Source: Hydractinia symbiolongicarpus (taxonomy: Eukaryota > Cnidaria > Hydrozoa > Anthoathecata > Hydractiniidae). Taken from it: 64,000 bases of DNA. The stretch's first letter is position 1. Every line of letters starts with the position of its first letter. The notes under the pieces are model-generated. The model ran no database searches and was not told where the DNA came from. It saw nothing but the letters and a program-made list of their open reading frames with translations. Position numbers and translations under genes: made by a program. This document shows, piece by piece, positions 1 to 64,000 of this stretch. The stretch spans positions 22,419,501 through 22,483,500 of the forward strand of contig NC_079881.1 in assembly GCF_029227915.1 (NCBI RefSeq), given 5' to 3'.

Positions 1-645
1 GTTGTTAACAACAGTCAACTTTTGATAAGCAATAATACGACTTTACGCCTAGCAAACTATAACGAGCAGGTAAAAACAGTCAGACAGTAATTTAAAGTTT
101 AGACCAGACTGCATTAAAGTAAATCTGAAACTTGTTTTCCTGTTCTAGTTTCGTCCCTTGTAATAATTTAAGGTAGGTGTTATTGACGCCAAGTATAGAG
201 TGGCCATACATTCAGCAATTGCGATACCCAAATGCTTTTTGTATAACCAAATGTTCTCCGAAATATCCAGATGATATCTTACATTAAAAACGTGTTTTTT
301 TATTATTTTTTTCTAATATTTTTTAGAAACAGTATTCATATATTTTTTTCTTTCCTTTTTCTTTTCCGTATTTTTTCATGATTATTCAGCCTTTACGAGA
401 GCACCTTATGTAATTATGTTATCATTATCTAATATTTTTGAAAACTGTGATATCGAACACATAGCTATAATTACGATTTTTAGTTATATATATTTTTAAT
501 TGGCTCGTTTTCGTATATTTTAGAATTTTTACAATCATAGAACCCTGATCTTTTTGTTATATTTTCCAATTTTGTTATTTCATGAAATTGATATGTTATA
601 TCACGGGCTATTTAACTGACATTTTTATATGTTTACATGTTATTA
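1..645. other. Non-coding AT-rich DNA
   Basis: No credible gene is visible. The sequence is T-rich with homopolymer runs. Open frames are short and low-complexity. Confidence 0.6.
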
Positions 646-882
646 CGTATACACGTGTGTTTTTTATTTTAAATTTCAAGAGTTACTTTCCATTTTATGA
701 ATATTATGAACTTAGTGTTGTGACAATTGTTTTAGTTATTTTATTCCCGTATTACGTATACAAGTATTTTTTACATTTTATTCCCCTATTTCGTATACAC
801 GTGTGTTTTTTATTTCAAATTTCAAGACTTACTTTCCATTTTATGAATATTATGAACTTAGTGTTTTGACAATTATTTTAGT
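646..882. repeat. Direct duplication, 146-bp period
   Basis: A block of about 90 bp starting CGTATACACGTGTG at 646 recurs at 792 with only a few substitutions. A third, shorter echo (ACGTATACAAGTATTTTTTACA) lies between them. This is a local tandem duplication in AT-rich DNA. The 95-aa open frame across it is a by-product of the duplication, not a gene. Confidence 0.75.
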
Positions 883-2794
883 AAGATTTTATTTCCGAAA
901 GGCGTGTAAGGTAATGGTCTGTGTATCGCCTTGATATACACGCGACGTGAAAAAGCTGTTGCTGATTATTGGTGATCATACGATAAAACGTCCACGTCTT
1001 GAGATTGAACAATGCGATTGTAACTGAACGATGGCTGGTATGTAATGCTGCTCGTACTATGCTAAAGTGCACCTGTCGTAATGTCGAACAAAACTGCATA
1101 ACGAATGTTTCCGAATAAATTCTGAGTGAACGTGGGCTTGCAAGTAATGCGGAATATGATTTTGCATGCTCGTGTAACGATTCTAATACGAAAACAGGTA
1201 TACAGATCGAATGTGAGTAACATAATGGGATTGGCATAGTAAACATGTTTTGAACGAAATTTACGGATTAAGTTATTCACTTCACAGTAATCCGTAAGAC
1301 GACTTAGTCAGACTGAACATTATAACGGTGAGTTTCACTTAAATGCGTATCGCGTATGTATACAATGATTAAAAGCATCCACTCACTTAGAACTTTCTTT
1401 CTTATTTTGAAGATGATCACCATGATATATTTTCCCCCTATGATTTGTCAAAAATATTTCAACATCTTTACGTCGCATTTTCATCAAAATATATTACAAT
1501 CATTTCAAAAGTTTAGAAAAACATAAAAACGTAAGATTTCTCCAAAAATCCAATGCATCAGTAATATAATAATTCTAAGCCTTTCAACCCTATTATACCA
1601 GAGTTTTTTTGCCCATTGTAGCCCTGGGAAAGGGGGTAGAGGGTGCGTAGGGGATTGTGGTATGTATTCTTGAAGACTGAACCATTCATTAGCATATATA
1701 TAAAATTATTATAACATCAAAACAGCGCAAAAAATGTTTTAAGTTGACCTGCCGAACAAATAATTCTAAAAAACAGGAACGTTCAGTTTCGCCATCCAAA
1801 TACTCTTTTCTTGATGGATAAATAAAACTTAGAAAAGTCACCAAGTTTTAGCCCTATCATCAGCGCTCCTTTTGCGACTTATTCCTGAACAAGCATGCAA
1901 TCATAAAAACGGGATTGCGTGTGATACTGGATCATACATTATGTCAGTTGTTAAAAGATGAAACTTAGAATATGAATTGTTTACTTTTAATTTCTTAACC
2001 CTTAAAATACTCTCGCGTTTAAATGGTTTAAATACCAAAAAACAATTCATATTTAAAAATTGCAGTTGTCATCGGTTGCCAAGGAAGTTATATAGATAGT
2101 TTGTTTTCGAAAATATTTTAAACTACGATATTAGTATCAATGAAACTCTCAAAATTTGCACACCACATCAAATAAAATGATGTAAATTTAAGTTAGAGTC
2201 AAAGATATTGTTCAGTTGTTTTGTTATTCTTTAGAAAGAAGTTTCTTCGAAGATGGTTAAATTCATAATTTTCATCTAAAGAAAGAAGTCTTCCCAAAAA
2301 CGTATGTAAATGCCATTTTAGCATTTGTGTTATCTAGCTTACTTGTAACGCATTTTTGTTTTCAATTTTCTTGCCTTAAACAAACAATAGTATTATATTA
2401 CCACATTGCTAAGAAAATGTGTGAATTTTTTTAGGTAAAATTTGCCAGCAGATGTAGAAGTGGTTTAAAGATGACAAAATTACATGTTGTTATAATTGCT
2501 TCTAAACACATTCTTCAAAACAATTCAATTTTTTGACTACTATGGACAACCTCAAACAAACTGTATAAAGACGTCGTTGGGTAATTACGAAAAAAACTCG
2601 TCACATGGATGTTAGAATTATAGCTTGTGTTAAATTGATTGAGATGAAACGGAGTGACATCTAATACTAGTGAGTTCGATCTGTCAAGTGCTTGCACAGA
2701 ATATACAGTATCAAAGAGTTTAAAAGAATCATTTTAACCTTTTTGGAATATGAATTATATAAGCGTCAGCTACGTAATATAAACAAAAAATTGC
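883..2794. other. Intergenic, no gene recognised
   Basis: Short open frames on the minus strand (around 878-1280 and 2515-2697) lack recognisable domains, and their composition matches the background. Nothing else is supported. Confidence 0.5.
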
Positions 2795-3149
2795 ATGAAG
2801 AGTTGTCTAATTCGATTTAATGTTGCTGGTGGCAGTAGTGATGGACACATTGAAGAGTACATTCTCCTTTCTCGCGATTACTTTGGTCGACTGAATAATT
2901 CTATTCAGGTAACTGGCTGATCAAATGGTTTTGTTTTAGAAATTGTTGAAAACAATGCATGAAACCAACATAAAATATTTTTTGCCAAAACTTACGAAGA
3001 TCATAGGTGTTAGCAGTAAGTATCGGTTTATTGAGGTGTTTGTGCCAGAAATGTATTCCCATCATATGAAACCCACGATAAAAATAAAATTCAACCTAAT
3101 TTTTGAGAAATTGAAATGTGTACCCGCCAGAATGAAAGGTTCAACTTAA
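2795..3149 (+). other. Possible two-part coding remnant
   Basis: From ATG 2795 a 38-codon frame ends exactly at CAG|GTAACT (2908). A second frame in matching phase begins after TTTTAG (2940) and runs to a TAA at 3149. The predicted second part is basic and reads like ordinary protein. The implied intron is only 31 bp, which is very short for an animal gene. This may be a gene fragment with a deletion, or chance. No family is recognised. Confidence 0.2.
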
Positions 3150-6149
3150 TTGTTTTGAATGTCTCAATACTGATTTTGCACCAATCATTCGTTCATTATC
3201 ACTTAAAGCCAGCACTACAAATAATATTAGGTAAATTTAGTTGATTGTGGTGCTGCTAAGTATTTGGCGTTTGGAATTAACCCTATTCTTGCTGGGGCGG
3301 GGGTGGGGGGTGATTCATATTAAAGGTTATTTAGCATTGCTGGAAAATCAGGTAGTTATAAAATAAGAATGTCTCATGGAACTCATTCAGTTTGGCGATA
3401 AAAGTGATGGTAACGACAGATTTTCTTTTATTTGTGACACCTTCTACTGTGTTAACTCGTTATTTTCACGCAAAATTACAAAAATAATTTATTTCATTAA
3501 AAACACCTTTTTATTAAATAATATTAAATAATCTTTTACATTATCGTTTTTATTTTAGGGACATTACGTCCAATTGCAATATGTTGTTTCATAATTCAAC
3601 CATAAAATATATACACTGTTGTATCGCTGCTCATGGTTATTGCTGCTGCGTGATTATACTAGATTGTCGTGTGATAAAGGTATGTGCCTACGAAGATTTT
3701 ATTGAATGGATCCATCCAATCCAATATTGATACATTGCGACTCCGTCATACTGATGTCCTTTAAATTCAGAGATTGTATTCATACCTGGAGAACTGGAAA
3801 ATTTCACCAACTTAAGGTTTTGTTGGTGTTATAAGAAATTACAAGCAACTACAATATCATGAAGACGATTGTTCAAGAAATTAAGTTGCTGATGGTGATA
3901 ATTATTATAAAAGTATACTTTTACACCTCATTCTATGAATAATCTATGAAAGGATACACCTGTTTTGTCAGGTCTTTTGTTGGCTAGCCAATAGTGCTAA
4001 GGAGAGAAATTAAATTATTAAATACCTACTACAGCGCATTTTTAGTTTCCATTGACGGGGTGGTGTCTTTCATTTTGTGGTTGTTTAGTGTTTCTGCACC
4101 TACTGTAGACCGGTAGGGGAAGTTGATTGATTAAATACTTTAGCTAATTAATTATACACATTTTAATAGTGGTGCTATTAAAATATTTAGTGTGGAAGTT
4201 TCATCCACACTAATTTTGTGAAATGTATCTATAGTTAAGAAATAACTACCGCTGCTGATAAATGTGTAAGGATAAATCCTACAAAGTTGAACTTGTGCTT
4301 CTTAAGTGAAAATATCGTACGTTTTATTTCTTTAAAAAAATTCTGCTAAAGTAAAGTGGCGTACGCACATTCGATAATATTTATTTTTTGAAAGACATTC
4401 CCATATTTCCGTACTTTTATTAATAATAATGATTTTACTAGGGCTAGTTCAATTTGTTCAATTTCTAGTAACCAACGTAAGTTGATGATTTATATACCAC
4501 AATAACGACCACAATGTTGCCACAGTGCGGTCCCGTAGAGTACTAAAGCCATATTGTAACAAACAGAACTTTCCAAATTATGTATTAATCAACTAATTCT
4601 AAGGGAGAAGTTTTAATACTATCTGATACACCAAGGTAAAAATTAAATAAAGGATAATTCTATCGAAAGTTATAGTATTTTCCGATTGTAAGTAAGTATT
4701 TTAGAAATTTGAGTAGTTGCTTCAAGAAGTGGTCAATTTAACATTCCAGTGTCTAATAAATAAGCATAATAACATAGTAAGTATCATTACTATGCAGCAT
4801 AGCAAAATTAAACCGAAATTTAGCACAATCGTGCAATGTTTCATTGATTTGAGGAAGTAGGTTTTGTCGATAGCATTATCTATGAAGTGTTTTGGTGATC
4901 ATGAAACTGCATTGTTGAAGTTATAACTCGAGTTATAACTTAAAATCGAGTTTACAGTTAACATAAGCTGAGGTGGAACAAATATGCGACTGTAATTGCA
5001 CAATCTGTGAAACATATTACTTAATAAAAATGCGCAACTAGTTCATATTTTAAATTCAAAACAATCCTGGCAAGGCATAGCATAATTTTATTGTAATGAC
5101 GTATAGGCGCGCTATCCGGTCATGACCAAATGAAACTGTAACAAGTGATGTCATCAACCTTTTTCTGTCGTTATTCTTGGTAGCGGTGGTTGTAGTGTTG
5201 ATGCAGAAACGATGTATGGTATCTTTGCTCAAATGAAAATGGACAACTGTTAAAGTAAAGTCTGCCATTAAATTGTTTGGTGTTGGCAGCTTAGTCATAG
5301 CTTGATAAACTTGCATTACAAACCAAAAAAATACTTTTGCCTTAGATTTTTGGAAAATAGACCCTGAAGTATATATTACGTTCACATTCCTAATGTTTGA
5401 GAGAATTCAAAACTATTTTGCTTTTTTTTCTTCCACCATGCATTTTTATCCTAAATGTTTATAACCTGCAACTGAAAGAAAGTTTTTTATATTCTTTTGT
5501 ATCTTGACCGTAAATCAGAACGTACGAAAGGAATTATTAAACATCGAGGATAAAAAATGCATTTAAATCAGTTTGAATCCTTTTGAACCGTCTGAAGTAA
5601 GAAAGTTTTTATTTGACTCTTTCAGTAATCAGTCCTCCAGATCCAGTTTCTGTATTTCATTTGATGTTGCATGTACAGGATCTGCTTTTGTATGTGTGCC
5701 ATAGTCCAAGTTTTTAACGCATTTCTCTGGAAATGAAAAGAAGTGTTTCAACAAGGGATGACTTTACATTTAATACGTATAGTTTCATATTGTTTTTGAA
5801 AATAGTGTGCAAATATTTACTTAGTTTTAGCTTGTGATAAAATTTAAAATTAAGATCCTATTATGTTAGTAAACACATAATTTAAAGTAGGTGGATATTT
5901 GCAATAAAGATTATTACTTCTTTTAGGTCTGAAATATGAAAGAAATACTTGCTTTTGACAGTAACTCTAATGTGAAAAAGTGAAAAAAGAACTTGACAGC
6001 ATTTCTGTAATTTCATCAATGGGTTCAACGTTACACATCTGGGTTAATATCGACCTATACGAAAACTGCGGGAAAAATTTGAACCTCTCACGAACTTAAA
6101 CTTGAATCAAGGTGAAGAAGATGAATATTATATTTTGCATGAAACTTCT
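3150..6149. other. Intergenic DNA with a short G-run and a palindrome
   Basis: No gene is recognised. A G-rich run (about 3294-3312, three G tracts separated by single bases) and the 24-bp palindrome at 4918 are the only structured items. The 109-aa minus frame at 5056-5385 has no recognisable domain. Confidence 0.45.
4918..4941. repeat. Perfect 24-bp palindrome
   Basis: The 12-base arm AAGTTATAACTC is followed directly by its reverse complement GAGTTATAACTT, with a central CTCGAG. There is no spacer. It lies in DNA with no gene, so a role as a dimer-binding site is only a possibility. Confidence 0.8.
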
Positions 6150-6178
6150 ATAACAAGGCATCTGTACCAACTGCGCCA
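6075..6178 (-). other. Possible tRNA-derived SINE head
   Basis: On the minus strand TGGCGCAGTTGG (6178 to 6167) fits the RNA polymerase III A-box consensus exactly. GGTTCAAATTT (6085 to 6075) resembles a B box but lacks the final cytosines. The two are about 82 nt apart, longer than in a normal tRNA, and no cloverleaf forms. Copy B of the repeat keeps only a weak A box near 10040. This is read as a possible SINE remnant, not a tRNA gene. Confidence 0.25.
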
Positions 6179-7870
6179 TGCTACCTGAAAATTTGATTTC
6201 AAGTTTAAATAAATCAAACGTAGGTATTGGAGTTTTGGTTAAAAGTGTTGGAGAAAAACTTTTCTCCTATTAATCGATGTATTTTAATTTATTTTCTCTA
6301 CTTAGTGTGTGAATATTGCAATATACAAACAATTTTCAGTCGTTGCAATTTTTGAAGAAAACGAGAGTTGACAGATACTGCTTTCTCCGTCACAATGCAA
6401 GATCAAATTCTATGCAAGGTGATAATATATTTTGTTATCAATTTTGTTCTAAAAATTTTAACCCGAAATATCTGATATTCTGACAAAAAATGTTCTTATA
6501 ACAAATATGTGTAAAGTCTCAGAAATGTGTAACTACTTAATTTATAAATAACAGTTTTAGTTCGATGAGTATCCAGATCAGTTAAACCGTCCTAACCATG
6601 ATATCAGTTCTTTGCACAAAAGTCGTTTTCTTCAAGGTCTGTATGCTTTTGTATACTGAAAATTTAACTTTCTATTTCACTATTTTATGTGCGTACAAAT
6701 CGGGCGCACAAACAAAAGATTTAGTACAAAAATTACACGCCAAGCATGATACTATTGCACTAGAATTTTTTACGCGCGCAATAAGTGTAATACCAAAAAG
6801 ACGTTTATAGGCAATTCAGACCGCGGAAAGACATGGCGAATAAAAAGCTCGTTTGATATGGCCCTTTTTAACAAAATAATGTTTTTGCGCTGATGTATAC
6901 AATTTCTTACAGTTTCTTATCTGATTGGAATGGAGGCCTATGGTTGTTGCGTACAGCTTACTAACATGTTTAATCTCAGTTTGCCGCTTCTGAACGCCAC
7001 TATAATTTGACGAATAATCATAGCAGCAGTAATTTTCGCCAAACTTAACCATCCGTGACAATAAACTTACCTTGCCACTAAAGTCACTTATACAGAACAC
7101 CACCAACACATCCCACAAACTTATCAAAATCAAACAACCGATTTAATCTCAACAATATCATAACCGTTGCATTCAATTAAAGCGATAAAACATCACTAAT
7201 TCATGCCCAATATCATAACGAACAGCAGCAGCAGTTTGTTTGTTTATTTGCCTGTTTATTTGTTTTTTTTCTACTGTATCTAAACAAATTGTTTGTTGTT
7301 TGCCTGTTGATTTTTGGTTTTCTACTGTATCTAAAAAGACTGTTTGCGGCACAAATGCGTCCAGGGAAGCGCTAGTTTAAAATCAACATTAAAACTCGAC
7401 TTTTTTTCTTAATTCAGTAAGTATCAATAATCCTGCCCTTAGAACTTTAAGTCATAGGTTGAATTTTATTATCAAACGTTTTACATATGTACGCATAAGT
7501 ACGTTTGTATTTTTTACTTCCCAATCTATATTTAGTGCGCACAAGGTAAGTTTATTATTTTATTGCATGCGGCAACTTTTTCCCTTTTTTTGGTCTAGTC
7601 TTTCACTAAAAACGTGTTACACCTGAAGTATCATCCAGCAAAAGGATTAAACTTTCCAGACTATTTATGCACTTAAGTACAGCGCCAATTCGCAATTGAA
7701 TTTATCAATACTCACCCTTACAGTGAAAAACTGGTGTAACGCGTCAACAAATGCACGTCCTTCCAACTATATCCAACCATTTCAGTCTATATATTTACCA
7801 TGGTAATCAGAACCATGTACCGTTCCACCGACTGTGCATAGTACAAACTAAAGGAAGGAATTCAACCATT
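6150..7870. repeat. Diverged dispersed repeat, copy A
   Basis: This copy is collinear with 10050-11735. Shared landmarks include a GATATTCTGA.. then TTCTTATAACAAAT block (6475 and 10190), a run around ACAAACAAAAGATTTAGTAC (6707; related at 10455 and 8012), TGTATACAATTTCTTA (6893 and 10750) and a motif around GCACGTCCTTCCAACTATAT (7752). Short frames such as 6598-6810 and 6816-7133 fall in it but are not conserved between copies, so I do not call them genes. An old transposon or segmental duplicate is likely. Confidence 0.6.
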
Positions 7871-7879
7871 TCAATCTAA

Positions 7880-8640
7880 AAAAGGTTCTTATAACTAACA
7901 TGTGTAAACTTTTGGACATGATGTTTTAGTCCCAAGAGAATCAAGACGGTTTGTATGCGTTTGTCAACTTCAATATTTTATGAACGTGCAAATCTTTGCG
8001 CTCCTGCGCACAAACAAAAGAATTAGTACAGGAATTACACGCCAAGCGTTTCACTCCACACTCCTCTTTTTTACTCCACAATCTATATTCAGTGCGCACA
8101 AAGTTGCTTATTACTTCATTGTATGCAGCGACTATCGTTAGCATCCTTTTTTTTACTGCAGTGTTGTAATGATGTACTCATAATTTTTGACTAGGCTTGT
8201 GCTACATAGATAAAAAGAGTATTGTTTTCTGAGCCAGTTCATGTTTAAAAATAGGAGGAGCGATTTTTTCTTCGACGTCATGCAAAGCGGACTTGCAATT
8301 TAATTGTAATTGTATTACTGCATTTTATTAGTTTAATTGGCCTATTCTCTGACTAGAAACATGTTAGACCTGAAATATCATCTAGGAAAAGGACACTTAC
8401 ATACAGCGCGAATTCGCGATTGAATTTTCTTAATACTGAACCTCACAGTCATTAACTGATGTAACACGCCACCAAATGCACGTCCTTCCAACGATATCCA
8501 ACAATTCAATCGATATATTTATCATAGCAAGCATAACCATGTACCATTCCTCTCATTGCTATCACGCCACCAACTGTGCATAATAATTAACGGATGGAAT
8601 TCAATCGTTTCAATCTAAACATTTACCATGACAGAAAAAA
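7880..8640. repeat. Diverged dispersed repeat, partial copy C
   Basis: This is a partial third copy of the family at 6150-7870 and 10050-11735. It matches the 3' half of copy A closely at 8090-8130 (AGTGCGCACAA...) and 8360-8600 (TCATCTAGGAAAAGGA, then GCACGTCCTTCCAACGATAT). The 67-aa minus frame at 7941-8144 is inside it and is unlikely to be real. Confidence 0.55.
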
Positions 8641-10049
8641 CGCGTATGTAATGTGCGCCTACTACTGGTGCTAGTCATGGTCCTCAGTGGTTTCTTAAAT
8701 AGTTTTGAAGCTGCATCTAGATTTCATTTAAATATTTTTCATTAGGCCGTGTTATATTAAGCAAATATCACACATCAATCTAAAGGTTGATTATTAACAT
8801 GTCCAACAAAATCAAATGTGTTTAACAACTGTTAATTTAAAAGCCAAACCTAAATACTTACTTTTAAATACCTAAATCATTGCCGTATATTACATATCTA
8901 CCGCAATATTTAAATTCAAAATATTAAAAGGAGTTCATAATAAAAAAAATTAATCATTTTGATATTATGTATAAAAAAAACCAGCGCAAACGTGCCGAGC
9001 ATGATAATAATGCAGCGTTTTATAATTTTTTGGACGGTTTATAAACCGTGTATTTTATAAAAAATAGTGCTTTTTGGTTTCAGCCTTGCATGGTATGGCC
9101 TAAAGATATATAAGGCTTTAGTATATGACTAACCAAATTGCTGTGGATAATCACATGATACCAAACAAAACCATATACAACATGAATTATCAGAACTCAC
9201 AATCCAACCTCGGCTCTTTGTCTTATTTTTTTTAACTGGACGGCAGAAAAAAATAGAAGAAGCCCAGGAATCGAGATTCCTCACAGTCTCTATTGCTCCA
9301 TATTTATACCAGTTGAAAATATAAAATGTTGTCTCCGGGGTGTTAAAAACAATAGCAACAGAAAATTACTTTTTACAGTTTATATAAATTCTTCTTTAGG
9401 ATGTAGTCGCTGTTTTTATAAGAATAGTGTGTTTTCGTTTTAGTCTCCATGTTCTTATATAATGTTTTATAAAAATAAAGTCCGCTATAACTTGCTATAG
9501 TAAATAGAAAATTCTGTTCCATAACGGCCCATTGCTTTTGATAGAAAAATGTTCAGTTTGTTTGATATGCAATAAAAAGGTAAATCTCTGATCAGTTTTG
9601 TGTAACAAACAAATGTTTATACTTAGAACAAATAATCAAACTTTGACATATTCTTACGATGTTCTGAAAATCTGACAAATGCAGTTTATTCTTACAAAAA
9701 AGTGCTTCAAAGAAATATTTTCTTTGTGATGTTATATCATCGTAAGTTCTTCTCTTTTAAAAAAATAAATGTAACTAACAACATGAACTTCGTTCGACAT
9801 CAACGAATTGCATTCATATTCGAATCCGATAGACTTTCTATAAAACTAAGCAACCTCGGCCACATAATAAAAAAATGGCAAACATAGACCTCATGATGAG
9901 TCATAAGAACGTGACTCGTGATTTGCATGTCGTGGAATTACTTCCTCGCGCAGTTATTTTCCTCAACGCATTTCTGTGCAAAATGTCTATAAACAGTAAG
10001 TAAGAGAGGTTTTAAGTTTTGATCACTTAAACACGGCACATAGACCAAC
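8641..10049. other. Intergenic, nothing recognised
   Basis: The stretch is AT-rich with only short frames (for example 9702-9887) and no recognisable domain. No repeat boundary was found. Confidence 0.4.
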
Positions 10050-11735
10050 TGCGCTTTAAAGTTTGATTTCAAGAAAATAAACATATTAATCGTATGTGTT
10101 GGAATTTCAAATTCATATGTTGTTCTATGGAAGGTAATAATATTCTTTGTTATTAATTTAGTTCGAAAGGTTATAAGCCTAAATTTCTGATATTCTGATG
10201 GAAACCATTCTTATAACAAATGCGAGTAAAATTTCAGTGTTTAAACAAAACATGTTTTAGTCCGATAAGAATTAAGATCAGTTGAAATGTCTTGCACATC
10301 GTACATGAAGTCAGAATTTCAACCAAGCCTGCAGTAAGTGTTTAATTCCTTGCTACTTATCAGCCATAGCTTCATAAATAAGTCATTTTCTCCAAGGTTT
10401 GCATGGTTTTGTAAAATTTCCACCAATATAATATCATTGCGAGCCTATCGTCGCGCCCTTGCGTACAAACAACAATTTTAGTACAGAAATTATACGTTAA
10501 GCCATTAAATAAAACGTGTTAAAATGTATTTTTTTTCTAAGAAAAAGAACTGATTGCGGAAAGGTGTTTTAGGCGTGATTTTCCTTGCTATTTATTGGTA
10601 ATCTAAGCGTGGACGAAATAAGTTCATGCTATTGCACAAGAATTTCTAACGCAGGAAACAGATTTTCTTCAATGTAATTCCACTTAAGGTATGGCAAATA
10701 AAAAGCTTGTCTAATACGACGCTTCTCAACAGAATAATGTTTTGCGCTTATGTATACAATTTCTTATCAATAACTACCGCATCTATCAAGCTATCATCTA
10801 GGAATATGTAGGAAAAGGTAGCATGGTTAAAATCAATTAAAATCGTGTACATTAAAATGGTCTGTTCTACTGCGCACAGAGCACAATTATTAATTAAAGC
10901 AGTACTAATTGTCGCTAAAGAACAACCATACATGACGATATACACTTCAGAACACCACCAACACATCCTGCAAACTGATCAAACACAAACAACCGTTTCC
11001 ATATAAAAAATATAACCGTGACATACAATTAAAGCGGAATAATTTATATTCGATATCACAACAAATAGCAGCACTACCGAACCCGTTTACTCAATTTATA
11101 CGACTTGCCGTAAACTGAGTTTAATAATCGGTCATTAAATATCAGAAAATTTTGTCCTCCCTATGTTGTTAATACACGTTGTTTAAAAAACTTCCTCGTT
11201 GCTTTGACTGCGTAGATTTTTTGCATTCTAGGAACTATAAAATTAAAATAGTATTTATATAAATCACCGCTCGTATAATTGGTTGCACAGAACTACTTAT
11301 GTTTTTTTCTCCCCAATCTATTTTTAGTCCTTTTATTCTTTTATTGCATGTTGCAACTGGTGTTAGCGTTAAATAAAAATTGTTAACTAGGCTTATGCAA
11401 CATAGTGGACAAAAAATATCTTCCCACGAGTTCTATGTTGATCCCTCCCAGGTGATCCCTCACTAAAAACATGTTCCCCTCATGCGCTATCTTTCTCTTA
11501 GTCATGTTAAAAAAGCGTGCGCCGTTCTCAAACGATATGTCATAGATGATAAGACTTTATCACAACAACCACTTATGTACACCGTCAATTTCGCAATCGA
11601 ATTTTATCAATACTAACCGTCACAGTCTTGGTCCAGCGCTAACAAAATTCACGTTCTTCCAACTAACGGAAGAAAGTCAACCGTTTCAGTCTATATGCCA
11701 ACACGCCACCGTAATGAGAGTTTATTTTGATCCAT
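10050..11735. repeat. Diverged dispersed repeat, copy B
   Basis: This copy has the same order of blocks and orientation as 6150-7870, offset by about 3.85 kb. The two are clearly related but heavily diverged. No coding frame is preserved. Confidence 0.6.
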
Positions 11736-12649
11736 AATTTGATCATCTTTATATATGTTGAAATATGTTCATATGCATCTACAACTAGTAATCAGACGCA
11801 AGGCCCACGGGACAGCATCTGAACAAAGAACAAAATATATTAGACTTTTATATTGTTCTCCAGTGTTCAATTGTGAACGTAATTGGTTTCTTTATATTGA
11901 GATGTTTTATTGATTTTGACTTCAATTTTAAAACACAGAAAGGAATTATTAATATGAAGCGATTTAAATATCACTCCTTGTTTTCTAATTTTAGTGATGA
12001 CACCCGGCTGACATAGCACAAATTGCATCGCAGCCATGTATTAACCAAACAACACCACTTTTTAGAGAATATAGCGACAGCAAACAACTTTTATTTTCTT
12101 TAAAGTAAAAATAACTTGACATATAACGTTAGTTGTCGTAACAGGTTTTTTAAATTAGTCTGATAACTTTCCCTTCTACTCAATATAACATTTTCTAAAT
12201 TTCTTATTCCTCTTTTTCTCCAATATCCACTTATTAAGCACCTTTTCATGAGAACCAATAAAAGATTTCAAAAAGTGATTTCTCTCAAGAATCTTTTTGC
12301 TTGTTGTAGCCGTGAAGGACTTTGTAAGAACTGCAAGTTCAAAAGGTTCAAAGGTTTATAACATTAATCTTATATTTCACCGTATCCAAAAGCGTTGTTG
12401 GAACTAACTGGTTACCTGTGTTAATTTTTTGAATGTGAGGAAAAGCAATCGAGTTTGCTTTTTATCTTATAACCAGTGTTGATCAATCAAATTTCTTTTT
12501 ATTTCTCGTAACATATCGTCAATGTATCGACTGCATAATGTTACATTCATTCATTTCGTGTTATTTAACCAGCCATTGACTAACATGGGAAGCGGATCCC
12601 ATTGTATAACTATCTATTTGGTGGTACTACTACAAACAAATAATTAAGA
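11736..12649. other. Intergenic, nothing recognised
   Basis: AT-rich DNA without a supported gene or repeat leads into the tandem array that starts near 12650. Confidence 0.4.
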
Positions 12650-14820
12650 TCTTTATTATTGGAACAATCAATTTCCATGCAAAGACTAATGTGTTTGCAT
12701 TATTTATCTATTTTTAGTTCTTCCATCATTTTTTTTCTATATAACGCAATTGGATTTGCCATTTTTGTCATTCAAATTTGCAAATCTAACCAAAAAGTTG
12801 TTACGAATACGAATATATATTTAAAGTTTTTGTCACACAACAACAACAACACAAATGTTGTGCAATACATCTCATAACCTGACTGCAATGCCAACCAATT
12901 TCCATGTCAAGACTAATTTGTTTCCATTATTTATTTATTTTTTTTTGTTTTATCATTTTCTTATCATGTAATTGGATTTGCCATTTTCATTATTAAAATT
13001 TGCAAATCTAATCAAAAGTTGTTACGAAGATATATTTAAAGATTTTGTCGCACAACAACAACAAAAAAATTAGTAAAATAAATTTCTAAGCCTGACTGCT
13101 ATCTTGATTCTTATCGGAGCAACCAATTCCAATGCAAAAGCTGTTTTCAATAATTTTTAATTTTTATTTTATTATTCCATTGTTTTTTTTTATTTCAATT
13201 TTGTTCATAACACAATTGGATTTGCCATTTTTATTGATGCAACTTGCAATTCTAACCGTAGAGCTTTTTCAACTTTTGTCATTATATTTATATTTTAGTT
13301 GGTAGAGCAGTTTTTTAAGATATTAAAAAATAAGAACGACAAAATCTACGACATATCCAAATACATCTTTCAGCAAGCTTTCGCCAACGCCCAGGTTGGC
13401 ATGTCGTAGATTTTGTCGTTCTTATTTTTTAATATTTATATTTTATTATTTTATTGTTTATTTCAATTTTTTTCTTTCATAACGCAAGTGACTTAGTCAT
13501 ATCCATCGGTGTAACCTCCAAATTTAGCCAGTTTTTACAATATTTTTACCGCCTTTGTCGTAAAACAACAAAAACAAAAATGTCGTATAATACATCTCAC
13601 AACCTGATTGCAGTTTCGATTCCTATTTTAGAAACTAGTTTCAATGCAAGCACTGAAATTTCAATAAATTTTTATATTTATTTTTTTCAATTGGATTTGT
13701 CTTTTTCATCAATGCAATTTGCAAATCTAACCACAAAGTTGTTACGAGGTTAATTTTACTGTTTTTGCGATACCATAACCGCAACAAAAATATGATGTAA
13801 TACGACTCTCAACCTGATTGCAATCTTAATTTTTATTAGAATGCTTTTAGTGTTTTTTTGAAAGGCAATTAATTGCAATTTTGTCAATGCAATTTGCTAA
13901 TCTAACCACAAAGCTGTTACCACAATGATTTTTAAGTTTAAAGTTTTTGTCGCACAACAGCAACTACAAAAATTTTGTGTAAAACAACTCCCAACCTGAT
14001 TGATATCTTAATTCTTATGAAAGAAACTAATTTCTATGCAAACACTGAAATATTTTCTATGTATTTTTTAAATTTTATTATTTTAGTGTTTTTTATTTTT
14101 ATTTTCTTTATAAGTAAATTGGATTTGCCATTTTTGTCAATGCAACTTGCATATCTAACAAGAAATTAGTTACAACAATATTTTCACAGTTCTTCTCACA
14201 CAATAACAACAACAACAACAACAAGAATATGGCATAATGAATCTCTCAACCTGACTCCTGCTACGATTCTCATTGCAGCAAACAATTTTAATGCAAATAC
14301 TGACTTAATTTCTATATGTTTTTAAATATTATCAATTCATTTTTTTTTTATCTTTTTTTTTGGTTACGCATATATATTAGTCATTCTGTGTAATACGCTA
14401 ATATAACCTTACCACCTTTGTATCACAACAACAACAACAAAAATGTGGTATAATACATCTCTCAACCTGATTGCAATCTTGATTTGTATTGGAGAAACTA
14501 ATTTCAATGCAAACACTGAAATTTTTATATCCTTTTTTAATTTTTTTCATAGCGCAATTCGATTTGCCATTTTTATTCGTCGAATTTTCAAATCTTACCA
14601 TAAAGTTTTTACGACGATGTTTTTGGAGAATTTTATTCCATTTTTCTATGGCTTTTTTTATAACGCAATTGGATGTGCCATTTATTGATGCAACTTACAT
14701 TTCAATGGAAAAACTAACTCGTTTCCTACATGTTGTTTCTAATTTTATTATTTCATTGTTTTTTTTACTCGTATTATTATTCTTCTTTTTTTCACGCAAT
14801 TAAATACCAATATGAAAACT
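12650..14820. repeat. Diverged tandem array, about 200-300-bp units
   Basis: About nine imperfect units each contain, in order, a CAACAACAAC stretch, a block near AATACATCTCTCAACCTGAT, TTGCAATCTTGATT, a block near AAACTAATTTCAATGCAAAC, a poly-T/A stretch and a block near CGCAATTGGATTTGCCATTT then GCAAATCTAACCA. Units can be seen near 12650, 12880, 13110, 13580, 13800, 13980, 14240, 14450 and 14660. Several 60-100-aa frames overlay the units (13454-13753, 14443-14803 and others). They are repeats of the same text and not genes. Confidence 0.8.
13320..13435. repeat. 35-bp perfect inverted repeat with structured loop
   Basis: Arm 13320-13354 is the exact reverse complement of 13401-13435. The 46-nt loop ends in a short hairpin of its own, GCCAAC-GCCCAG-GTTGGC. 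It interrupts the tandem array and is absent from the other units, so it looks like a small inserted hairpin or MITE. Confidence 0.85.
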
Positions 14821-15889
14821 GAATTGCTTCTTATATATTTTTGTAATTTTATTATTTTATCATTTTCTTGTTTTCTTGTTTTATTTTGTTTTTTTATAAC
14901 ACTTAGAAACTAATTTCCATTCAAACAACAAACCTAAATACTATCATGTTCGAATGAACCAACACTTCCAACAATTATTTTTCCAATCTTTAAAATTATA
15001 GTTTTGAAAAGGTTTTACACGTTAATGCCTATAACCTTCCCGTGGATTTCCAATTTGCCAATGGAGTTCCAATTTCCATCCTTATTAACAACGTCATTTC
15101 AAGTTGGAAAAACTGCATCTGACCCGCAAGAATAGTTCAAAAGATTTGCCTAAAAGGAACAGAATTGATTTTTATCCAGTTCTATCAGAAAGAAATGCAA
15201 TTATTACCTGCAAACAACTCTAGGAAATTAAACACTCCAATAGTTTTGTAGGAAAAACGCTAATAAAATATGTGTGCTGATTTAACAGAATTTACATTTT
15301 TGTAAAATGTTAGACTTATTTGTTAGAAGAACTTTATAAACGTGGAGAACTTCAATTTTAGGAAAACTTTCAATGATTACAGTGCCAGCTTAAACAGTTG
15401 GACGAGATGATACATTAGAATTATACTTTTTTGAATTGGAGTGACATAAATTATGAAGTCCAAGAAGTAAGTTTAAAAAGGATCAAAACGGAAATGTAAT
15501 GAAGTATGAAATATGGTATGGAACGTAAAAGAATAACAAATAACATGGACAGATAATTTAGCAGGGAAACACATAAAAAACGTACGTCTAATATACAATG
15601 AAAAAACAGAAAATCAAGTAATAGACATAGAAAAAATTTAATTAGAGTCAAGATATGGAAAGATATGGGGTATGGAAAAAATACAAAGCAGAAACATGTA
15701 GCTAATCAACATAAAAGAAGACAGAATTATTCATCTCGATATAATAAAGTAAAATTTTTAAATAGGCGCTCAGTTTTTCATCTTTTATTAGGTGGGTTCC
15801 TTTTTGAGGGGGGTGCTTAATAAGTGCTGTGCGCTTAATAAACTTTGAGGAAATTACCTGGTCGCTTATATCCTTAATATTAAAACATT
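14821..15889. other. Intergenic, nothing recognised
   Basis: Low-complexity AT-rich DNA lies upstream of the retrotransposon remnant. The minus frames at 15451-15651 and 15702-15920 lack domains. Confidence 0.4.
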
Positions 15890-15896
15890 TAATGCA

Positions 15897-16924
15897 AATT
15901 TGTATATAAAAGACTTCCAAACATTACCATTTAATGTGGTCTATGCTTTAGACGATCCAGAAGAAAAATTCTCCATTTTTAACGATTTAACGAAAGAATG
16001 TATTGACAGACATGCTCCACTTATTCGAAACAAAATCACTCCAGCGCCAGCACCTTGGATGCGTGATCCTGCTATACTAGAGTTAAAACAACAGAGGAAC
16101 TCTAGTCGAAAAACCGCAAAACGACCGGCTGATTTTTGGAAAGTTTTAAAGAAAATTTTGAAACCATTCTTTTCTATGAATGACATCAAGGACATCAATG
16201 CTTTAAATAATCACTTTACCACTGCCGAACGACAATAAATCACCGAAGCATAAGTATGGAAACAGTTAAAGCTTTCAACTTCAGTGAGGAAGGTTTTCAT
16301 TTTCACGAAGTTAAATACAGTCAAGTTGTTGACGTATTGAGCTTATTGAGAAACTACTGTTCTACTGGTGATGATGAAATACCGATATGGCTCATAAAAC
16401 CTGTAATAGAGCATCTTGCATCGCCTTTAACGCATATAATCAACTGTTGTATCGAAAAATAACATTTTTCTAAGCAATGGAAGATTGGATGAGTGGTTCC
16501 TATACCGAAGGTTAATCAACCAATGTCTTATAACGATTTGAGACCAATTACAATTCTTCCAGCTCTTTTAAAGGTTTTTGAAAAATTATTATGCAAGCTG
16601 TTATTAGAGTACATTGACAATAAATCTATATACAGTAACACTCCATCCGATTTTCGGAAAAATCATTCAACGGTTACCCTCTTATTAAAACTAAAGGATG
16701 ACATTATTAAAGCAATGAACAAAAGTGAAATAACATTGGCTGTCATGGCAGAATTTTCAAAATACGAAAACTTTATCAAATAGGATTATCGAAACCTGCC
16801 ATAATAATGCTGTTAAACATCTTTCTGCTCGAGAAAAATACATACAAGTAAATGATAAAAAATCTAGCATATCTCAAGTAGTTTTCGGAGTGCCCCAAGG
16901 CTCCATAATGGGTCCAATCTATAT
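15897..16924 (+). pseudogene. Non-LTR retrotransposon reverse transcriptase, 5' part, decayed
   Basis: Three shifted frames carry the features of a LINE ORF2. 15900-16238 has the linker region before the RT, with an APWM motif. 16256-16462 is the early RT region, containing a GDDEIPIWLIK-like segment. 16493-16783 holds PIPK and the LRPITILPALLKVFEKLL block typical of RT motifs 1-2. A later stretch (about 16870-16920) keeps VPQGSIMGP, the RT motif preceding the catalytic box. The first catalytic region between these blocks has been deleted or rearranged. The element is interrupted at 16925 by another transposon and resumes at 19761. It is inactive; I assign it to the CR1/Jockey-like group only loosely. 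Confidence 0.8.
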
Positions 16925-16930
16925 CCCAGC

Positions 16931-17340
16931 CGGCAAAAAAACGTCTTTAAGACGTCTTTAAGACGCATTTCCGTGCGTCTTTTTGGCGTCTTATTTTGGT
17001 CTTAAATGTCCGCTTTCCTGACGTCTTTTTTCGTGCGTCTTTACGACGTCTTTTCCGTGCGTGGTAAAGACGTCTTTTTTTAAGTTTTTAAGACGTCTTT
17101 CAAATGCGTTTTAAAGACATCTTTCAAATGCGTCTTAAATGCGTCTTTTCTAGGTCTTAAATGTCCGCTTTTCCGACGTCTTTTTGTGCGTCTTTATGGC
17201 GTCTTTTTGTGCATCTTAAAGACGTCTTTTTCGCAGTCTTAAAGACGTCTTTGTAATGCTTTTTAAATGCGTCTTAAGTGCGTCTTTTTTAGGTCTTAAA
17301 TGTTTGCGTCTTTTTTGTGCGTCTTTTTTAGTGGCAAATA
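16931..17340. repeat. Left subterminal GACGTCTT array
   Basis: More than fifteen variants of the core GACGTCTTT, spaced irregularly by T-rich or GTGCGTC segments, lie just inside the left terminus. GACGTC is itself a palindrome, so each unit is a potential dimer-binding site. Equivalent motifs lie inside the right end at 19530-19745. Confidence 0.85.
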
Positions 17341-18073
17341 CGACGTAAACTCGTAAATAAAGTCATTCTAGGAAGCTGTTCAAACAACCTTTGTCCTTAG
17401 AGGGGTTAGAAATGCAGTAAAACTGTATAACTTAATCTTTTTGTAATATTTTCCTTAAAATCATAAATATCATAAATAATTCTATATTATCAACAAATTT
17501 ACAATAATTTTATTCACAGCAGTTAAACATTAGTATTTGCTCAAATTAGTTAGTTACTACACGTTTTTCTTTTTATGAGAACCTTGTTTAAAAGAACGTT
17601 GAGGTTTAGTACTCAGTCTGAATTCCCCCATAGATTAAGGACCAAATAATGTGAGTCTAGAATTGCTAATTATATTCGAATACTTACAAGTTAAGGTAGT
17701 TATTATAAAAACCGTAGTTATTATAAAAATAATTATTTCACGCGTTAATAATTAAAGGCAAATAAAATAGAATCTAGAACGAAACTAAACACGCGTTATT
17801 AAAAGGCAAAAAAATTATAAGCCCGGAAAATAAGAATTTTTTTCAAATTATATTATCTGCCTTATGTTATAGAAATACTGTGACCAAACATAATTTGCTT
17901 TTTTATTTTTTTTATAAATCTTGTTAGAAGAACCATGGTACTTCCACTAAGTCGGATAGATTTTTTTCGGGCTCTTTCAATGTTTTCCGCCACAGGTAGG
18001 TTCCACTTTCCCAGAGCGTACTGTCTAACAGTGGAGCGAAATAAACAAACAGAAAAACAATAACAAAAATATT

Positions 18074-19304
18074 AAATATTTCATTCTGGCTGGTTTGCTT
18101 TTTGGCGACCGGCACCGCCCTTTTGATCAGGGGCGTTTTTTAGCTTTATTGCAATTTGATTGCGCACATCCTTCTCCGTGGCTGCAGGGTACTTTTGTGC
18201 AATAGCGTCTGAAAAAAAAAGACGATTGTAAGATTTTTTTTTCTTATTTTAATTCTAAAATTTGAAATAGGCAAAGCCAAAAGCACTCACCGACGATTAT
18301 TTGGAAAAAAATTTTCTCTGCTATAGCTATCTTTCCATTCTTTCCTCGCAAGTTGCATTGGCAAAGAAAGTTTATAGTGCAAAGTCTACAAAAGGAAAAT
18401 GAATTGCCATTAAATTCTAATTTTTTATTTGATATGCAAGATTTCCGGACAATTGACGATCGGTGTAAAAGAACAAAAATCATAATTGTACAGTGAATAG
18501 TAGCTATCCGTACCGGCTAAGTGTTTGTTTGACGGCATCCTTATAGTCAGTCCCACCAATATTCCGAATATGCTGAATCTAAGTAAAGAAGAAATCAACT
18601 AACCTCTTGCGCCTTAAAAATGTTTGGCTAACGAGTACTAGGGCACCAAAAAAGACCAGAAAAAAAGGAGATTATGAAAAAAACTGTAGAAGAGCTTCCG
18701 AAATTCTTTAATGTTGTGTATCAGTTTTTCGCAAACATAGCAAGTAAATGTAATGCAGCATACCATGTCCTTCACAGATTCTTCCACATTAAGTGAACTT
18801 TCCAGTTGGTTTGCTAGCTAGCTGATATAACAAACTTTTGTGACTAGCTATTTTCTCTTTAGATAGCACGTAAAACTTAGCTCTATGAGACTAATGGTTG
18901 CTTTAGCTGGCTGAAAACGCCTAGCTACAACCCTGGAAAAAAATATTTTTCACTATTTTTCCAGCAGGGTTGCAGCTAGCATAGCTACTTGCTTTAACAG
19001 TAAAAAAAGTAAACAATAAAATAAATATATATACAGGACCTTAACTGCATACGATCCATAGCTCTTAGTCCCCAAACTCGCTTCACAAAATAAAAAGATA
19101 ACTTTTTTGGTGCTCATGAAAAAACACGATCAATTTTAAGAAGAAACAAGCCCCAGCTCTATATCGGGCTACCATATTGCCGGAACTCATTTGATGAATA
19201 GTGCAAATAAAAACAAAAACAATTTTAACTTACTTTTTGCAACAAACCGGTTTCCTTTCTCGACTTGGTTTTGTTTAAAAGTTACCGCCACTTCAGACAT
19301 TTAA
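18074..19304 (-). other. Candidate spliced minus-strand gene inside the GACGTC element
   Basis: Possible exons, in transcript order: ATG at 19304 coding about 22 residues up to A|GTAAGT near 19233; an exon near 18580-18515 (..IRNIGGTDYKDAVKQ..); an exon after TTTTGTAG near 18390 to GTCG|GTGAGT near 18288 (..RGKNGKIAIAEKIFF..); and a last exon after TTTTCAG near 18210 reading DAIAQKYPAATEKDV.. to a TGA near 18078. The last two junctions agree in phase (G|AC). The first junction does not, so an exon is missing or exon 1 is wrong. The predicted product is small, basic at its C-terminus and unrecognised. It could be the element's own protein. Confidence 0.35.
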
Positions 19305-19760
19305 AATTGTACAGACGGGGGTAATAATTAAGTTTTTTTACTCTTTAATCACTCTTTTGAATTATAAATACAGATTTACCCTGCTATTTTAATACAATAC
19401 AAGTTTTTAAAATCAAGTTATTGTGAGATATATTTTTTTTATTGGCATTATCGTTTTTACATGAAAGAAGTAGTTAAACATGTTACCCGCGGAGAAATAG
19501 TAGACCAATTATATCACGAATAAAAACCGGTCTTTTTTCGATCTTTTTTGCGTCTTTCAAATGCACGTCTTGAAAAAGACGTCTTAAAGACGTCTTTTAT
19601 CACAAACGAAAAAGACCGTGCCTGAAAAAGACGCCTTTAAAATGCGCGTCTGACACATGCGTTTTAAAGACGTTTAAAAGACGTATTTCGGGTGCGCGCA
19701 TATTTCATGCGCAAAAAAGCTCCAGAAAAGGCGTCTTTAAAACGTCTTGTGCCGGCTGGG

Positions 19761-19990
19761 ATGTTAATGACCTGAGTGATTGTGTAAAAAAAATTTATGT
19801 TCGCGAAAGATTTTTTTATCCTTTTCAGTTACTTATACACTGCCTATGCTGTTAAGTCACGGAAAGAAACTTTATTACGATACGCTAAGCATAATCGATA
19901 ATTGCCGTAAATTGGCATATCTAAACAGTGCTCTGTATACTTGTGACGTCTTAATGACTGTAATGAACAAAATCGGGGACGAGTAAATTT
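19761..19990 (+). pseudogene. Non-LTR retrotransposon reverse transcriptase, continuation
   Basis: The text after the inserted element resumes with VNDLSDCV, the segment just before the second catalytic region of LINE RTs. It then loses frame repeatedly. No YxDD-type box is recognisable. This is the downstream part of the RT that begins at 15897. Confidence 0.6.
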
Positions 19991-20381
19991 TCCTGACTAT
20001 TGCTTACACTTTCAGATTTTTGCATAAAAAATTTTAGTTACACCATGGATATTTCTTTTCGTACATCAATGGATACACTTAAGTAATTTGTTTGCTTTTC
20101 CGAATTAAAAAGTGTTTCGCGATAAATCGATAAATACAGAAATCGGGAAAAGAAGAAGAAGCACACTTAACACAAGGCCCTTTATAAATTTTGTAAATAT
20201 ATGCTCGAACTCGCCGTAAATAACAGGTTTGATAATTGCGATAGAAAATCTATAAAGGTCTTTTAGCTGCAATATTGTGAAAAAGTAGAATTTATTAGTT
20301 ATGTAATAATAAATTTTGCTTTTTTTTTTGTGGTAAACATAAGCGATCATCTACAAAATAAATTATTTAATCTAACTTAAA
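19991..20381. other. Intergenic, nothing recognised
   Basis: AT-rich sequence between the LINE fragment and the satellite block. The 81-aa minus frame at 20105-20350 shows no domain. Confidence 0.4.
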
Positions 20382-20527
20382 AAGTCCGAAATATTCCACC
20401 AAAAAGCTAATAATTGAAATACATATGCATAATGTCAGAATTATTCCACCAGTCCAACATATTTCACCTTGTCCGACATATTCAACCATATGTCCGATAT
20501 ATTCCACCACGTCCGACATATTCCACC
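20382..20527. repeat. Minisatellite of GTCCGACATATTCCACCA units
   Basis: About six imperfect copies of an 18-24-bp unit of the form GTCCGACATATTCCACCA are visible (20382, 20451, 20470, 20491, 20510 and nearby). The block directly abuts the trinucleotide microsatellite. Confidence 0.8.
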
Positions 20528-20529
20528 AA

Positions 20530-20598
<69 letters not shown>

Positions 20599-20970
20599 CA
20601 TAATCATAATCATAATCATAATCATAATCATAATCATAATCATAATCATAATCATAATCATAATCATAATCATAATCATAATCATAATCATAATCATAAA
20701 AATAATCATAAAAATAATCATAAAAATAAAAATAATAAAAATAATAAAAATAATAAAAATAATAAAAATAATAAAAATAATAAAAATAATAATAATAAAA
20801 ATAATAATAAAAATAATAATAAAAATAATAATAAAAATAATAATAAAAATAATAATAAAAATAATAATAAAAATAATAATAAAAATAATAATAAAAATAA
20901 TAATAAAAATAATAATAAAAATAATAATAAAAATAATAAAAATAATAATAATAATAGTAAATAATAATTT
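20528..20970. repeat. Compound AAT / CATAAT / AAAATAAT microsatellite
   Basis: About 440 bp are made of consecutive (AAT)n, (CATAAT)n and (AAAATAAT)n blocks in that order. All long frames over it (poly-I, poly-N, H-N or L-F repeats) come from the repeat and are not genes. Confidence 0.97.
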
Positions 20971-22950
20971 AACTGATGAGACAATGTACATTGAGAAATC
21001 GTAATTCTTATAGAAACATCCATTTTGGCTTCAATTTGGATAATTTTTTAATTTTAAGGTTGATTTGTGAAAGTGTACAGAATTTTTGTGTCAATTTAAT
21101 ATTTCAATATTTGAGTTTCCTTTAAAATTTCGTTAATAAACAGTCGGGAAGCACCAATATTCGCAGCTTCATTGAGGTAGTATCTGGTGACGAGCTTGGA
21201 GCATTAATTCTACTGACAATTGCGGGTGATTTTGAAAAGGAATTGAAATCACGGATATCTTTCAATTTATTTTAGCATTGCATTTGTAAATCGCGAGAAT
21301 TATTTATCTATTTGGAAATTTAAAAATTTTAATAATGTTAGGTTTAATAATAACATCATTACATACTTAAGGTATCGTCAGCTCTTATGCCATGGTGTTA
21401 ATACTACCGTTAGCACGCTAAGAGGCTACGATAGTAATTTAAAATTTTGGTACGTGATACGATCCCAAAGTTCAATATAAACACATTAGTAGATGTTGTA
21501 AAAGCTTTAAGTTTCAAAATCTTCGTCAATGGTTTAAAAGTCGGTCAATCTGATGGAAGGTTTAATTATAAAAAGAGGTTTATTAAACTTATCTACGAGT
21601 ATCTGTTAAAAAGTTTTTTCACTAGGTAAATCATTGCATGCCGAGCGGTTTAAAATCTGTGTATACTGCCCAAAATCTCTAAAAGTCGCTTAGAAGTGTC
21701 TATTTCTGCTGAAGTTAACATTTTATCTGTTTATATTTTCACTAATATTAGTTATCTTGTATATTTAAATTTATAAAAATTTTTTTAACTAATAATATTT
21801 TTACTAAAAAATTGATATGCTTTTTTGTATACCTCCGTCACAAGGAGTGTAAAGAAGCTAATGAGAACATACGAGAAATATGATTTCAGAGATGGATAAC
21901 CTAAAAAGGAAATACGCAAGGGAGTCTAAATAACGCTTTTGGAAACAGCATTATGTAAGAATAATACCCTAGTGAGGCTAAATATGACAAGGATGTCAAT
22001 AAAAAAAATGCGTAACGGAGTCATTCTTTGTTTCTTCCATAAGAACTAAAACGCAGCCGTTTCCAAAATTGTTAACTATAAGGGACAGTCAGAATGAGAT
22101 CGTTGAGGAGTTGCCATAGGAACACTTAAAATAACTTCATGCTAAAACTAAATTTTAATTTGAAGACCAAAAGATGCCCTCACCCAAAAATAAAGTTTGT
22201 AATAGGCTAATCTACGGCTTACTACATGCGTTGCTTTGTCTGGCGATTTGCGTAGAAAATCTGGTGAATATTTGCAACATCACATCACAATAAAACCTGA
22301 AATTTTCTGCAGACCATGTCCGAAAGGTCGTTCTATTGGATGTTAAACAACCCGCTTAAACAAGCGGCTAGAGCAATAACACTAGTCTTCAGACTATGAA
22401 AAAATAAGGGCTTTCCATATCGTCAGATTTTTGTCCTTCCGGCGTACTCGGCACAAAATAGCAATTTGGCGTCCAGTTTAAACAAAGTACGCATATATTA
22501 TAGAGCTTGCTGCTCAGTAACTAAACCAGAGGGTTCTACAATTTTGCCGGCAGCCTGTTTAATTTTTTTTTCGGCAAAACAAGCGCCGAAAGCTGATTAG
22601 TTATATATGCTATAAATCTAAAGAAACGTGCGCTGACGTTTTAGCAATTATTTTTACTGATTTTGTGTCCTCTGAGATAATGTCTCCGTTGATTGATACA
22701 GTAAAATCTAAATATGCTAACTAAAAGAAATTATGATCCTTTTAGCTAAATCATTTATATTATGTAAATATATTTTTCTCTTTTTTAGGAAAATAAATTC
22801 TTTACATCTCTGTCAAAGTTTTGAATGTCCAAAAAACGTTGTAAAAAGTCATTTCACGAGGTTATTCAATCGCGAAATGGTTTGTTTTTAGCTCAGGCTT
22901 ATACTTTCTTCGACGTTATTTACAGTAGTCTCATGCAATTATTTTTATTT
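20971..22950. other. Intergenic, up to the KDZ insertion
   Basis: No gene is supported; the 60-aa frame at 21447-21629 has no domain. The last bases, TTTATTT (22944-22950), are the left copy of the probable target-site duplication of the element that starts at 22951. Confidence 0.45.
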
Positions 22951-23067
22951 CACCCTATTCGGTAAACTGTATATGATAGATATCCCGCTCCCCTGTAAAA
23001 AGGAGAACGATATACCCCGCGTTCCGTTGCTGCGCTGTTGCTCTAGCGATAGCGGAGAGCGATACTT
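22951..23067 (+). repeat. KDZ element left TIR
   Basis: This block is the reverse complement of 51802-51918 apart from a dozen or so substitutions. It starts CACCCTATTCGG and contains TATATGATAGATATCCCGCT, a short imperfect hairpin around CTGTAAAAAGGAGAACG, and GCGATAGCGGAGAGCGAT near the inner end. Small minus-strand frames crossing it are shadows. Confidence 0.92.
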
Positions 23068-26000
23068 GCCGTTTGCATGGAACGCTGGTTGTTGGTGCAT
23101 TACTTTTTGTGATGAATAGTGGTGCATTTATTTTTCTGGCTAGCTGCGTTGCTTCGCCAAACATCACTATGGCCAAACCAACAGTGTTGTGGCTATGTTG
23201 AATGGTTGTCAGCCAAATTTTAGACTACCTCTGTACTGTTTGTTTTAGCAGCTATAGCCCCCCACCCCTGTTCAATGTTTAGTCAGTTCAGTGTGGAAGG
23301 CAAGTGTTGCAGCTAGCTATCTAGCTCGTGAGCTCATCTCCATGTTTTGCTTGAATTATTATAGCAGTAAGATATTATGCCTTTTGCAAAGTCTAACAGG
23401 AAAGGGTCACGGATCGTTCGCAAAACTCTCAGAAACGGTTATACAAGAAGTGTTTTCAAGTCATTTCAGCCGGTGATAAGCAATTCTTCTGCAAGCATAA
23501 CTACCATCGAAGAAACAAATAATACAAGTGCTATTGAGGAACCTTTAGTGCAAACTGAACAATTTGATATTGAAGAACATGATAACGTACAGTTTTTGCT
23601 GAGTGGGGATATAGTTAAAAAAAAAAGATGTGGCGGTTATGAAAGAAAAAGAATTACATTCCTGGAGTTCTGTCACTTCTAACATTTGTGAAAATTATGC
23701 TGAAAAATTCAACCTTTTGCTTCTTCAAAAGTGTACGGTATGTGATTCGTCCTTTGAGGAAGGGCTTGTTTGGTGCGAAGACTGTGGTCCACTTGCGACA
23801 TATTGCCAGGGTTGTACAGACGTTTCCCATAAGAACATTGCATTTCATAATGCAATTACTTTAAAGGTGTGTATATATATATAAGCTATACAGAGCTTGC
23901 AAGTGAAGCAAGTTGCGCCATTTAACTAGTAGCTAGTCCTTACCAAACTTGCCATGCTTACCAGCTATGCGCTTGATGTATGTGTGTAATGTTAACCTCC
24001 AGATGATTAGATGTGACAGTTTTACATATAAATAGAATAAACATTGTAAAAAGTGCAGGCACTTTCAGGAGGGTTTGGCATTGTGAAAAAAATCTGCATT
24101 CACTCTAAAAAACTTATATATATATATTATAAATATTATTTTTATGTTTTGTTTTAAAGAATCAATTGCATTCATTTTTGCTACTTAAAGTTTTAACTTA
24201 AAGTTCGTGTTTATATGTATATATATATTTGATTTATATACATTATATACTTGTGATGTTTTATTTTTTCATAGCCAAACTTTGACATGATGACATGTAC
24301 ATTTCACAACACATTACACGATGCTCACTGTTATTCCTGTTCAAACAAATATTTTCGAGTAATAACAATTGTTTCTGAAAAAGGTAATATATAGATGTGA
24401 CTATGATGTGAGTGCTCTATTTGTACAGTTAGCAGTTGGATAAGCCCTTATATTTCATCTCCATCCGCGTGAAGTCTGGTTCTGCACATGTGAATCTGAA
24501 TTTTCGAAGTTGTTAAAGTATGATTTATGGGCATCAACACCTACTTAACCTTCTACTGCAATCTCAATAAAATTGCTGGACCTATTTGTTGCATTGCAAA
24601 TGGAGGGTAAAATTTCTTTCACTTCATTAATTGATGGAATGTCATGGAAAACTGGTATGCATAACCAAACTCTGGTAAGTTTAAGGTTTGAATTTATAGG
24701 TTAGGACTAACAACAAAACCTTTTTTAATAAGAAAGCCTATTTATTGTCAGAAGAGAGCCAAATTGTTTAATTTAGCAGCAATGGGCTTGTTATAATTGT
24801 ATTATATAGTTCATAATTTTTTTCCAGAAACGCGTATTAACACGTTTTATGCAAACAGACTCCATTGACCAATACCTTCAGTTCCAGAGACAGTTGAGGG
24901 ATCTATGGTTTTCAGACTTGATAGCAAAAATACCCAACCAATGTCCAGCATGTCCAATAGTATGGCAGCTTGTAATTTATGGATATTTTTGTATTTCTTT
25001 TTTATATTTTTGTTGTAATGCTTTTAGGATTCTGGGAGTGTTTTCTATTGCATGGATGCTACTTTTGGACTTGTTTTAAAAAGCTCTGCATCAAAATCAA
25101 AGAATACCTCAAACAATGACAAAAATCATTTTATTGAAGATGACGAAGTTGACACATTCATGTCTAGCTATGATGACAAAGCTGTGGAAAATAAGGTGAG
25201 ATACACTTCATCACCCTAATTTAATTCAAAACTTACTCGTTGTAATAAAGTCTGAAATCACCTTTGAAGCAGGGAACCGTGTCCGTTCAAAAAGAAAAAG
25301 TTCAAAGTTTAGTGTGACAGGTGTTTTTGGTGTATCTTGTCGGCATGAAATTCCAAAGCTCTTTCTTAAAATGTGACATATTGCATAAACTTTCTATTAA
25401 TGTAAACTATGCACAATAATATTTCTTGGACAAAGTAATTTTCAGTCTGCGATGTTGTTTATTATAGAATATTCAATGATATTTTCTTTTCATATGATTA
25501 GAATTGGTTATGCGGTATTAATGATGAATAAAATCCTAGCTGAAGCGTTGGGTAAAGATATTGACGTCCATATTATGTATGATATTGCCAGTCTGTTGAA
25601 GAAACATTTAACTGTAGGTTATTCGTTTTCTATATGCATTCTGGGTTAGCTTGAAACATATATGTTGAACAGTATATATTGATCTATATTTTAGAAAAGA
25701 GGAACGTTAAGTAAATACCCCAAATTCAAATTAGGGATACCAGTATTTCACGCACATGTGAACATTAGTTCTTGTCAGGTTTGTTTCTTTTTTATTATTG
25801 TTGTGTTTGTTGTTGTTGATATTGTTGTTGTTGTTCTTAATATTTTGGCAGAATTTTTGTAATAGTAACCGTTTTCCACATTTTCATTGTTAGGTACAAA
25901 ATTCAATCCGTAGAATGGAAGGTTTTGGTTTAATGGATGGGGAACTGATGGAAAGACTCTGGTCCTATTGGAGATCGTTTTCAAAAATCACGAAAGAAAT

Positions 26001-26594
26001 GACTTCAGCTTACCGTGTTGACTTTTTGAGTCATGCTTTAAATCATTTTACAATGACAAAGTTAGAAATATTATGTACGCATGTATCTATATATTGTTTA
26101 ATTTTAATATTTTATATTCAAAACCTGTGAAACTTTAAGTAAGTGAGCAAGAAGTTTTAGCATTTAATTGATTGTATTTTTGAATTACTTGTGTTCATTA
26201 GGGAAAACACTTGTGGGCTGGTATAAAAAAGCCAATGCTGTCTATCAGACTAGTTCTGCAGAAATCCAAATTTTGTGTTCAAACCTAGGTGACATGTTTT
26301 CTTAAAATCGTGTTTCGTGAGAATAGAGTTGTTAATGGGATACATTTGGTTTTATTTGTTGGCAAATCTGAAAGAATGTGAGAGTTTCTAGATAATATCA
26401 CAGGCGAGGTTATACACTCATGAAAGTTGGAGGAAGAGTCTAAAATTAAATAGAAAAGTGTTGTAGAGCAAGGTACTTATTTATTACAATAACGCTTATT
26501 TGTTGTTAAAGGAAAAACTTGATTAACTGATTTGTTATACAGTGTAAAAGTGTTATCTTTAGAGGTTGGTTGGGAATTCAAATCTTATATATTA

Positions 26595-26700
26595 ATTCCC
26601 TTGCGTGAGTAAAACTGTGAGTCCACGACACGGAAATCACGGGTCACTTTCTTATGACGTGGCTGTACGCTAAAATTTAACTAAAAAGATTAGGGATGTA
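26595..26700 (+). repeat. Dispersed repeat shared with 61525-61650
   Basis: The blocks TTGCGTGAGT, AAATCACGGGT, TTTCTTAT and ACGCTAAAATTTA occur in the same order and spacing near 61525-61650. This is a short interspersed family of unknown type. Confidence 0.5.
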
Positions 26701-27289
26701 CTTCATAGAAATCGCACATAAGGTGTAAATATATAACCCGCTGCTAATAACGATATAACTATATATACCCTTATGCTAAAAAACTCTATGTTAGCATATA
26801 TATATAGGTATCGCTACATATAAAACAGTATTAGATATTCACAAAGCATACGGACTGTTAAATGAAGTTCCTAGCATAAAACGGAAATTGTGTTTACGAA
26901 AAAGATGGCTGTTCTTTTTGAGTATTCTCTACTCTTTCATTCAAAATAAATCTTTAAAAAAACATTTGAAGAAGAGCATGGTTTTTATAAATTAATCATA
27001 GCAAGGTTCTGTAAGGTTTTTTCATGTTTTATTTTCAGCTTTGATTATATTATTGTTGCCAGACATGTTTTATAGCTAGCATCATAAAAAGCCAACCACC
27101 ACCAACAACTAGCTAGCTAGCTAGGAATATATATATATATGTAACCATGTTCTTTATACCTAGCTAAGTCTCCAGTTTATATTTAAGTGACTAGCTATTA
27201 GCTGCTGTAGCTAGCTAATGCTAGCTTTAAACTAAAGATTCCCAGTATATATATTCCCACACAAAACACATCAAACGTTATTAACCCTG

Positions 27290-28870
27290 AAATTTTTTAA
27301 ACATTTTCCTGTTTTTTTTTGGTCTGCGAAGTTCTTTTCCTCCAAATATTCTGAAAATAAAGTTCAGAAATTACTTATTTTTAAAATGTAAATTTAATTT
27401 GTTTCAAATTGTGGTTTTGACATTTTCATGTAAGAATTTGTGGGCAAAAACCTTAATCAGCATGCTAAAAGAACTGACTTTTCTTAATTTAGAATTACTA
27501 AACACAACCATTTTCTTACATTTAGTGTAAACTTTTGTGCGTATGGCTTATATTTAATACACCAAAAGAGCTACTTTGTTGATTTCAATTTTATACTCTT
27601 TGTAAGCTATTTTTTTCTTCTTTTTGACATTTTGAATTAACTTATTGTTGTAGAAGGCATATAATATACATGCATATAAAAAAATGGAATTTTGCAAATT
27701 TCTGTTTTACCACTCAATTTTTACATTTTATGAGTTATTTGGAACAGAATGGTATGAAATAGACCAAAATACCTGATCTTAGTTGTTTTTAATTTACAGG
27801 CTGTGTCTGTGAAACTTTAAGGGGAACATTTGGTGGAAGACAATGGCATGACATATACTGATAGAACTGATTTTTGTTGTGTTAGATGTTATATCTGAAC
27901 CTTTTTGACATTTTATGTTAATTTTGCGAGGAAGGACCATATATATATACACAGAAGAAGAATTCAATTTTACACCTTGCAAGCTTTGTTTTTCTATATT
28001 TTGTATAAATTCTTACTGGGGAGGACTCCGTGCAATATATCGAAATGACTGATCCTTCTCGATTTAAATTTGATTTGTTCTAAATCGTATATAGTTTTGG
28101 AAATTTTGTGTAAGATTTAATGGGTAAGGGCTAGATGCAATATGTCAAAAAAACGTTTTTTGTTGAATCAGAAGCACTCCCTACAACCATTCTTTTTTTT
28201 ACAGTTTGTGAAGCTTTTGTGAGGAAAGAGTGTATGCAATATTATCGAAATAACTGATTTTTGTTGCAAACTGTTTTTCTTTGGCATTTTGGATTAAAAT
28301 ATTGTTTTAGAGGGCATATGCAGTAGATATATGTACCGAAATAATTAAATTTTGCAAACTTTGATTTTGTCGTTACCTCTCATTTTTTACATTTTGATTA
28401 AACTTTTGTGGGAGACCGTCGGTATGCGAAGGACCAAAATAAGAGATTTTAGTATTATTTAGAATTTGTATTTTGTGTTGCAAAATTGGTGCAAAAATTG
28501 ACATAAAATGAACTTATATACAGATTGATTGCTGTTGTTTAACATGACTCATTATGACTTATATATATATATATTTTATGAAAACATTTGTTTACTTTAT
28601 TGATGGTAAAGCAGCATGCAAATTGCTAAAAGGACTTTATTAATTTTTCGATTTAAACACCGTTATTTTGTTGGCATTTTGTCTAAAGTTTGGCGAGGAA
28701 GGACCGTATGTAATATTTCAAATAATGTTTTATTGCATTATAACTTATCCTTGCAATCCCTTTTTAACACCTTATATAAAAATTTCTACTTAGGCAAAAT
28801 TTATTGTTTATTTTTCACATTTTGTGTCAACCTTTGACAGGGTTTGCAATAAACTAACTGATTTTAACAT
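27290..28870. repeat. Intronic diverged tandem array, about 130-bp period
   Basis: Repeated blocks of the form ACATTTTG.GT.AA.TTTTGTG, then GGAGGAC..TATGCAATAT, ATCGAAATAACTGATTTT and a T-rich stretch recur about ten times with strong divergence (27420, 27530, 27620, 27720, 27890, 28090, 28200, 28270, 28390, 28680, 28800). The array lies wholly inside the transposase intron. Confidence 0.65.
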
Positions 28871-30270
28871 ATACAATGAGAGAGATTTGTGTTTGACATT
28901 GATCAGCTTTTTTGTATATATGTGGCGTTTTGAGTGATTTAAATTTTATGGGTGAGATGTATGTTGAAATGCTTTTAAAAACTTTTTTCCGAATAATTTT
29001 TGCATTTGTCAGATGGTCAGAGCAGTAATTTTAGTAGATTTAGATTTTAAATGTCACATATATACTGCAGTTGTTGGACACCTTTAATTTTTTTGGTCAT
29101 TTATATAATAATGCAGATGTAAGATGCGCACTGCTGTATTGTTTGTTTTTTGATGGACATATATCTGCTACATAAATTAAATGGAATACAGTGGATTCTT
29201 CCACGGGAAACAGCTAGTATTATACTAAAATTAAAGAGCTGAATAACGAAAAGACATTACTCCTGTTAAGTAGTAGTGTTTCTGATACTGCGAGACATAG
29301 GATAAAACTTAGCAGGTGTGTGAACATTTAGTTTATGCTACAACACACTAACCATCCGGTAGTTTTGTGTTTCGTTCTTAGATGGCTTTTTGTTATTGTT
29401 ATTTAGGTTGGAATCTGATCTTTCGAGTTTCGAAAAAAAGCACGGTGTAAACGATCGTTGAAGTATAACCTTAAATCAGTACACGTATTATCATCGCAAA
29501 TTCGTTCAGAATGCTGTAAAAACCGCTTTGGATACTTTACATACTCGTGCAACTGAAAGGTTAATGTTACTGACTTTAAAGAAACGATATGCAGGTAAAC
29601 TATAAATTTATATCAGCCCGATGAAATATGTGTACAATCACTTTGTTTTTTTTATTCTTTGTTGATTTATTTTACTTAACTTTGATAGATGGTTCTTCGA
29701 TATGTAATCGTTTATCAGTGCAAATCAATAAAATCTGCAATGACCTAAAGAATTTAGTTGAGTCGTTAAATCAGACGAACAGAGAATGTGGTGTGTACGA
29801 AGATGTGTTGTATAAAGATGCATTGGACGTCAATTCCAGGATATATTTAAACACTACTACGGTTGATCTGGTAATTCTTTAAAAATTATGCATGATAAAA
29901 AAACTGACGAGTTCTTTAATTTGTTACGGACACTTTATTTTAGGTTAATAACACTTCACATAACATTCCTGCATCAGTAAAAAGTACGTGCGTACAATTT
30001 TATCTGCACAAGTGTCGTGCTACCGAGGAGCTTCAAATTGTTCGTACGGAAATGCAGCACGTATTAAACTACTATAGAGAAATGGAATCCTCATTGGCTA
30101 CTGCTATTTATAATAACGATTCTCCAAAAAACATTTTTGTTATAGAAGAACTAAATTATGTACGAAATACAGTAGAAAATATGCAGAAACTATTTATGGA
30201 TGTCAAAAGCAACAATCTCGAAGATGATTTTGATGTGACTGTTTATTGCGATGGACAATCTTCAGAATGA

Positions 30271-31573
30271 ATCTGATGAAGAAAACCCATGACCTGTAAC
30301 TGCATATTTCGATATATATATATTTGTTAGTGTTTTTACGGAATTGATTTATTATATTTTTCTTTGCTATTATTACTTGGTGACACATGGATAGCAATAT
30401 AATTCCCTGTAACCATCTGACTATCACAGCTTGAAATTGTGTTTCGAAAGCTTTGGCTCTTCTAAGTAATCACCTCATTTAGGATATATATAGAATATAA
30501 ATTTTGCGCCTCTGTTCAATTTTGTTACAGATTTATAGAATGTGTAAAACAAATATTTATCTGTTACAGATTTTTTAATGATATTAATAAGTAGGTTAGA
30601 TATGTCCACTTCTACTTTGTACGGACGCGGTATTAATGTGATGTCATAAAATAAAGTTACTAATGCTTCCTTTGTCTTATATATTGCAAGTTTACTTTGT
30701 AATTTGTGTCGCTGGAATACATTATAATGTTCGTCCCGTTTTCTCTCGTTCCCATGGCATCCACGTGTACTAATTTAGCGTAGCCTAAATTTATCGAAAA
30801 AATAGTTAAAAACATTGCAGGATCTACATGGACTTGTTTCCAGGGACCTTAAACAAAAAACCAAGATAATGTTTGTAAAAAGGTAAGAAACTTTCTCCAA
30901 GTTCATTGTTCTTAAAAAAATGCGTAAATTTGTCTTGCTAAATTAACACACGCTAAAATTAGTAAGTAGGTCTTATCTTGTTTTTTTTTTTGTTTTTAAG
31001 AAAACTGTGTAATAGAAATTCGGGTCACTTTGTACTGTGTTCTGACATGTCTCACTAAGATCGGGTCGAGCTACAGTGTCAATTTCGACATGATTTCTTT
31101 TAACAGCAGTTATTTGTCTATTTCGATGTCAAGTCCAGTGAAAGGAATAGTGCTGTGAATATAAATTTCGGATCAATTTGAGCTGTGTGTTCTGACATTT
31201 TTCTGAAAAATTTTATTTTACGGCAGGTGCTAGTCTTGATTGCATAAGATAAAAATTAGCGCTTGTATAAGGGTTTGTGATGTAACCAGAAGTTTTTGTC
31301 AATCTGGTAATGTAAAAAAAATTGAATTTTCAAAAAAGAGAATCGCGATTCGCGGTTGAATAAATTTTCGCGAAATTATATTTCACAGTTCATAATAAAT
31401 CATCATATTTTGTCGAATTTTATGAAAATAAAGTTTTTTTTCCGGGTTTATGCAATTATGTAAACTTGTGCGGACAAAATGTCACAGGCTGAAAATTTTG
31501 TCGAGGGAAAAGCAAAAAAAAAAAAATAAAAAATTCTGGTAAGTTATTCTAGACGCTCATTTGCGAAATTTGG
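30271..31573. other. KDZ element DNA between the transposase and the Polinton
   Basis: This is the 3' flank of the transposase, AT-rich and without a supported gene. It ends in TTTGG (31569-31573), the left copy of the Polinton target duplication. Confidence 0.55.
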
Positions 31574-31715
31574 AGAGATAGAGAAATGTTCCTTCTGGCA
31601 CAGTCGACGTCGACTAACAGGAAATTCCCAATAATGTTAGTAACCAACACAAAATAATGTTAAATAATATTAAATGCCAATCACCAACACAAAATAATAT
31701 TAAATGTAAGATACA

Positions 31716-31723
31716 TGACGTCA
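31716..31723. promoter_or_regulatory. Perfect CRE palindrome in the left TIR, distal
   Basis: TGACGTCA is the consensus site for CREB/ATF bZIP factors. It is conserved in the right TIR at 47889-47896. Function is inferred only. Confidence 0.5.
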
Positions 31724-31803
31724 TCTACCAATAACCAACACAAACTAATATTAAATGATAGATATATTAAATACTAACACATAATCATATAAAATAATAT
31801 AAA

Positions 31804-31811
31804 TGACGTCA
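31804..31811 (+). promoter_or_regulatory. Proximal CRE with TATA-like promoter
   Basis: TGACGTCA is followed by ATGCGCAATAG and, 18-35 bp further on, TATATACACTATTATAAAG. The first Polinton ATG is at 31926. The matching site in the right TIR (47801-47808) faces the minus-strand gene there. This looks like a promoter carried in each TIR. Confidence 0.5.
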
Positions 31812-31925
31812 TGCGCAATAGTATATACACTATTATAAAGAATATAAGTAAAGGGAAATTCCCATTCAAAATCATGACCGTGCCAAAAATTTTTGAAATC
31901 AAAAAATTATATATAAATAAAAGAG

Positions 31926-34900
31926 ATGGATTTGAATTCTAAAACCGTAAAACAATTACATGCCATTGCAAAAACCAGTGGGATTAAGGGTTATTCAAAA
32001 TTACGTAAAGCAGATCTTATTGCTTTATTAAAACCCACAGATGATGTACCAACTCGACCCTCCAGGAGAGTCGAGCGACGAAACCCAATTAGATCAGTGA
32101 ATATTCTACCAACACCAGAGGCCATGGACATCTTCGAGCTCCAAGAGATGTTGAGGACTCATCCAGTGGTAAAAAGTAAACTGCGAGAGTGGTCTGATTG
32201 GCTAGTGGATTATGTTCCAGAGTATATAAAGAAAGGTGTCAATAGCGCATATAACACGTTCAAAAACAATGTGATTAAACTCAACAACAGGGTCATGGGT
32301 GCAACGCTTCATGACGAGGTTGAGCAAGGGAAGATCATAATTTAGAGCAACCTAACCAAGATTTCACACCACAAGAGCATAAACATGCGATTCATAAGAC
32401 TTTTAGAAGTTATCGTATAGCTGGCATAGATAGAACAGATATTAATGGGTTCGATCAAATGTAAAAACACTTATTGAAAACTAAGTGGAAGAAATGAGGT
32501 CTGCAAAAATCCAGTGCTCCCTATGGATCCTATGGAGGAAACCCATCGATGGTACTAACGAGTTTATCGAGGTGGACAAGGTATTCCACAGCAATATGAC
32601 ATCTATATTCCAAGGTAGCATAGTGGATGAATCGATGGACACAATGTTTGCTCAAATCAGAACGCATGTGGAGAATCCCGCGCTACCCAAGAGCGGTTTT
32701 AGTATCGGTCGTATTCAACACCTCGATGTAGACTTTCAGAAACAGAAGTTAACACGGGGCTCATCATATATTGAAACACCCAAGTGGTCATAATTAATCC
32801 GGATAACAACGATCAAGAATGCTTTAAATGGTCAATTATCGCCGCCATACATCACGAAGAGATAGGCACAAACCATCAAAGAATAAGCAAGCTTCGACCA
32901 TATCAGGAGCGGTATAATTGGGATGGTATAGAATTTCCAACATCCATCAAAGATATCACAAAATTTGAGCGGAACAATCCAGACATTGCCGTGAACGTCT
33001 TGTATGCAACAGGTAAAAAATTTAATATCTTACGGCGATCGGCATTTAACGAAAGTGATACTCAGGTTAATCTGCTACTGCTTACCGATGAGAAGAGGAA
33101 CTATTACGTATCCATCAAAAATCTATCAAAACTACTAGGACGTGAGATATCGAAGAATCATGGGAAAATGCATTTCTGTCTGAATGGCCTGCAGGGTTTC
33201 CAAACGATAGAATCCCGCGATAACCATTATACCTACTGCAAAGACAACGCAGTGGTAAAGATCACGATGCCCAGCGAGAAGGAAAAATGGTTATATTACC
33301 AGGACGGACGATGCCCAGCGAGAAGGAAAAATGGTTATATTACCAGGACGGACATTGCCAATTCAAAAAACCATTTGTAATATATGCGGAATTTGAAAGC
33401 CTACTGATCCCGGTGAAAAATGCTCGGGATACCAAAACATTGAATAAACATGTACCATGCGGGTGGGCCACATACTCCACTTTCGCATATGGAGAAGTGC
33501 CGGATCCACTAACAGTCTTCAGGGGTAAAGAATGTGTAACACGCTTTGTCGATCATCTAGAGGATGAGGTAAAGCGACTATACAGCATCTACCCTCAAAA
33601 GGACATGTTGCTATTAACGGAAATACTAAAAAAAGATCATGACTCCGCCACGAGTTGTCACATCAGCATGAAACCCTTTGACGATGACCCGAAGAACCGT
33701 AAGGTGAAGGACCACTGTCACTCTCCTGGGTTACACAGGGGTGCCGCGCACAATACCTGTAACTTAAAATATAAAATACCCAAACCATGTACCAGTGATT
33801 TTTCACAACCTATCAGGGTACGATGCTAACTTATTTATCCGTGAGCTAGGTGAAAAATATGACACTCAGGATATAGGATGCATCGCCTAGAATACCGAGA
33901 AGTACATATCGTTTAATGTTAAAATCAAGGTACCCATTGCAGGCATGGGTCAAGGTCATGGTGAAAAGTACAAGAAGATCGAGATCAGACTCATAGACAC
34001 CTGTTGCTCTATGGCATCCTTGAAATATGAAAAATTAGCTAATAATCTCAATGATGAGCAGTGCAAATATCTTCGTTGGTTTTTCGCTGAGGATGACACC
34101 TTTAAGTTTATGCGAGGGAAGGGAGTGTATCCTTATGAGTATATGGATGGCTGGCGACGATTCGAGGAAACTGAGCTACCTCCAAAGGAGGCTTTCCATA
34201 GCAAGTTAAACATGAAGGGGATTAATAATGAAGAATACGAGCACGCTCAAAAAGTGTGGAATGCTATCAATCCCAAGGGGGATGAAACTACCATGGGGGA
34301 CTATCATGATGCGTACTTGGTTACTGACGTTTTACTACTAACTGATATATTCCAAAACTTTCATGGAGTGTGCCATGCTAACTATGGCCTTGATCCCGCC
34401 CATTTTTATTCCGCACCTGGCTTAGCTTGGAAAGCAGCACTCAAATACACGGTGTAAATTTGGGACTACTGATGGATCCTGACATGCTTCTCATGTTTGA
34501 GCGCGGAATACGGGGTGGTATTACGCAGTCTGTACACCGGTACGCGAGGGCGAACAACAAATATATGGGGGATCAATATGACCCGGAGGTTGAGTCAAGT
34601 TACCTTCAGTATCTGGATGCCAACAATCTATATGGATGGGCGATGCAACATCCTCTACCCACCCATGGGTTCAAATGGGTATCAAATGTAGAGATAATAG
34701 ATGAAAAGAAGATCGAAAAGCTGGTATCTGATAAAAAACATGTGTACCTCCTGGATGTAGATATTGATTACCCGAAGGAGCTCCATGAAAAACACAACGA
34801 ATTACCCTTCCTGCCGGAGCGCAAGTTTGAACATAGTGTGGAGAAGTTGATCCCTAATCTAGAACATAAGCGGAAATACGTAGTGTACATCGGAGCTTTA

Positions 34901-35832
34901 CATCAATCACTAAAGCATGGGCTCGAGCTTAAAAAAGTTCACCGCGCTATCCAATTTCAACATAGTTCCTGGCTCCGGGACTATATAAATCACAACACGA
35001 AGCTGAGAACTAGCGCCAAAAACGAGTTCGAGAAGGGGTTTTACAAATTAATGAATTTGAGCGTGTTCGGTAAAACCATGGAAAACATACGCAATCATCG
35101 CAACATAAAGCTCGTTACGAATGAATCCGCCTATACAAAGCTTATAATGCAACCAAACTTTAAGAGCAGCACATTATTTTGTAAGATTCTCATGGGTATT
35201 GAAATGGGCAGAGCGGGAATCAAAATGAACAAGCCAGTCTATATAGGTCAGGCTATTCTAGAACAGTCAAAAACCGTCATGTATGAGTTCCACTATGACT
35301 ACATGCAGCCAAAGTATGGTAGTAAAATACAACTGTGTTACATGGATACGGACTCGTTCGTATACCACATTCGAACCAATGATTTTTACGAGAACATTAA
35401 CGATGATTTTAAAGACAGATTTGATGCTAGTGCCTATAGCAAAGATGACAATAGGCCTCTTCCGATCGTGAAAAATAAGGAAGATCGTGGGTCCTATGAA
35501 AGACGAATTAGGCAGTATAATCATGACAAACTTTATTACATTGACCGAAGGCCTACGCCTATAAAGCATTAACGAAAGACGGGGGTGATCGCAAAGCCAA
35601 GGGTGTGAAAAAGGCCGTGACCAAGAAATGTATAACCTTCGAAGATTACCAACGATGTTTGGAGGAAGGTATTAATATCAACAAAACTTGGAGGTGTATT
35701 CAGAACAAAGGTCATAATATTTATACGCAAGAAGTCATAAAAATTGCGTTAAATAGAGCTGATGACAAAAGGATCGTTCAAGCGGATCAGATCACGACGC
35801 TTGCACAAAGCCATTATCAGCTGAAGAAATAA
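31926..35832 (+). pseudogene. polB: Polinton DNA polymerase B with N-terminal SAP/HeH-like domain, broken
   Basis: A replication polymerase of the protein-primed type-B group. Six shifted frames read as one protein of roughly 1,300 residues: 31926-32345 (SAP/HeH-like helix pair at the N-terminus, KQLHAIAKTSGIKGYSKL), a run on to about 32460, 32485-32793, 32784-33380, 33287-33829, 33945-34457, 34427-35572 and 35605-35832. The exonuclease I motif reads YAEFES, where the family has Asp before the x-Glu. A zinc-type motif (DHCHSPG..RGAAHNTCNL), the palm motif DANNLYGW (34613 on) and the catalytic YMDTDSF (35338 on) are present. Lesions include a TAG near 33890, several indels and a 44-bp duplication at 33264-33351. 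Nonfunctional as it stands. Confidence 0.9.
33264..33351. repeat. 44-bp tandem duplication inside polB
   Basis: Two identical 44-bp units, 33264-33307 and 33308-33351, start ACGATGCCCAGCGAGAAGG. Since 44 is not a multiple of three, the duplication alone shifts the polymerase frame, and the downstream frame is the one expected after a single unit. This is a clear single-event lesion. Confidence 0.95.
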
Positions 35833-35834
35833 AA

Positions 35835-36029
35835 ATGGAGTTACTACTGATCGTGATCATACTCCCATATATATCGATACTCGCTTTCCTTTATCGATAC
35901 AAACATAAAATAAATAGGATGTATTCATTAGCAGAAATATTCGACGATGTTGCCAATGCTACGGAAGTGCCAGAGCGACCTATAGACAAACGTCAAACAT
36001 TGAAAGATATGCGAAAGACCAAACCATAA
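35835..36029 (+). CDS. Small single-TM protein of the Polinton
   Basis: A 64-aa ORF starts 3 bp after the polymerase stop. Residues 2-20 form one strongly hydrophobic segment (LLLIVIILPYISILAFLY) followed by a basic stretch and an acidic tail. It is a likely small membrane protein, perhaps of the virion. No family is recognised. The tight spacing suggests co-transcription with polB. Confidence 0.5.
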   Translation: MELLLIVIILPYISILAFLYRYKHKINRMYSLAEIFDDVANATEVPERPIDKRQTLKDMRKTKP

Positions 36030-36059
36030 TTACTGCCTAAAAATGTACTGAGACATTCC

Positions 36060-36423
36060 TGGATAAAGCATAACCCGAGGCTATTGAGAAAATACACGCC
36101 GAGGTAGTCGAAAAGGAACTCCATGAGAAAGGAGAGAAGACTGCAAAGGTATTGTCAACTCACGCCCTTGGGCTATATAGTAAAGCTATCGGTAACCTTA
36201 TACCACTCGATAGTCCCGAGGCTCTTCATCATGATTTAGAAAACGATCCTATTATCGGGAGAGCGTGACTGATATAGGAACCCTCATACATACAGGCTTT
36301 GGTCGATTCCTCGCGCCTCTGTTGGTGGCAGCCCATACCATCAATCACACTCAGCTCTCAACGTCCAAGGTAGTTAAAGAGAAGGTTGATGAAGAGCAAC
36401 AAAAAGATGAGGAGCGCGGGTAG
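36060..36423 (+). pseudogene. Unassigned Polinton ORF, frameshifted
   Basis: Two frames make one readable product. The first (about 36076-36267) is helical and charged, with ALGLYSKAIGNLIPLDSPEA. The second (about 36262-36423) contains LIHTGFGRFLAPLLVAAHTIN and an acidic end. A one-base shift lies near GGGAGAGCGTGACTG (36259-36273). No start codon is obvious. Function unknown. Confidence 0.45.
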
Positions 36424-36607
36424 TATTGTTATCAACCAACAAAAACAACAAACAGAGACCGTCGAAAAAATTGAAGTGCACAAAAAGCACCCGGGAAGGA
36501 TTGCACAAGGTCATAGACTAGCTGCACTGATGAGGGAGAGGAAGCTCGGAATGGCTCCACCCAAGAAAGAACGCATGAGGTTTAGAGAGAGATTTATATA
36601 CTCCTGA
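36386..36607 (+). CDS. Small basic protein with GRxAxGxRLA motif
   Basis: This 73-aa product is rich in Lys, Arg and Gln. Its segment GRIAQGHRLAALMRERK matches GRVAAGKRLAEWNRKNK in the next gene, so the two are related by duplication or share a nucleic-acid-binding motif. It overlaps the end of the preceding remnant. Not otherwise recognised. Confidence 0.45.
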   Translation: MMKSNKKMRSAGSIVINQQKQQTETVEKIEVHKKHPGRIAQGHRLAALMRERKLGMAPPKKERMRFRERFIYS

Positions 36608-36718
36608 GGCTATAATAACAGGGATTAGAGAGACTATGGAGATACTTGAGGAACAGGGGATATCCCTCGTTCTTAATGTAAAAAAGAAGTGATTTCATAA
36701 CTCCGTGAGTTATAAGAA

Positions 36719-37062
36719 ATGACTGAGGAAACTAATCAAGTAATTACCAAGAAGAACGAGGGCCGTGTTGCTGCTGGGAAGAGACTTGCGGAATGGAACC
36801 GTAAGAACAAGGCTGACTTGAAGAAGAACATGGACAAAGGTACTTCACAAGAGAGTCAGGAACCTGCCACAGGTACCTTTAAGTCCATGGGAAGTGGATA
36901 TATATATGGCGCTGGGGCCTTATTATCCTTGCATGTATCGGAGGTGCCTACTATTTTATCCGTAAGAGACACGCGGTTACCCAGCAGCCTGCTGCAATGG
37001 CTCAGCAACCAAGCGTGAGGCAGGAGCCTAAGGCAGAGATTGATATTTTTAAGATGCGATGA
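36719..37062 (+). pseudogene. Basic/TM protein of the Polinton, frameshifted
   Basis: From 36719 the N-terminus has GRVAAGKRLAEWNRKNK and a Thr/Ser-rich linker. A shift near 36910 moves to a frame encoding one transmembrane segment (WGLIILACIGGAYYFI), a basic flank, and a Gln-rich tail ending at TGA 37062. The uncorrected frame ends at 37018. A short virion membrane protein is plausible. Confidence 0.5.
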
Positions 37063-37328
37063 GCATTATAATAAATAGAATGTCTACAAACGAACCTCCC
37101 CAACAGAAAGAGATTATTGATATGATATACGAGACAATCGTGGACCTCGGGTTCACATTTGGATATGCCATGATTGATAAGAGATTCCTTGGGATCTCGA
37201 GTCCTTCAACCAAGTTGGATACCAGTGATGTTATGAAGATGATCGCGTCTTTCACCACAGGGCGAGGAAGCCGCAAGATGGCAGTGAGCAAGGCGTGGTT
37301 TCCCGCAAGTATAGTCTTGAAGAAGTAA
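37059..37328 (+). CDS. Unassigned 89-aa Polinton protein
   Basis: The ATG overlaps the stop of the preceding gene (ATGAGC at 37059), typical of tightly packed Polinton genes. Moderately hydrophobic in the middle (TIVDLGFTFGYAMIDKRFLG) with a basic end. An internal ATG (MSTNEPP.., 37080) is an alternative start. No family is recognised. Confidence 0.5.
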   Translation: MSIIINRMSTNEPPQQKEIIDMIYETIVDLGFTFGYAMIDKRFLGISSPSTKLDTSDVMKMIASFTTGRGSRKMAVSKAWFPASIVLKK

Positions 37329-37363
37329 GCACTGGAAATGTTTGTGTATACCCTCGGGTATAC

Positions 37364-37893
37364 ATGAAAAATAAATTACTCTAGATATCGTTAAAGACCC
37401 CTGCACTATAATATATAATAGGCCTACGTCGTGTGGTAAAACTCAAAGAGTTCTGGACCTGCTTGAGCATGAGTACAAAGGTCATTTTCACAATATCGTA
37501 ATTTTGTGTCCTACTCTCCGATGGAATGCCACTTACCTCGATAGAGCATCGCTTTGGAAAGACCCCTATGTGTTCTTGATCGAGCCAGGCGATCAGCTTT
37601 TTGAATGGATTGAGCGATTATCAAAATTCCTAGCGGGGGAAGAAACATTATTCATCGTAGATGACATGATCGCTGATGAAAATCTCGATAAACGAAAGCA
37701 ACCATTGCTTGAGCTTGCGGTATCTGGTAGACATAGAAAGCACAGTCTCTGGCTCCTTACTCAGAGTTATACGGCCCTACCGAAGAATTTAAGACGACAA
37801 AAAAAGCAGCTGTTTATGTGGTACCCTAATGAACGATCTTATATGAAGCTGATCGATGAAGAAACCAACATAATTAACGACTTGGGTCTATAA
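37364..37893 (+). pseudogene. Polinton genome-packaging ATPase (FtsK/HerA-like)
   Basis: The frame open from 37375 reads DPCTIIYNRPTSCGKT (Walker A, Lys-Thr at 37438-37443), NIVILCPTLRWN, and TLFIVDDM (Walker B with two acidic residues, around 37650), then SGRHRKHSLWLLTQSYTALPKNLRRQ, the sensor/arginine region typical of the A32-like ATPases of Polintons and related viruses. No ATG lies in frame. The nearest, at 37364, is one frame off, so a small indel probably broke the N-terminus. Apart from that the ORF is intact. Product about 170-175 aa, slightly short for the family. Confidence 0.85.
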
Positions 37894-37973
37894 AGAATCA
37901 ACTAAAAAAGTCTAAGCACGCGTGCTTATATATTAGGTTGGAACATCGTCGGACTTGGTGTATATTAAAGTAA

Positions 37974-38183
37974 ATGTCATATATCAGAACATTAGAAAGG
38001 CAATTGGAAAAATGTCACGAAGAAATGGATAGGATACCATATCTAGAGCGTATTCTAGAAGCTCTTGACAAAGATCTAAAGGACGCATTGGAGAGGATAA
38101 GGTATCAGAGGAACACCGTATATTTTTTCGGATTTATGTCTGTCCTAATGATCACCCTGGTTGGGCTATTTCATATTAAATAA
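37974..38183 (+). CDS. Coiled-coil protein with C-terminal TM segment
   Basis: A 69-aa ORF. Residues 5-48 are a charged helix with heptad pattern (LERQLEKCHEEMD...LEALDKDLKDALERI). Residues 50-67 are one hydrophobic segment (YFFGFMSVLMITLVGLF). Likely tail-anchored, small virion or host-membrane protein. No family recognised. Confidence 0.55.
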   Translation: MSYIRTLERQLEKCHEEMDRIPYLERILEALDKDLKDALERIRYQRNTVYFFGFMSVLMITLVGLFHIK

Positions 38184-38185
38184 AA

Positions 38186-38940
38186 ATATCTCGTCTTGTT
38201 GAATTTAATGATACCATACATACCGTAACTATCAACGGCAGACCTTGGATTAGAGCCAAGGAAGTAGTCCAGGCATTAGAATATAGAAAGGACACCTCCG
38301 ATACCATCCGCAACCATTGTAGCCTGGAAAATTACGCTCTCATGTGCCAACTGTGTGGTTCCCCCGCTACGGGGGAACCAGTGAAGTAGCCCTTGGATTC
38401 ACAAAAATATGATCTCTGCATCAATATGTACGAGTTGGTGTTTGAAAACCAACAGCCTAAAGCGAAAAGCTTCAGAAAATATTGTTGCAATACAATGTTC
38501 CCCAAAATACGTGAGCAACTACACCATCAAGCCATCGAAGAGAGAGATATTGCCCTGGCAATATTTAATGATGACCTTCAAGAGCGAGCGAAACAGCTAG
38601 ATCTACGAGGCTTGGAAATTGTGGAGTTTGTGATCGGTATGTTCATAATGGTTATCCGTATGATAATGTGATATGTGTTATTGACAAGAACTATCCTAAT
38701 GAATGTCGAAAAAAGGGCCAACACCCTCATTACATTATTCGTTGTCAACGTCGATCTCTAAACGATCAGCTTCGTAGTCTACGGGAGATGTATCCTAATA
38801 TGATCGAGAGAAATCCAATATGCGATGACCCAATTGCCGTACATTCATGGAATAGGTTAAGAGATGATAATCTCGGTATAGCGAATTCATGGTGCAATCA
38901 TTTTAGTTTACCAGATGACTTGGATGATGATGACGCGTGA
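38186..38940 (+). pseudogene. Bro-N family protein, broken
   Basis: Bro-N is a DNA-binding module common in large DNA viruses and phages. 38186-38671 reads VTINGRPWIRAKEVVQALEYRK at its start and NMYELVFENQQPKAKSFRKY.C..MFPKIREQL later, both Bro-N hallmarks. A TAG at 38387-38389 interrupts it in frame. A shift near 38640-38668 leads into 38668-38940, with IDKNYP, RRSLNDQLRSLREMYPN and HSWNRLRDDN, matching the C-terminal domain usual in such proteins, and an acidic end. The start codon is unclear (ATA at 38186). It follows the small TM gene closely. Confidence 0.75.
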
Positions 38941-39044
38941 GTTATTCGAATTGTTGTATGATATAGATATGTCATAAGCTTGGTACGCATGCTAAAAAGA
39001 TAGATGTTGTATCACAACATCTATTCATGTAATGAATAGGTCTG

Positions 39045-39686
39045 GTTACTCCCTAGTGCTGGAAGTGGGAAATATAACGATAAATTTTGTTAATGTTGTG
39101 AAAAATGGAGAAGTCGTGGGAATCGGGATTTTATCGTATGAATGTGCATCCCAGGACTTGCTTAATATGTTTTTGTCTTTTTACTTCATACCCTATATCT
39201 CTCTCAACATGTCCAAATTCATCACATTCGATAGCTAATTTGTATCTTGGGAAGTACAAGTCGATCCTATACCCATCAGTATAATATTGGGTCACCATAT
39301 ATTCACTCTCAAAAGCGGTGCTGATAGCCCCAATAGTTCCTTTCTCTTTTGACAAAAGCTTTAAGTTTAGAATTTCTATGCCACAGCGCTGTGCAATTTT
39401 AGTAGCATCCAAGCTTTTGCATCGCACTAAATTCTCCTAACATCCTCAGCAGAAATGAATATATCGTGCCTATTTTTTCCACAACCCAGCATACCGGATC
39501 TGGATGATCGGCAAAGCTCATATATGGTTATGTATTCAATTTTTCCGCTTCTTCCTGATGTTCTTATATCACAAATCCCAAAATATTTACCAACATGGCT
39601 TCTTTTAAACCATGGAGCCTCACAATCATCTTATATAATTTCTACATGTGGGTCAAGCACCTTAACAAGCTTTTGAATAAACATAT
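39045..39686 (-). pseudogene. MSV199/Bro-like protein with endonuclease-like C-terminus, broken
   Basis: Read from ATG 39686: MFIQKLVKVLDPHVEII, a TAA in place of a sense codon, DDCEAPWFKRSHVGKYFGI and IFISAEDVRRI, an MSV199/Bro-like DNA-binding segment. After a shift, 39427-39131 contains GYRIDLYFPRYKLAIECDEFGH, matching the D..E-K type endonuclease-fold C-terminal domain seen in these virus proteins. A TAA then replaces the expected Tyr after CTFIR, and coding-like text continues to about 39045. It is the second Bro-type gene, convergent with the first. Confidence 0.65.
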
Positions 39687-39736
39687 TTTTCAATCATATT
39701 TTAAAAATATGATTGAAGTGGTCAAGCCACAAAAAT

Positions 39737-40746
39737 TTACCATTCTTTCACATGCTCAGGAGGTATTTCTACACCCTCGGGTATTAGCATTAATTCCTGT
39801 GATACGAAAGATCGATCAGGTCCATCCGCCAAATAGTATAATAACCTCGTATCAGTTACGATACGATCCAACCTTTATGTTTTCTTACTCCAGAACGCAT
39901 CCGTTGCACGTCTTTTGGCATCACCATGTTCTTCACCAAGTTGCAAGAGGTAGAGGTAAAGGCCATCATCAGGCAAAGGCTTTTCCTCGGGATAGTTTTG
40001 GCTTTTCGCAAGTGGTACTTCATCGAGTTTTATCGCCTTGTTTGGTTTCATTCCGATCATAGCTGTCTTGGTGTTGTTCATGGTTTTCACAATAGTGTAT
40101 AGATGTTTCACCCATGTGGTAATCTGTTCATCAGTGACCAGCTCCTGCGCGTCCTGAGGTTTGAAGAGCCTTTGTGCTAGTATTTTGTTGTAGGACTCCA
40201 CGAACGCTGTGAACGTCTGCTGATATTTAGTAGTTGCTGGCTTGATCTTGACACCCTTAGCCTCTAACAGCTTTGTCACATCAGACTTGAATTCACTGGC
40301 ATTATCGCATTGGAATATACTCGAGTATTGTAGAGGCCCTGCTTTTTATATGTCCTTCAACATGTCAGCGACTTTACTAGCTTTCTTGGTTCTCAGGGTC
40401 TCGCGACTTTGTATCGTGAGGCTACGTCAATACCTGTTAGAATATATTAATATGTGTTTGAATATACTTTATCATGTGGCATATAGAACAAATCGAATTG
40501 ATGCATTTCATTGGGCTTTGTGATGGTGAAATGTGGGTAGTTGATGCGCTTTGGCTCTCAAATATGTCTGAGCCTGAGCAACTGGCGACTCAGCCAGTGA
40601 GTAACACGCTTTTTTGAGAGGCCAGAGTTTTCAGCGAGCAGTTTGGTCGCTTTCCGTCCAGTCCAGAGATTCTCTGGAGAATAGTAGATTTGACTTAACT
40701 TTTCAGCATCCTCCCCGGTAATGATATGTGCTTTTGTTTTCGACAT
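39737..40746 (-). pseudogene. int: Polinton retroviral-type integrase (DD35E), broken
   Basis: From ATG 40746: a short N-terminal domain ending LSKKRVTHWLSRQ (HTH-like, 40558-40746), then in shifted frames HQFDLFYMPHD (first catalytic Asp), CDNASEF (second Asp) and FVESYN (Glu). The last two are 35 residues apart, the DD35E spacing. The C-terminal part (to a stop at 39737) reads RLDRIV..LLYYLADGP and GVEIPPEHV, a chromo/SH3-like tail typical of Polinton integrases. There are at least two stops near 40420-40450, a TAA at the KKT/RLDRI junction, and frameshifts. About 336 codons in total, normal for the family. Confidence 0.85.
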
Positions 40747-40781
40747 CTTTTATTAGATGTCGAAAAACATATATCTATGCC

Positions 40782-41173
40782 CATTTGTAAGCCGCAAGGC
40801 CGAGCAAAGCCAACGAGCCCACTATAAAGCGAATTCACCGTCCTTTTTGGCGTTTTGTAGATGTGTAAAAATCTGAGAGCTTTGGGGCCTTCTCTATGGT
40901 TGCAATGAAATGCTCCCGCCTTCCCTCGTCGAGTTCTTTAAGAGATTGTCCTGCCTCTCTTTATTCCTCCCGCCGTTGGTTGTACCAGTCAATTTTTGCT
41001 TGTCTTTGCCTTACCCAGGCAGCTTGGGCTGCTTGTAATTTTTCAAGAGCCTGGTCATGACGCTTCCTTTCCGCTTCCCCGTGGTTACTTAATTTTGTGA
41101 ATAGATAGTTACTACCATTAAAAGCCAGAGCATTGATCAATGCTGCTTCAGCCATAATCTCGAGACTTGCCAT
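40782..41173 (-). pseudogene. Polinton coiled-coil protein with TM ends, broken
   Basis: The first 70 residues (41173-40961) start with a hydrophobic segment (AALINALAFNGSNYLF) and continue as a charged helix (ERKRHDQALEKLQAAQAAW). After an in-frame TAA (near 40960) coding text continues (LKELDEGRR, KLSDFY), is shifted once more, and ends in a hydrophobic segment (IVGSLALLGLAAYKWA) before TAG 40780-40782. The layout matches a conserved accessory protein of cnidarian-type Polintons. Function unknown. Confidence 0.6.
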
Positions 41174-41219
41174 GTTTATTTTGTAGGCCTTTGGTCTACA
41201 AAAACAATTTTCAATGCTC

Positions 41220-42444
41220 TTAATATTCTACTGAATGAAAACGACCCCCTAGGATATTCAATTGTGCATCCATCAGCAAGTATACGTAGCATCTAATATC
41301 GCTTGTACCGTCGGCCTTCTTATTCATATGGAGGGTTATGCCGTCACTGAGTCTTTGTAGGGGGAGCCAACTCCCGTGGATTGTATCATCCGGACTTGCT
41401 CTGAAGTCGACAAACAGAGCATATCTTTCAGTGAAAAACTGGACTATCATCACTATAGAATCATGAGATCCCAGCAACGCAGCCACCTGTTCCATGTGAT
41501 ATTTCAGTAACATCGCATGGGAATAGAGCTGATTGGGCTCTCCTTCGATAGTGACACATATGCCTTGACCACTGCAGGGTCTTGGAATAATAGAAGGACT
41601 CCCTTTAAGCTCTTGGCAGGGGTATCTAATTATAGGTTGTATGATGTGTCAGCCTTTTTAAGGATCACCACTTTACTTCTGAGAATCCTCTCATATGGTA
41701 GGGCCAATCTCGAGTATCTCCACAACATGGCACTTGCGAGACCTTCATTGGTCACTTTGTCAAACTCTAAGCAGATATTGCTGATCTTGTAGGAGAAATC
41801 CGCGGCCTTTGCCGCTGTGCTTCAAGATGCTGGAGTCCCGGCATCCTTGATAACCTGATTATATGGTGCAAAATGCTGGATCAACTGTAGTCTATCATGG
41901 AGGCCATGTTAGTAGAAGGGCAAGTCCCGTGTCAACGAGAACATCTTGCCTATCGGAATACAAAAAGTGTTGCCGTAGACCTTGGCTATGGCCTTGTCTT
42001 CGTTATTCCCAACGTGATCACTGGCTTTTACCTGGAGGGCTCTGATAGTACCATCATTAGGATTTATCCACTCCAGAATCAAAGTGTTGTTGCGCTCAAA
42101 TTTTGGCAGCCACAAATCCCTATACACTCTGTGGATATTAAAGTCTTGTATGTTTTGTATTTCGTTAGCATTCAGCGTAATCCGTAAGCTCTGTACCAAT
42201 GCTTTGCCGATATTGCTGACGATGTTCGTTTGCCATTAGTTCCATTCAGCTCCAGGTCGAACATCAAATTGATTGAGCCGGGGAAAAATAAGCAGCTCTC
42301 CCCCATGTTTGTTATGTCCACATATAGATCCTCATTCTGATTAATTGTAGATGGCACGTGCGATACCTTCACTCTTTGTTTTTTCCCTTTCATGCTGAGC
42401 ATAGTCTTGACTTCCTTGTATGGATTTAAGATAGTTCCGTACAT
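41220..42444 (-). pseudogene. Probable Polinton major capsid protein, broken
   Basis: Frames 42444-42172, 42199-41909, about 41890-41517 and 41513-41220 join into a product of around 400 residues. Features include INQNEDLYVDI, FFPGSINLMFDLEL, YRDLWLPK, NTFCIPIG, CLEFDKVTNEGLA and VQFFTERYALFVDFRA, with alternating beta-type hydrophobicity as expected for a jelly-roll virion protein. Its length is shorter than many double jelly-roll capsids, so a minor capsid role remains possible. At least three frameshifts or stops are present. It is divergent from the intact gene at 42475, with a 30-bp gap that must hold both promoters. Confidence 0.6.
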
Positions 42445-42474
42445 TTATTAATAGGTTGTAGAGGGTTGAAATAA

Positions 42475-43773
42475 ATGGCTGATAATCTGGGATATGAAGG
42501 AGACTTTGAAGGTATTCAGATGGATGATCTTGCGCCTGAGAATGTCCCTAGTGAACTACTTGTGCCGCTGAAGTTCCGTGGGCTCGAAGACGTGCAGGGA
42601 TCCAGCACGGCGGGAGATATGACGACGGAGCAGCAGGGAGATACACTTGATAGAATAACGAAATCTATACTAGAGGAAGAGGTAAGTGCTTTCTACGCGC
42701 ATCTAAATAATCAAGACCTGGGACCTCTGGATAAAACCTGGATAGATATCAATATCACCACGGGTAACTTTACACGTGAAGGGGAACAGCTGTTTTTCAA
42801 AGGTATAAGGGTTACAAAGGAGAATGGGACAGGGTTCTTAACATTAAGTACATTACACAAATATGGCCTTACGGCTCAAGATATTCGCGATATGGGCTTC
42901 ACCAAGTATGTCTCTACTTCCAATAATGGTGGTCGGGCACAGGCTCAGAACCTTGCGTTGGAGATTGACGTTCTTGTTAAGAAGGGTGAGGAGACTTCGG
43001 GTAAAGAGGATGATGAGACGATTGAAATACAAACAATTGATAGCATTCAAAATTTTGCTCGTGACATAGAGGGTTATGTAGATACTTCGTTCGGGGGCAT
43101 CGACGATGAGATCAAGACCCCTGATATGAGAAAGTTAAAGCTCGAAATTGAAAACCTGCGGAAGACTATTAAGAAGGTGAAGGATATACTTGTACGATAT
43201 GATAGGGAAATAAATGTTAAAGAGGGTAAGTTAAAAGAACTTAAAAAGCAGAAGCCTGGGGTGGGAAGGCTTCAGAATATTAATGATCTTGAGAAGGAAT
43301 TGAAGAAATTGAAGGAAGATAAGAAGGATAAACTGGGTAGGCATGGTCTTCCCTCCAAGGTTTTTAAGCAACTGAGATCCATTAAATCCAAGCTGATGAA
43401 AATCGTTTGGGACGATATATCCCTACGAGAAAAGCTCAGCATTCTATCCAAAGAGCAAGGGCTAACTATAGCAAGCATCGTGAGTTCCATTAACTTATTA
43501 ATATCCACCTTGGTCTTAACACTCACAGGAGGAAGTGGTGCCAAAGGTTTCGTTCAAAAGCAGCTGGAGAGACTAGGACAGTTCCTCAAATATTTGGCAG
43601 GCAAAGCGGGAGCTGTATTACCTGGCATTATTGGTAGTATTGTATCGTTATTCTTCCGGGTAGCTGCTAAAGTCGTGGAACTCGTAGCGAGGCATCTGTA
43701 CATGGCCATCGCGGGAGCTGTGGGTATAGTTGTGGCTTACGTGGGGAACAGAAGGAGTGGGAAAAATAGATGA
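42475..43773 (+). CDS. 432-aa coiled-coil protein with hydrophobic C-terminus, intact
   Basis: The only long undamaged ORF in the Polinton. Residues 1-60 are acidic. The middle (about 95-165) has a globular segment (FFKGIRVTKENGTGFLTLSTLH). Residues 215-330 are a long Lys/Glu-rich coiled coil. Residues 335-430 hold three hydrophobic stretches (IASIVSSINLLISTLVLTL, LPGIIGSIVSLFFRVAAKVV, LYMAIAGAVGIVVAYV) with a GGSG linker and a basic end. It resembles the PX-type protein of cnidarian Polintons and could be a virion or membrane-penetration component. Start ATG 42475 is preceded by an A/T-rich gap of 30 bp shared with the divergent capsid-like gene. Naming is tentative. Confidence 0.8.
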   Translation: MADNLGYEGDFEGIQMDDLAPENVPSELLVPLKFRGLEDVQGSSTAGDMTTEQQGDTLDRITKSILEEEVSAFYAHLNNQDLGPLDKTWIDINITTGNFTREGEQLFFKGIRVTKENGTGFLTLSTLHKYGLTAQDIRDMGFTKYVSTSNNGGRAQAQNLALEIDVLVKKGEETSGKEDDETIEIQTIDSIQNFARDIEGYVDTSFGGIDDEIKTPDMRKLKLEIENLRKTIKKVKDILVRYDREINVKEGKLKELKKQKPGVGRLQNINDLEKELKKLKEDKKDKLGRHGLPSKVFKQLRSIKSKLMKIVWDDISLREKLSILSKEQGLTIASIVSSINLLISTLVLTLTGGSGAKGFVQKQLERLGQFLKYLAGKAGAVLPGIIGSIVSLFFRVAAKVVELVARHLYMAIAGAVGIVVAYVGNRRSGKNR

Positions 43774-44829
43774 TAAGTAGCCTTAGTTTCCTCACGATCT
43801 AGTGCTTCCGATGGAGCTGGTGGGGGATGTGGTACCTTGGAGGGTTGATTATGCTTCCTTGGTATGGCAACATCATGCGGAGCGTTAATATTGGGATTGT
43901 GACCAATCTTAAAATGGTCCTGACTAATAAGAATTTTGTTGTTGAAATTGGCGACATTTCCTATCCTCAGGTTTAAATCTGAGAGATCATGTAAACCCCA
44001 TGGGCAACACTATAGTCGACCTTGCTTCGTGCATATCTGAGTACGTTCTCGAATTCACTAATCTCTCTAAACCTGTATTTGTAGGTCTAATTACCAGCTG
44101 CTCAAAGGTAGTCAAGTAGAGTCGTTGAGCATCAATAGATGAGCTGTCATTTCCAATAATTCCTGATTGCGCATTAGCTTGGCTCTCCATAATCTAATAC
44201 GCGTAGAATCTTACGCTTTGGGATAACTTTTCAATCCCCATGCGGGTAAGACGCTGTGATTTCTCGATTATTCATCTACTCCATGACCCTTCATTAAAGT
44301 ACGAAAGCCCACTGCCAGGGAAGTCCTCGTGAGTAGCCTGCCATGAACTGAAAATACTCTCATTTTTCCATTCTTGCTCATTTGGAGATACTCCAAATTC
44401 ACATGCTAATTGCTGGAGCTTTTGATTATTGAAGGGGTTATTCAAAGCGGGAAGAGCCTGGTAAAAGAATCTCTAGCTCCTCTAATTTTTTTCGAATTTG
44501 GAAATAGACATGGAATCGACAGCGCGAGCAAGGGGCAAGGGGGAGTTTAGATGTTGTATGCTGATACCACAGGCCGATGTTGCGCAAAATGCCGCAAAAT
44601 TTAACTGCGTTGACCAGAGGCCAAAAGGGTGTATTTTCCATTTACCAACCAGTGGGTTAGCATTGAAAACATATTCCACAAAGATATTGGGAAGCCTTAC
44701 TTTAAATGACGAACCTTTCGCGTAAGCAACGAGAGATTGCACAATAAGATCAGAGCTCTTTAACTGCTCCAGGTACCTGCCATGATTCGACATATATTTT
44801 GCACTTGGGTTGTACGAATATATGTTCAT
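43738..44829 (-). pseudogene. Conserved Polinton structural-type protein, broken
   Basis: From ATG 44829: FVEYVFNANPLVGKWKIHPFGLWSTQLNFA..C..SACGIS (44829-44482), then coding text through about 44200, then 44190-43987 (SQANAQSGIIGN..), and after a one-base shift GLHDLSDLNLRIGNVANFNNKIL with a Pro-rich tail. The last frame ends at TAA 43738, overlapping the 3' end of the 432-aa gene by 36 bp. Together about 350 residues. Similar ORFs are a usual part of cnidarian-type Polintons; the role is not known to me, but virion structure is likely. Confidence 0.55.
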
Positions 44830-44844
44830 TCTTTCTTAAAGAAA

Positions 44845-45370
44845 GATGCGACAGCTTTATGTAACAAATATAGATAAGCCTACGATTTTTGAAGATTACC
44901 TAAGCAGGACACTAGGATCGCTTTAAAATCCATCAGTATCAGGCTTACGTGGCTGAACCTCTACAGTAACAACGATTTTACTATCCGTAAGATAGGACCC
45001 GATCAGACGGTTACTTGAATTGAAATAATGAACGGTCTGTACAAGATCGAGGATATCGCGGCCATCGTCAATACCCAGGCAGGGGATAAGATTAAGCTGT
45101 TTTTTTTATGTATACCAGCGACTGAGGCTTGTTTGCTCTCAGTTAGATGAGGATGATTGCCTACTTAACGGAAAAAAATCGAAAACCCTAGCGGTATTGC
45201 CAACAAAAGAAAACAAGTGGGGAAATATGCTTACCTGGACTTGTGATACACCGATATATCTTACTTTAAAAGATTCAACAGACAGACTGGAGTCTATGCT
45301 GACGGACGAGCATCATGAGGATAAGAAAGTCTCGTTTTATGGAATTACCATGCACTTGCTCATAGAATAA
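44845..45370 (+). pseudogene. Decayed Polinton ORF, possibly minor capsid-like
   Basis: Coding-like text begins at ATG 44845 (MRQLYVTNIDKPTIFEDYL), passes a stop, continues in other frames (NGLYKIEDIAAIVNTQAG; VLPTKENKWGNMLTW) and ends with a readable stretch to TAA 45370 (DEHHEDKKVSFYGITMHLLIE). Four or more lesions are present. The ending IMNGLYKIEDIA resembles minor structural proteins of other Polintons, but this is weak. It directly abuts the next ATG at 45371. Confidence 0.4.
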
Positions 45371-46015
45371 ATGAATAATGATGATATTATGAAGCTATAT
45401 CCTTCATTACAACCGAGTGCTCCAGATCATGAGAATGACGATGGGCATGTGTATCGATTGAAGAAAATAGAGGAAATAGAACTTTTTCTACGAAATGAAG
45501 TAAAGCAGCAAGAAAAACTCAGTAAGAAATTTGGGATGCATGGGTTACTCGCAATTAGCATGATCACCTCGAGCGTTGGGATCGCTTCTATGCTTAGTGG
45601 CATCGGAGTCCTATTAGCGGTAGCGATGGCTGGGATCGGAATCGGCGTTGGATTGGGACAGATTGCATTAAAGCAAGGTGGGAAGAAATTGAACTATAAG
45701 CGTAAAAAACACGACTCGACGAATAAGACTCCTTGCAGAGACTTAGTTAAATTCAATAGTTGATCTTATATCAAGGGCTATTGAGAATGGAGTGATAAGT
45801 GATTATGATTTTCACTAATAAACCAAGAGAAGCAAAAATATCTCATATTGAAAGAGCAGATTCGTCAACGCACGAAAAAAATAGTGGAGACGATCAATGA
45901 ACAAGAGAGACAGTCACTTGTCGACAAAGGTCGCGATGAGGCAAGAGTAGAAATCTTAAAAAACTTGCAGTCTGCAAGGCACCACTTAAATATTTATAAT
46001 GTATTGCTAACAATA
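45371..46015 (+). pseudogene. Coiled-coil protein with Gly/Ala-rich TM segment, frameshifted
   Basis: The 130-aa ORF 45371-45763 has an acidic N-terminus, a helix (IEEIELFLRNEVKQQEKLSKK), a long hydrophobic Gly-rich segment (LLAISMITSSVGIASMLSGI.. to GIGIGVGLGQIAL) and a basic tail. After a shift near 45755 coding text continues (ISRAIENGVISDYDF) and is shifted again into 45848-46015 with a charged helix (LKEQIRQRTKKIVETINEQE). Likely one membrane-associated virion protein. No enzymatic motif. Confidence 0.55.
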
Positions 46016-46062
46016 CGGTATACAATACCGATAACTTCACCAGTATCTTTATCGATCATAAA

Positions 46063-46293
46063 TCACCGTCGTATATGACAGTTCCTTTTTTGATTTGCCT
46101 CGAGACCCTTTATATACTCGTCCAATAATTTCATAGCTGTGATTTCTAGACATGGCTTGCAATGAGGCCCAATGGTTTGTGTTCCAGTGTTCTTATACTT
46201 TAATTTATGAATAGCAGCGAGAAGATCAGCTCTTTTGAGGATTGAATAACCCTTAATACCCAACGACTTTGCCTCTCTTTTCAGATCGTTCAT
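46063..46293 (-). CDS. Small SAP/HeH-like DNA-binding protein
   Basis: The start MNDLKREAKSLGIKGYSILKRADLLAAI is close to the N-terminus of the polymerase (KQLHAIAKTSGIKGYSKLRKADLIALL). It is the SAP/HeH helix-extended-helix type that binds DNA. I start at ATG 46293 rather than 46323 because the domain begins there. After the domain come a Cys pair (HCKPC) and a short helix. 77 aa. Both polB and this gene carry the motif, suggesting a shared element-specific tag. Confidence 0.6.
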   Translation of the reverse strand: MNDLKREAKSLGIKGYSILKRADLLAAIHKLKYKNTGTQTIGPHCKPCLEITAMKLLDEYIKGLEANQKRNCHIRR

Positions 46294-46326
46294 GTTTATT
46301 TTGTATACAACATTAATATACAAAAA

Positions 46327-47069
46327 TTATAATACAACGAATGGTTCCTCGTCATAATCAAGGTGTCGTGTCCTAGATTGTTGAACTGGTTTATACTTAC
46401 ACTCTTCTAGCATAACCTGTAAATAGTTTTTATTCCCTTGCCTATAGATACTTGATAGCTTTAAAATGCAGATGCAGTCGCAGGGCCGTTTAAGTGGTAA
46501 TAGTTGATCATGAAAATCAGTACATAGGTGAATATTTATCATAGCACATCCGTATTTTATTCTCAACAGAGAATGCTTCACCCCGATCAGACCTCTGATC
46601 ATGACGGGCGAGTATAATGCGTGTAAGTCGTACTGAAAGAGAACTACTTTGTTCATCACTAACATACTGCCTGGCAGTAAGCGGGATTCGATCCGCGGTC
46701 CCCATAACTGTGTAGTGTAGTGGGTTCGTCTGCGGCTCCCAGTTATGGGGACCGCAAGCCATGTCAATATACTTTGGTATTTCTGAATCCATTCTGGATG
46801 ATTGTGTAAGTTAAATGACATCGTAAGTGGGAACTCTCATCATATCGAGATGCTCCATTGCTATATAGGCTCCCTGGTGTTCTGAATAGTAGGGCGGTAA
46901 TTCTATTATCATTTTTGTAACCTATAACGATTCGCCCATCTTTACCGTTATTAGATTGTATTAGATCGCTAAATACAATGTTTTCAATCTTTATATCGAG
47001 GATGTTGAATGCAGTTAGATTATTATAAAAGTCGACTGTTTCAATATTATTTTCATAAAATTTAAACAT
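46327..47069 (-). pseudogene. Unassigned Polinton gene, broken
   Basis: Frames 47069-46764 (MFKFYENNIETVDFYNNL..), 46821-46327 (MSFNLHNHPEWIQKYQ.. to YDEEPFVVL) and a middle overlap appear to be one damaged gene. The last frame ends in an acidic tail. A 16-bp inverted repeat at 46695-46755 falls in the middle and may mark the damage. No domain is recognised. Confidence 0.4.
46695..46755. repeat. 16-bp perfect inverted repeat, 29-bp spacer
   Basis: GCGGTCCCCATAACTG (46695-46710) and its complement at 46740-46755. Part of the spacer looks like a partial copy of the neighbouring text, so a local inverted duplication is likely. The B-box-like TTCGATCC next to it is not accompanied by a cloverleaf. 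Confidence 0.85.
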
Positions 47070-47183
47070 CCTGTTTATTTATGAAAGTTGGACCTAACTA
47101 GGGTTTTTTACAAGGACATATTCCACCGTTGTAGGTGAGCCACATGATATAGTGTTGCCAAGATAGCATTTTTCCACATATAA

Positions 47184-47258
47184 TTACCTCCGTTCACACT
47201 TGTGGCATCTGTCATATTTATCAACATTAAACCCACATTCATCACATTGTTCATTCAT
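47184..47258 (-). CDS. 24-aa zinc-ribbon micro-ORF
   Basis: From ATG 47258 to TAA 47184: two CxxC pairs (CDEC and CHKC) 10 residues apart in a 24-residue peptide. Coding-like text with further Cys continues in another frame to about 47100 (GGICPCKKP), so this may be the first half of a longer zinc-finger protein broken by a frameshift. It sits 4 bp downstream of the next gene's stop on the minus strand. Confidence 0.45.
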   Translation of the reverse strand: MNEQCDECGFNVDKYDRCHKCERR

Positions 47259-47261
47259 CGT

Positions 47262-47725
47262 TTATTTGCTCCACAAAAACTCAAAGTCTGCCTTTTCATC
47301 CTCTGAAAAACACGAATCAACGACTCCTTTTGGATGCCATGCAACAGGAAGTATCTCTTCCTTAATTCTGGCCTTCTCCACTTTTCGCTGACGATAAGCA
47401 TCGAGCATTCGAGGATCAGTGCTACTACACATATCCTGGGTCACGAACCAGTCTGAAACAAACTCGAGTAGATGAGGTTCATCTCGAACCGCCATATTAC
47501 ACATGTCTCGCGTCTTGAACCTATCAGGAACAAGTCTGAGCTTCCCTGGATACTCCTCAACTGCCCTTGTGCATATGTCCCAAGTCTTGAACCTGTCGGG
47601 GGTATATTTGAATAGCCAGGGGTTCTTTTGGACATTTCCCTTGTTTTGAATTGGTCCGGTACATACCTTACCACTGGGGGATCCTCTTCAACCAATTTTT
47701 TCCATCTTTCTTGTCTCCAATTCAT
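47262..47725 (-). pseudogene. DUF4116-like repeat protein, frameshifted
   Basis: From ATG 47725: MNWRQERWKKLVEEDP, then repeats of about 22 residues of the type VPDQFKTREM, in shifted frames FKTWDICTRAV and FKTRDMCNMAVRDEPHLLEFVSDWFVTQDMC, followed by AYRQRKVEKARIKEEILPVAWHPKG and an acidic end to 47262. Such Val-Pro-Asp/Phe-Lys-Thr repeats occur in proteins of large DNA viruses and invertebrate elements. Two frameshifts. It is the first gene next to the right TIR and faces outward from it. Confidence 0.6.
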
Positions 47726-47750
47726 TATATATATTTTTTTTCAATCAGCA

Positions 47751-48038
47751 AAATTTCTGGCACGGTCATGATAATTTTTACTTATATTTGCTATTGCGCA
47801 TGACGTCATTTATATTATTTTATAGGATTATGTGTTAGTATTTAATATATCTATCATTTAATATTAGTTTGTGTTGGTTATTGGTAGATGACGTCATGTA
47901 TCTTACATTTAATATTATTTTGTGTTGGTGATTGGCATTTAATATTATTTCATATTATTTTGTGTTGGTTACTAACAATATTGAGATTTTCCCGTTAGTC
48001 GACGTCGACTGTGCCAGAAGGAACATTTCTATATCTCT
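47751..48038 (-). repeat. Polinton right TIR
   Basis: The reverse complement of the left TIR, including GTCGACGTCGAC and both TGACGTCA sites. It ends TATATCTCT at 48038. TTTGG follows at 48039-48043, matching the left flank. Confidence 0.93.
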
Positions 48039-48252
48039 TTTGGTAACAAAATGTTTTTGGTAGTTTGGATAACAATACCCACAAATTGTGCTTTACATAC
48101 TTCACATATTTTTGCAGTAACGAGGTGAGTTAACTGGCTGCTATGTCAAAACTGTTTTTGTTCCGATTCATCCAAACTGATCTTATATTTTTTGGAACAA
48201 GCCGACTGTTTATGTTTGATAATTATCATTGTAATTCAAAAAAACGGAGAAC

Positions 48253-50346
48253 ATGGCTGAAAATAAGAGAAAACTGGTAAAAAAGACCCCAGAACAAGTC
48301 ACTGTCGTCGAAGAACTTTATGAAGCTGGAATGAAGAGCTATAAAAGTGACAATACGTTGGCGCAATCTTTGTTAGAGCAAGCGGTATTGAAAACAGGCC
48401 TAAGTGAATCAAAAATCAAGGTTTGTTTTGTCGAAACTTTTTGGTACATTTAAAAAACAGAATTACGGCAATACCATTATTATGATTACAAAGTTGACCT
48501 TTTTTTTCTCTTTGGTGTAGGATTGGATTAATAGCAAAAGAAGACCTCCACAAGTAAAGTCGACAAAACTACCCGAAAGAAAACCTTCTGGCTTTGACAT
48601 GTTTCGTAAACAATATATGAAAGGTTTAGCTTGTTGTCAATACTTATTTTATATCGTTGTTTCATCTCATTAACATATTATTGCCAGCCATTATTATAGT
48701 ACGCCTCCAACTTTAAAAAGGAGAGAAAATGAGATTAGTAAGTCTATAAACTGAAAATATTATAAGTACATAATACTCGCTAGTTTTTTGTTGGTTAGAT
48801 AATCCAGTCAACTAAATGGCGGATATGAATAAAGCCTGGACGGCGTTACCGGAAGAAGATAAGAGAACCTATCACGCCCAAGCTTCTACAGTTGAGAAGC
48901 CAAATTTCTCAAGTTTATCTCAACAGAGTTAATCGTCGGCTGTTCGCAGACTGCGGGAAAAAATTGAAAAAATTGTTAGTACAAAAACGTTCTTTTTTAA
49001 GGAGCTGATGCGTCAACTGTCTACATGGAACGTGCCAAAAATGTTATTGAATTAAAATATTCCGGAACTTGAAGTATTTTACCACCTAAGAATTCGTAAT
49101 TTTTACTATATTTTCAACAATATGAGATTAGGGATAACAGAATATTGAATCGTAAAACTTTACTATGTAGTGTAAAGAGATGGAATCCATCGGAATGGAT
49201 ATCGTTATTATGGATATGGACACAGAAAGAACGGGAAATAAAGTCACTGTATACGGGAGTCAAAAAGGAATTTATTTTGTGGACTCACACAATGATTTGC
49301 AATGGAAGTTGGGCAGTCACATAATGAGTAAGCGCAGCCTTCTGTTTACAATTCACCAGTGTGATTTTTTAAACGCGTTACAATCCATGTTTCGATTAGC
49401 TTCATTATGTTCATTCTTCCAATTTATTATACTAGGTGTACCGGTTGAAGCAACCATAGAAACAACGTCTTTAAGAAAAGAAGTAACCTTGGAACTGAAT
49501 CAAAAAATATGTGCGCCGCTTTGCTTCACTTATTTAAAAAGAGGTTTGTAATCTGCTTCTAGTGTTCAATTACATTAGTTTTCTCTTCCTATTATAGATT
49601 TGGCATCACGTGGGAAGCGTACAACAGTTCCCTACAAACAAGTAGATAATGGTCACATAACAGTAAATGGGTTACCGGCCGGTTTTATGTTTAAAAAGCC
49701 TAGCAATTGTTCCCAAGTCGAGCTAAAAATATTAAAAGAGAATATGCAACACATATCTTTCACTGGTAAAACATCTGTTATCATGGTTAAGTTTTTTCTC
49801 GCTATTTTTACGCTGGTCTTTTTTTATTATTTCTGTGATATATACTGCTGATTAGAAAATAATTAAAATGCACCATACTTCTTGTATAGTTCCAATTACA
49901 ACAAACCATACAACTAATTCAAGTTGCATTGCGAGTCATCCGAAGCGGTCAATTTAAACCAACAGGAGCAGGAGCAAGAGCGAATTGAACAACCGCATAG
50001 CTCAAAAGATAATGTAGGATCTGAAAAAACAGTTGTGCGTGAATTTAAGGAGAGAAAGCGAAAATCTAAAGAGGTCATTCAACGCGAAGGGCTTGATATA
50101 AATACCCAGCCACTTAATTTAGTGGACAATGTTCCAAACAAATCTGGAATGGTTGTGACTCTTCGAGAAGTGTTGGGTAAGTCTGCCCAAAACGAAGGTT
50201 TCATTGACTTTATAATGACTCACAGAAAGGTCAATGATCGTAGTGAATATCAGGTTAAATGGATTGGCTATCGTTCTCCAACAAGGGAAGTGGCAGAAAA
50301 TTTACTAAAGCCTGATTTAGAAGAATATTTTCTTAGTAACGTTTAG
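48253..50346 (+). CDS. KDZ-element second gene: homeodomain-like, HMG-like and chromodomain-like
   Basis: Exons visible: 48253-48420; 48521-48623; an unclear one or two around 48690-48980; about 49003-49070; about 49162-49329; 49440-49547; about 49599-49795; and about 49924-50346. Exon 1-2 join (AAG|GATTGG) makes a homeodomain-like helix, SESKIKDWINSKRRPP. GFDMFRKQYMK and, further on, MNKAWTALPEEDKRTYHAQA look like the two ends of an HMG box. The middle (VTVYGSQKGIYFV; TVPYKQVDNGHITVNGLPAGFMFKKP) is unrecognised. The last exon has a basic stretch (KERKRKSKE) and a chromodomain-like end, HRKVNDRSEYQVKWIGY. Some exons (48690-49070) contain stops, so the gene may be partly decayed. Same strand as the transposase. 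A role in targeting insertion or chromatin is a reasonable guess. Confidence 0.6.
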
Positions 50347-50877
50347 TTGTCAAAAAAGGAGAGAAAAAGCTATTATTGTTGTTCATTACTAAGAAACTTT
50401 CGCGAATTTTTCGATCAGTATTCCGACTGCAGAAAATTCGTTTGAGACCCTGCGTAATTTTTCCACCCCTTGTCCTTTTGATTTCCCCGCCCTAAGAAAA
50501 AATCCCTGACTAAGGTCAAGCTTGAACAAGTACCTTAACAGGATACTTAACGCTGTATAAATTATTGCTAGATTTAATTTTTTTGATTCGTTGAGAAAAT
50601 ATGGTTTTGCGATATTTATTTTTGCGAGTTTGATATCGAACGACAATTGCGAATGTAGCTTTTTTAAGTATCATAACTAATCCATACATACAAAAAATAA
50701 TGACTCCGAGAATGCCTCCATAGGATAAATATACTGTTTCTAATATCCTTGTCTTAACCGCCTTAATGTTAAAGTTAAAATAACTCTGGTGCTAAATGCG
50801 TTTATCTGGAAACATTTTGATCACATCTACACAACTGTTCCTAACACATGCTGCACGGCAAGCAAAACTGAGTCCTA

Positions 50878-51366
50878 TCAGAATAGGAACAAATCCTGTC
50901 CGTGAAGAATTACATTGTCTGCAACGATATGGTTGTGTAGCACACCCTTACTATACAAGAAGCTAATTCCGCTTGCAACGCCTGTCAGAACTCGCTTAAA
51001 AACTGAAGTTGAAGAAATGTCTGGAAAACCCAATTTCCAATGGCGATCAAGAGTATAACCAGCAACGTAATGAAGCACGGAATAATACGATTGATCGAAA
51101 TGCACGACTCCAATGCTGCTCACTAGGTTTTCCTGCCGACCAATAAACTTCAAAATCCGGTGCTCGTGACTTACATGGGCAACATTTTTAATGTTATTTT
51201 GACGACAATCTTTTGAAAACGTTTTAAATGTCACAATATCTCCGTCATCGAACATCGGCCTTTTAGTAGATGCAAAAACACCTTCACAAAAATCTGTTAT
51301 TTTCAACGTAGAATTGAACGCTGCAAAACAGACTGCTTCAAAAATCACTTCCACAACTCTCAGCAT
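50878..51366 (-). pseudogene. Kinase-like cargo ORF without a catalytic Asp
   Basis: 162 codons from ATG 51366. Visible protein-kinase features, in order: EGVFAS (glycine-loop-like), IVTFKTF (VAIK-like Lys), HEHRIL (alpha-C Glu), YSVLHYVAG (hinge), KGVLHNHIVADNVIL (catalytic-loop position). The family has H-R/N-D there and this has HNH, so the catalytic base is His. Two stops follow at once and no DFG or C-lobe is visible. It is either a truncated remnant or the first exon of a pseudokinase. It lies inside the KDZ element near its right TIR. Confidence 0.6.
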
Positions 51367-51506
51367 AGCTATAGCTAGCTAGCTATAGCTACTACCTATT
51401 GATACCTGCGCTTTAGCAAAGGTGCCTTCTACAAATATTTTGGGCCCTGATAACAGGATATTTTCCATTAGGAACCATTTTTTATTGTTCTATAACTTGA
51501 CTGAAA

Positions 51507-51719
51507 ATGCCAGAGCATTATAATCAACCCCGAAATGTTTTAGAATGCATCAAGATGGCAGCACAGTCTCAACATCACGAGCTAGTAGGAAGAGCATACT
51601 GTCGTAAACCAGCGAATCATTTCAGTTTTTTTGGGGAGGATCCGTTAAGAGGTGAAGACCTTAACGGGCAAAATCTTGTTAATGGGGCCCAAGATAAATT
51701 TTTGAAGGCCCCATTTTGA
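51507..51719 (+). CDS. Doubtful 70-aa ORF next to the KDZ right TIR
   Basis: An ATG-started frame (MPEHYNQPRNVLECI..) with ordinary composition and no recognisable domain lies between the kinase-like ORF and the TIR. It could be a terminal exon or chance. Confidence 0.2.
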   Translation: MPEHYNQPRNVLECIKMAAQSQHHELVGRAYCRKPANHFSFFGEDPLRGEDLNGQNLVNGAQDKFLKAPF

Positions 51720-51801
51720 TGATTAAAAATAGTAAAAATATCAACGTTGAATTCTTTTTCTCGCATCTTTTATTTCATAGGCAAATAGCAAAACCTTCAA
51801 T

Positions 51802-51918
51802 AAGCATCGCTCTCCGCTATCGCTGGAGCAACAGCGCAACAACGGAGTGCGCCGTTTATCGTTCTCCGTTTTACAGCGGAGCGGGATATCTATCATATAC
51901 AGTTTTCCGAATAGGGTG
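51802..51918 (-). repeat. KDZ element right TIR
   Basis: The inverted copy of 22951-23067. It ends CCGAATAGGGTG at 51918 and is followed by TTTATTT (51919-51925), which also precedes the left TIR. Confidence 0.92.
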
Positions 51919-51925
51919 TTTATTT

Positions 51926-52435
51926 AACTCTTTATCCTTGTATACGGTTTTTTAGTCTTTCCCTTTTTTTTGCAGCAATCTGATCATGAAGTCCCTATAC
52001 TTCCTGTTGTACGCTATTAAAGCTAAAATATAGGCTTCCTTTTGTCCTTGTGTTTCTAACTGAGACTTTCAATACGAAACAGAAAGAACAAATACTAATA
52101 GTTATTCTTTGCTAATTTAAACACGGTTATTTTGTCGTTGGTGAGTTTCAACTAACCAAAATTCATTAGAACAGAACTAAATATAAACTACTGCACATCA
52201 CTTTTACGTGGGCAGCCTATTTACAAACAGGGACTTATTTCAAAACTTTCGCTTTTTCTCATCTTATTCTTCAGGTGAGTGTATTTTCCGTGGCAATGTC
52301 TTTTGTGTTTTGACATACAGGAAATTACACAATGAGTCAACCTCCAAATTTCGGCAGAACCTTGTAGTACATTTATAACAATCAAGGCATCACCATTTTT
52401 AATGTAACTTGTATTTGGATTGGAGTCGTACTATT
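51926..52435. other. Intergenic, nothing recognised
   Basis: A gap between the KDZ element and the pogo-like element, with no supported gene. Confidence 0.5.
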
Positions 52436-52682
52436 TTTCACTCAGTTTTAAATTCGCGCGACTTAAATTCGCGCATCCTAAAGTGGAGATATTCGCTCAG
52501 TTTTAAATTCGCGCACCCCAAAATGTCTACTCTCGTTAAAAACTCTGCATATTGTTCTAAAACGATGGTCGAAATGTCTTTCAATTGAAATTTATTTGTC
52601 AAACTAAAGCAAACGTTGCAAATCAAAGGAGATTTTAAAAGCTATTAATTACAGTACAGTTTGGTAGATCTTTTCTTTTTCT

Positions 52683-53463
52683 TCAAACAGTTCTTTTCAA
52701 CAGCATAAAAAATAATACAAAAATTTGCTCTCTAAGTGCATCGATGATTCCCGATCTGCGCCAACCGTTTATTATGATTTCTTTTCTTGTACGAATATGA
52801 TCATAGTATTTGGTGACCCATTTAGCATGTAGAGGCTTGAGAATGCTGATTTTCAAGTCGACAGAAACATTTTCTGGTGCAATTCCATTAGCGATCTGGG
52901 CTTGCACTTGTTCAGCATACCACGTCTGTGCTTGGTCACGTAAAAATGATTTACATGATCGATTGACAGTAAGGTCAAGTGGTTGGAAGTAATTTGTCAT
53001 ATTATGAGGAACTGGAACCATCTTTCCATGATGTTTTTTGACTAGATCTTTGACCTTGTCAGTCCATTGTGCTTTGAATACATCTGCAATCAATAGCCAT
53101 TTCTTTGATGAACGAAAACCAAGCTCTTTTAGCACCACGATGCTTTCTTGGCAGTTCTCTCAATTCCCCTTGATCTGTTTTGGCTTCTTTGTAGCTTTTG
53201 ACGATACCTCGAACCGTAGATTCAGGGACTCCAAACTTTCTTGCAGCAGGTCGTATGCCATAAACTATAGCCCATTTCCCAATCTCTGCACGCTGCAGCT
53301 TGTCATAATCGCCATATTTTTGCCTTTTCTTTTTTGGTTGGGGCTCGCTGATCATCTGCAACTGTTTTTGAACCTCATTTTGTTCAGAATCTCCTAGACC
53401 ACTAGCTTGTGCACTCTCTGAGACAGTATCTTCAATTTTCTTAAAATACTTAAAAAGTGCCAT
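52683..53463 (-). pseudogene. pogo/Tigger-like DDE transposase, internally deleted
   Basis: I start at ATG 53463 (MALFKYFKKIED) because a similar start is typical. Next come a basic stretch (KKKRQKYGDYDK) and a CENP-B-type helix-turn-helix (RPAARKFGVPESTVRGIVKSY). The sequence then shifts frame near 53120 and jumps straight to the late DDE region: WLLIADVFKAQWTD (second Asp), VPHNMTNYFQPLDLTVNR (third acidic residue), WYAEQV and ISILKPLHAKWVTKYYDHI, ending at 52683. The intervening 200 or more residues, with the first catalytic Asp, are missing. Inactive. Confidence 0.8.
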
Positions 53464-53617
53464 GATTACGTTTTCAACGGAGATCTGTTTTAGAAAGACA
53501 AAACCATAACACAAACATATCAATGCAATGACATCTTACGTTCGAAAAGAAATTTTCGTTCGATTTTGCAATGCAATTGCATCCTCGGATGAAAACAATC
53601 ACGTTGCATTTTGACAA

Positions 53618-54385
53618 GTGATTTTAAAAATGGCTGAGGGAAACTGCGTCGGTTGTCAAGCTATGACAAAATATCTCTGCTTAAAGTGTGGTGACTTTGC
53701 CTGTAACAGAAGTTTAAATTGTTCTGTGCCAACATCTGAAAGTTACCCTGGGTGGACAGAATGCAAAGTCGCACTGTGCATGAAATGCGAGAAAGAAGAA
53801 CATGCCTCTTTTTATCAGGATCACCATCTTGAAGATGGAAAAGATTACAATAAAAGCGAGGCTCAAGACCAAAGTGAAGTTGAAGGAGCACAGGAACTCG
53901 AAGACTTACATTTGACTTCAAATGATCATGATCTGGTTATTGATTGTGCTTGCAGAGGATTTCACGAGTACCGAAAGATTTGGTTACCAAAGTTAGGACA
54001 AAGGCTTACCGTGAAACGGGATAAAGCTAACCTTTTTGACCCATATTCCATAGGACTATACTGTCATATCAAAGGAAAGATCGAGAAACTTTCAATTGTA
54101 GGGCATCTTCTACGAGAAATTTCCCGCTTTTGCAAATTCTACCTTGAATACAACGGTGTGATCAATGCAACAGTACAAATGACAAAGTTCCGCAGAAGTC
54201 CTTTACCTCAAGGAGGCTTGGAAATACCAATTAAATTGTGTGTTGGAAAAGGAGATTCAAGTAACGAAGTCTTCCGAAAAATGAAAGGGTTCATGCTCGA
54301 AAATTACCTTGAGCCAGAGAAAATCCCGCTGGAGATAAAGGTCGAGGAGGAAGACGAAGACGAAGAAGAAGAGGTTTCATTGTAA
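53618..54385 (+). CDS. Zinc-finger and HIRAN-domain protein, intact
   Basis: 255 aa. Residues 9-60 hold four Cys pairs (CVGC, CLKC, CNRSLNC, CMKC) as a zinc-binding region. Residues about 105-205 match a HIRAN domain (CACRGFHEYRKIWLPKLGQRL, DPYSIGLYC, VGHLLREISRFCKFYL, LPQGGLEIPIKLCVG), a module that binds 3' ends or damaged DNA in other proteins. The C-terminus is a Glu/Asp run. A nearer ATG at 53630 (MAEGN..) is an equally good start. Inside the pogo-like element and divergent from its transposase, so probably element cargo; domestication cannot be excluded because the frame is intact while the transposase is not. Confidence 0.75.
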   Translation: MILKMAEGNCVGCQAMTKYLCLKCGDFACNRSLNCSVPTSESYPGWTECKVALCMKCEKEEHASFYQDHHLEDGKDYNKSEAQDQSEVEGAQELEDLHLTSNDHDLVIDCACRGFHEYRKIWLPKLGQRLTVKRDKANLFDPYSIGLYCHIKGKIEKLSIVGHLLREISRFCKFYLEYNGVINATVQMTKFRRSPLPQGGLEIPIKLCVGKGDSSNEVFRKMKGFMLENYLEPEKIPLEIKVEEEDEDEEEEVSL

Positions 54386-54612
54386 TTTTAATTTTATTTA
54401 AAACAGAAAAGAAGTCACTATACCAGCTGAAAACTATCTCAAATTTTTACTTACAAAAACTGTTACTAAATTACATATCAATTTAGGGTTTCTTAAGCGA
54501 CTTCCAAGTTTGTGATAGGAAAGCTATTCGCGCGGATTATTTTTCGCTCAGTCTTAATTTCGCGCACCTTGGGTCTGCGCGAATTCTAGTACAGCGCGAA
54601 TTTTAATACAAG

Positions 54613-55428
54613 TAAGGTAGTGGAAAGTGAGCATAACTCTGGAGGGTGTTTATTATGGTTGTAATTTTTATGGAAACGTTTTCAAATAAAAATTGTTGAG
54701 TGATTGTATTAGCTGCGCAGTTTATCAGCAGGCTGTTTCCTGTGTTCTTATTTAAGCTGAAGTTAGGATATAGTTTTTTGTACAGATGTTTGACACAGGC
54801 CCAGTCTTAACAACGGGATAAAGTTATTTTTAGAAATAGGTATTATCACTTTGCGTTTATGCGAAACGATTTACATGTACTAAGCGCTTACCCAGGTGAT
54901 TGCATTAATTTTTTAACTTTTGCGGAAACTTTTTCCATAAAGTAAAATAATATTGACCGATTGTGTTTGTTGTGACAGCGTAACAACGGGTTGCACTGTG
55001 CGCTTCATTCGATTAACGACATACTGCATATCTGTACTTACAGCGCTCCACCTGCGTGTGACACATTTTGCGGCACTTATTAAGCGCTCCACTAGGCGTT
55101 TGTCCAAGGATCAAACAGTTACTTGTAGCTAAACCTGGTGTTTCGACGCCGTAATCTGTCAGTTTGTTGTGATAGTATTTCTAATTTGTTATTACCAAAC
55201 CATCGTGATTGTTGTAGAATGACATACTTAGTTTACAAGTCCATTATAAATTTTCCCTTTGTGAAAGAATGTATTTTATTTATAAATTTACAGTGTGTAG
55301 TGTCAGTGATTATTATGTTTTGTCATTACGTGCTAGTGTTTCTCTCTAGAGATTTTTTAATTCATATGTTAAATTTACATGTCTTTACAATAGACATGCA
55401 AGTATCTTTATTTCGGTGCATTATTCAA
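54613..55428. other. Intergenic, 3' side of the tetraspan gene
   Basis: No gene is supported. It holds the probable 3' UTR of the minus-strand gene ending at 55429. Frames at 54913-55107 and 55138-55521 have no domain. Confidence 0.45.
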
Positions 55429-58400
55429 TCAAAAATTATTGTAGGAATATTGCATGGCAGCGTACCCGTTTTCGGTGCTTCCTGGAACTGGCGGACCAAT
55501 TGGAGGGCGTTGCGACATTGATGTGACAGGTGTTAAGATAAATTGCTCACCAGACGAGCTTGTAACCAGCTTTTGGTTTTGCTGCGGTTGTGGAGCCATT
55601 GTGTTTTGGAAAACTGTATCTCGTGATGCTGCTTGAAACATTTGAGTATTTGATTCTTGTCCTAAAACAAAAAACAACATGAAATAATTTCGTTCATGCT
55701 TTTATTGTGAGCTTCAAGTTGAGCAATCACATGCAGTCGTGAGACCTAACACCTTGATAAATTCTTATGTTTACTCCAAGTAACTTTGCATTTGTTTCCA
55801 ATCGCATCTGATACAAAAAAAATCCCATAACTCCCATAACATAATTTTTCTGTCTGCCACATGTTTAGCAGCCTTCCCTACCCATTTTCATGTTCAAGTC
55901 AAGAGAGTTCAACTTGAACAATAAAAAAGGGAAAGAGGGGCAGTTACCTTAATGATAAAGTTTGGTTTGTGTAGCCATTATTAAGTTTATAAAATTTACG
56001 TTTAATTAAACTATATAATTAGATTCACAATTCAATTGAGGACCTGTAAGACCCTGCGAATAGAGCGAATGACATATACCGTGATGCCGAATTCACTGTC
56101 TTAATAAGTTTCCTTTGCATTTTTTTTTCAGACATAAAGATGTTAGTGAACTAGTAAACTAACCTGCATTTTGGCTACAGCAGTTATAAATTTTAAAACC
56201 ATACACTGTGGCTGCAATTGAATTTGCCATCTGCAACAGGTGTAGTGCTAGAAGCATTGCATATACAATTTCTCCATAATCATGATTCTTGCTGCAAATC
56301 TTGTCTTCGTAGTACTCGTAAAAACCAATCCTGCCACTCCAATTTGATATTTTTTTGCACTCAGCATAGGTTCTAAAAACACAAAGAATAAAAAATAATA
56401 TAAAAGAAAAAAAGGTATCGCCACCTTATGTGTAATACTTATTACTCACACAACTCCAGCTACTGATGTTGCAACAGCCACAAAAGTAAACACGATAGCT
56501 GTAATTACAAAAGCATTGAGCGTCCCGACTAAGCCTTTACTGTGTGTTCTACAATTAATACACACAGCCAATATTCCAGTAGCAATAATCCACAACGATG
56601 CAAGAACTGAAGTGTGATGTTGATTTAATGGAGCATCTTTTGTACGTAGTGCTCCATACACACTGACGCTAAAACCAAGCGTGAGAACACCAGTGGTAAT
56701 AAGAACGATTCCTATTGCAAAAATATCAAAGCATTAGAATATAAACAAAAAGCCCTGCAACTTGAAGATTTCCGTTATTAGCCCTGAAGGTTCTGAAATT
56801 TGAAGTAGACCTTAACAAAATAAGAATTATAGTGTAAACAAATAATCGACTATTCTAAATTTTAAATAGGATATTAATAACATGATTTCGAGGGCTATTT
56901 GGAATTATTAAGCCCTGGCAACATTTGTAATGTTGACAAAACGTAGTGAGAGCAATTTGTCAACATTACAAATGTTATGAAAGATTATTGTACACAAAAT
57001 AGCCCGAGAAAGCATGTTAAGAAAATACTCATGATGAAATGCCTTATTCTCAAGAACTCAACTTCGGATTAATCAAAAAACACAACTTGTATCAAATCTC
57101 AAATTATTTTATGTAATTATTTATTAAGCCAATCAAAGTAAAACATATTGTTCTAAATAATTCGACAATTAGTTATGTTGTAAAAAATAGCTAATCGTAA
57201 ACATTTAAAAATCGCGGGTCTTTCTTGTGATAAAAACAAAGAAAATTATGAAGGAAAATAAAACCGTTTAATTACAGGCCGGTCTATTTTAAATTTAAAA
57301 TGAACTTAATTAAGAGGTTGCTTAATTATTGTCTGTTTGGTTTGAAATCAAGATATCGTGATGCATGTTTAACTTTTAACAAGCTGGCTTTTGATATCTT
57401 TGTTAAACAAGTTACGGTGATACATGATCCATTATAACAAAATTTCAATTTGTCAATTTCGAAACCTGTGGACAATACACGGATCATTTGGTCAAAATTG
57501 ATTTATTGAAGTCGAAAAATTTAATTGTTTATCATCCTTTTTTTTCGATTTTCAAATTTAAATTTTTTTTGGAGAGCCTAATTAGTTGGTGAATATTTTG
57601 TTTGACAAATCAAAAAATTTGAACATATCTAAGTTTTGAAATCTCAAATGTGAGAAATAGAATTTATAAGTTGAAACAAAAATAGATAAGCACACAATTA
57701 ATTCTTTCGGTTTAATAAATTGATGGTCATTTTTCACGAGACATCTTGAAAGGAGGCAATAAACGTTTTGAAATTGTGATTTCATGCCTAACCAATCCAG
57801 CGTTCTCAGCAGCCCTTAAACGGCTATTTCCCAATTGAAATTTAACCTAAATTTTCCAATTTATTACAGGAGCTAATTATATTCACTACAAAATATGGGA
57901 CTAATAGTCCATTTTATGCAAGTGGTGAAGGGATAAGATTTCAATAACATATACCTAAGACCAGCTTGATATAATTCCCCTTTGGGATTTAGCGACTCTA
58001 ATTTTAAATTTCTAAAGAAATCAGAAATTTTCTAACAATCTTCTTTGTTTTGTAAATACTTTGGGTGATTTTAAAAATGTTTTTCAAAAAATTTAGGCAC
58101 TCAAGGGGAACTGATTAGAAGCCTGCAACATGACAGTTAGCAGATACAGAATAGTATAATTATACCGTACGTACAGTATATGGTAGAGTTTTTTTACTGA
58201 AATTTTCTACAATTTTCCTCGTTATCGATATCCCATGGCCATCTATGTAGCACCACATAATGTACTACTTCGATGGAAACCAAAAGAAGAACAAGAAACG
58301 ATTGAGCAAAAAAGAAACTAGTTTCGCCAACATTAGCCGTCTGAGCGGCTAATTAGTTGTATGAGGGACTTATTAGCCGCATGTCCTATTATTATACAAC

Positions 58401-59124
58401 ACACTATTTCAAATTCCAGAGACACATGGAAAAGACGTAGTGAGTTGTGAAAAACATGAAAAAAGCTTTTAAGAGCTAATTATACTGTACATACCGTATA
58501 ATTATCCTGCATCGGCTAACTCTTTCAGGTTAATTATCAGTTCAGTCTGACCTTTAGGTGCCAGCAACAATTGACTTTTGTCAAGTTTCGACAAGTTTTT
58601 TTCAAATAATAAAAAAAAAATCTGTGATGGATTTGCTTTTAACCGATAGAGGTAGCCGCGCAACGTGTTGGATGGAAGTTTTTTTAGTCCTTTATTTTCC
58701 CCAAAGGTGAGTGGTTGGATGACCATCACAAAATATAATCACTTTTGGCCATGGCTGTTATTTGGCCACGGAATGATCTGGCCACACAAAAAATACATCA
58801 TGATCCATGAGAAACAGATTATGTACAGCCCGTTTTCAGATTGGTCATTAATCTGTCACAGATTAAAATGAAGCATCTTTATGGAATTTTGAGAAAATAT
58901 ATATTCCTGGAGTTTAAACTTTTTGACTTCTATCAGGCGATTTTAAAGATTCTGCCTGGCATAGGCGCGACGGAAGTCAAAAATTAATTACTAAGACAGA
59001 ATTGTTTTGTTTCTAGAACATCAATTTTGATGTTCAACCTGGTATACTTACCAAGTATGGAAATAATTCGCAGACGTTTCGTACGAACAGCGGCGTTAAC
59101 AATTGTAGGTTGTTGATTTGTCAT
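55429..59124 (-). CDS. Four-exon host gene, 258-aa four-TM membrane protein
   Basis: Exons: 59052-59124 (MTNQQPTIV..), 56450-56711, 56164-56372 and 55429-55661. Every junction has GT/AG borders and the phases agree (1, 2, 1), giving 777 bp with one stop. Four hydrophobic segments lie at about residues 19-45 (IISILGIVLITTGVLTLGF), 60-80 (LASLWIIATGILAVCI), 85-110 (FVITAIVFTFVAVATSVAGV) and 150-175 (IVYAMLLALHLLQMA). The third loop has paired Cys, and the C-terminal tail is Gln/Pro-rich with RPPIGPPVPG and an aromatic end. The layout resembles MS4A/CD20-like or related tetraspan proteins; the family is not certain. Intron 1 (2.3 kb) carries two hairpin elements. The gene shows no damage. Confidence 0.85.
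56881..57016. repeat. Hairpin MITE in intron 1
   Basis: Perfect 21-bp arms at 56920-56940 and 56956-56976 lie inside a longer imperfect palindrome (CATGATTTCGAGGGCTATTT at 56881 against AAATAGCCCGAGAAAGCATG ending 57016). The whole 136-bp block would fold into one hairpin. Confidence 0.8.
58156..58505. mobile_element. 350-bp MITE in intron 1
   Basis: Inverted ends of 24 bp match at 22 positions: ATAATTATACCGTACGTACA (58156 on) and the complement ending TACCGTATAATTAT (58505). No coding. Likely a small non-autonomous DNA transposon; TSD unclear because the ends are AT-rich. Confidence 0.7.
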
Positions 59125-59391
59125 TATCAATTAAACTAAAAACAAATCAAATATTTATGTTAACGCAAGGAAGGTAATATAGTTGGTTTATACGGGAAAC
59201 TTACAGGAGTAAAGAATATGCAATAATAAACGGATTTACCTTATCAAAGTTTCTAACTTAAAACACATCAGTTTTCCTCTTACAGCTCGATTGGTATGAA
59301 AGTAGATTTATTGATTTCAATGGATTAACTGTCTTCTTAATTAGTTAGAGGTATAATTACAACGTACTATTATGAAAACAACTGCTGCAAA

Positions 59392-59425
59392 CGAAACTAC
59401 ATATTATTTATAATATGTAGTTTCG
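59392..59425. repeat. 15-bp perfect hairpin, 4-nt loop
   Basis: CGAAACTACATATTA, loop TTTA, then TAATATGTAGTTTCG. It lies about 270 bp upstream of the tetraspan gene start. Confidence 0.85.
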
Positions 59426-61524
59426 CAAGTAAATAAATTGGTTTTATATCTAATTTACTTTGCTCGGGGTAACAAAATTAAAAATTATTTTATTGTTTAT
59501 TTTAGTATAAAGGTCAATCTTTCAGACTAATTGACAAACCTAATTAAGTAGTTTCGTCGCAGTATAATGCCTTTTCTTATTTTTTTGACCTTTTGACACA
59601 GTAAGACCCAATTTACACTAAATAAAAAAATATTTGTATAAAATAGGTTAATCTTTGTTGCGCACCTTTTATAATAGTTAACGGCAAAAACCTTAATACA
59701 AAAGTCTCAAAAAATTTTAGCATGTGAAAACGCTCTGGTGAAAATCTGTTTAGTAATCAACTATTTTAACACTGTGCAATGCCAGTGAAAAAGGAAGGGA
59801 CAACCTCGTTCCCAATGGCTTTTGCCTTTTTGACACCAAGGCCTGCGGCATTAAAAACCCTGGTACAGGCTGGTGTACTCTGTAATGCGATTGACTGACA
59901 TCCGGCATAAATAATTTATTCGTTCGTTATAATATATGTCATGATTTACTTATAAAGATGGTGAATCTTGTTACTAGAACATTGAGATGTAAGAGGATTC
60001 CTGGCTACAAAAAATGTTCAAAAAAATTAACTAAAACAAACGGTGAACCAAGCAGTAAATATTCTTATGAAAGATGTTAATTTGGAAAATTTCCATTGTT
60101 GACATTTTGAATGAAATTAAAGGTCTTTTTTAAAGCTTTATAAAAAACCATGACTGGCAATTTAGCTGGATTAAAAAAGACATGTATTTCTAACTATGTC
60201 AGTGTATGATTTATATCTTGAATTCGTTTCTTACGTCTGGACTTACACAAAAGTACCAAAAATGTCAACTTATGTGCTAAATATATGGCGCTGTGATATC
60301 TTTCTTTTATTAGAGCCTGATTATCTGTTATATGAAAGGTTTTTGGTACTTTGAAATGGAGAATATGATACTTTAATAATGAATAGACAAGGTCCTAAAA
60401 TTCGAAATATTATGCAACAAGGGGAGGGGAGGGGAAGGATTACATTTGTTATAATTGGCTACAAGACGTGGTGGGTGGTAAAAACGGTTAATTTGGGTGT
60501 TACATAGTTATTGAATGGCTCTCTTGCTATACAATATATTACACATAAGTGATAAATCTCTCTCATGGGTTAGGCATTAATTTGACAATGCCTTCATTGA
60601 TCACAAGTTTCTTATCTGATTGCTTGACCTTGACCCTTCGGATCATGTTAATCAGTTGTGAAGTTATCATGGTAAAGCACATTACATTGCTGATTAAACA
60701 TAGTATATATTGCGTCTAGGAAAACTTTCACCATAGTTCAACTAGGAAAGTTTCTAGCTGAAGGGATCATAGCATAGCGTAGATATACGGACTGAAGGTT
60801 GCAAAGAAATATGCCAATTTTGACCCAATTTTAAACCTAATATTATTATTAACTGAGTTGCTTATAAAAAATTAATCAGCCAACATTTACAAGTTATTCA
60901 AAACCTATTTTTTATACTTAGCTAACCAGCTATCTAAGTTGGATTTGGTTGTATTTCCTTATTGAATATATAACTAACTAGATGCAACAGTCTAAGATTG
61001 TTGATGAATAATGCTTCTTAAAAGATTTAATCACTATAAAATATAGTTTCAGGGTGAACAAATAATAACAAGCATTAAAAAATATAAAAGAACAAGATCA
61101 ATCGCCCTTGCCATGTGCAATTTAAGAACGAGGACTCGATGAATTTGCGTTTCTTAGCCGCAGAATCTGTAACAACTCATTAGTTATTTATAGTAACTAA
61201 TATACTGGTTATGAAAAGCAACCTGTACCAAAGACTTGTTTAAGCGTGAAGTAAGCGCTAGTGACTTTGGCATAGGCAACAAACCCTGGGGACGAGGATG
61301 AGGAAGAGACAACTTGCACTACCTGGGATTTAATACTAAGTTCACTATTTTAATCAAGAACATTAGGACTGTTAATCTAATGCGACTGAAAGTTTTATAA
61401 TTTAGGAATAACATAAGCAACAACAAAAGTTACTGGAAAATTTTAAGCAGGTAGTGTGCCGCGTCCATATTCAAAACCGCTGTGTTATATTTTTTTGCGA
61501 ACTTGTTAATATGTTATATATTAT

Positions 61525-61650
61525 ATCCGTTGCGTGAGTGACGAAGTGGTCCCATGGCGCAAAAATCACGGGTTTCTTATTTTTTAAGCATTGTCTTTCC
61601 AAAGGATGGCGTAACGCTAAAATTTACGAAGTTAAAAAACCCTGCAAAAT
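61525..61650 (+). repeat. Dispersed repeat shared with 26595-26700
   Basis: The ordered blocks TTGCGTGAGT, AAATCACGGGT, TTTCTTAT and ACGCTAAAATTTA are the same as in the KDZ intron. Confidence 0.5.
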
Positions 61651-62850
61651 AGGTGTTTATTTTCTATTCAGGTTAAAGCCGCATGAGGTTGTAACTGTTA
61701 ATAAGAGTACCCGTTTACCAACGGTTTAGCGTGCCGTATTTCACGGAAACAAGTTGTTTACCAACTGAAACGAGTAAGCCGAGGCGAAGAAGGTTGTCTC
61801 TTTTTTATATCTTTTTTACTCATTTCTTTAAAATTAATTTTGAAAAAATTATTTTAAGCAAAGCATATCAATGTTTACCGGCAAAGTTAAGGTTTGTTTG
61901 TTCTTATGGATTTCTCCACGGGCTAACGACTAGTAAGCGATTATTACTAACAGGCAATATCTACCAGATAACACTCATTTCACGGGTATAAAAAAAAGTT
62001 GCTGGGCCAAAATATAATTTTCTGCCCGCTTGCAATATGTAATTATATACCATCTTGCGTTTTACCGTCCGTTTGTAGGTCATACTGTTATTTGCAGCCC
62101 ATTAACCAATGCATTGAATTCTTATAAAATATAAACTGTTTTGACTAGACCGAGCTTGCAAGGTCTATACGTTGACCAAGCGTAACATTTCTTGAAAGAG
62201 ATAGATAAAACAGTTTATAATATAATACGGCATGTTTAAATAAAGTGTACAAAGTCTACATTTTGTATTAATATCTATTTCCTATTGCGAACAAGAAACT
62301 ACTCAGTTTATATTATATTTATTAACTGATAGTTATTTTATATGGGTTTGTAGAAACCGAGATTATTTTCTTGTAACAAGGTTGTAAAAAACAGGTTTTG
62401 ATTAAGAAAGAAAACGTTAAATTTGAATTTTAGTGGATCAATTTTTTAAAACATGTGCAAAGAGAAAATAAAACATTCGAACATATACACATAATTTTTT
62501 TTAACAAAAGTTTCCCTTTCGTACAAAGTTAAGTCTATCACAAAAATTCGTCGTCATTTTGCTTGGTGCTCATTGTGCTGGTAAATGTTTATATTAAAAA
62601 CGCAGTTTTCAGGTAACTTGTACTGTCCGCACTGCGAAGGGCCAATCACATATTGTTGCCTGTGTTAAGTCGAAGTGAAATAATATTGCTCCATAAGAAG
62701 AAGGTGTTGCAAAAAACAATCTCAGTAAAATCTTCAATATGCTTCGATAACTCCTTATAGCGCGGAAAGCAAAAGTACTTCATTATATCGTGATGAGCAT
62801 ACTGATGCGTATTTCGCCGCAAGATCGGATGTTTTTGGTGCGACGTGTAT

Positions 62851-64000
62851 GTCGGATTTTTTTAATGTCGGAGAAACAATGCGTGTCGCTTGATAACAAG
62901 CGGAAAAAGCATAATGGCAGATTTAGGCGGAACTCCAACTTTTAATATGGCAAGCTTGTTTTCGTGCGAATTTATGCGCTCTGCGATTTTAAACGGCTTT
63001 AAAAAACGCCACTTTTCCAAAAAAATGAACGATGCAAAGAAATTGTGGACCAATTCGTCGATGTAAAACTTGATCAATGGTACTTCAAAAAAAAAAAAAA
63101 AAAAAAAGGAACTAAACGTCTTCCTACGCAAATGTAAAAGGTCAGCAAAAGATAAAGCTGAATAAATGTCTTTTTTCAGTGCCACCAGATGGTTAGAGCT
63201 ACCTGACAGTGAAAGAATTCAACACACATTGAATAAGTGCATAAAATGCAATGAGTTATATTTCGACAAAGATGTTAAATTTCCCAATGATACAGGTCAC
63301 AGACGACAAAAAGATGTATTAGTTAATATAACAAAAAAAAATTCAATGTACTCCTACAAACAAAGACTATGAAAAATCTTCATCAGATAGTAGTGTGATA
63401 GATACTAGTACTTCCTTAGTAAATAAAAGTGTTATATCAAACTTAAACATTTCCTTAATAAAAAAATCATACATCTCCTGATTTATCGATTTCAACTATC
63501 ACATCTTCTACACCTGTTCCTTTGAAACGTAAAAGAAGTTCTTGCAGCTTGTCATTCTCAATACCATGTAAAAAACAAAATTAATTATTCATAAAAAAAT
63601 GTCTGCACTATTAGCTGTAGATAATTTGAACAAAACATTTACTGAAATATATGATACAAAATTTACAGATATTTACCAAAGGTTGTAAACTTGACGCCAA
63701 GGAAAAGTAAAGTGCAAAAAAAAGAGAATTTTAAGAGCAGAATATCAAAAAATTAAAATATGTCATGAAAACATGCTTCAAAAAGATTGTAAAGATGTTG
63801 TAACTCTAGTCAGGACAAGGATATCCGGATTCTGTCATGACAAGGAGAGGTCATACTTGTACATGCAACACAAAACTAACCAGCAAGGTATCTCTAAAAA
63901 TAATACAGAAAGTATGTGTGCCGAAAAAATGCATATCTATTTTGCTTCTAAAAGCTGCGACAATTTGTCTGCTTAAATTTTAAAACAGACAGTTTCTATT
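62851..64000 (+). pseudogene. Decayed, unassigned coding remnant
   Basis: Protein-like text occurs in changing plus-strand frames: about 62900-63080 (ERCKEIVDQFVDVKLDQW), after an A-rich tract at 63087 again 63166-63372 (ATRWLELPDSERIQ.., CIKCNELYF), 63380-63540 (Ser/Thr-rich with a basic LKRKRSS), 63601-63690 (LLAVDNLNKTFTEIYDTKF) and 63773-63976. Many stops. It runs off the window. Could be a transposon ORF or a dead gene; no family is recognised. Confidence 0.4.

Follow-up and report, generated by a model that had tools for sequence, protein, structure and literature searches.

Two inverted repeats about 29 kb apart on one contig of the hydrozoan Hydractinia symbiolongicarpus raise two questions: do they bound a single transposon, and are the genes beside its transposase random cargo or part of the element? 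We analyzed the window (the whole stretch of 64,000 nucleotides, in whose positions all coordinates are given) and searched its own 481-Mb genome for other copies. Anatomy and family, read from the sequence, point to a cut-and-paste DNA transposon of the KDZ superfamily with a three-gene set, present here as a dead copy, a reading to which we give a probability of roughly 0.88.

The left terminal inverted repeat (TIR; 22951-23067, forward strand) pairs with the right one (51802-51918, reverse strand). Each is 117 nt long, the two are 90.6% identical (BLAST E ~7e-41) and 28734 nt lie between them; TIRs are also present at other copies in the genome, while the window holds no third one. The termini read CACCC...GGGTG and are flanked by TTTATTT on both sides (22944-22950 and 51919-51925), a match of exactly 7 bp that does not extend to an eighth; in a window this rich in A and T, two positions drawn at random agree over 7 bp at a frequency of 1.7e-4. 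A previous sequence-only reading had described both the distant repeats and the shared flanks, and both hold. Its size estimate, about 12.5 kb after subtracting a nested Polinton, is right for the window copy and too small for the full element, as near-intact sister copies measure 13.7-13.9 kb. Compared with one of these, C14a, the window copy is missing ~2.3 kb from the region of the kinase gene and another two stretches of ~0.6 kb, and carries an extra 2.6 kb (26590-29217) within the transposase gene.

The transposase gene itself (23377-30270, forward strand) is spliced and broken, and was delimited by exon-by-exon comparison with P0002 and P0003. Scanned with X placed at its stops, it matches PF18758 (E 9.5e-36) and, ahead of that catalytic domain, the cysteine clusters CxC2 (1.7e-8) and CxC1 (2.1e-6), all over the cut-off, which bears out the spliced KDZ transposase proposed earlier. 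Several in-frame stops and at least one frameshift interrupt it; intact-looking exons are found in sister copies. Motifs DANFGLV, YDIA and DGELMERLW of four relatives hold an invariant D, D and E, which we take to be the KDZ catalytic residues, and all three are present in the window copy. Several early stops are TAA, and recoding of this codon was considered; it was dropped because the same gene also has TGA and TAG stops and sister copies have none. Scans of viral contigs with the transposase, a four-row alignment and two TIR pieces returned no relative, and a phage collection searched with the TIR gave no match. The word “intact” used in the earlier reading fits the ends of the window copy only, as all three of its genes are broken; judged by its stops, frameshifts, insertions and missing pieces, it is a dead, old and broken member of the KDZ superfamily.

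Much of the distance between the TIRs is taken up by a nested element of 16.5 kb (31574-48038), with inverted repeats of its own at 31574-31827 and 47785-48038 and a 5-bp TTTGG match at its borders. Among ten frames scanned within it, one resembles a poxvirus-A32-type ATPase narrowly above the cut-off, a capsid match falls below it, and Pfam did not confirm a polymerase or integrase. Repeats, flanks and ATPase match fit a Polinton-like element, probably inserted later and not part of the KDZ element.

Behind the transposase, on the same strand, lies accessory gene 1 (48253-50346, forward strand), whose seven exons have GT/AG borders. Exons 5-6 (49436-49765) encode a single GTF2I-like repeat (PF02946, 3e-7, over the cut-off), and its PDB matches are TFII-I family proteins in five of five cases (2d9b, 4.8e-5). 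Exon 7 (49890-50346) ends in an HP1-like chromodomain, which falls below the cut-off in the window (PF00385, 1.6e-4) and passes it in the relative P0001 (2e-6) and in a sister copy (9.7e-6) whose GTF2I repeat (3e-7) passes as well. Aligned with CBX3 (3tzd, 3.3e-5), the P0001 chromodomain has aromatic residues at positions that we take to be those forming the methyl-lysine-reader cage; methylated-H3 binding is putative. The start of the gene may comprise homeodomain-like and HMG-like parts: all 15 PDB matches of the former are homeodomains (best E 0.069) and all 21 of the latter are HMG-box proteins (best E 0.068), none significant, and Pfam places both below the cut-off. A protein search with both parts of the gene as one query found no match, P0001 (159 aa) being below the query's length limit. 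A single-sequence fold of the GTF2I exon was set aside (mean pLDDT 53).

Accessory gene 2 is convergent with the other two. Its window remnant (50778-51323, reverse strand) has a kinase fold (Pkinase, 1.1e-10) and maps to 9624-10170 of C14a; the opening 22 residues of its frame are spurious, a by-product of the 2.3-kb gap. The fold is recovered at E 1.5e-19 in a sister copy. Sister copies read HNH instead of HRD and GFS instead of DFG, and a copy at 42% identity reads HNN and GFS, so that the product, without both catalytic aspartates, is a predicted pseudokinase.

Whether these genes belong to the element can be judged from its other copies. The right TIR end has 30 matches across the genome, and of seven independent insertions for which both ends were read, six are flanked by exact 7-bp duplications; a two-ended copy of 1.4 kb (C8) has neither a duplication nor any of the three genes. 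Besides the window there are four full-length copies (13.7-18.1 kb), whose shared pieces of more than 150 bp are 98.9-100% identical; such near-identical copies at unrelated sites suggest recent movement. All four agree, in every gene part tested, on one arrangement: the KDZ transposase is read inward from the left end, accessory gene 1 follows, and accessory gene 2 is convergent. The genome-wide TIR check that the sequence-only reading had proposed thus came out in its favor, and the TIRs do pair around a KDZ transposase. A near-intact element is ~13.8 kb long, with TIRs of ~113-117 bp and 7-bp target duplications.

More distant copies extend this picture. We grouped accessory gene 1 by hand into 24 clusters, counting both the window and its mirror although they are one insertion; a KDZ exon lies upstream on the same strand at 14 of them (chance 0.2% per site). 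These 14 include eight of the nine clusters at 42-46% identity, and the one of these eight read further downstream also has the pseudokinase, at 42% identity. Of the ten clusters lacking an upstream KDZ exon, six are next to TIR matches and a seventh shares 97% identity with C14b; these seven therefore look like truncated or diverged copies, while the other three (C9:5.38 Mb, C14:18.25 Mb and C14:15.50 Mb) lie outside the loci read. A diverged 2.6-kb copy (on C7) has no more than the N-terminal part of a KDZ gene, and the 28 kb read at one locus (C6) contain both accessory genes and no KDZ gene. The shared gene set of the full-length copies and the pairing of KDZ with accessory gene 1 at 42-46% identity indicate that what had been called chromatin- and kinase-type cargo is a long-standing, fixed component of a single KDZ lineage. 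Both genes are as real as claimed; random cargo they are not, and the kinase is a predicted pseudokinase.

What the accessory genes do is less certain. Tentatively, and at less than even odds, we favor a role that is linked to chromatin and directed at the element itself. The transposase would cut at the TIRs and join them to a target cut with a 7-bp stagger; the protein with the chromodomain might anchor either the element or the transposase at marked chromatin, or else shield the element from silencing; and the pseudokinase could serve as a scaffold or regulator. Later, the window copy would have acquired the 2.6-kb stretch and the Polinton, and its genes would have lost some of their parts.

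The extra proteins might instead act on host genes or chromatin, as TFII-I or HP1 mimics, and not on the element's own movement. Their resemblance to host proteins, human TFII-I for the GTF2I part and CBX3 for the P0001 chromodomain, speaks for this, but accessory gene 1 travels with the transposase. Moreover, all eight PF02946 matches found in the genome lie inside this element family, and no host factor of that type is therefore seen to be mimicked; the confinement to this family is a lower bound, as the scan missed C2 and C15, which both carry the exon. We regard a host-directed role as unlikely. Still less probable, to the point of being a poor bet, is that the two genes are incidental passengers, taken up from the host or forming a further nested element, and do nothing for the transposon that carries them. 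Both are broken in the window, the smallest copies do without them, and the kinase exon is broken in C14a and C14b; yet gene set, order and orientation are identical in the full-length copies, the association with KDZ persists at 42-46% identity, the pseudokinase signature is still present at 42%, and no inverted repeat pair of note, among the 25 longest of 55, surrounds the accessory genes. It is barely credible that the TIRs come from some other transposon that was then invaded by a KDZ element: repeats by themselves do not name a superfamily, but the same KDZ gene lies between the TIRs in independent copies, the frames scanned hold no other transposase domain, no second convincing inverted repeat surrounds that gene among the same 25 pairs (short, 70-89% complementary and mostly AT-rich), and Kyakuja is reported to have 7-bp duplications and CA..TG ends (excerpts of PMC12730594).

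KDZ elements have been little studied in animals, and KDZ accessory genes are documented best in fungi. The papers compared here are cited in excerpt, and statements about their content are limited to those excerpts. Animal KDZ elements are already known from fish, lancelet, sea star, mussels and nematodes (PMC9297572); the gene set is unusual. These KDZ/Zisupton elements likewise combine a multi-exon KDZ transposase, TIRs and an animal host, whereas GTF2I, chromodomain and kinase-fold genes are not described in the excerpts. An F-box has been noted in a platyfish Zisupton isoform (PMC12062965). The 7-bp duplication of the Hydractinia element falls within the 7-8 bp of the superfamily; reported lengths are 7 bp for Kyakuja and 8 bp for Dileera and Zisupton (PMC12730594 for the latter), and Zisupton thus differs from our element. 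Kyakuja shares its duplication length and CA..TG ends, but two Laccaria families have no TIRs, in contrast to ~117 bp here (PMC12730594). Compared by ends, duplications and TIRs, the element is placed in the KDZ superfamily and not filed under Kyakuja, Dileera or Zisupton.

Fungal TET/JBP-carrying KDZ elements also join a KDZ transposon to a chromatin-type accessory gene, which there is a dioxygenase (PMC12730594). Cryptococcus KDZ1, KDZ2 and KDZ3, for which movement has been shown, are similar in size (~9-11 kb), long TIRs (139-241 bp) and KDZ and CxC1 domains, but are fungal and make 4-8-bp duplications, and the excerpts mention no such extra genes (PMC12810828). Giant algal KDZ elements, compared by size, reach 30.3 kb in Ectocarpus and 31.7 kb in Chlamydomonas (PMC12477816). 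The vertebrate TFII-I family (GTF2I, GTF2IRD1, GTF2IRD2) has the GTF2I-like repeat itself, whereas the Hydractinia protein, with one repeat found and a chromodomain, is carried by a KDZ transposon; its repeat is unrelated to the hAT-derived GTF2IRD2 tail, a cause of transposon misannotation (PMC10641963). As far as our searches show, the type of element is known and the gene set is new.

The finding places a GTF2I repeat in a mobile element of a non-vertebrate. A bolder reading, which we consider very doubtful, is that an old KDZ lineage has its own chromatin module (TFII-I-type repeat plus HP1-type chromodomain), governed by the pseudokinase, that would steer insertion or block silencing, and that the vertebrate GTF2I repeat would then have a common origin with a mobile-element protein or derive from one. 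In this animal transposon lineage, from a laboratory-model cnidarian, a gene of chromatin-reader type and a pseudokinase gene have been kept despite large sequence divergence, and it can now be tested whether a DNA transposon reads histone marks to steer itself and whether a pseudokinase may act as a transposon regulator.

The KDZ element in the window is real, and the rest of the genome confirms the central prediction of the sequence-only reading: exact 7-bp target duplications flank the terminal inverted repeat (TIR) pairs in six of seven independent two-ended copies (TTTATTT, GAGAAAG, CTACTTT, AAAATCT, GTACAGG and ACCGATT), the exception being a copy on contig C8 without a target duplication. 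In a search of the 480.9-Mb genome, the right end of the window element had at least 30 matches, repeat matches in this search being lower bounds. Nine pairs account for 18 of these matches: the window element, its mirror (also on C7), single copies on C2, C15 and C8, two copies on C14 (C14a and C14b), a diverged C7 copy of 2.6 kb, and the mirror of this diverged copy, which we left out of the seven; the other twelve are single ends.

The TIRs of the window element lie where they had been proposed, at 22951-23067 and 51802-51918 (117 nt each), and are 90.6% identical to each other. Their flanks agree over 7 bp, as claimed; in this AT-rich window random position pairs do so at a frequency of 1.7e-4, and given AT-rich DNA the TTTATTT match is by itself modest evidence. 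The TIRs enclose a KDZ transposase (PF18758, 9.5e-36, with CxC2 and CxC1 also over the Pfam cut-off), a nested Polinton-like element at 31574-48038 with inverted repeats of its own (31574-31827 and 47785-48038), and two further genes. We found no convincing inverted repeat pair around the transposase alone; nor did eight queries and 20 frames, a subset of all frames, reveal another transposase. A stretch of about 2.6 kb at 26590-29217, AT-rich, with diverged internal repeats and missing from C14a, is probably a nested insertion. The coding frames of the Polinton-like element are interrupted, its polymerase region shows overlapping frames, and it carries a 44-bp tandem duplication at 33264-33351. 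Immediately outside the KDZ element, a pogo-like transposase occupies 52686-53535 on the minus strand as two overlapping frames, one with a DDE_1 match (1.8e-6), and 20371-21004 is a long array of short tandem repeats in which several frames are open.

The whole window locus, flanks included, recurs as an inverted copy at a distance of about 10 Mb on C7 (22.44 and 32.25 Mb), and a second TIR pair is mirrored too. Because the flanks of window and mirror are 97-100% identical and the target duplication is the same, the two represent one insertion; the mirror is either a real inverted duplication or an effect of the assembly, with joined haplotypes representing the locus twice. The four full-length sister copies (C2, 15,384 bp; C14a, 13,740 bp; C14b, 13,896 bp; C15, 18,107 bp) are 98.9-100% identical to each other in common pieces over 150 bp; against C14a, pieces of the window copy show 90-97% identity. 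At about 1262-5345 of the C15 element lies a nested stretch of about 4.1 kb, missing from the other copies, whose ends are inverted copies of one another.

All four full-length sister copies hold the same gene set in a constant order: transposase, homeodomain/HMG-like and GTF2I parts, chromodomain, and a convergent kinase-like gene. The C8 copy holds none of these genes, and in the diverged C7 copy the KDZ gene is limited to its N-terminal part. C14b, C15 and C2 are free of in-frame stops in the aligned parts of the transposase exons and C14a has one, stops at alignment edges being read as intron sequence; one exon of C2 aligns less well. In C15 and C2 the last exon of the kinase-like gene has an open frame of 361 aa, and in C14a and C14b this exon is broken; the extra genes thus do exist in intact form. 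In the window the extra genes are broken, and this copy is a relic. Among protein relatives the best is LOC130628863, from Hydractinia symbiolongicarpus, and relatives in Clytia share about 40-47% identity; P0003, P0004 and P0010, relatives with long uninterrupted frames on contigs shorter than 3 kb, are taken to be assembled transcripts.

Accessory gene 1, at 48253-50346, is split into seven exons, bordered by GT/AG. Spliced together from one sister copy, its 446-aa product matches GTF2I (3e-7) and Chromo (9.7e-6), both above the Pfam cut-off. PDB searches link the GTF2I part to human TFII-I (2d9b, 4.8e-5) and the chromodomain, queried as the relative P0001, to CBX3 (3tzd, 3.3e-5). Two N-terminal parts are suggestively homeodomain-like and HMG-like: all 15 PDB matches of one are homeodomains (best E 0.069) and all 21 of the other are HMG-box proteins (best E 0.068), none significant. 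A PF02946 search of the genome gave at least eight matches, those reported all lying in copies or fragments of this KDZ element family (of four on C1, we read two, and the remaining pair share 93-98% identity with accessory gene 1), and the same search gave zero matches in 14 control genomes. It overlooked C2 and C15, although both have the exon, and is therefore no proof of absence elsewhere.

The kinase fold of accessory gene 2 is clear (Pkinase, 1.5e-19); 329 PDB sequences match at E up to 0.001, the best among 60 listed being RAD53 (1.1e-8). The sister copies have HNH in the catalytic loop and GFS at the DFG position, and a diverged copy at C2:6.63 Mb (42% identity) has HNN and GFS at the same sites. 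That both catalytic aspartates are missing even at this divergence speaks for a pseudokinase that has been maintained.

The pairing extends to diverged relatives. We sorted 83 genomic matches to accessory gene 1 exons by hand into 24 clusters, 14 of which have a KDZ exon upstream on the same strand (chance, 0.2% per site), at 1.5-8.4 kb, or 24 kb in the Polinton-bearing window and mirror. Among clusters at 42-46% identity, eight of nine have it. Among the ten clusters without a KDZ exon upstream, the analysis covered seven: six adjoin a TIR match of the family (three of them on C1, two on C6 and one at C14:1.92 Mb), and the seventh, at C1:24.65 Mb, shares 97% identity with C14b across 3.6 kb. 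The C6 clusters (13.20 and 13.28 Mb) lie in two blocks of 20 kb with 99.97% identity between them; both blocks carry a right TIR and diverged copies of both accessory genes (37-65% identity), and the 28 kb read there contain no KDZ gene apart from a 22-residue match. Of the 82 matches to KDZ exons across the genome, most have none of the 83 accessory gene 1 matches next to them; the pairing thus characterises a single lineage rather than KDZ elements of this genome in general.

The ends, the 7-bp duplications, the fixed gene set and near-identical copies at unrelated sites are observed. Judging from its family, the transposase would move the element by cut and paste. By analogy with the chromatin-reader domains that retrotransposons carry (PMC12477816) and with the TET/JBP genes in KDZ elements of fungi (PMC12730594), the chromodomain protein may tie the element or its transposase to marked chromatin or guard it from silencing; the pseudokinase might serve as a scaffold or regulator.

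Target duplications measure 7 bp in Kyakuja, against 8 bp in Dileera and Zisupton (PMC12730594). Mobility of long-TIR KDZ elements has been proven in Cryptococcus (PMC12810828), animal members occur in fish, nematodes and others (PMC9297572), fish Zisupton has an F-box (PMC12062965), and HyS0067.3 in a Hydractinia sex-locus table is described as a likely KDZ transposase (PMC9926710). In the open-licence papers that our searches reached, no KDZ element turned up that carries a GTF2I, chromodomain or kinase-fold gene. What is noteworthy is the lineage: an animal KDZ transposon that carries a conserved gene of chromatin type together with a gene for a pseudokinase.
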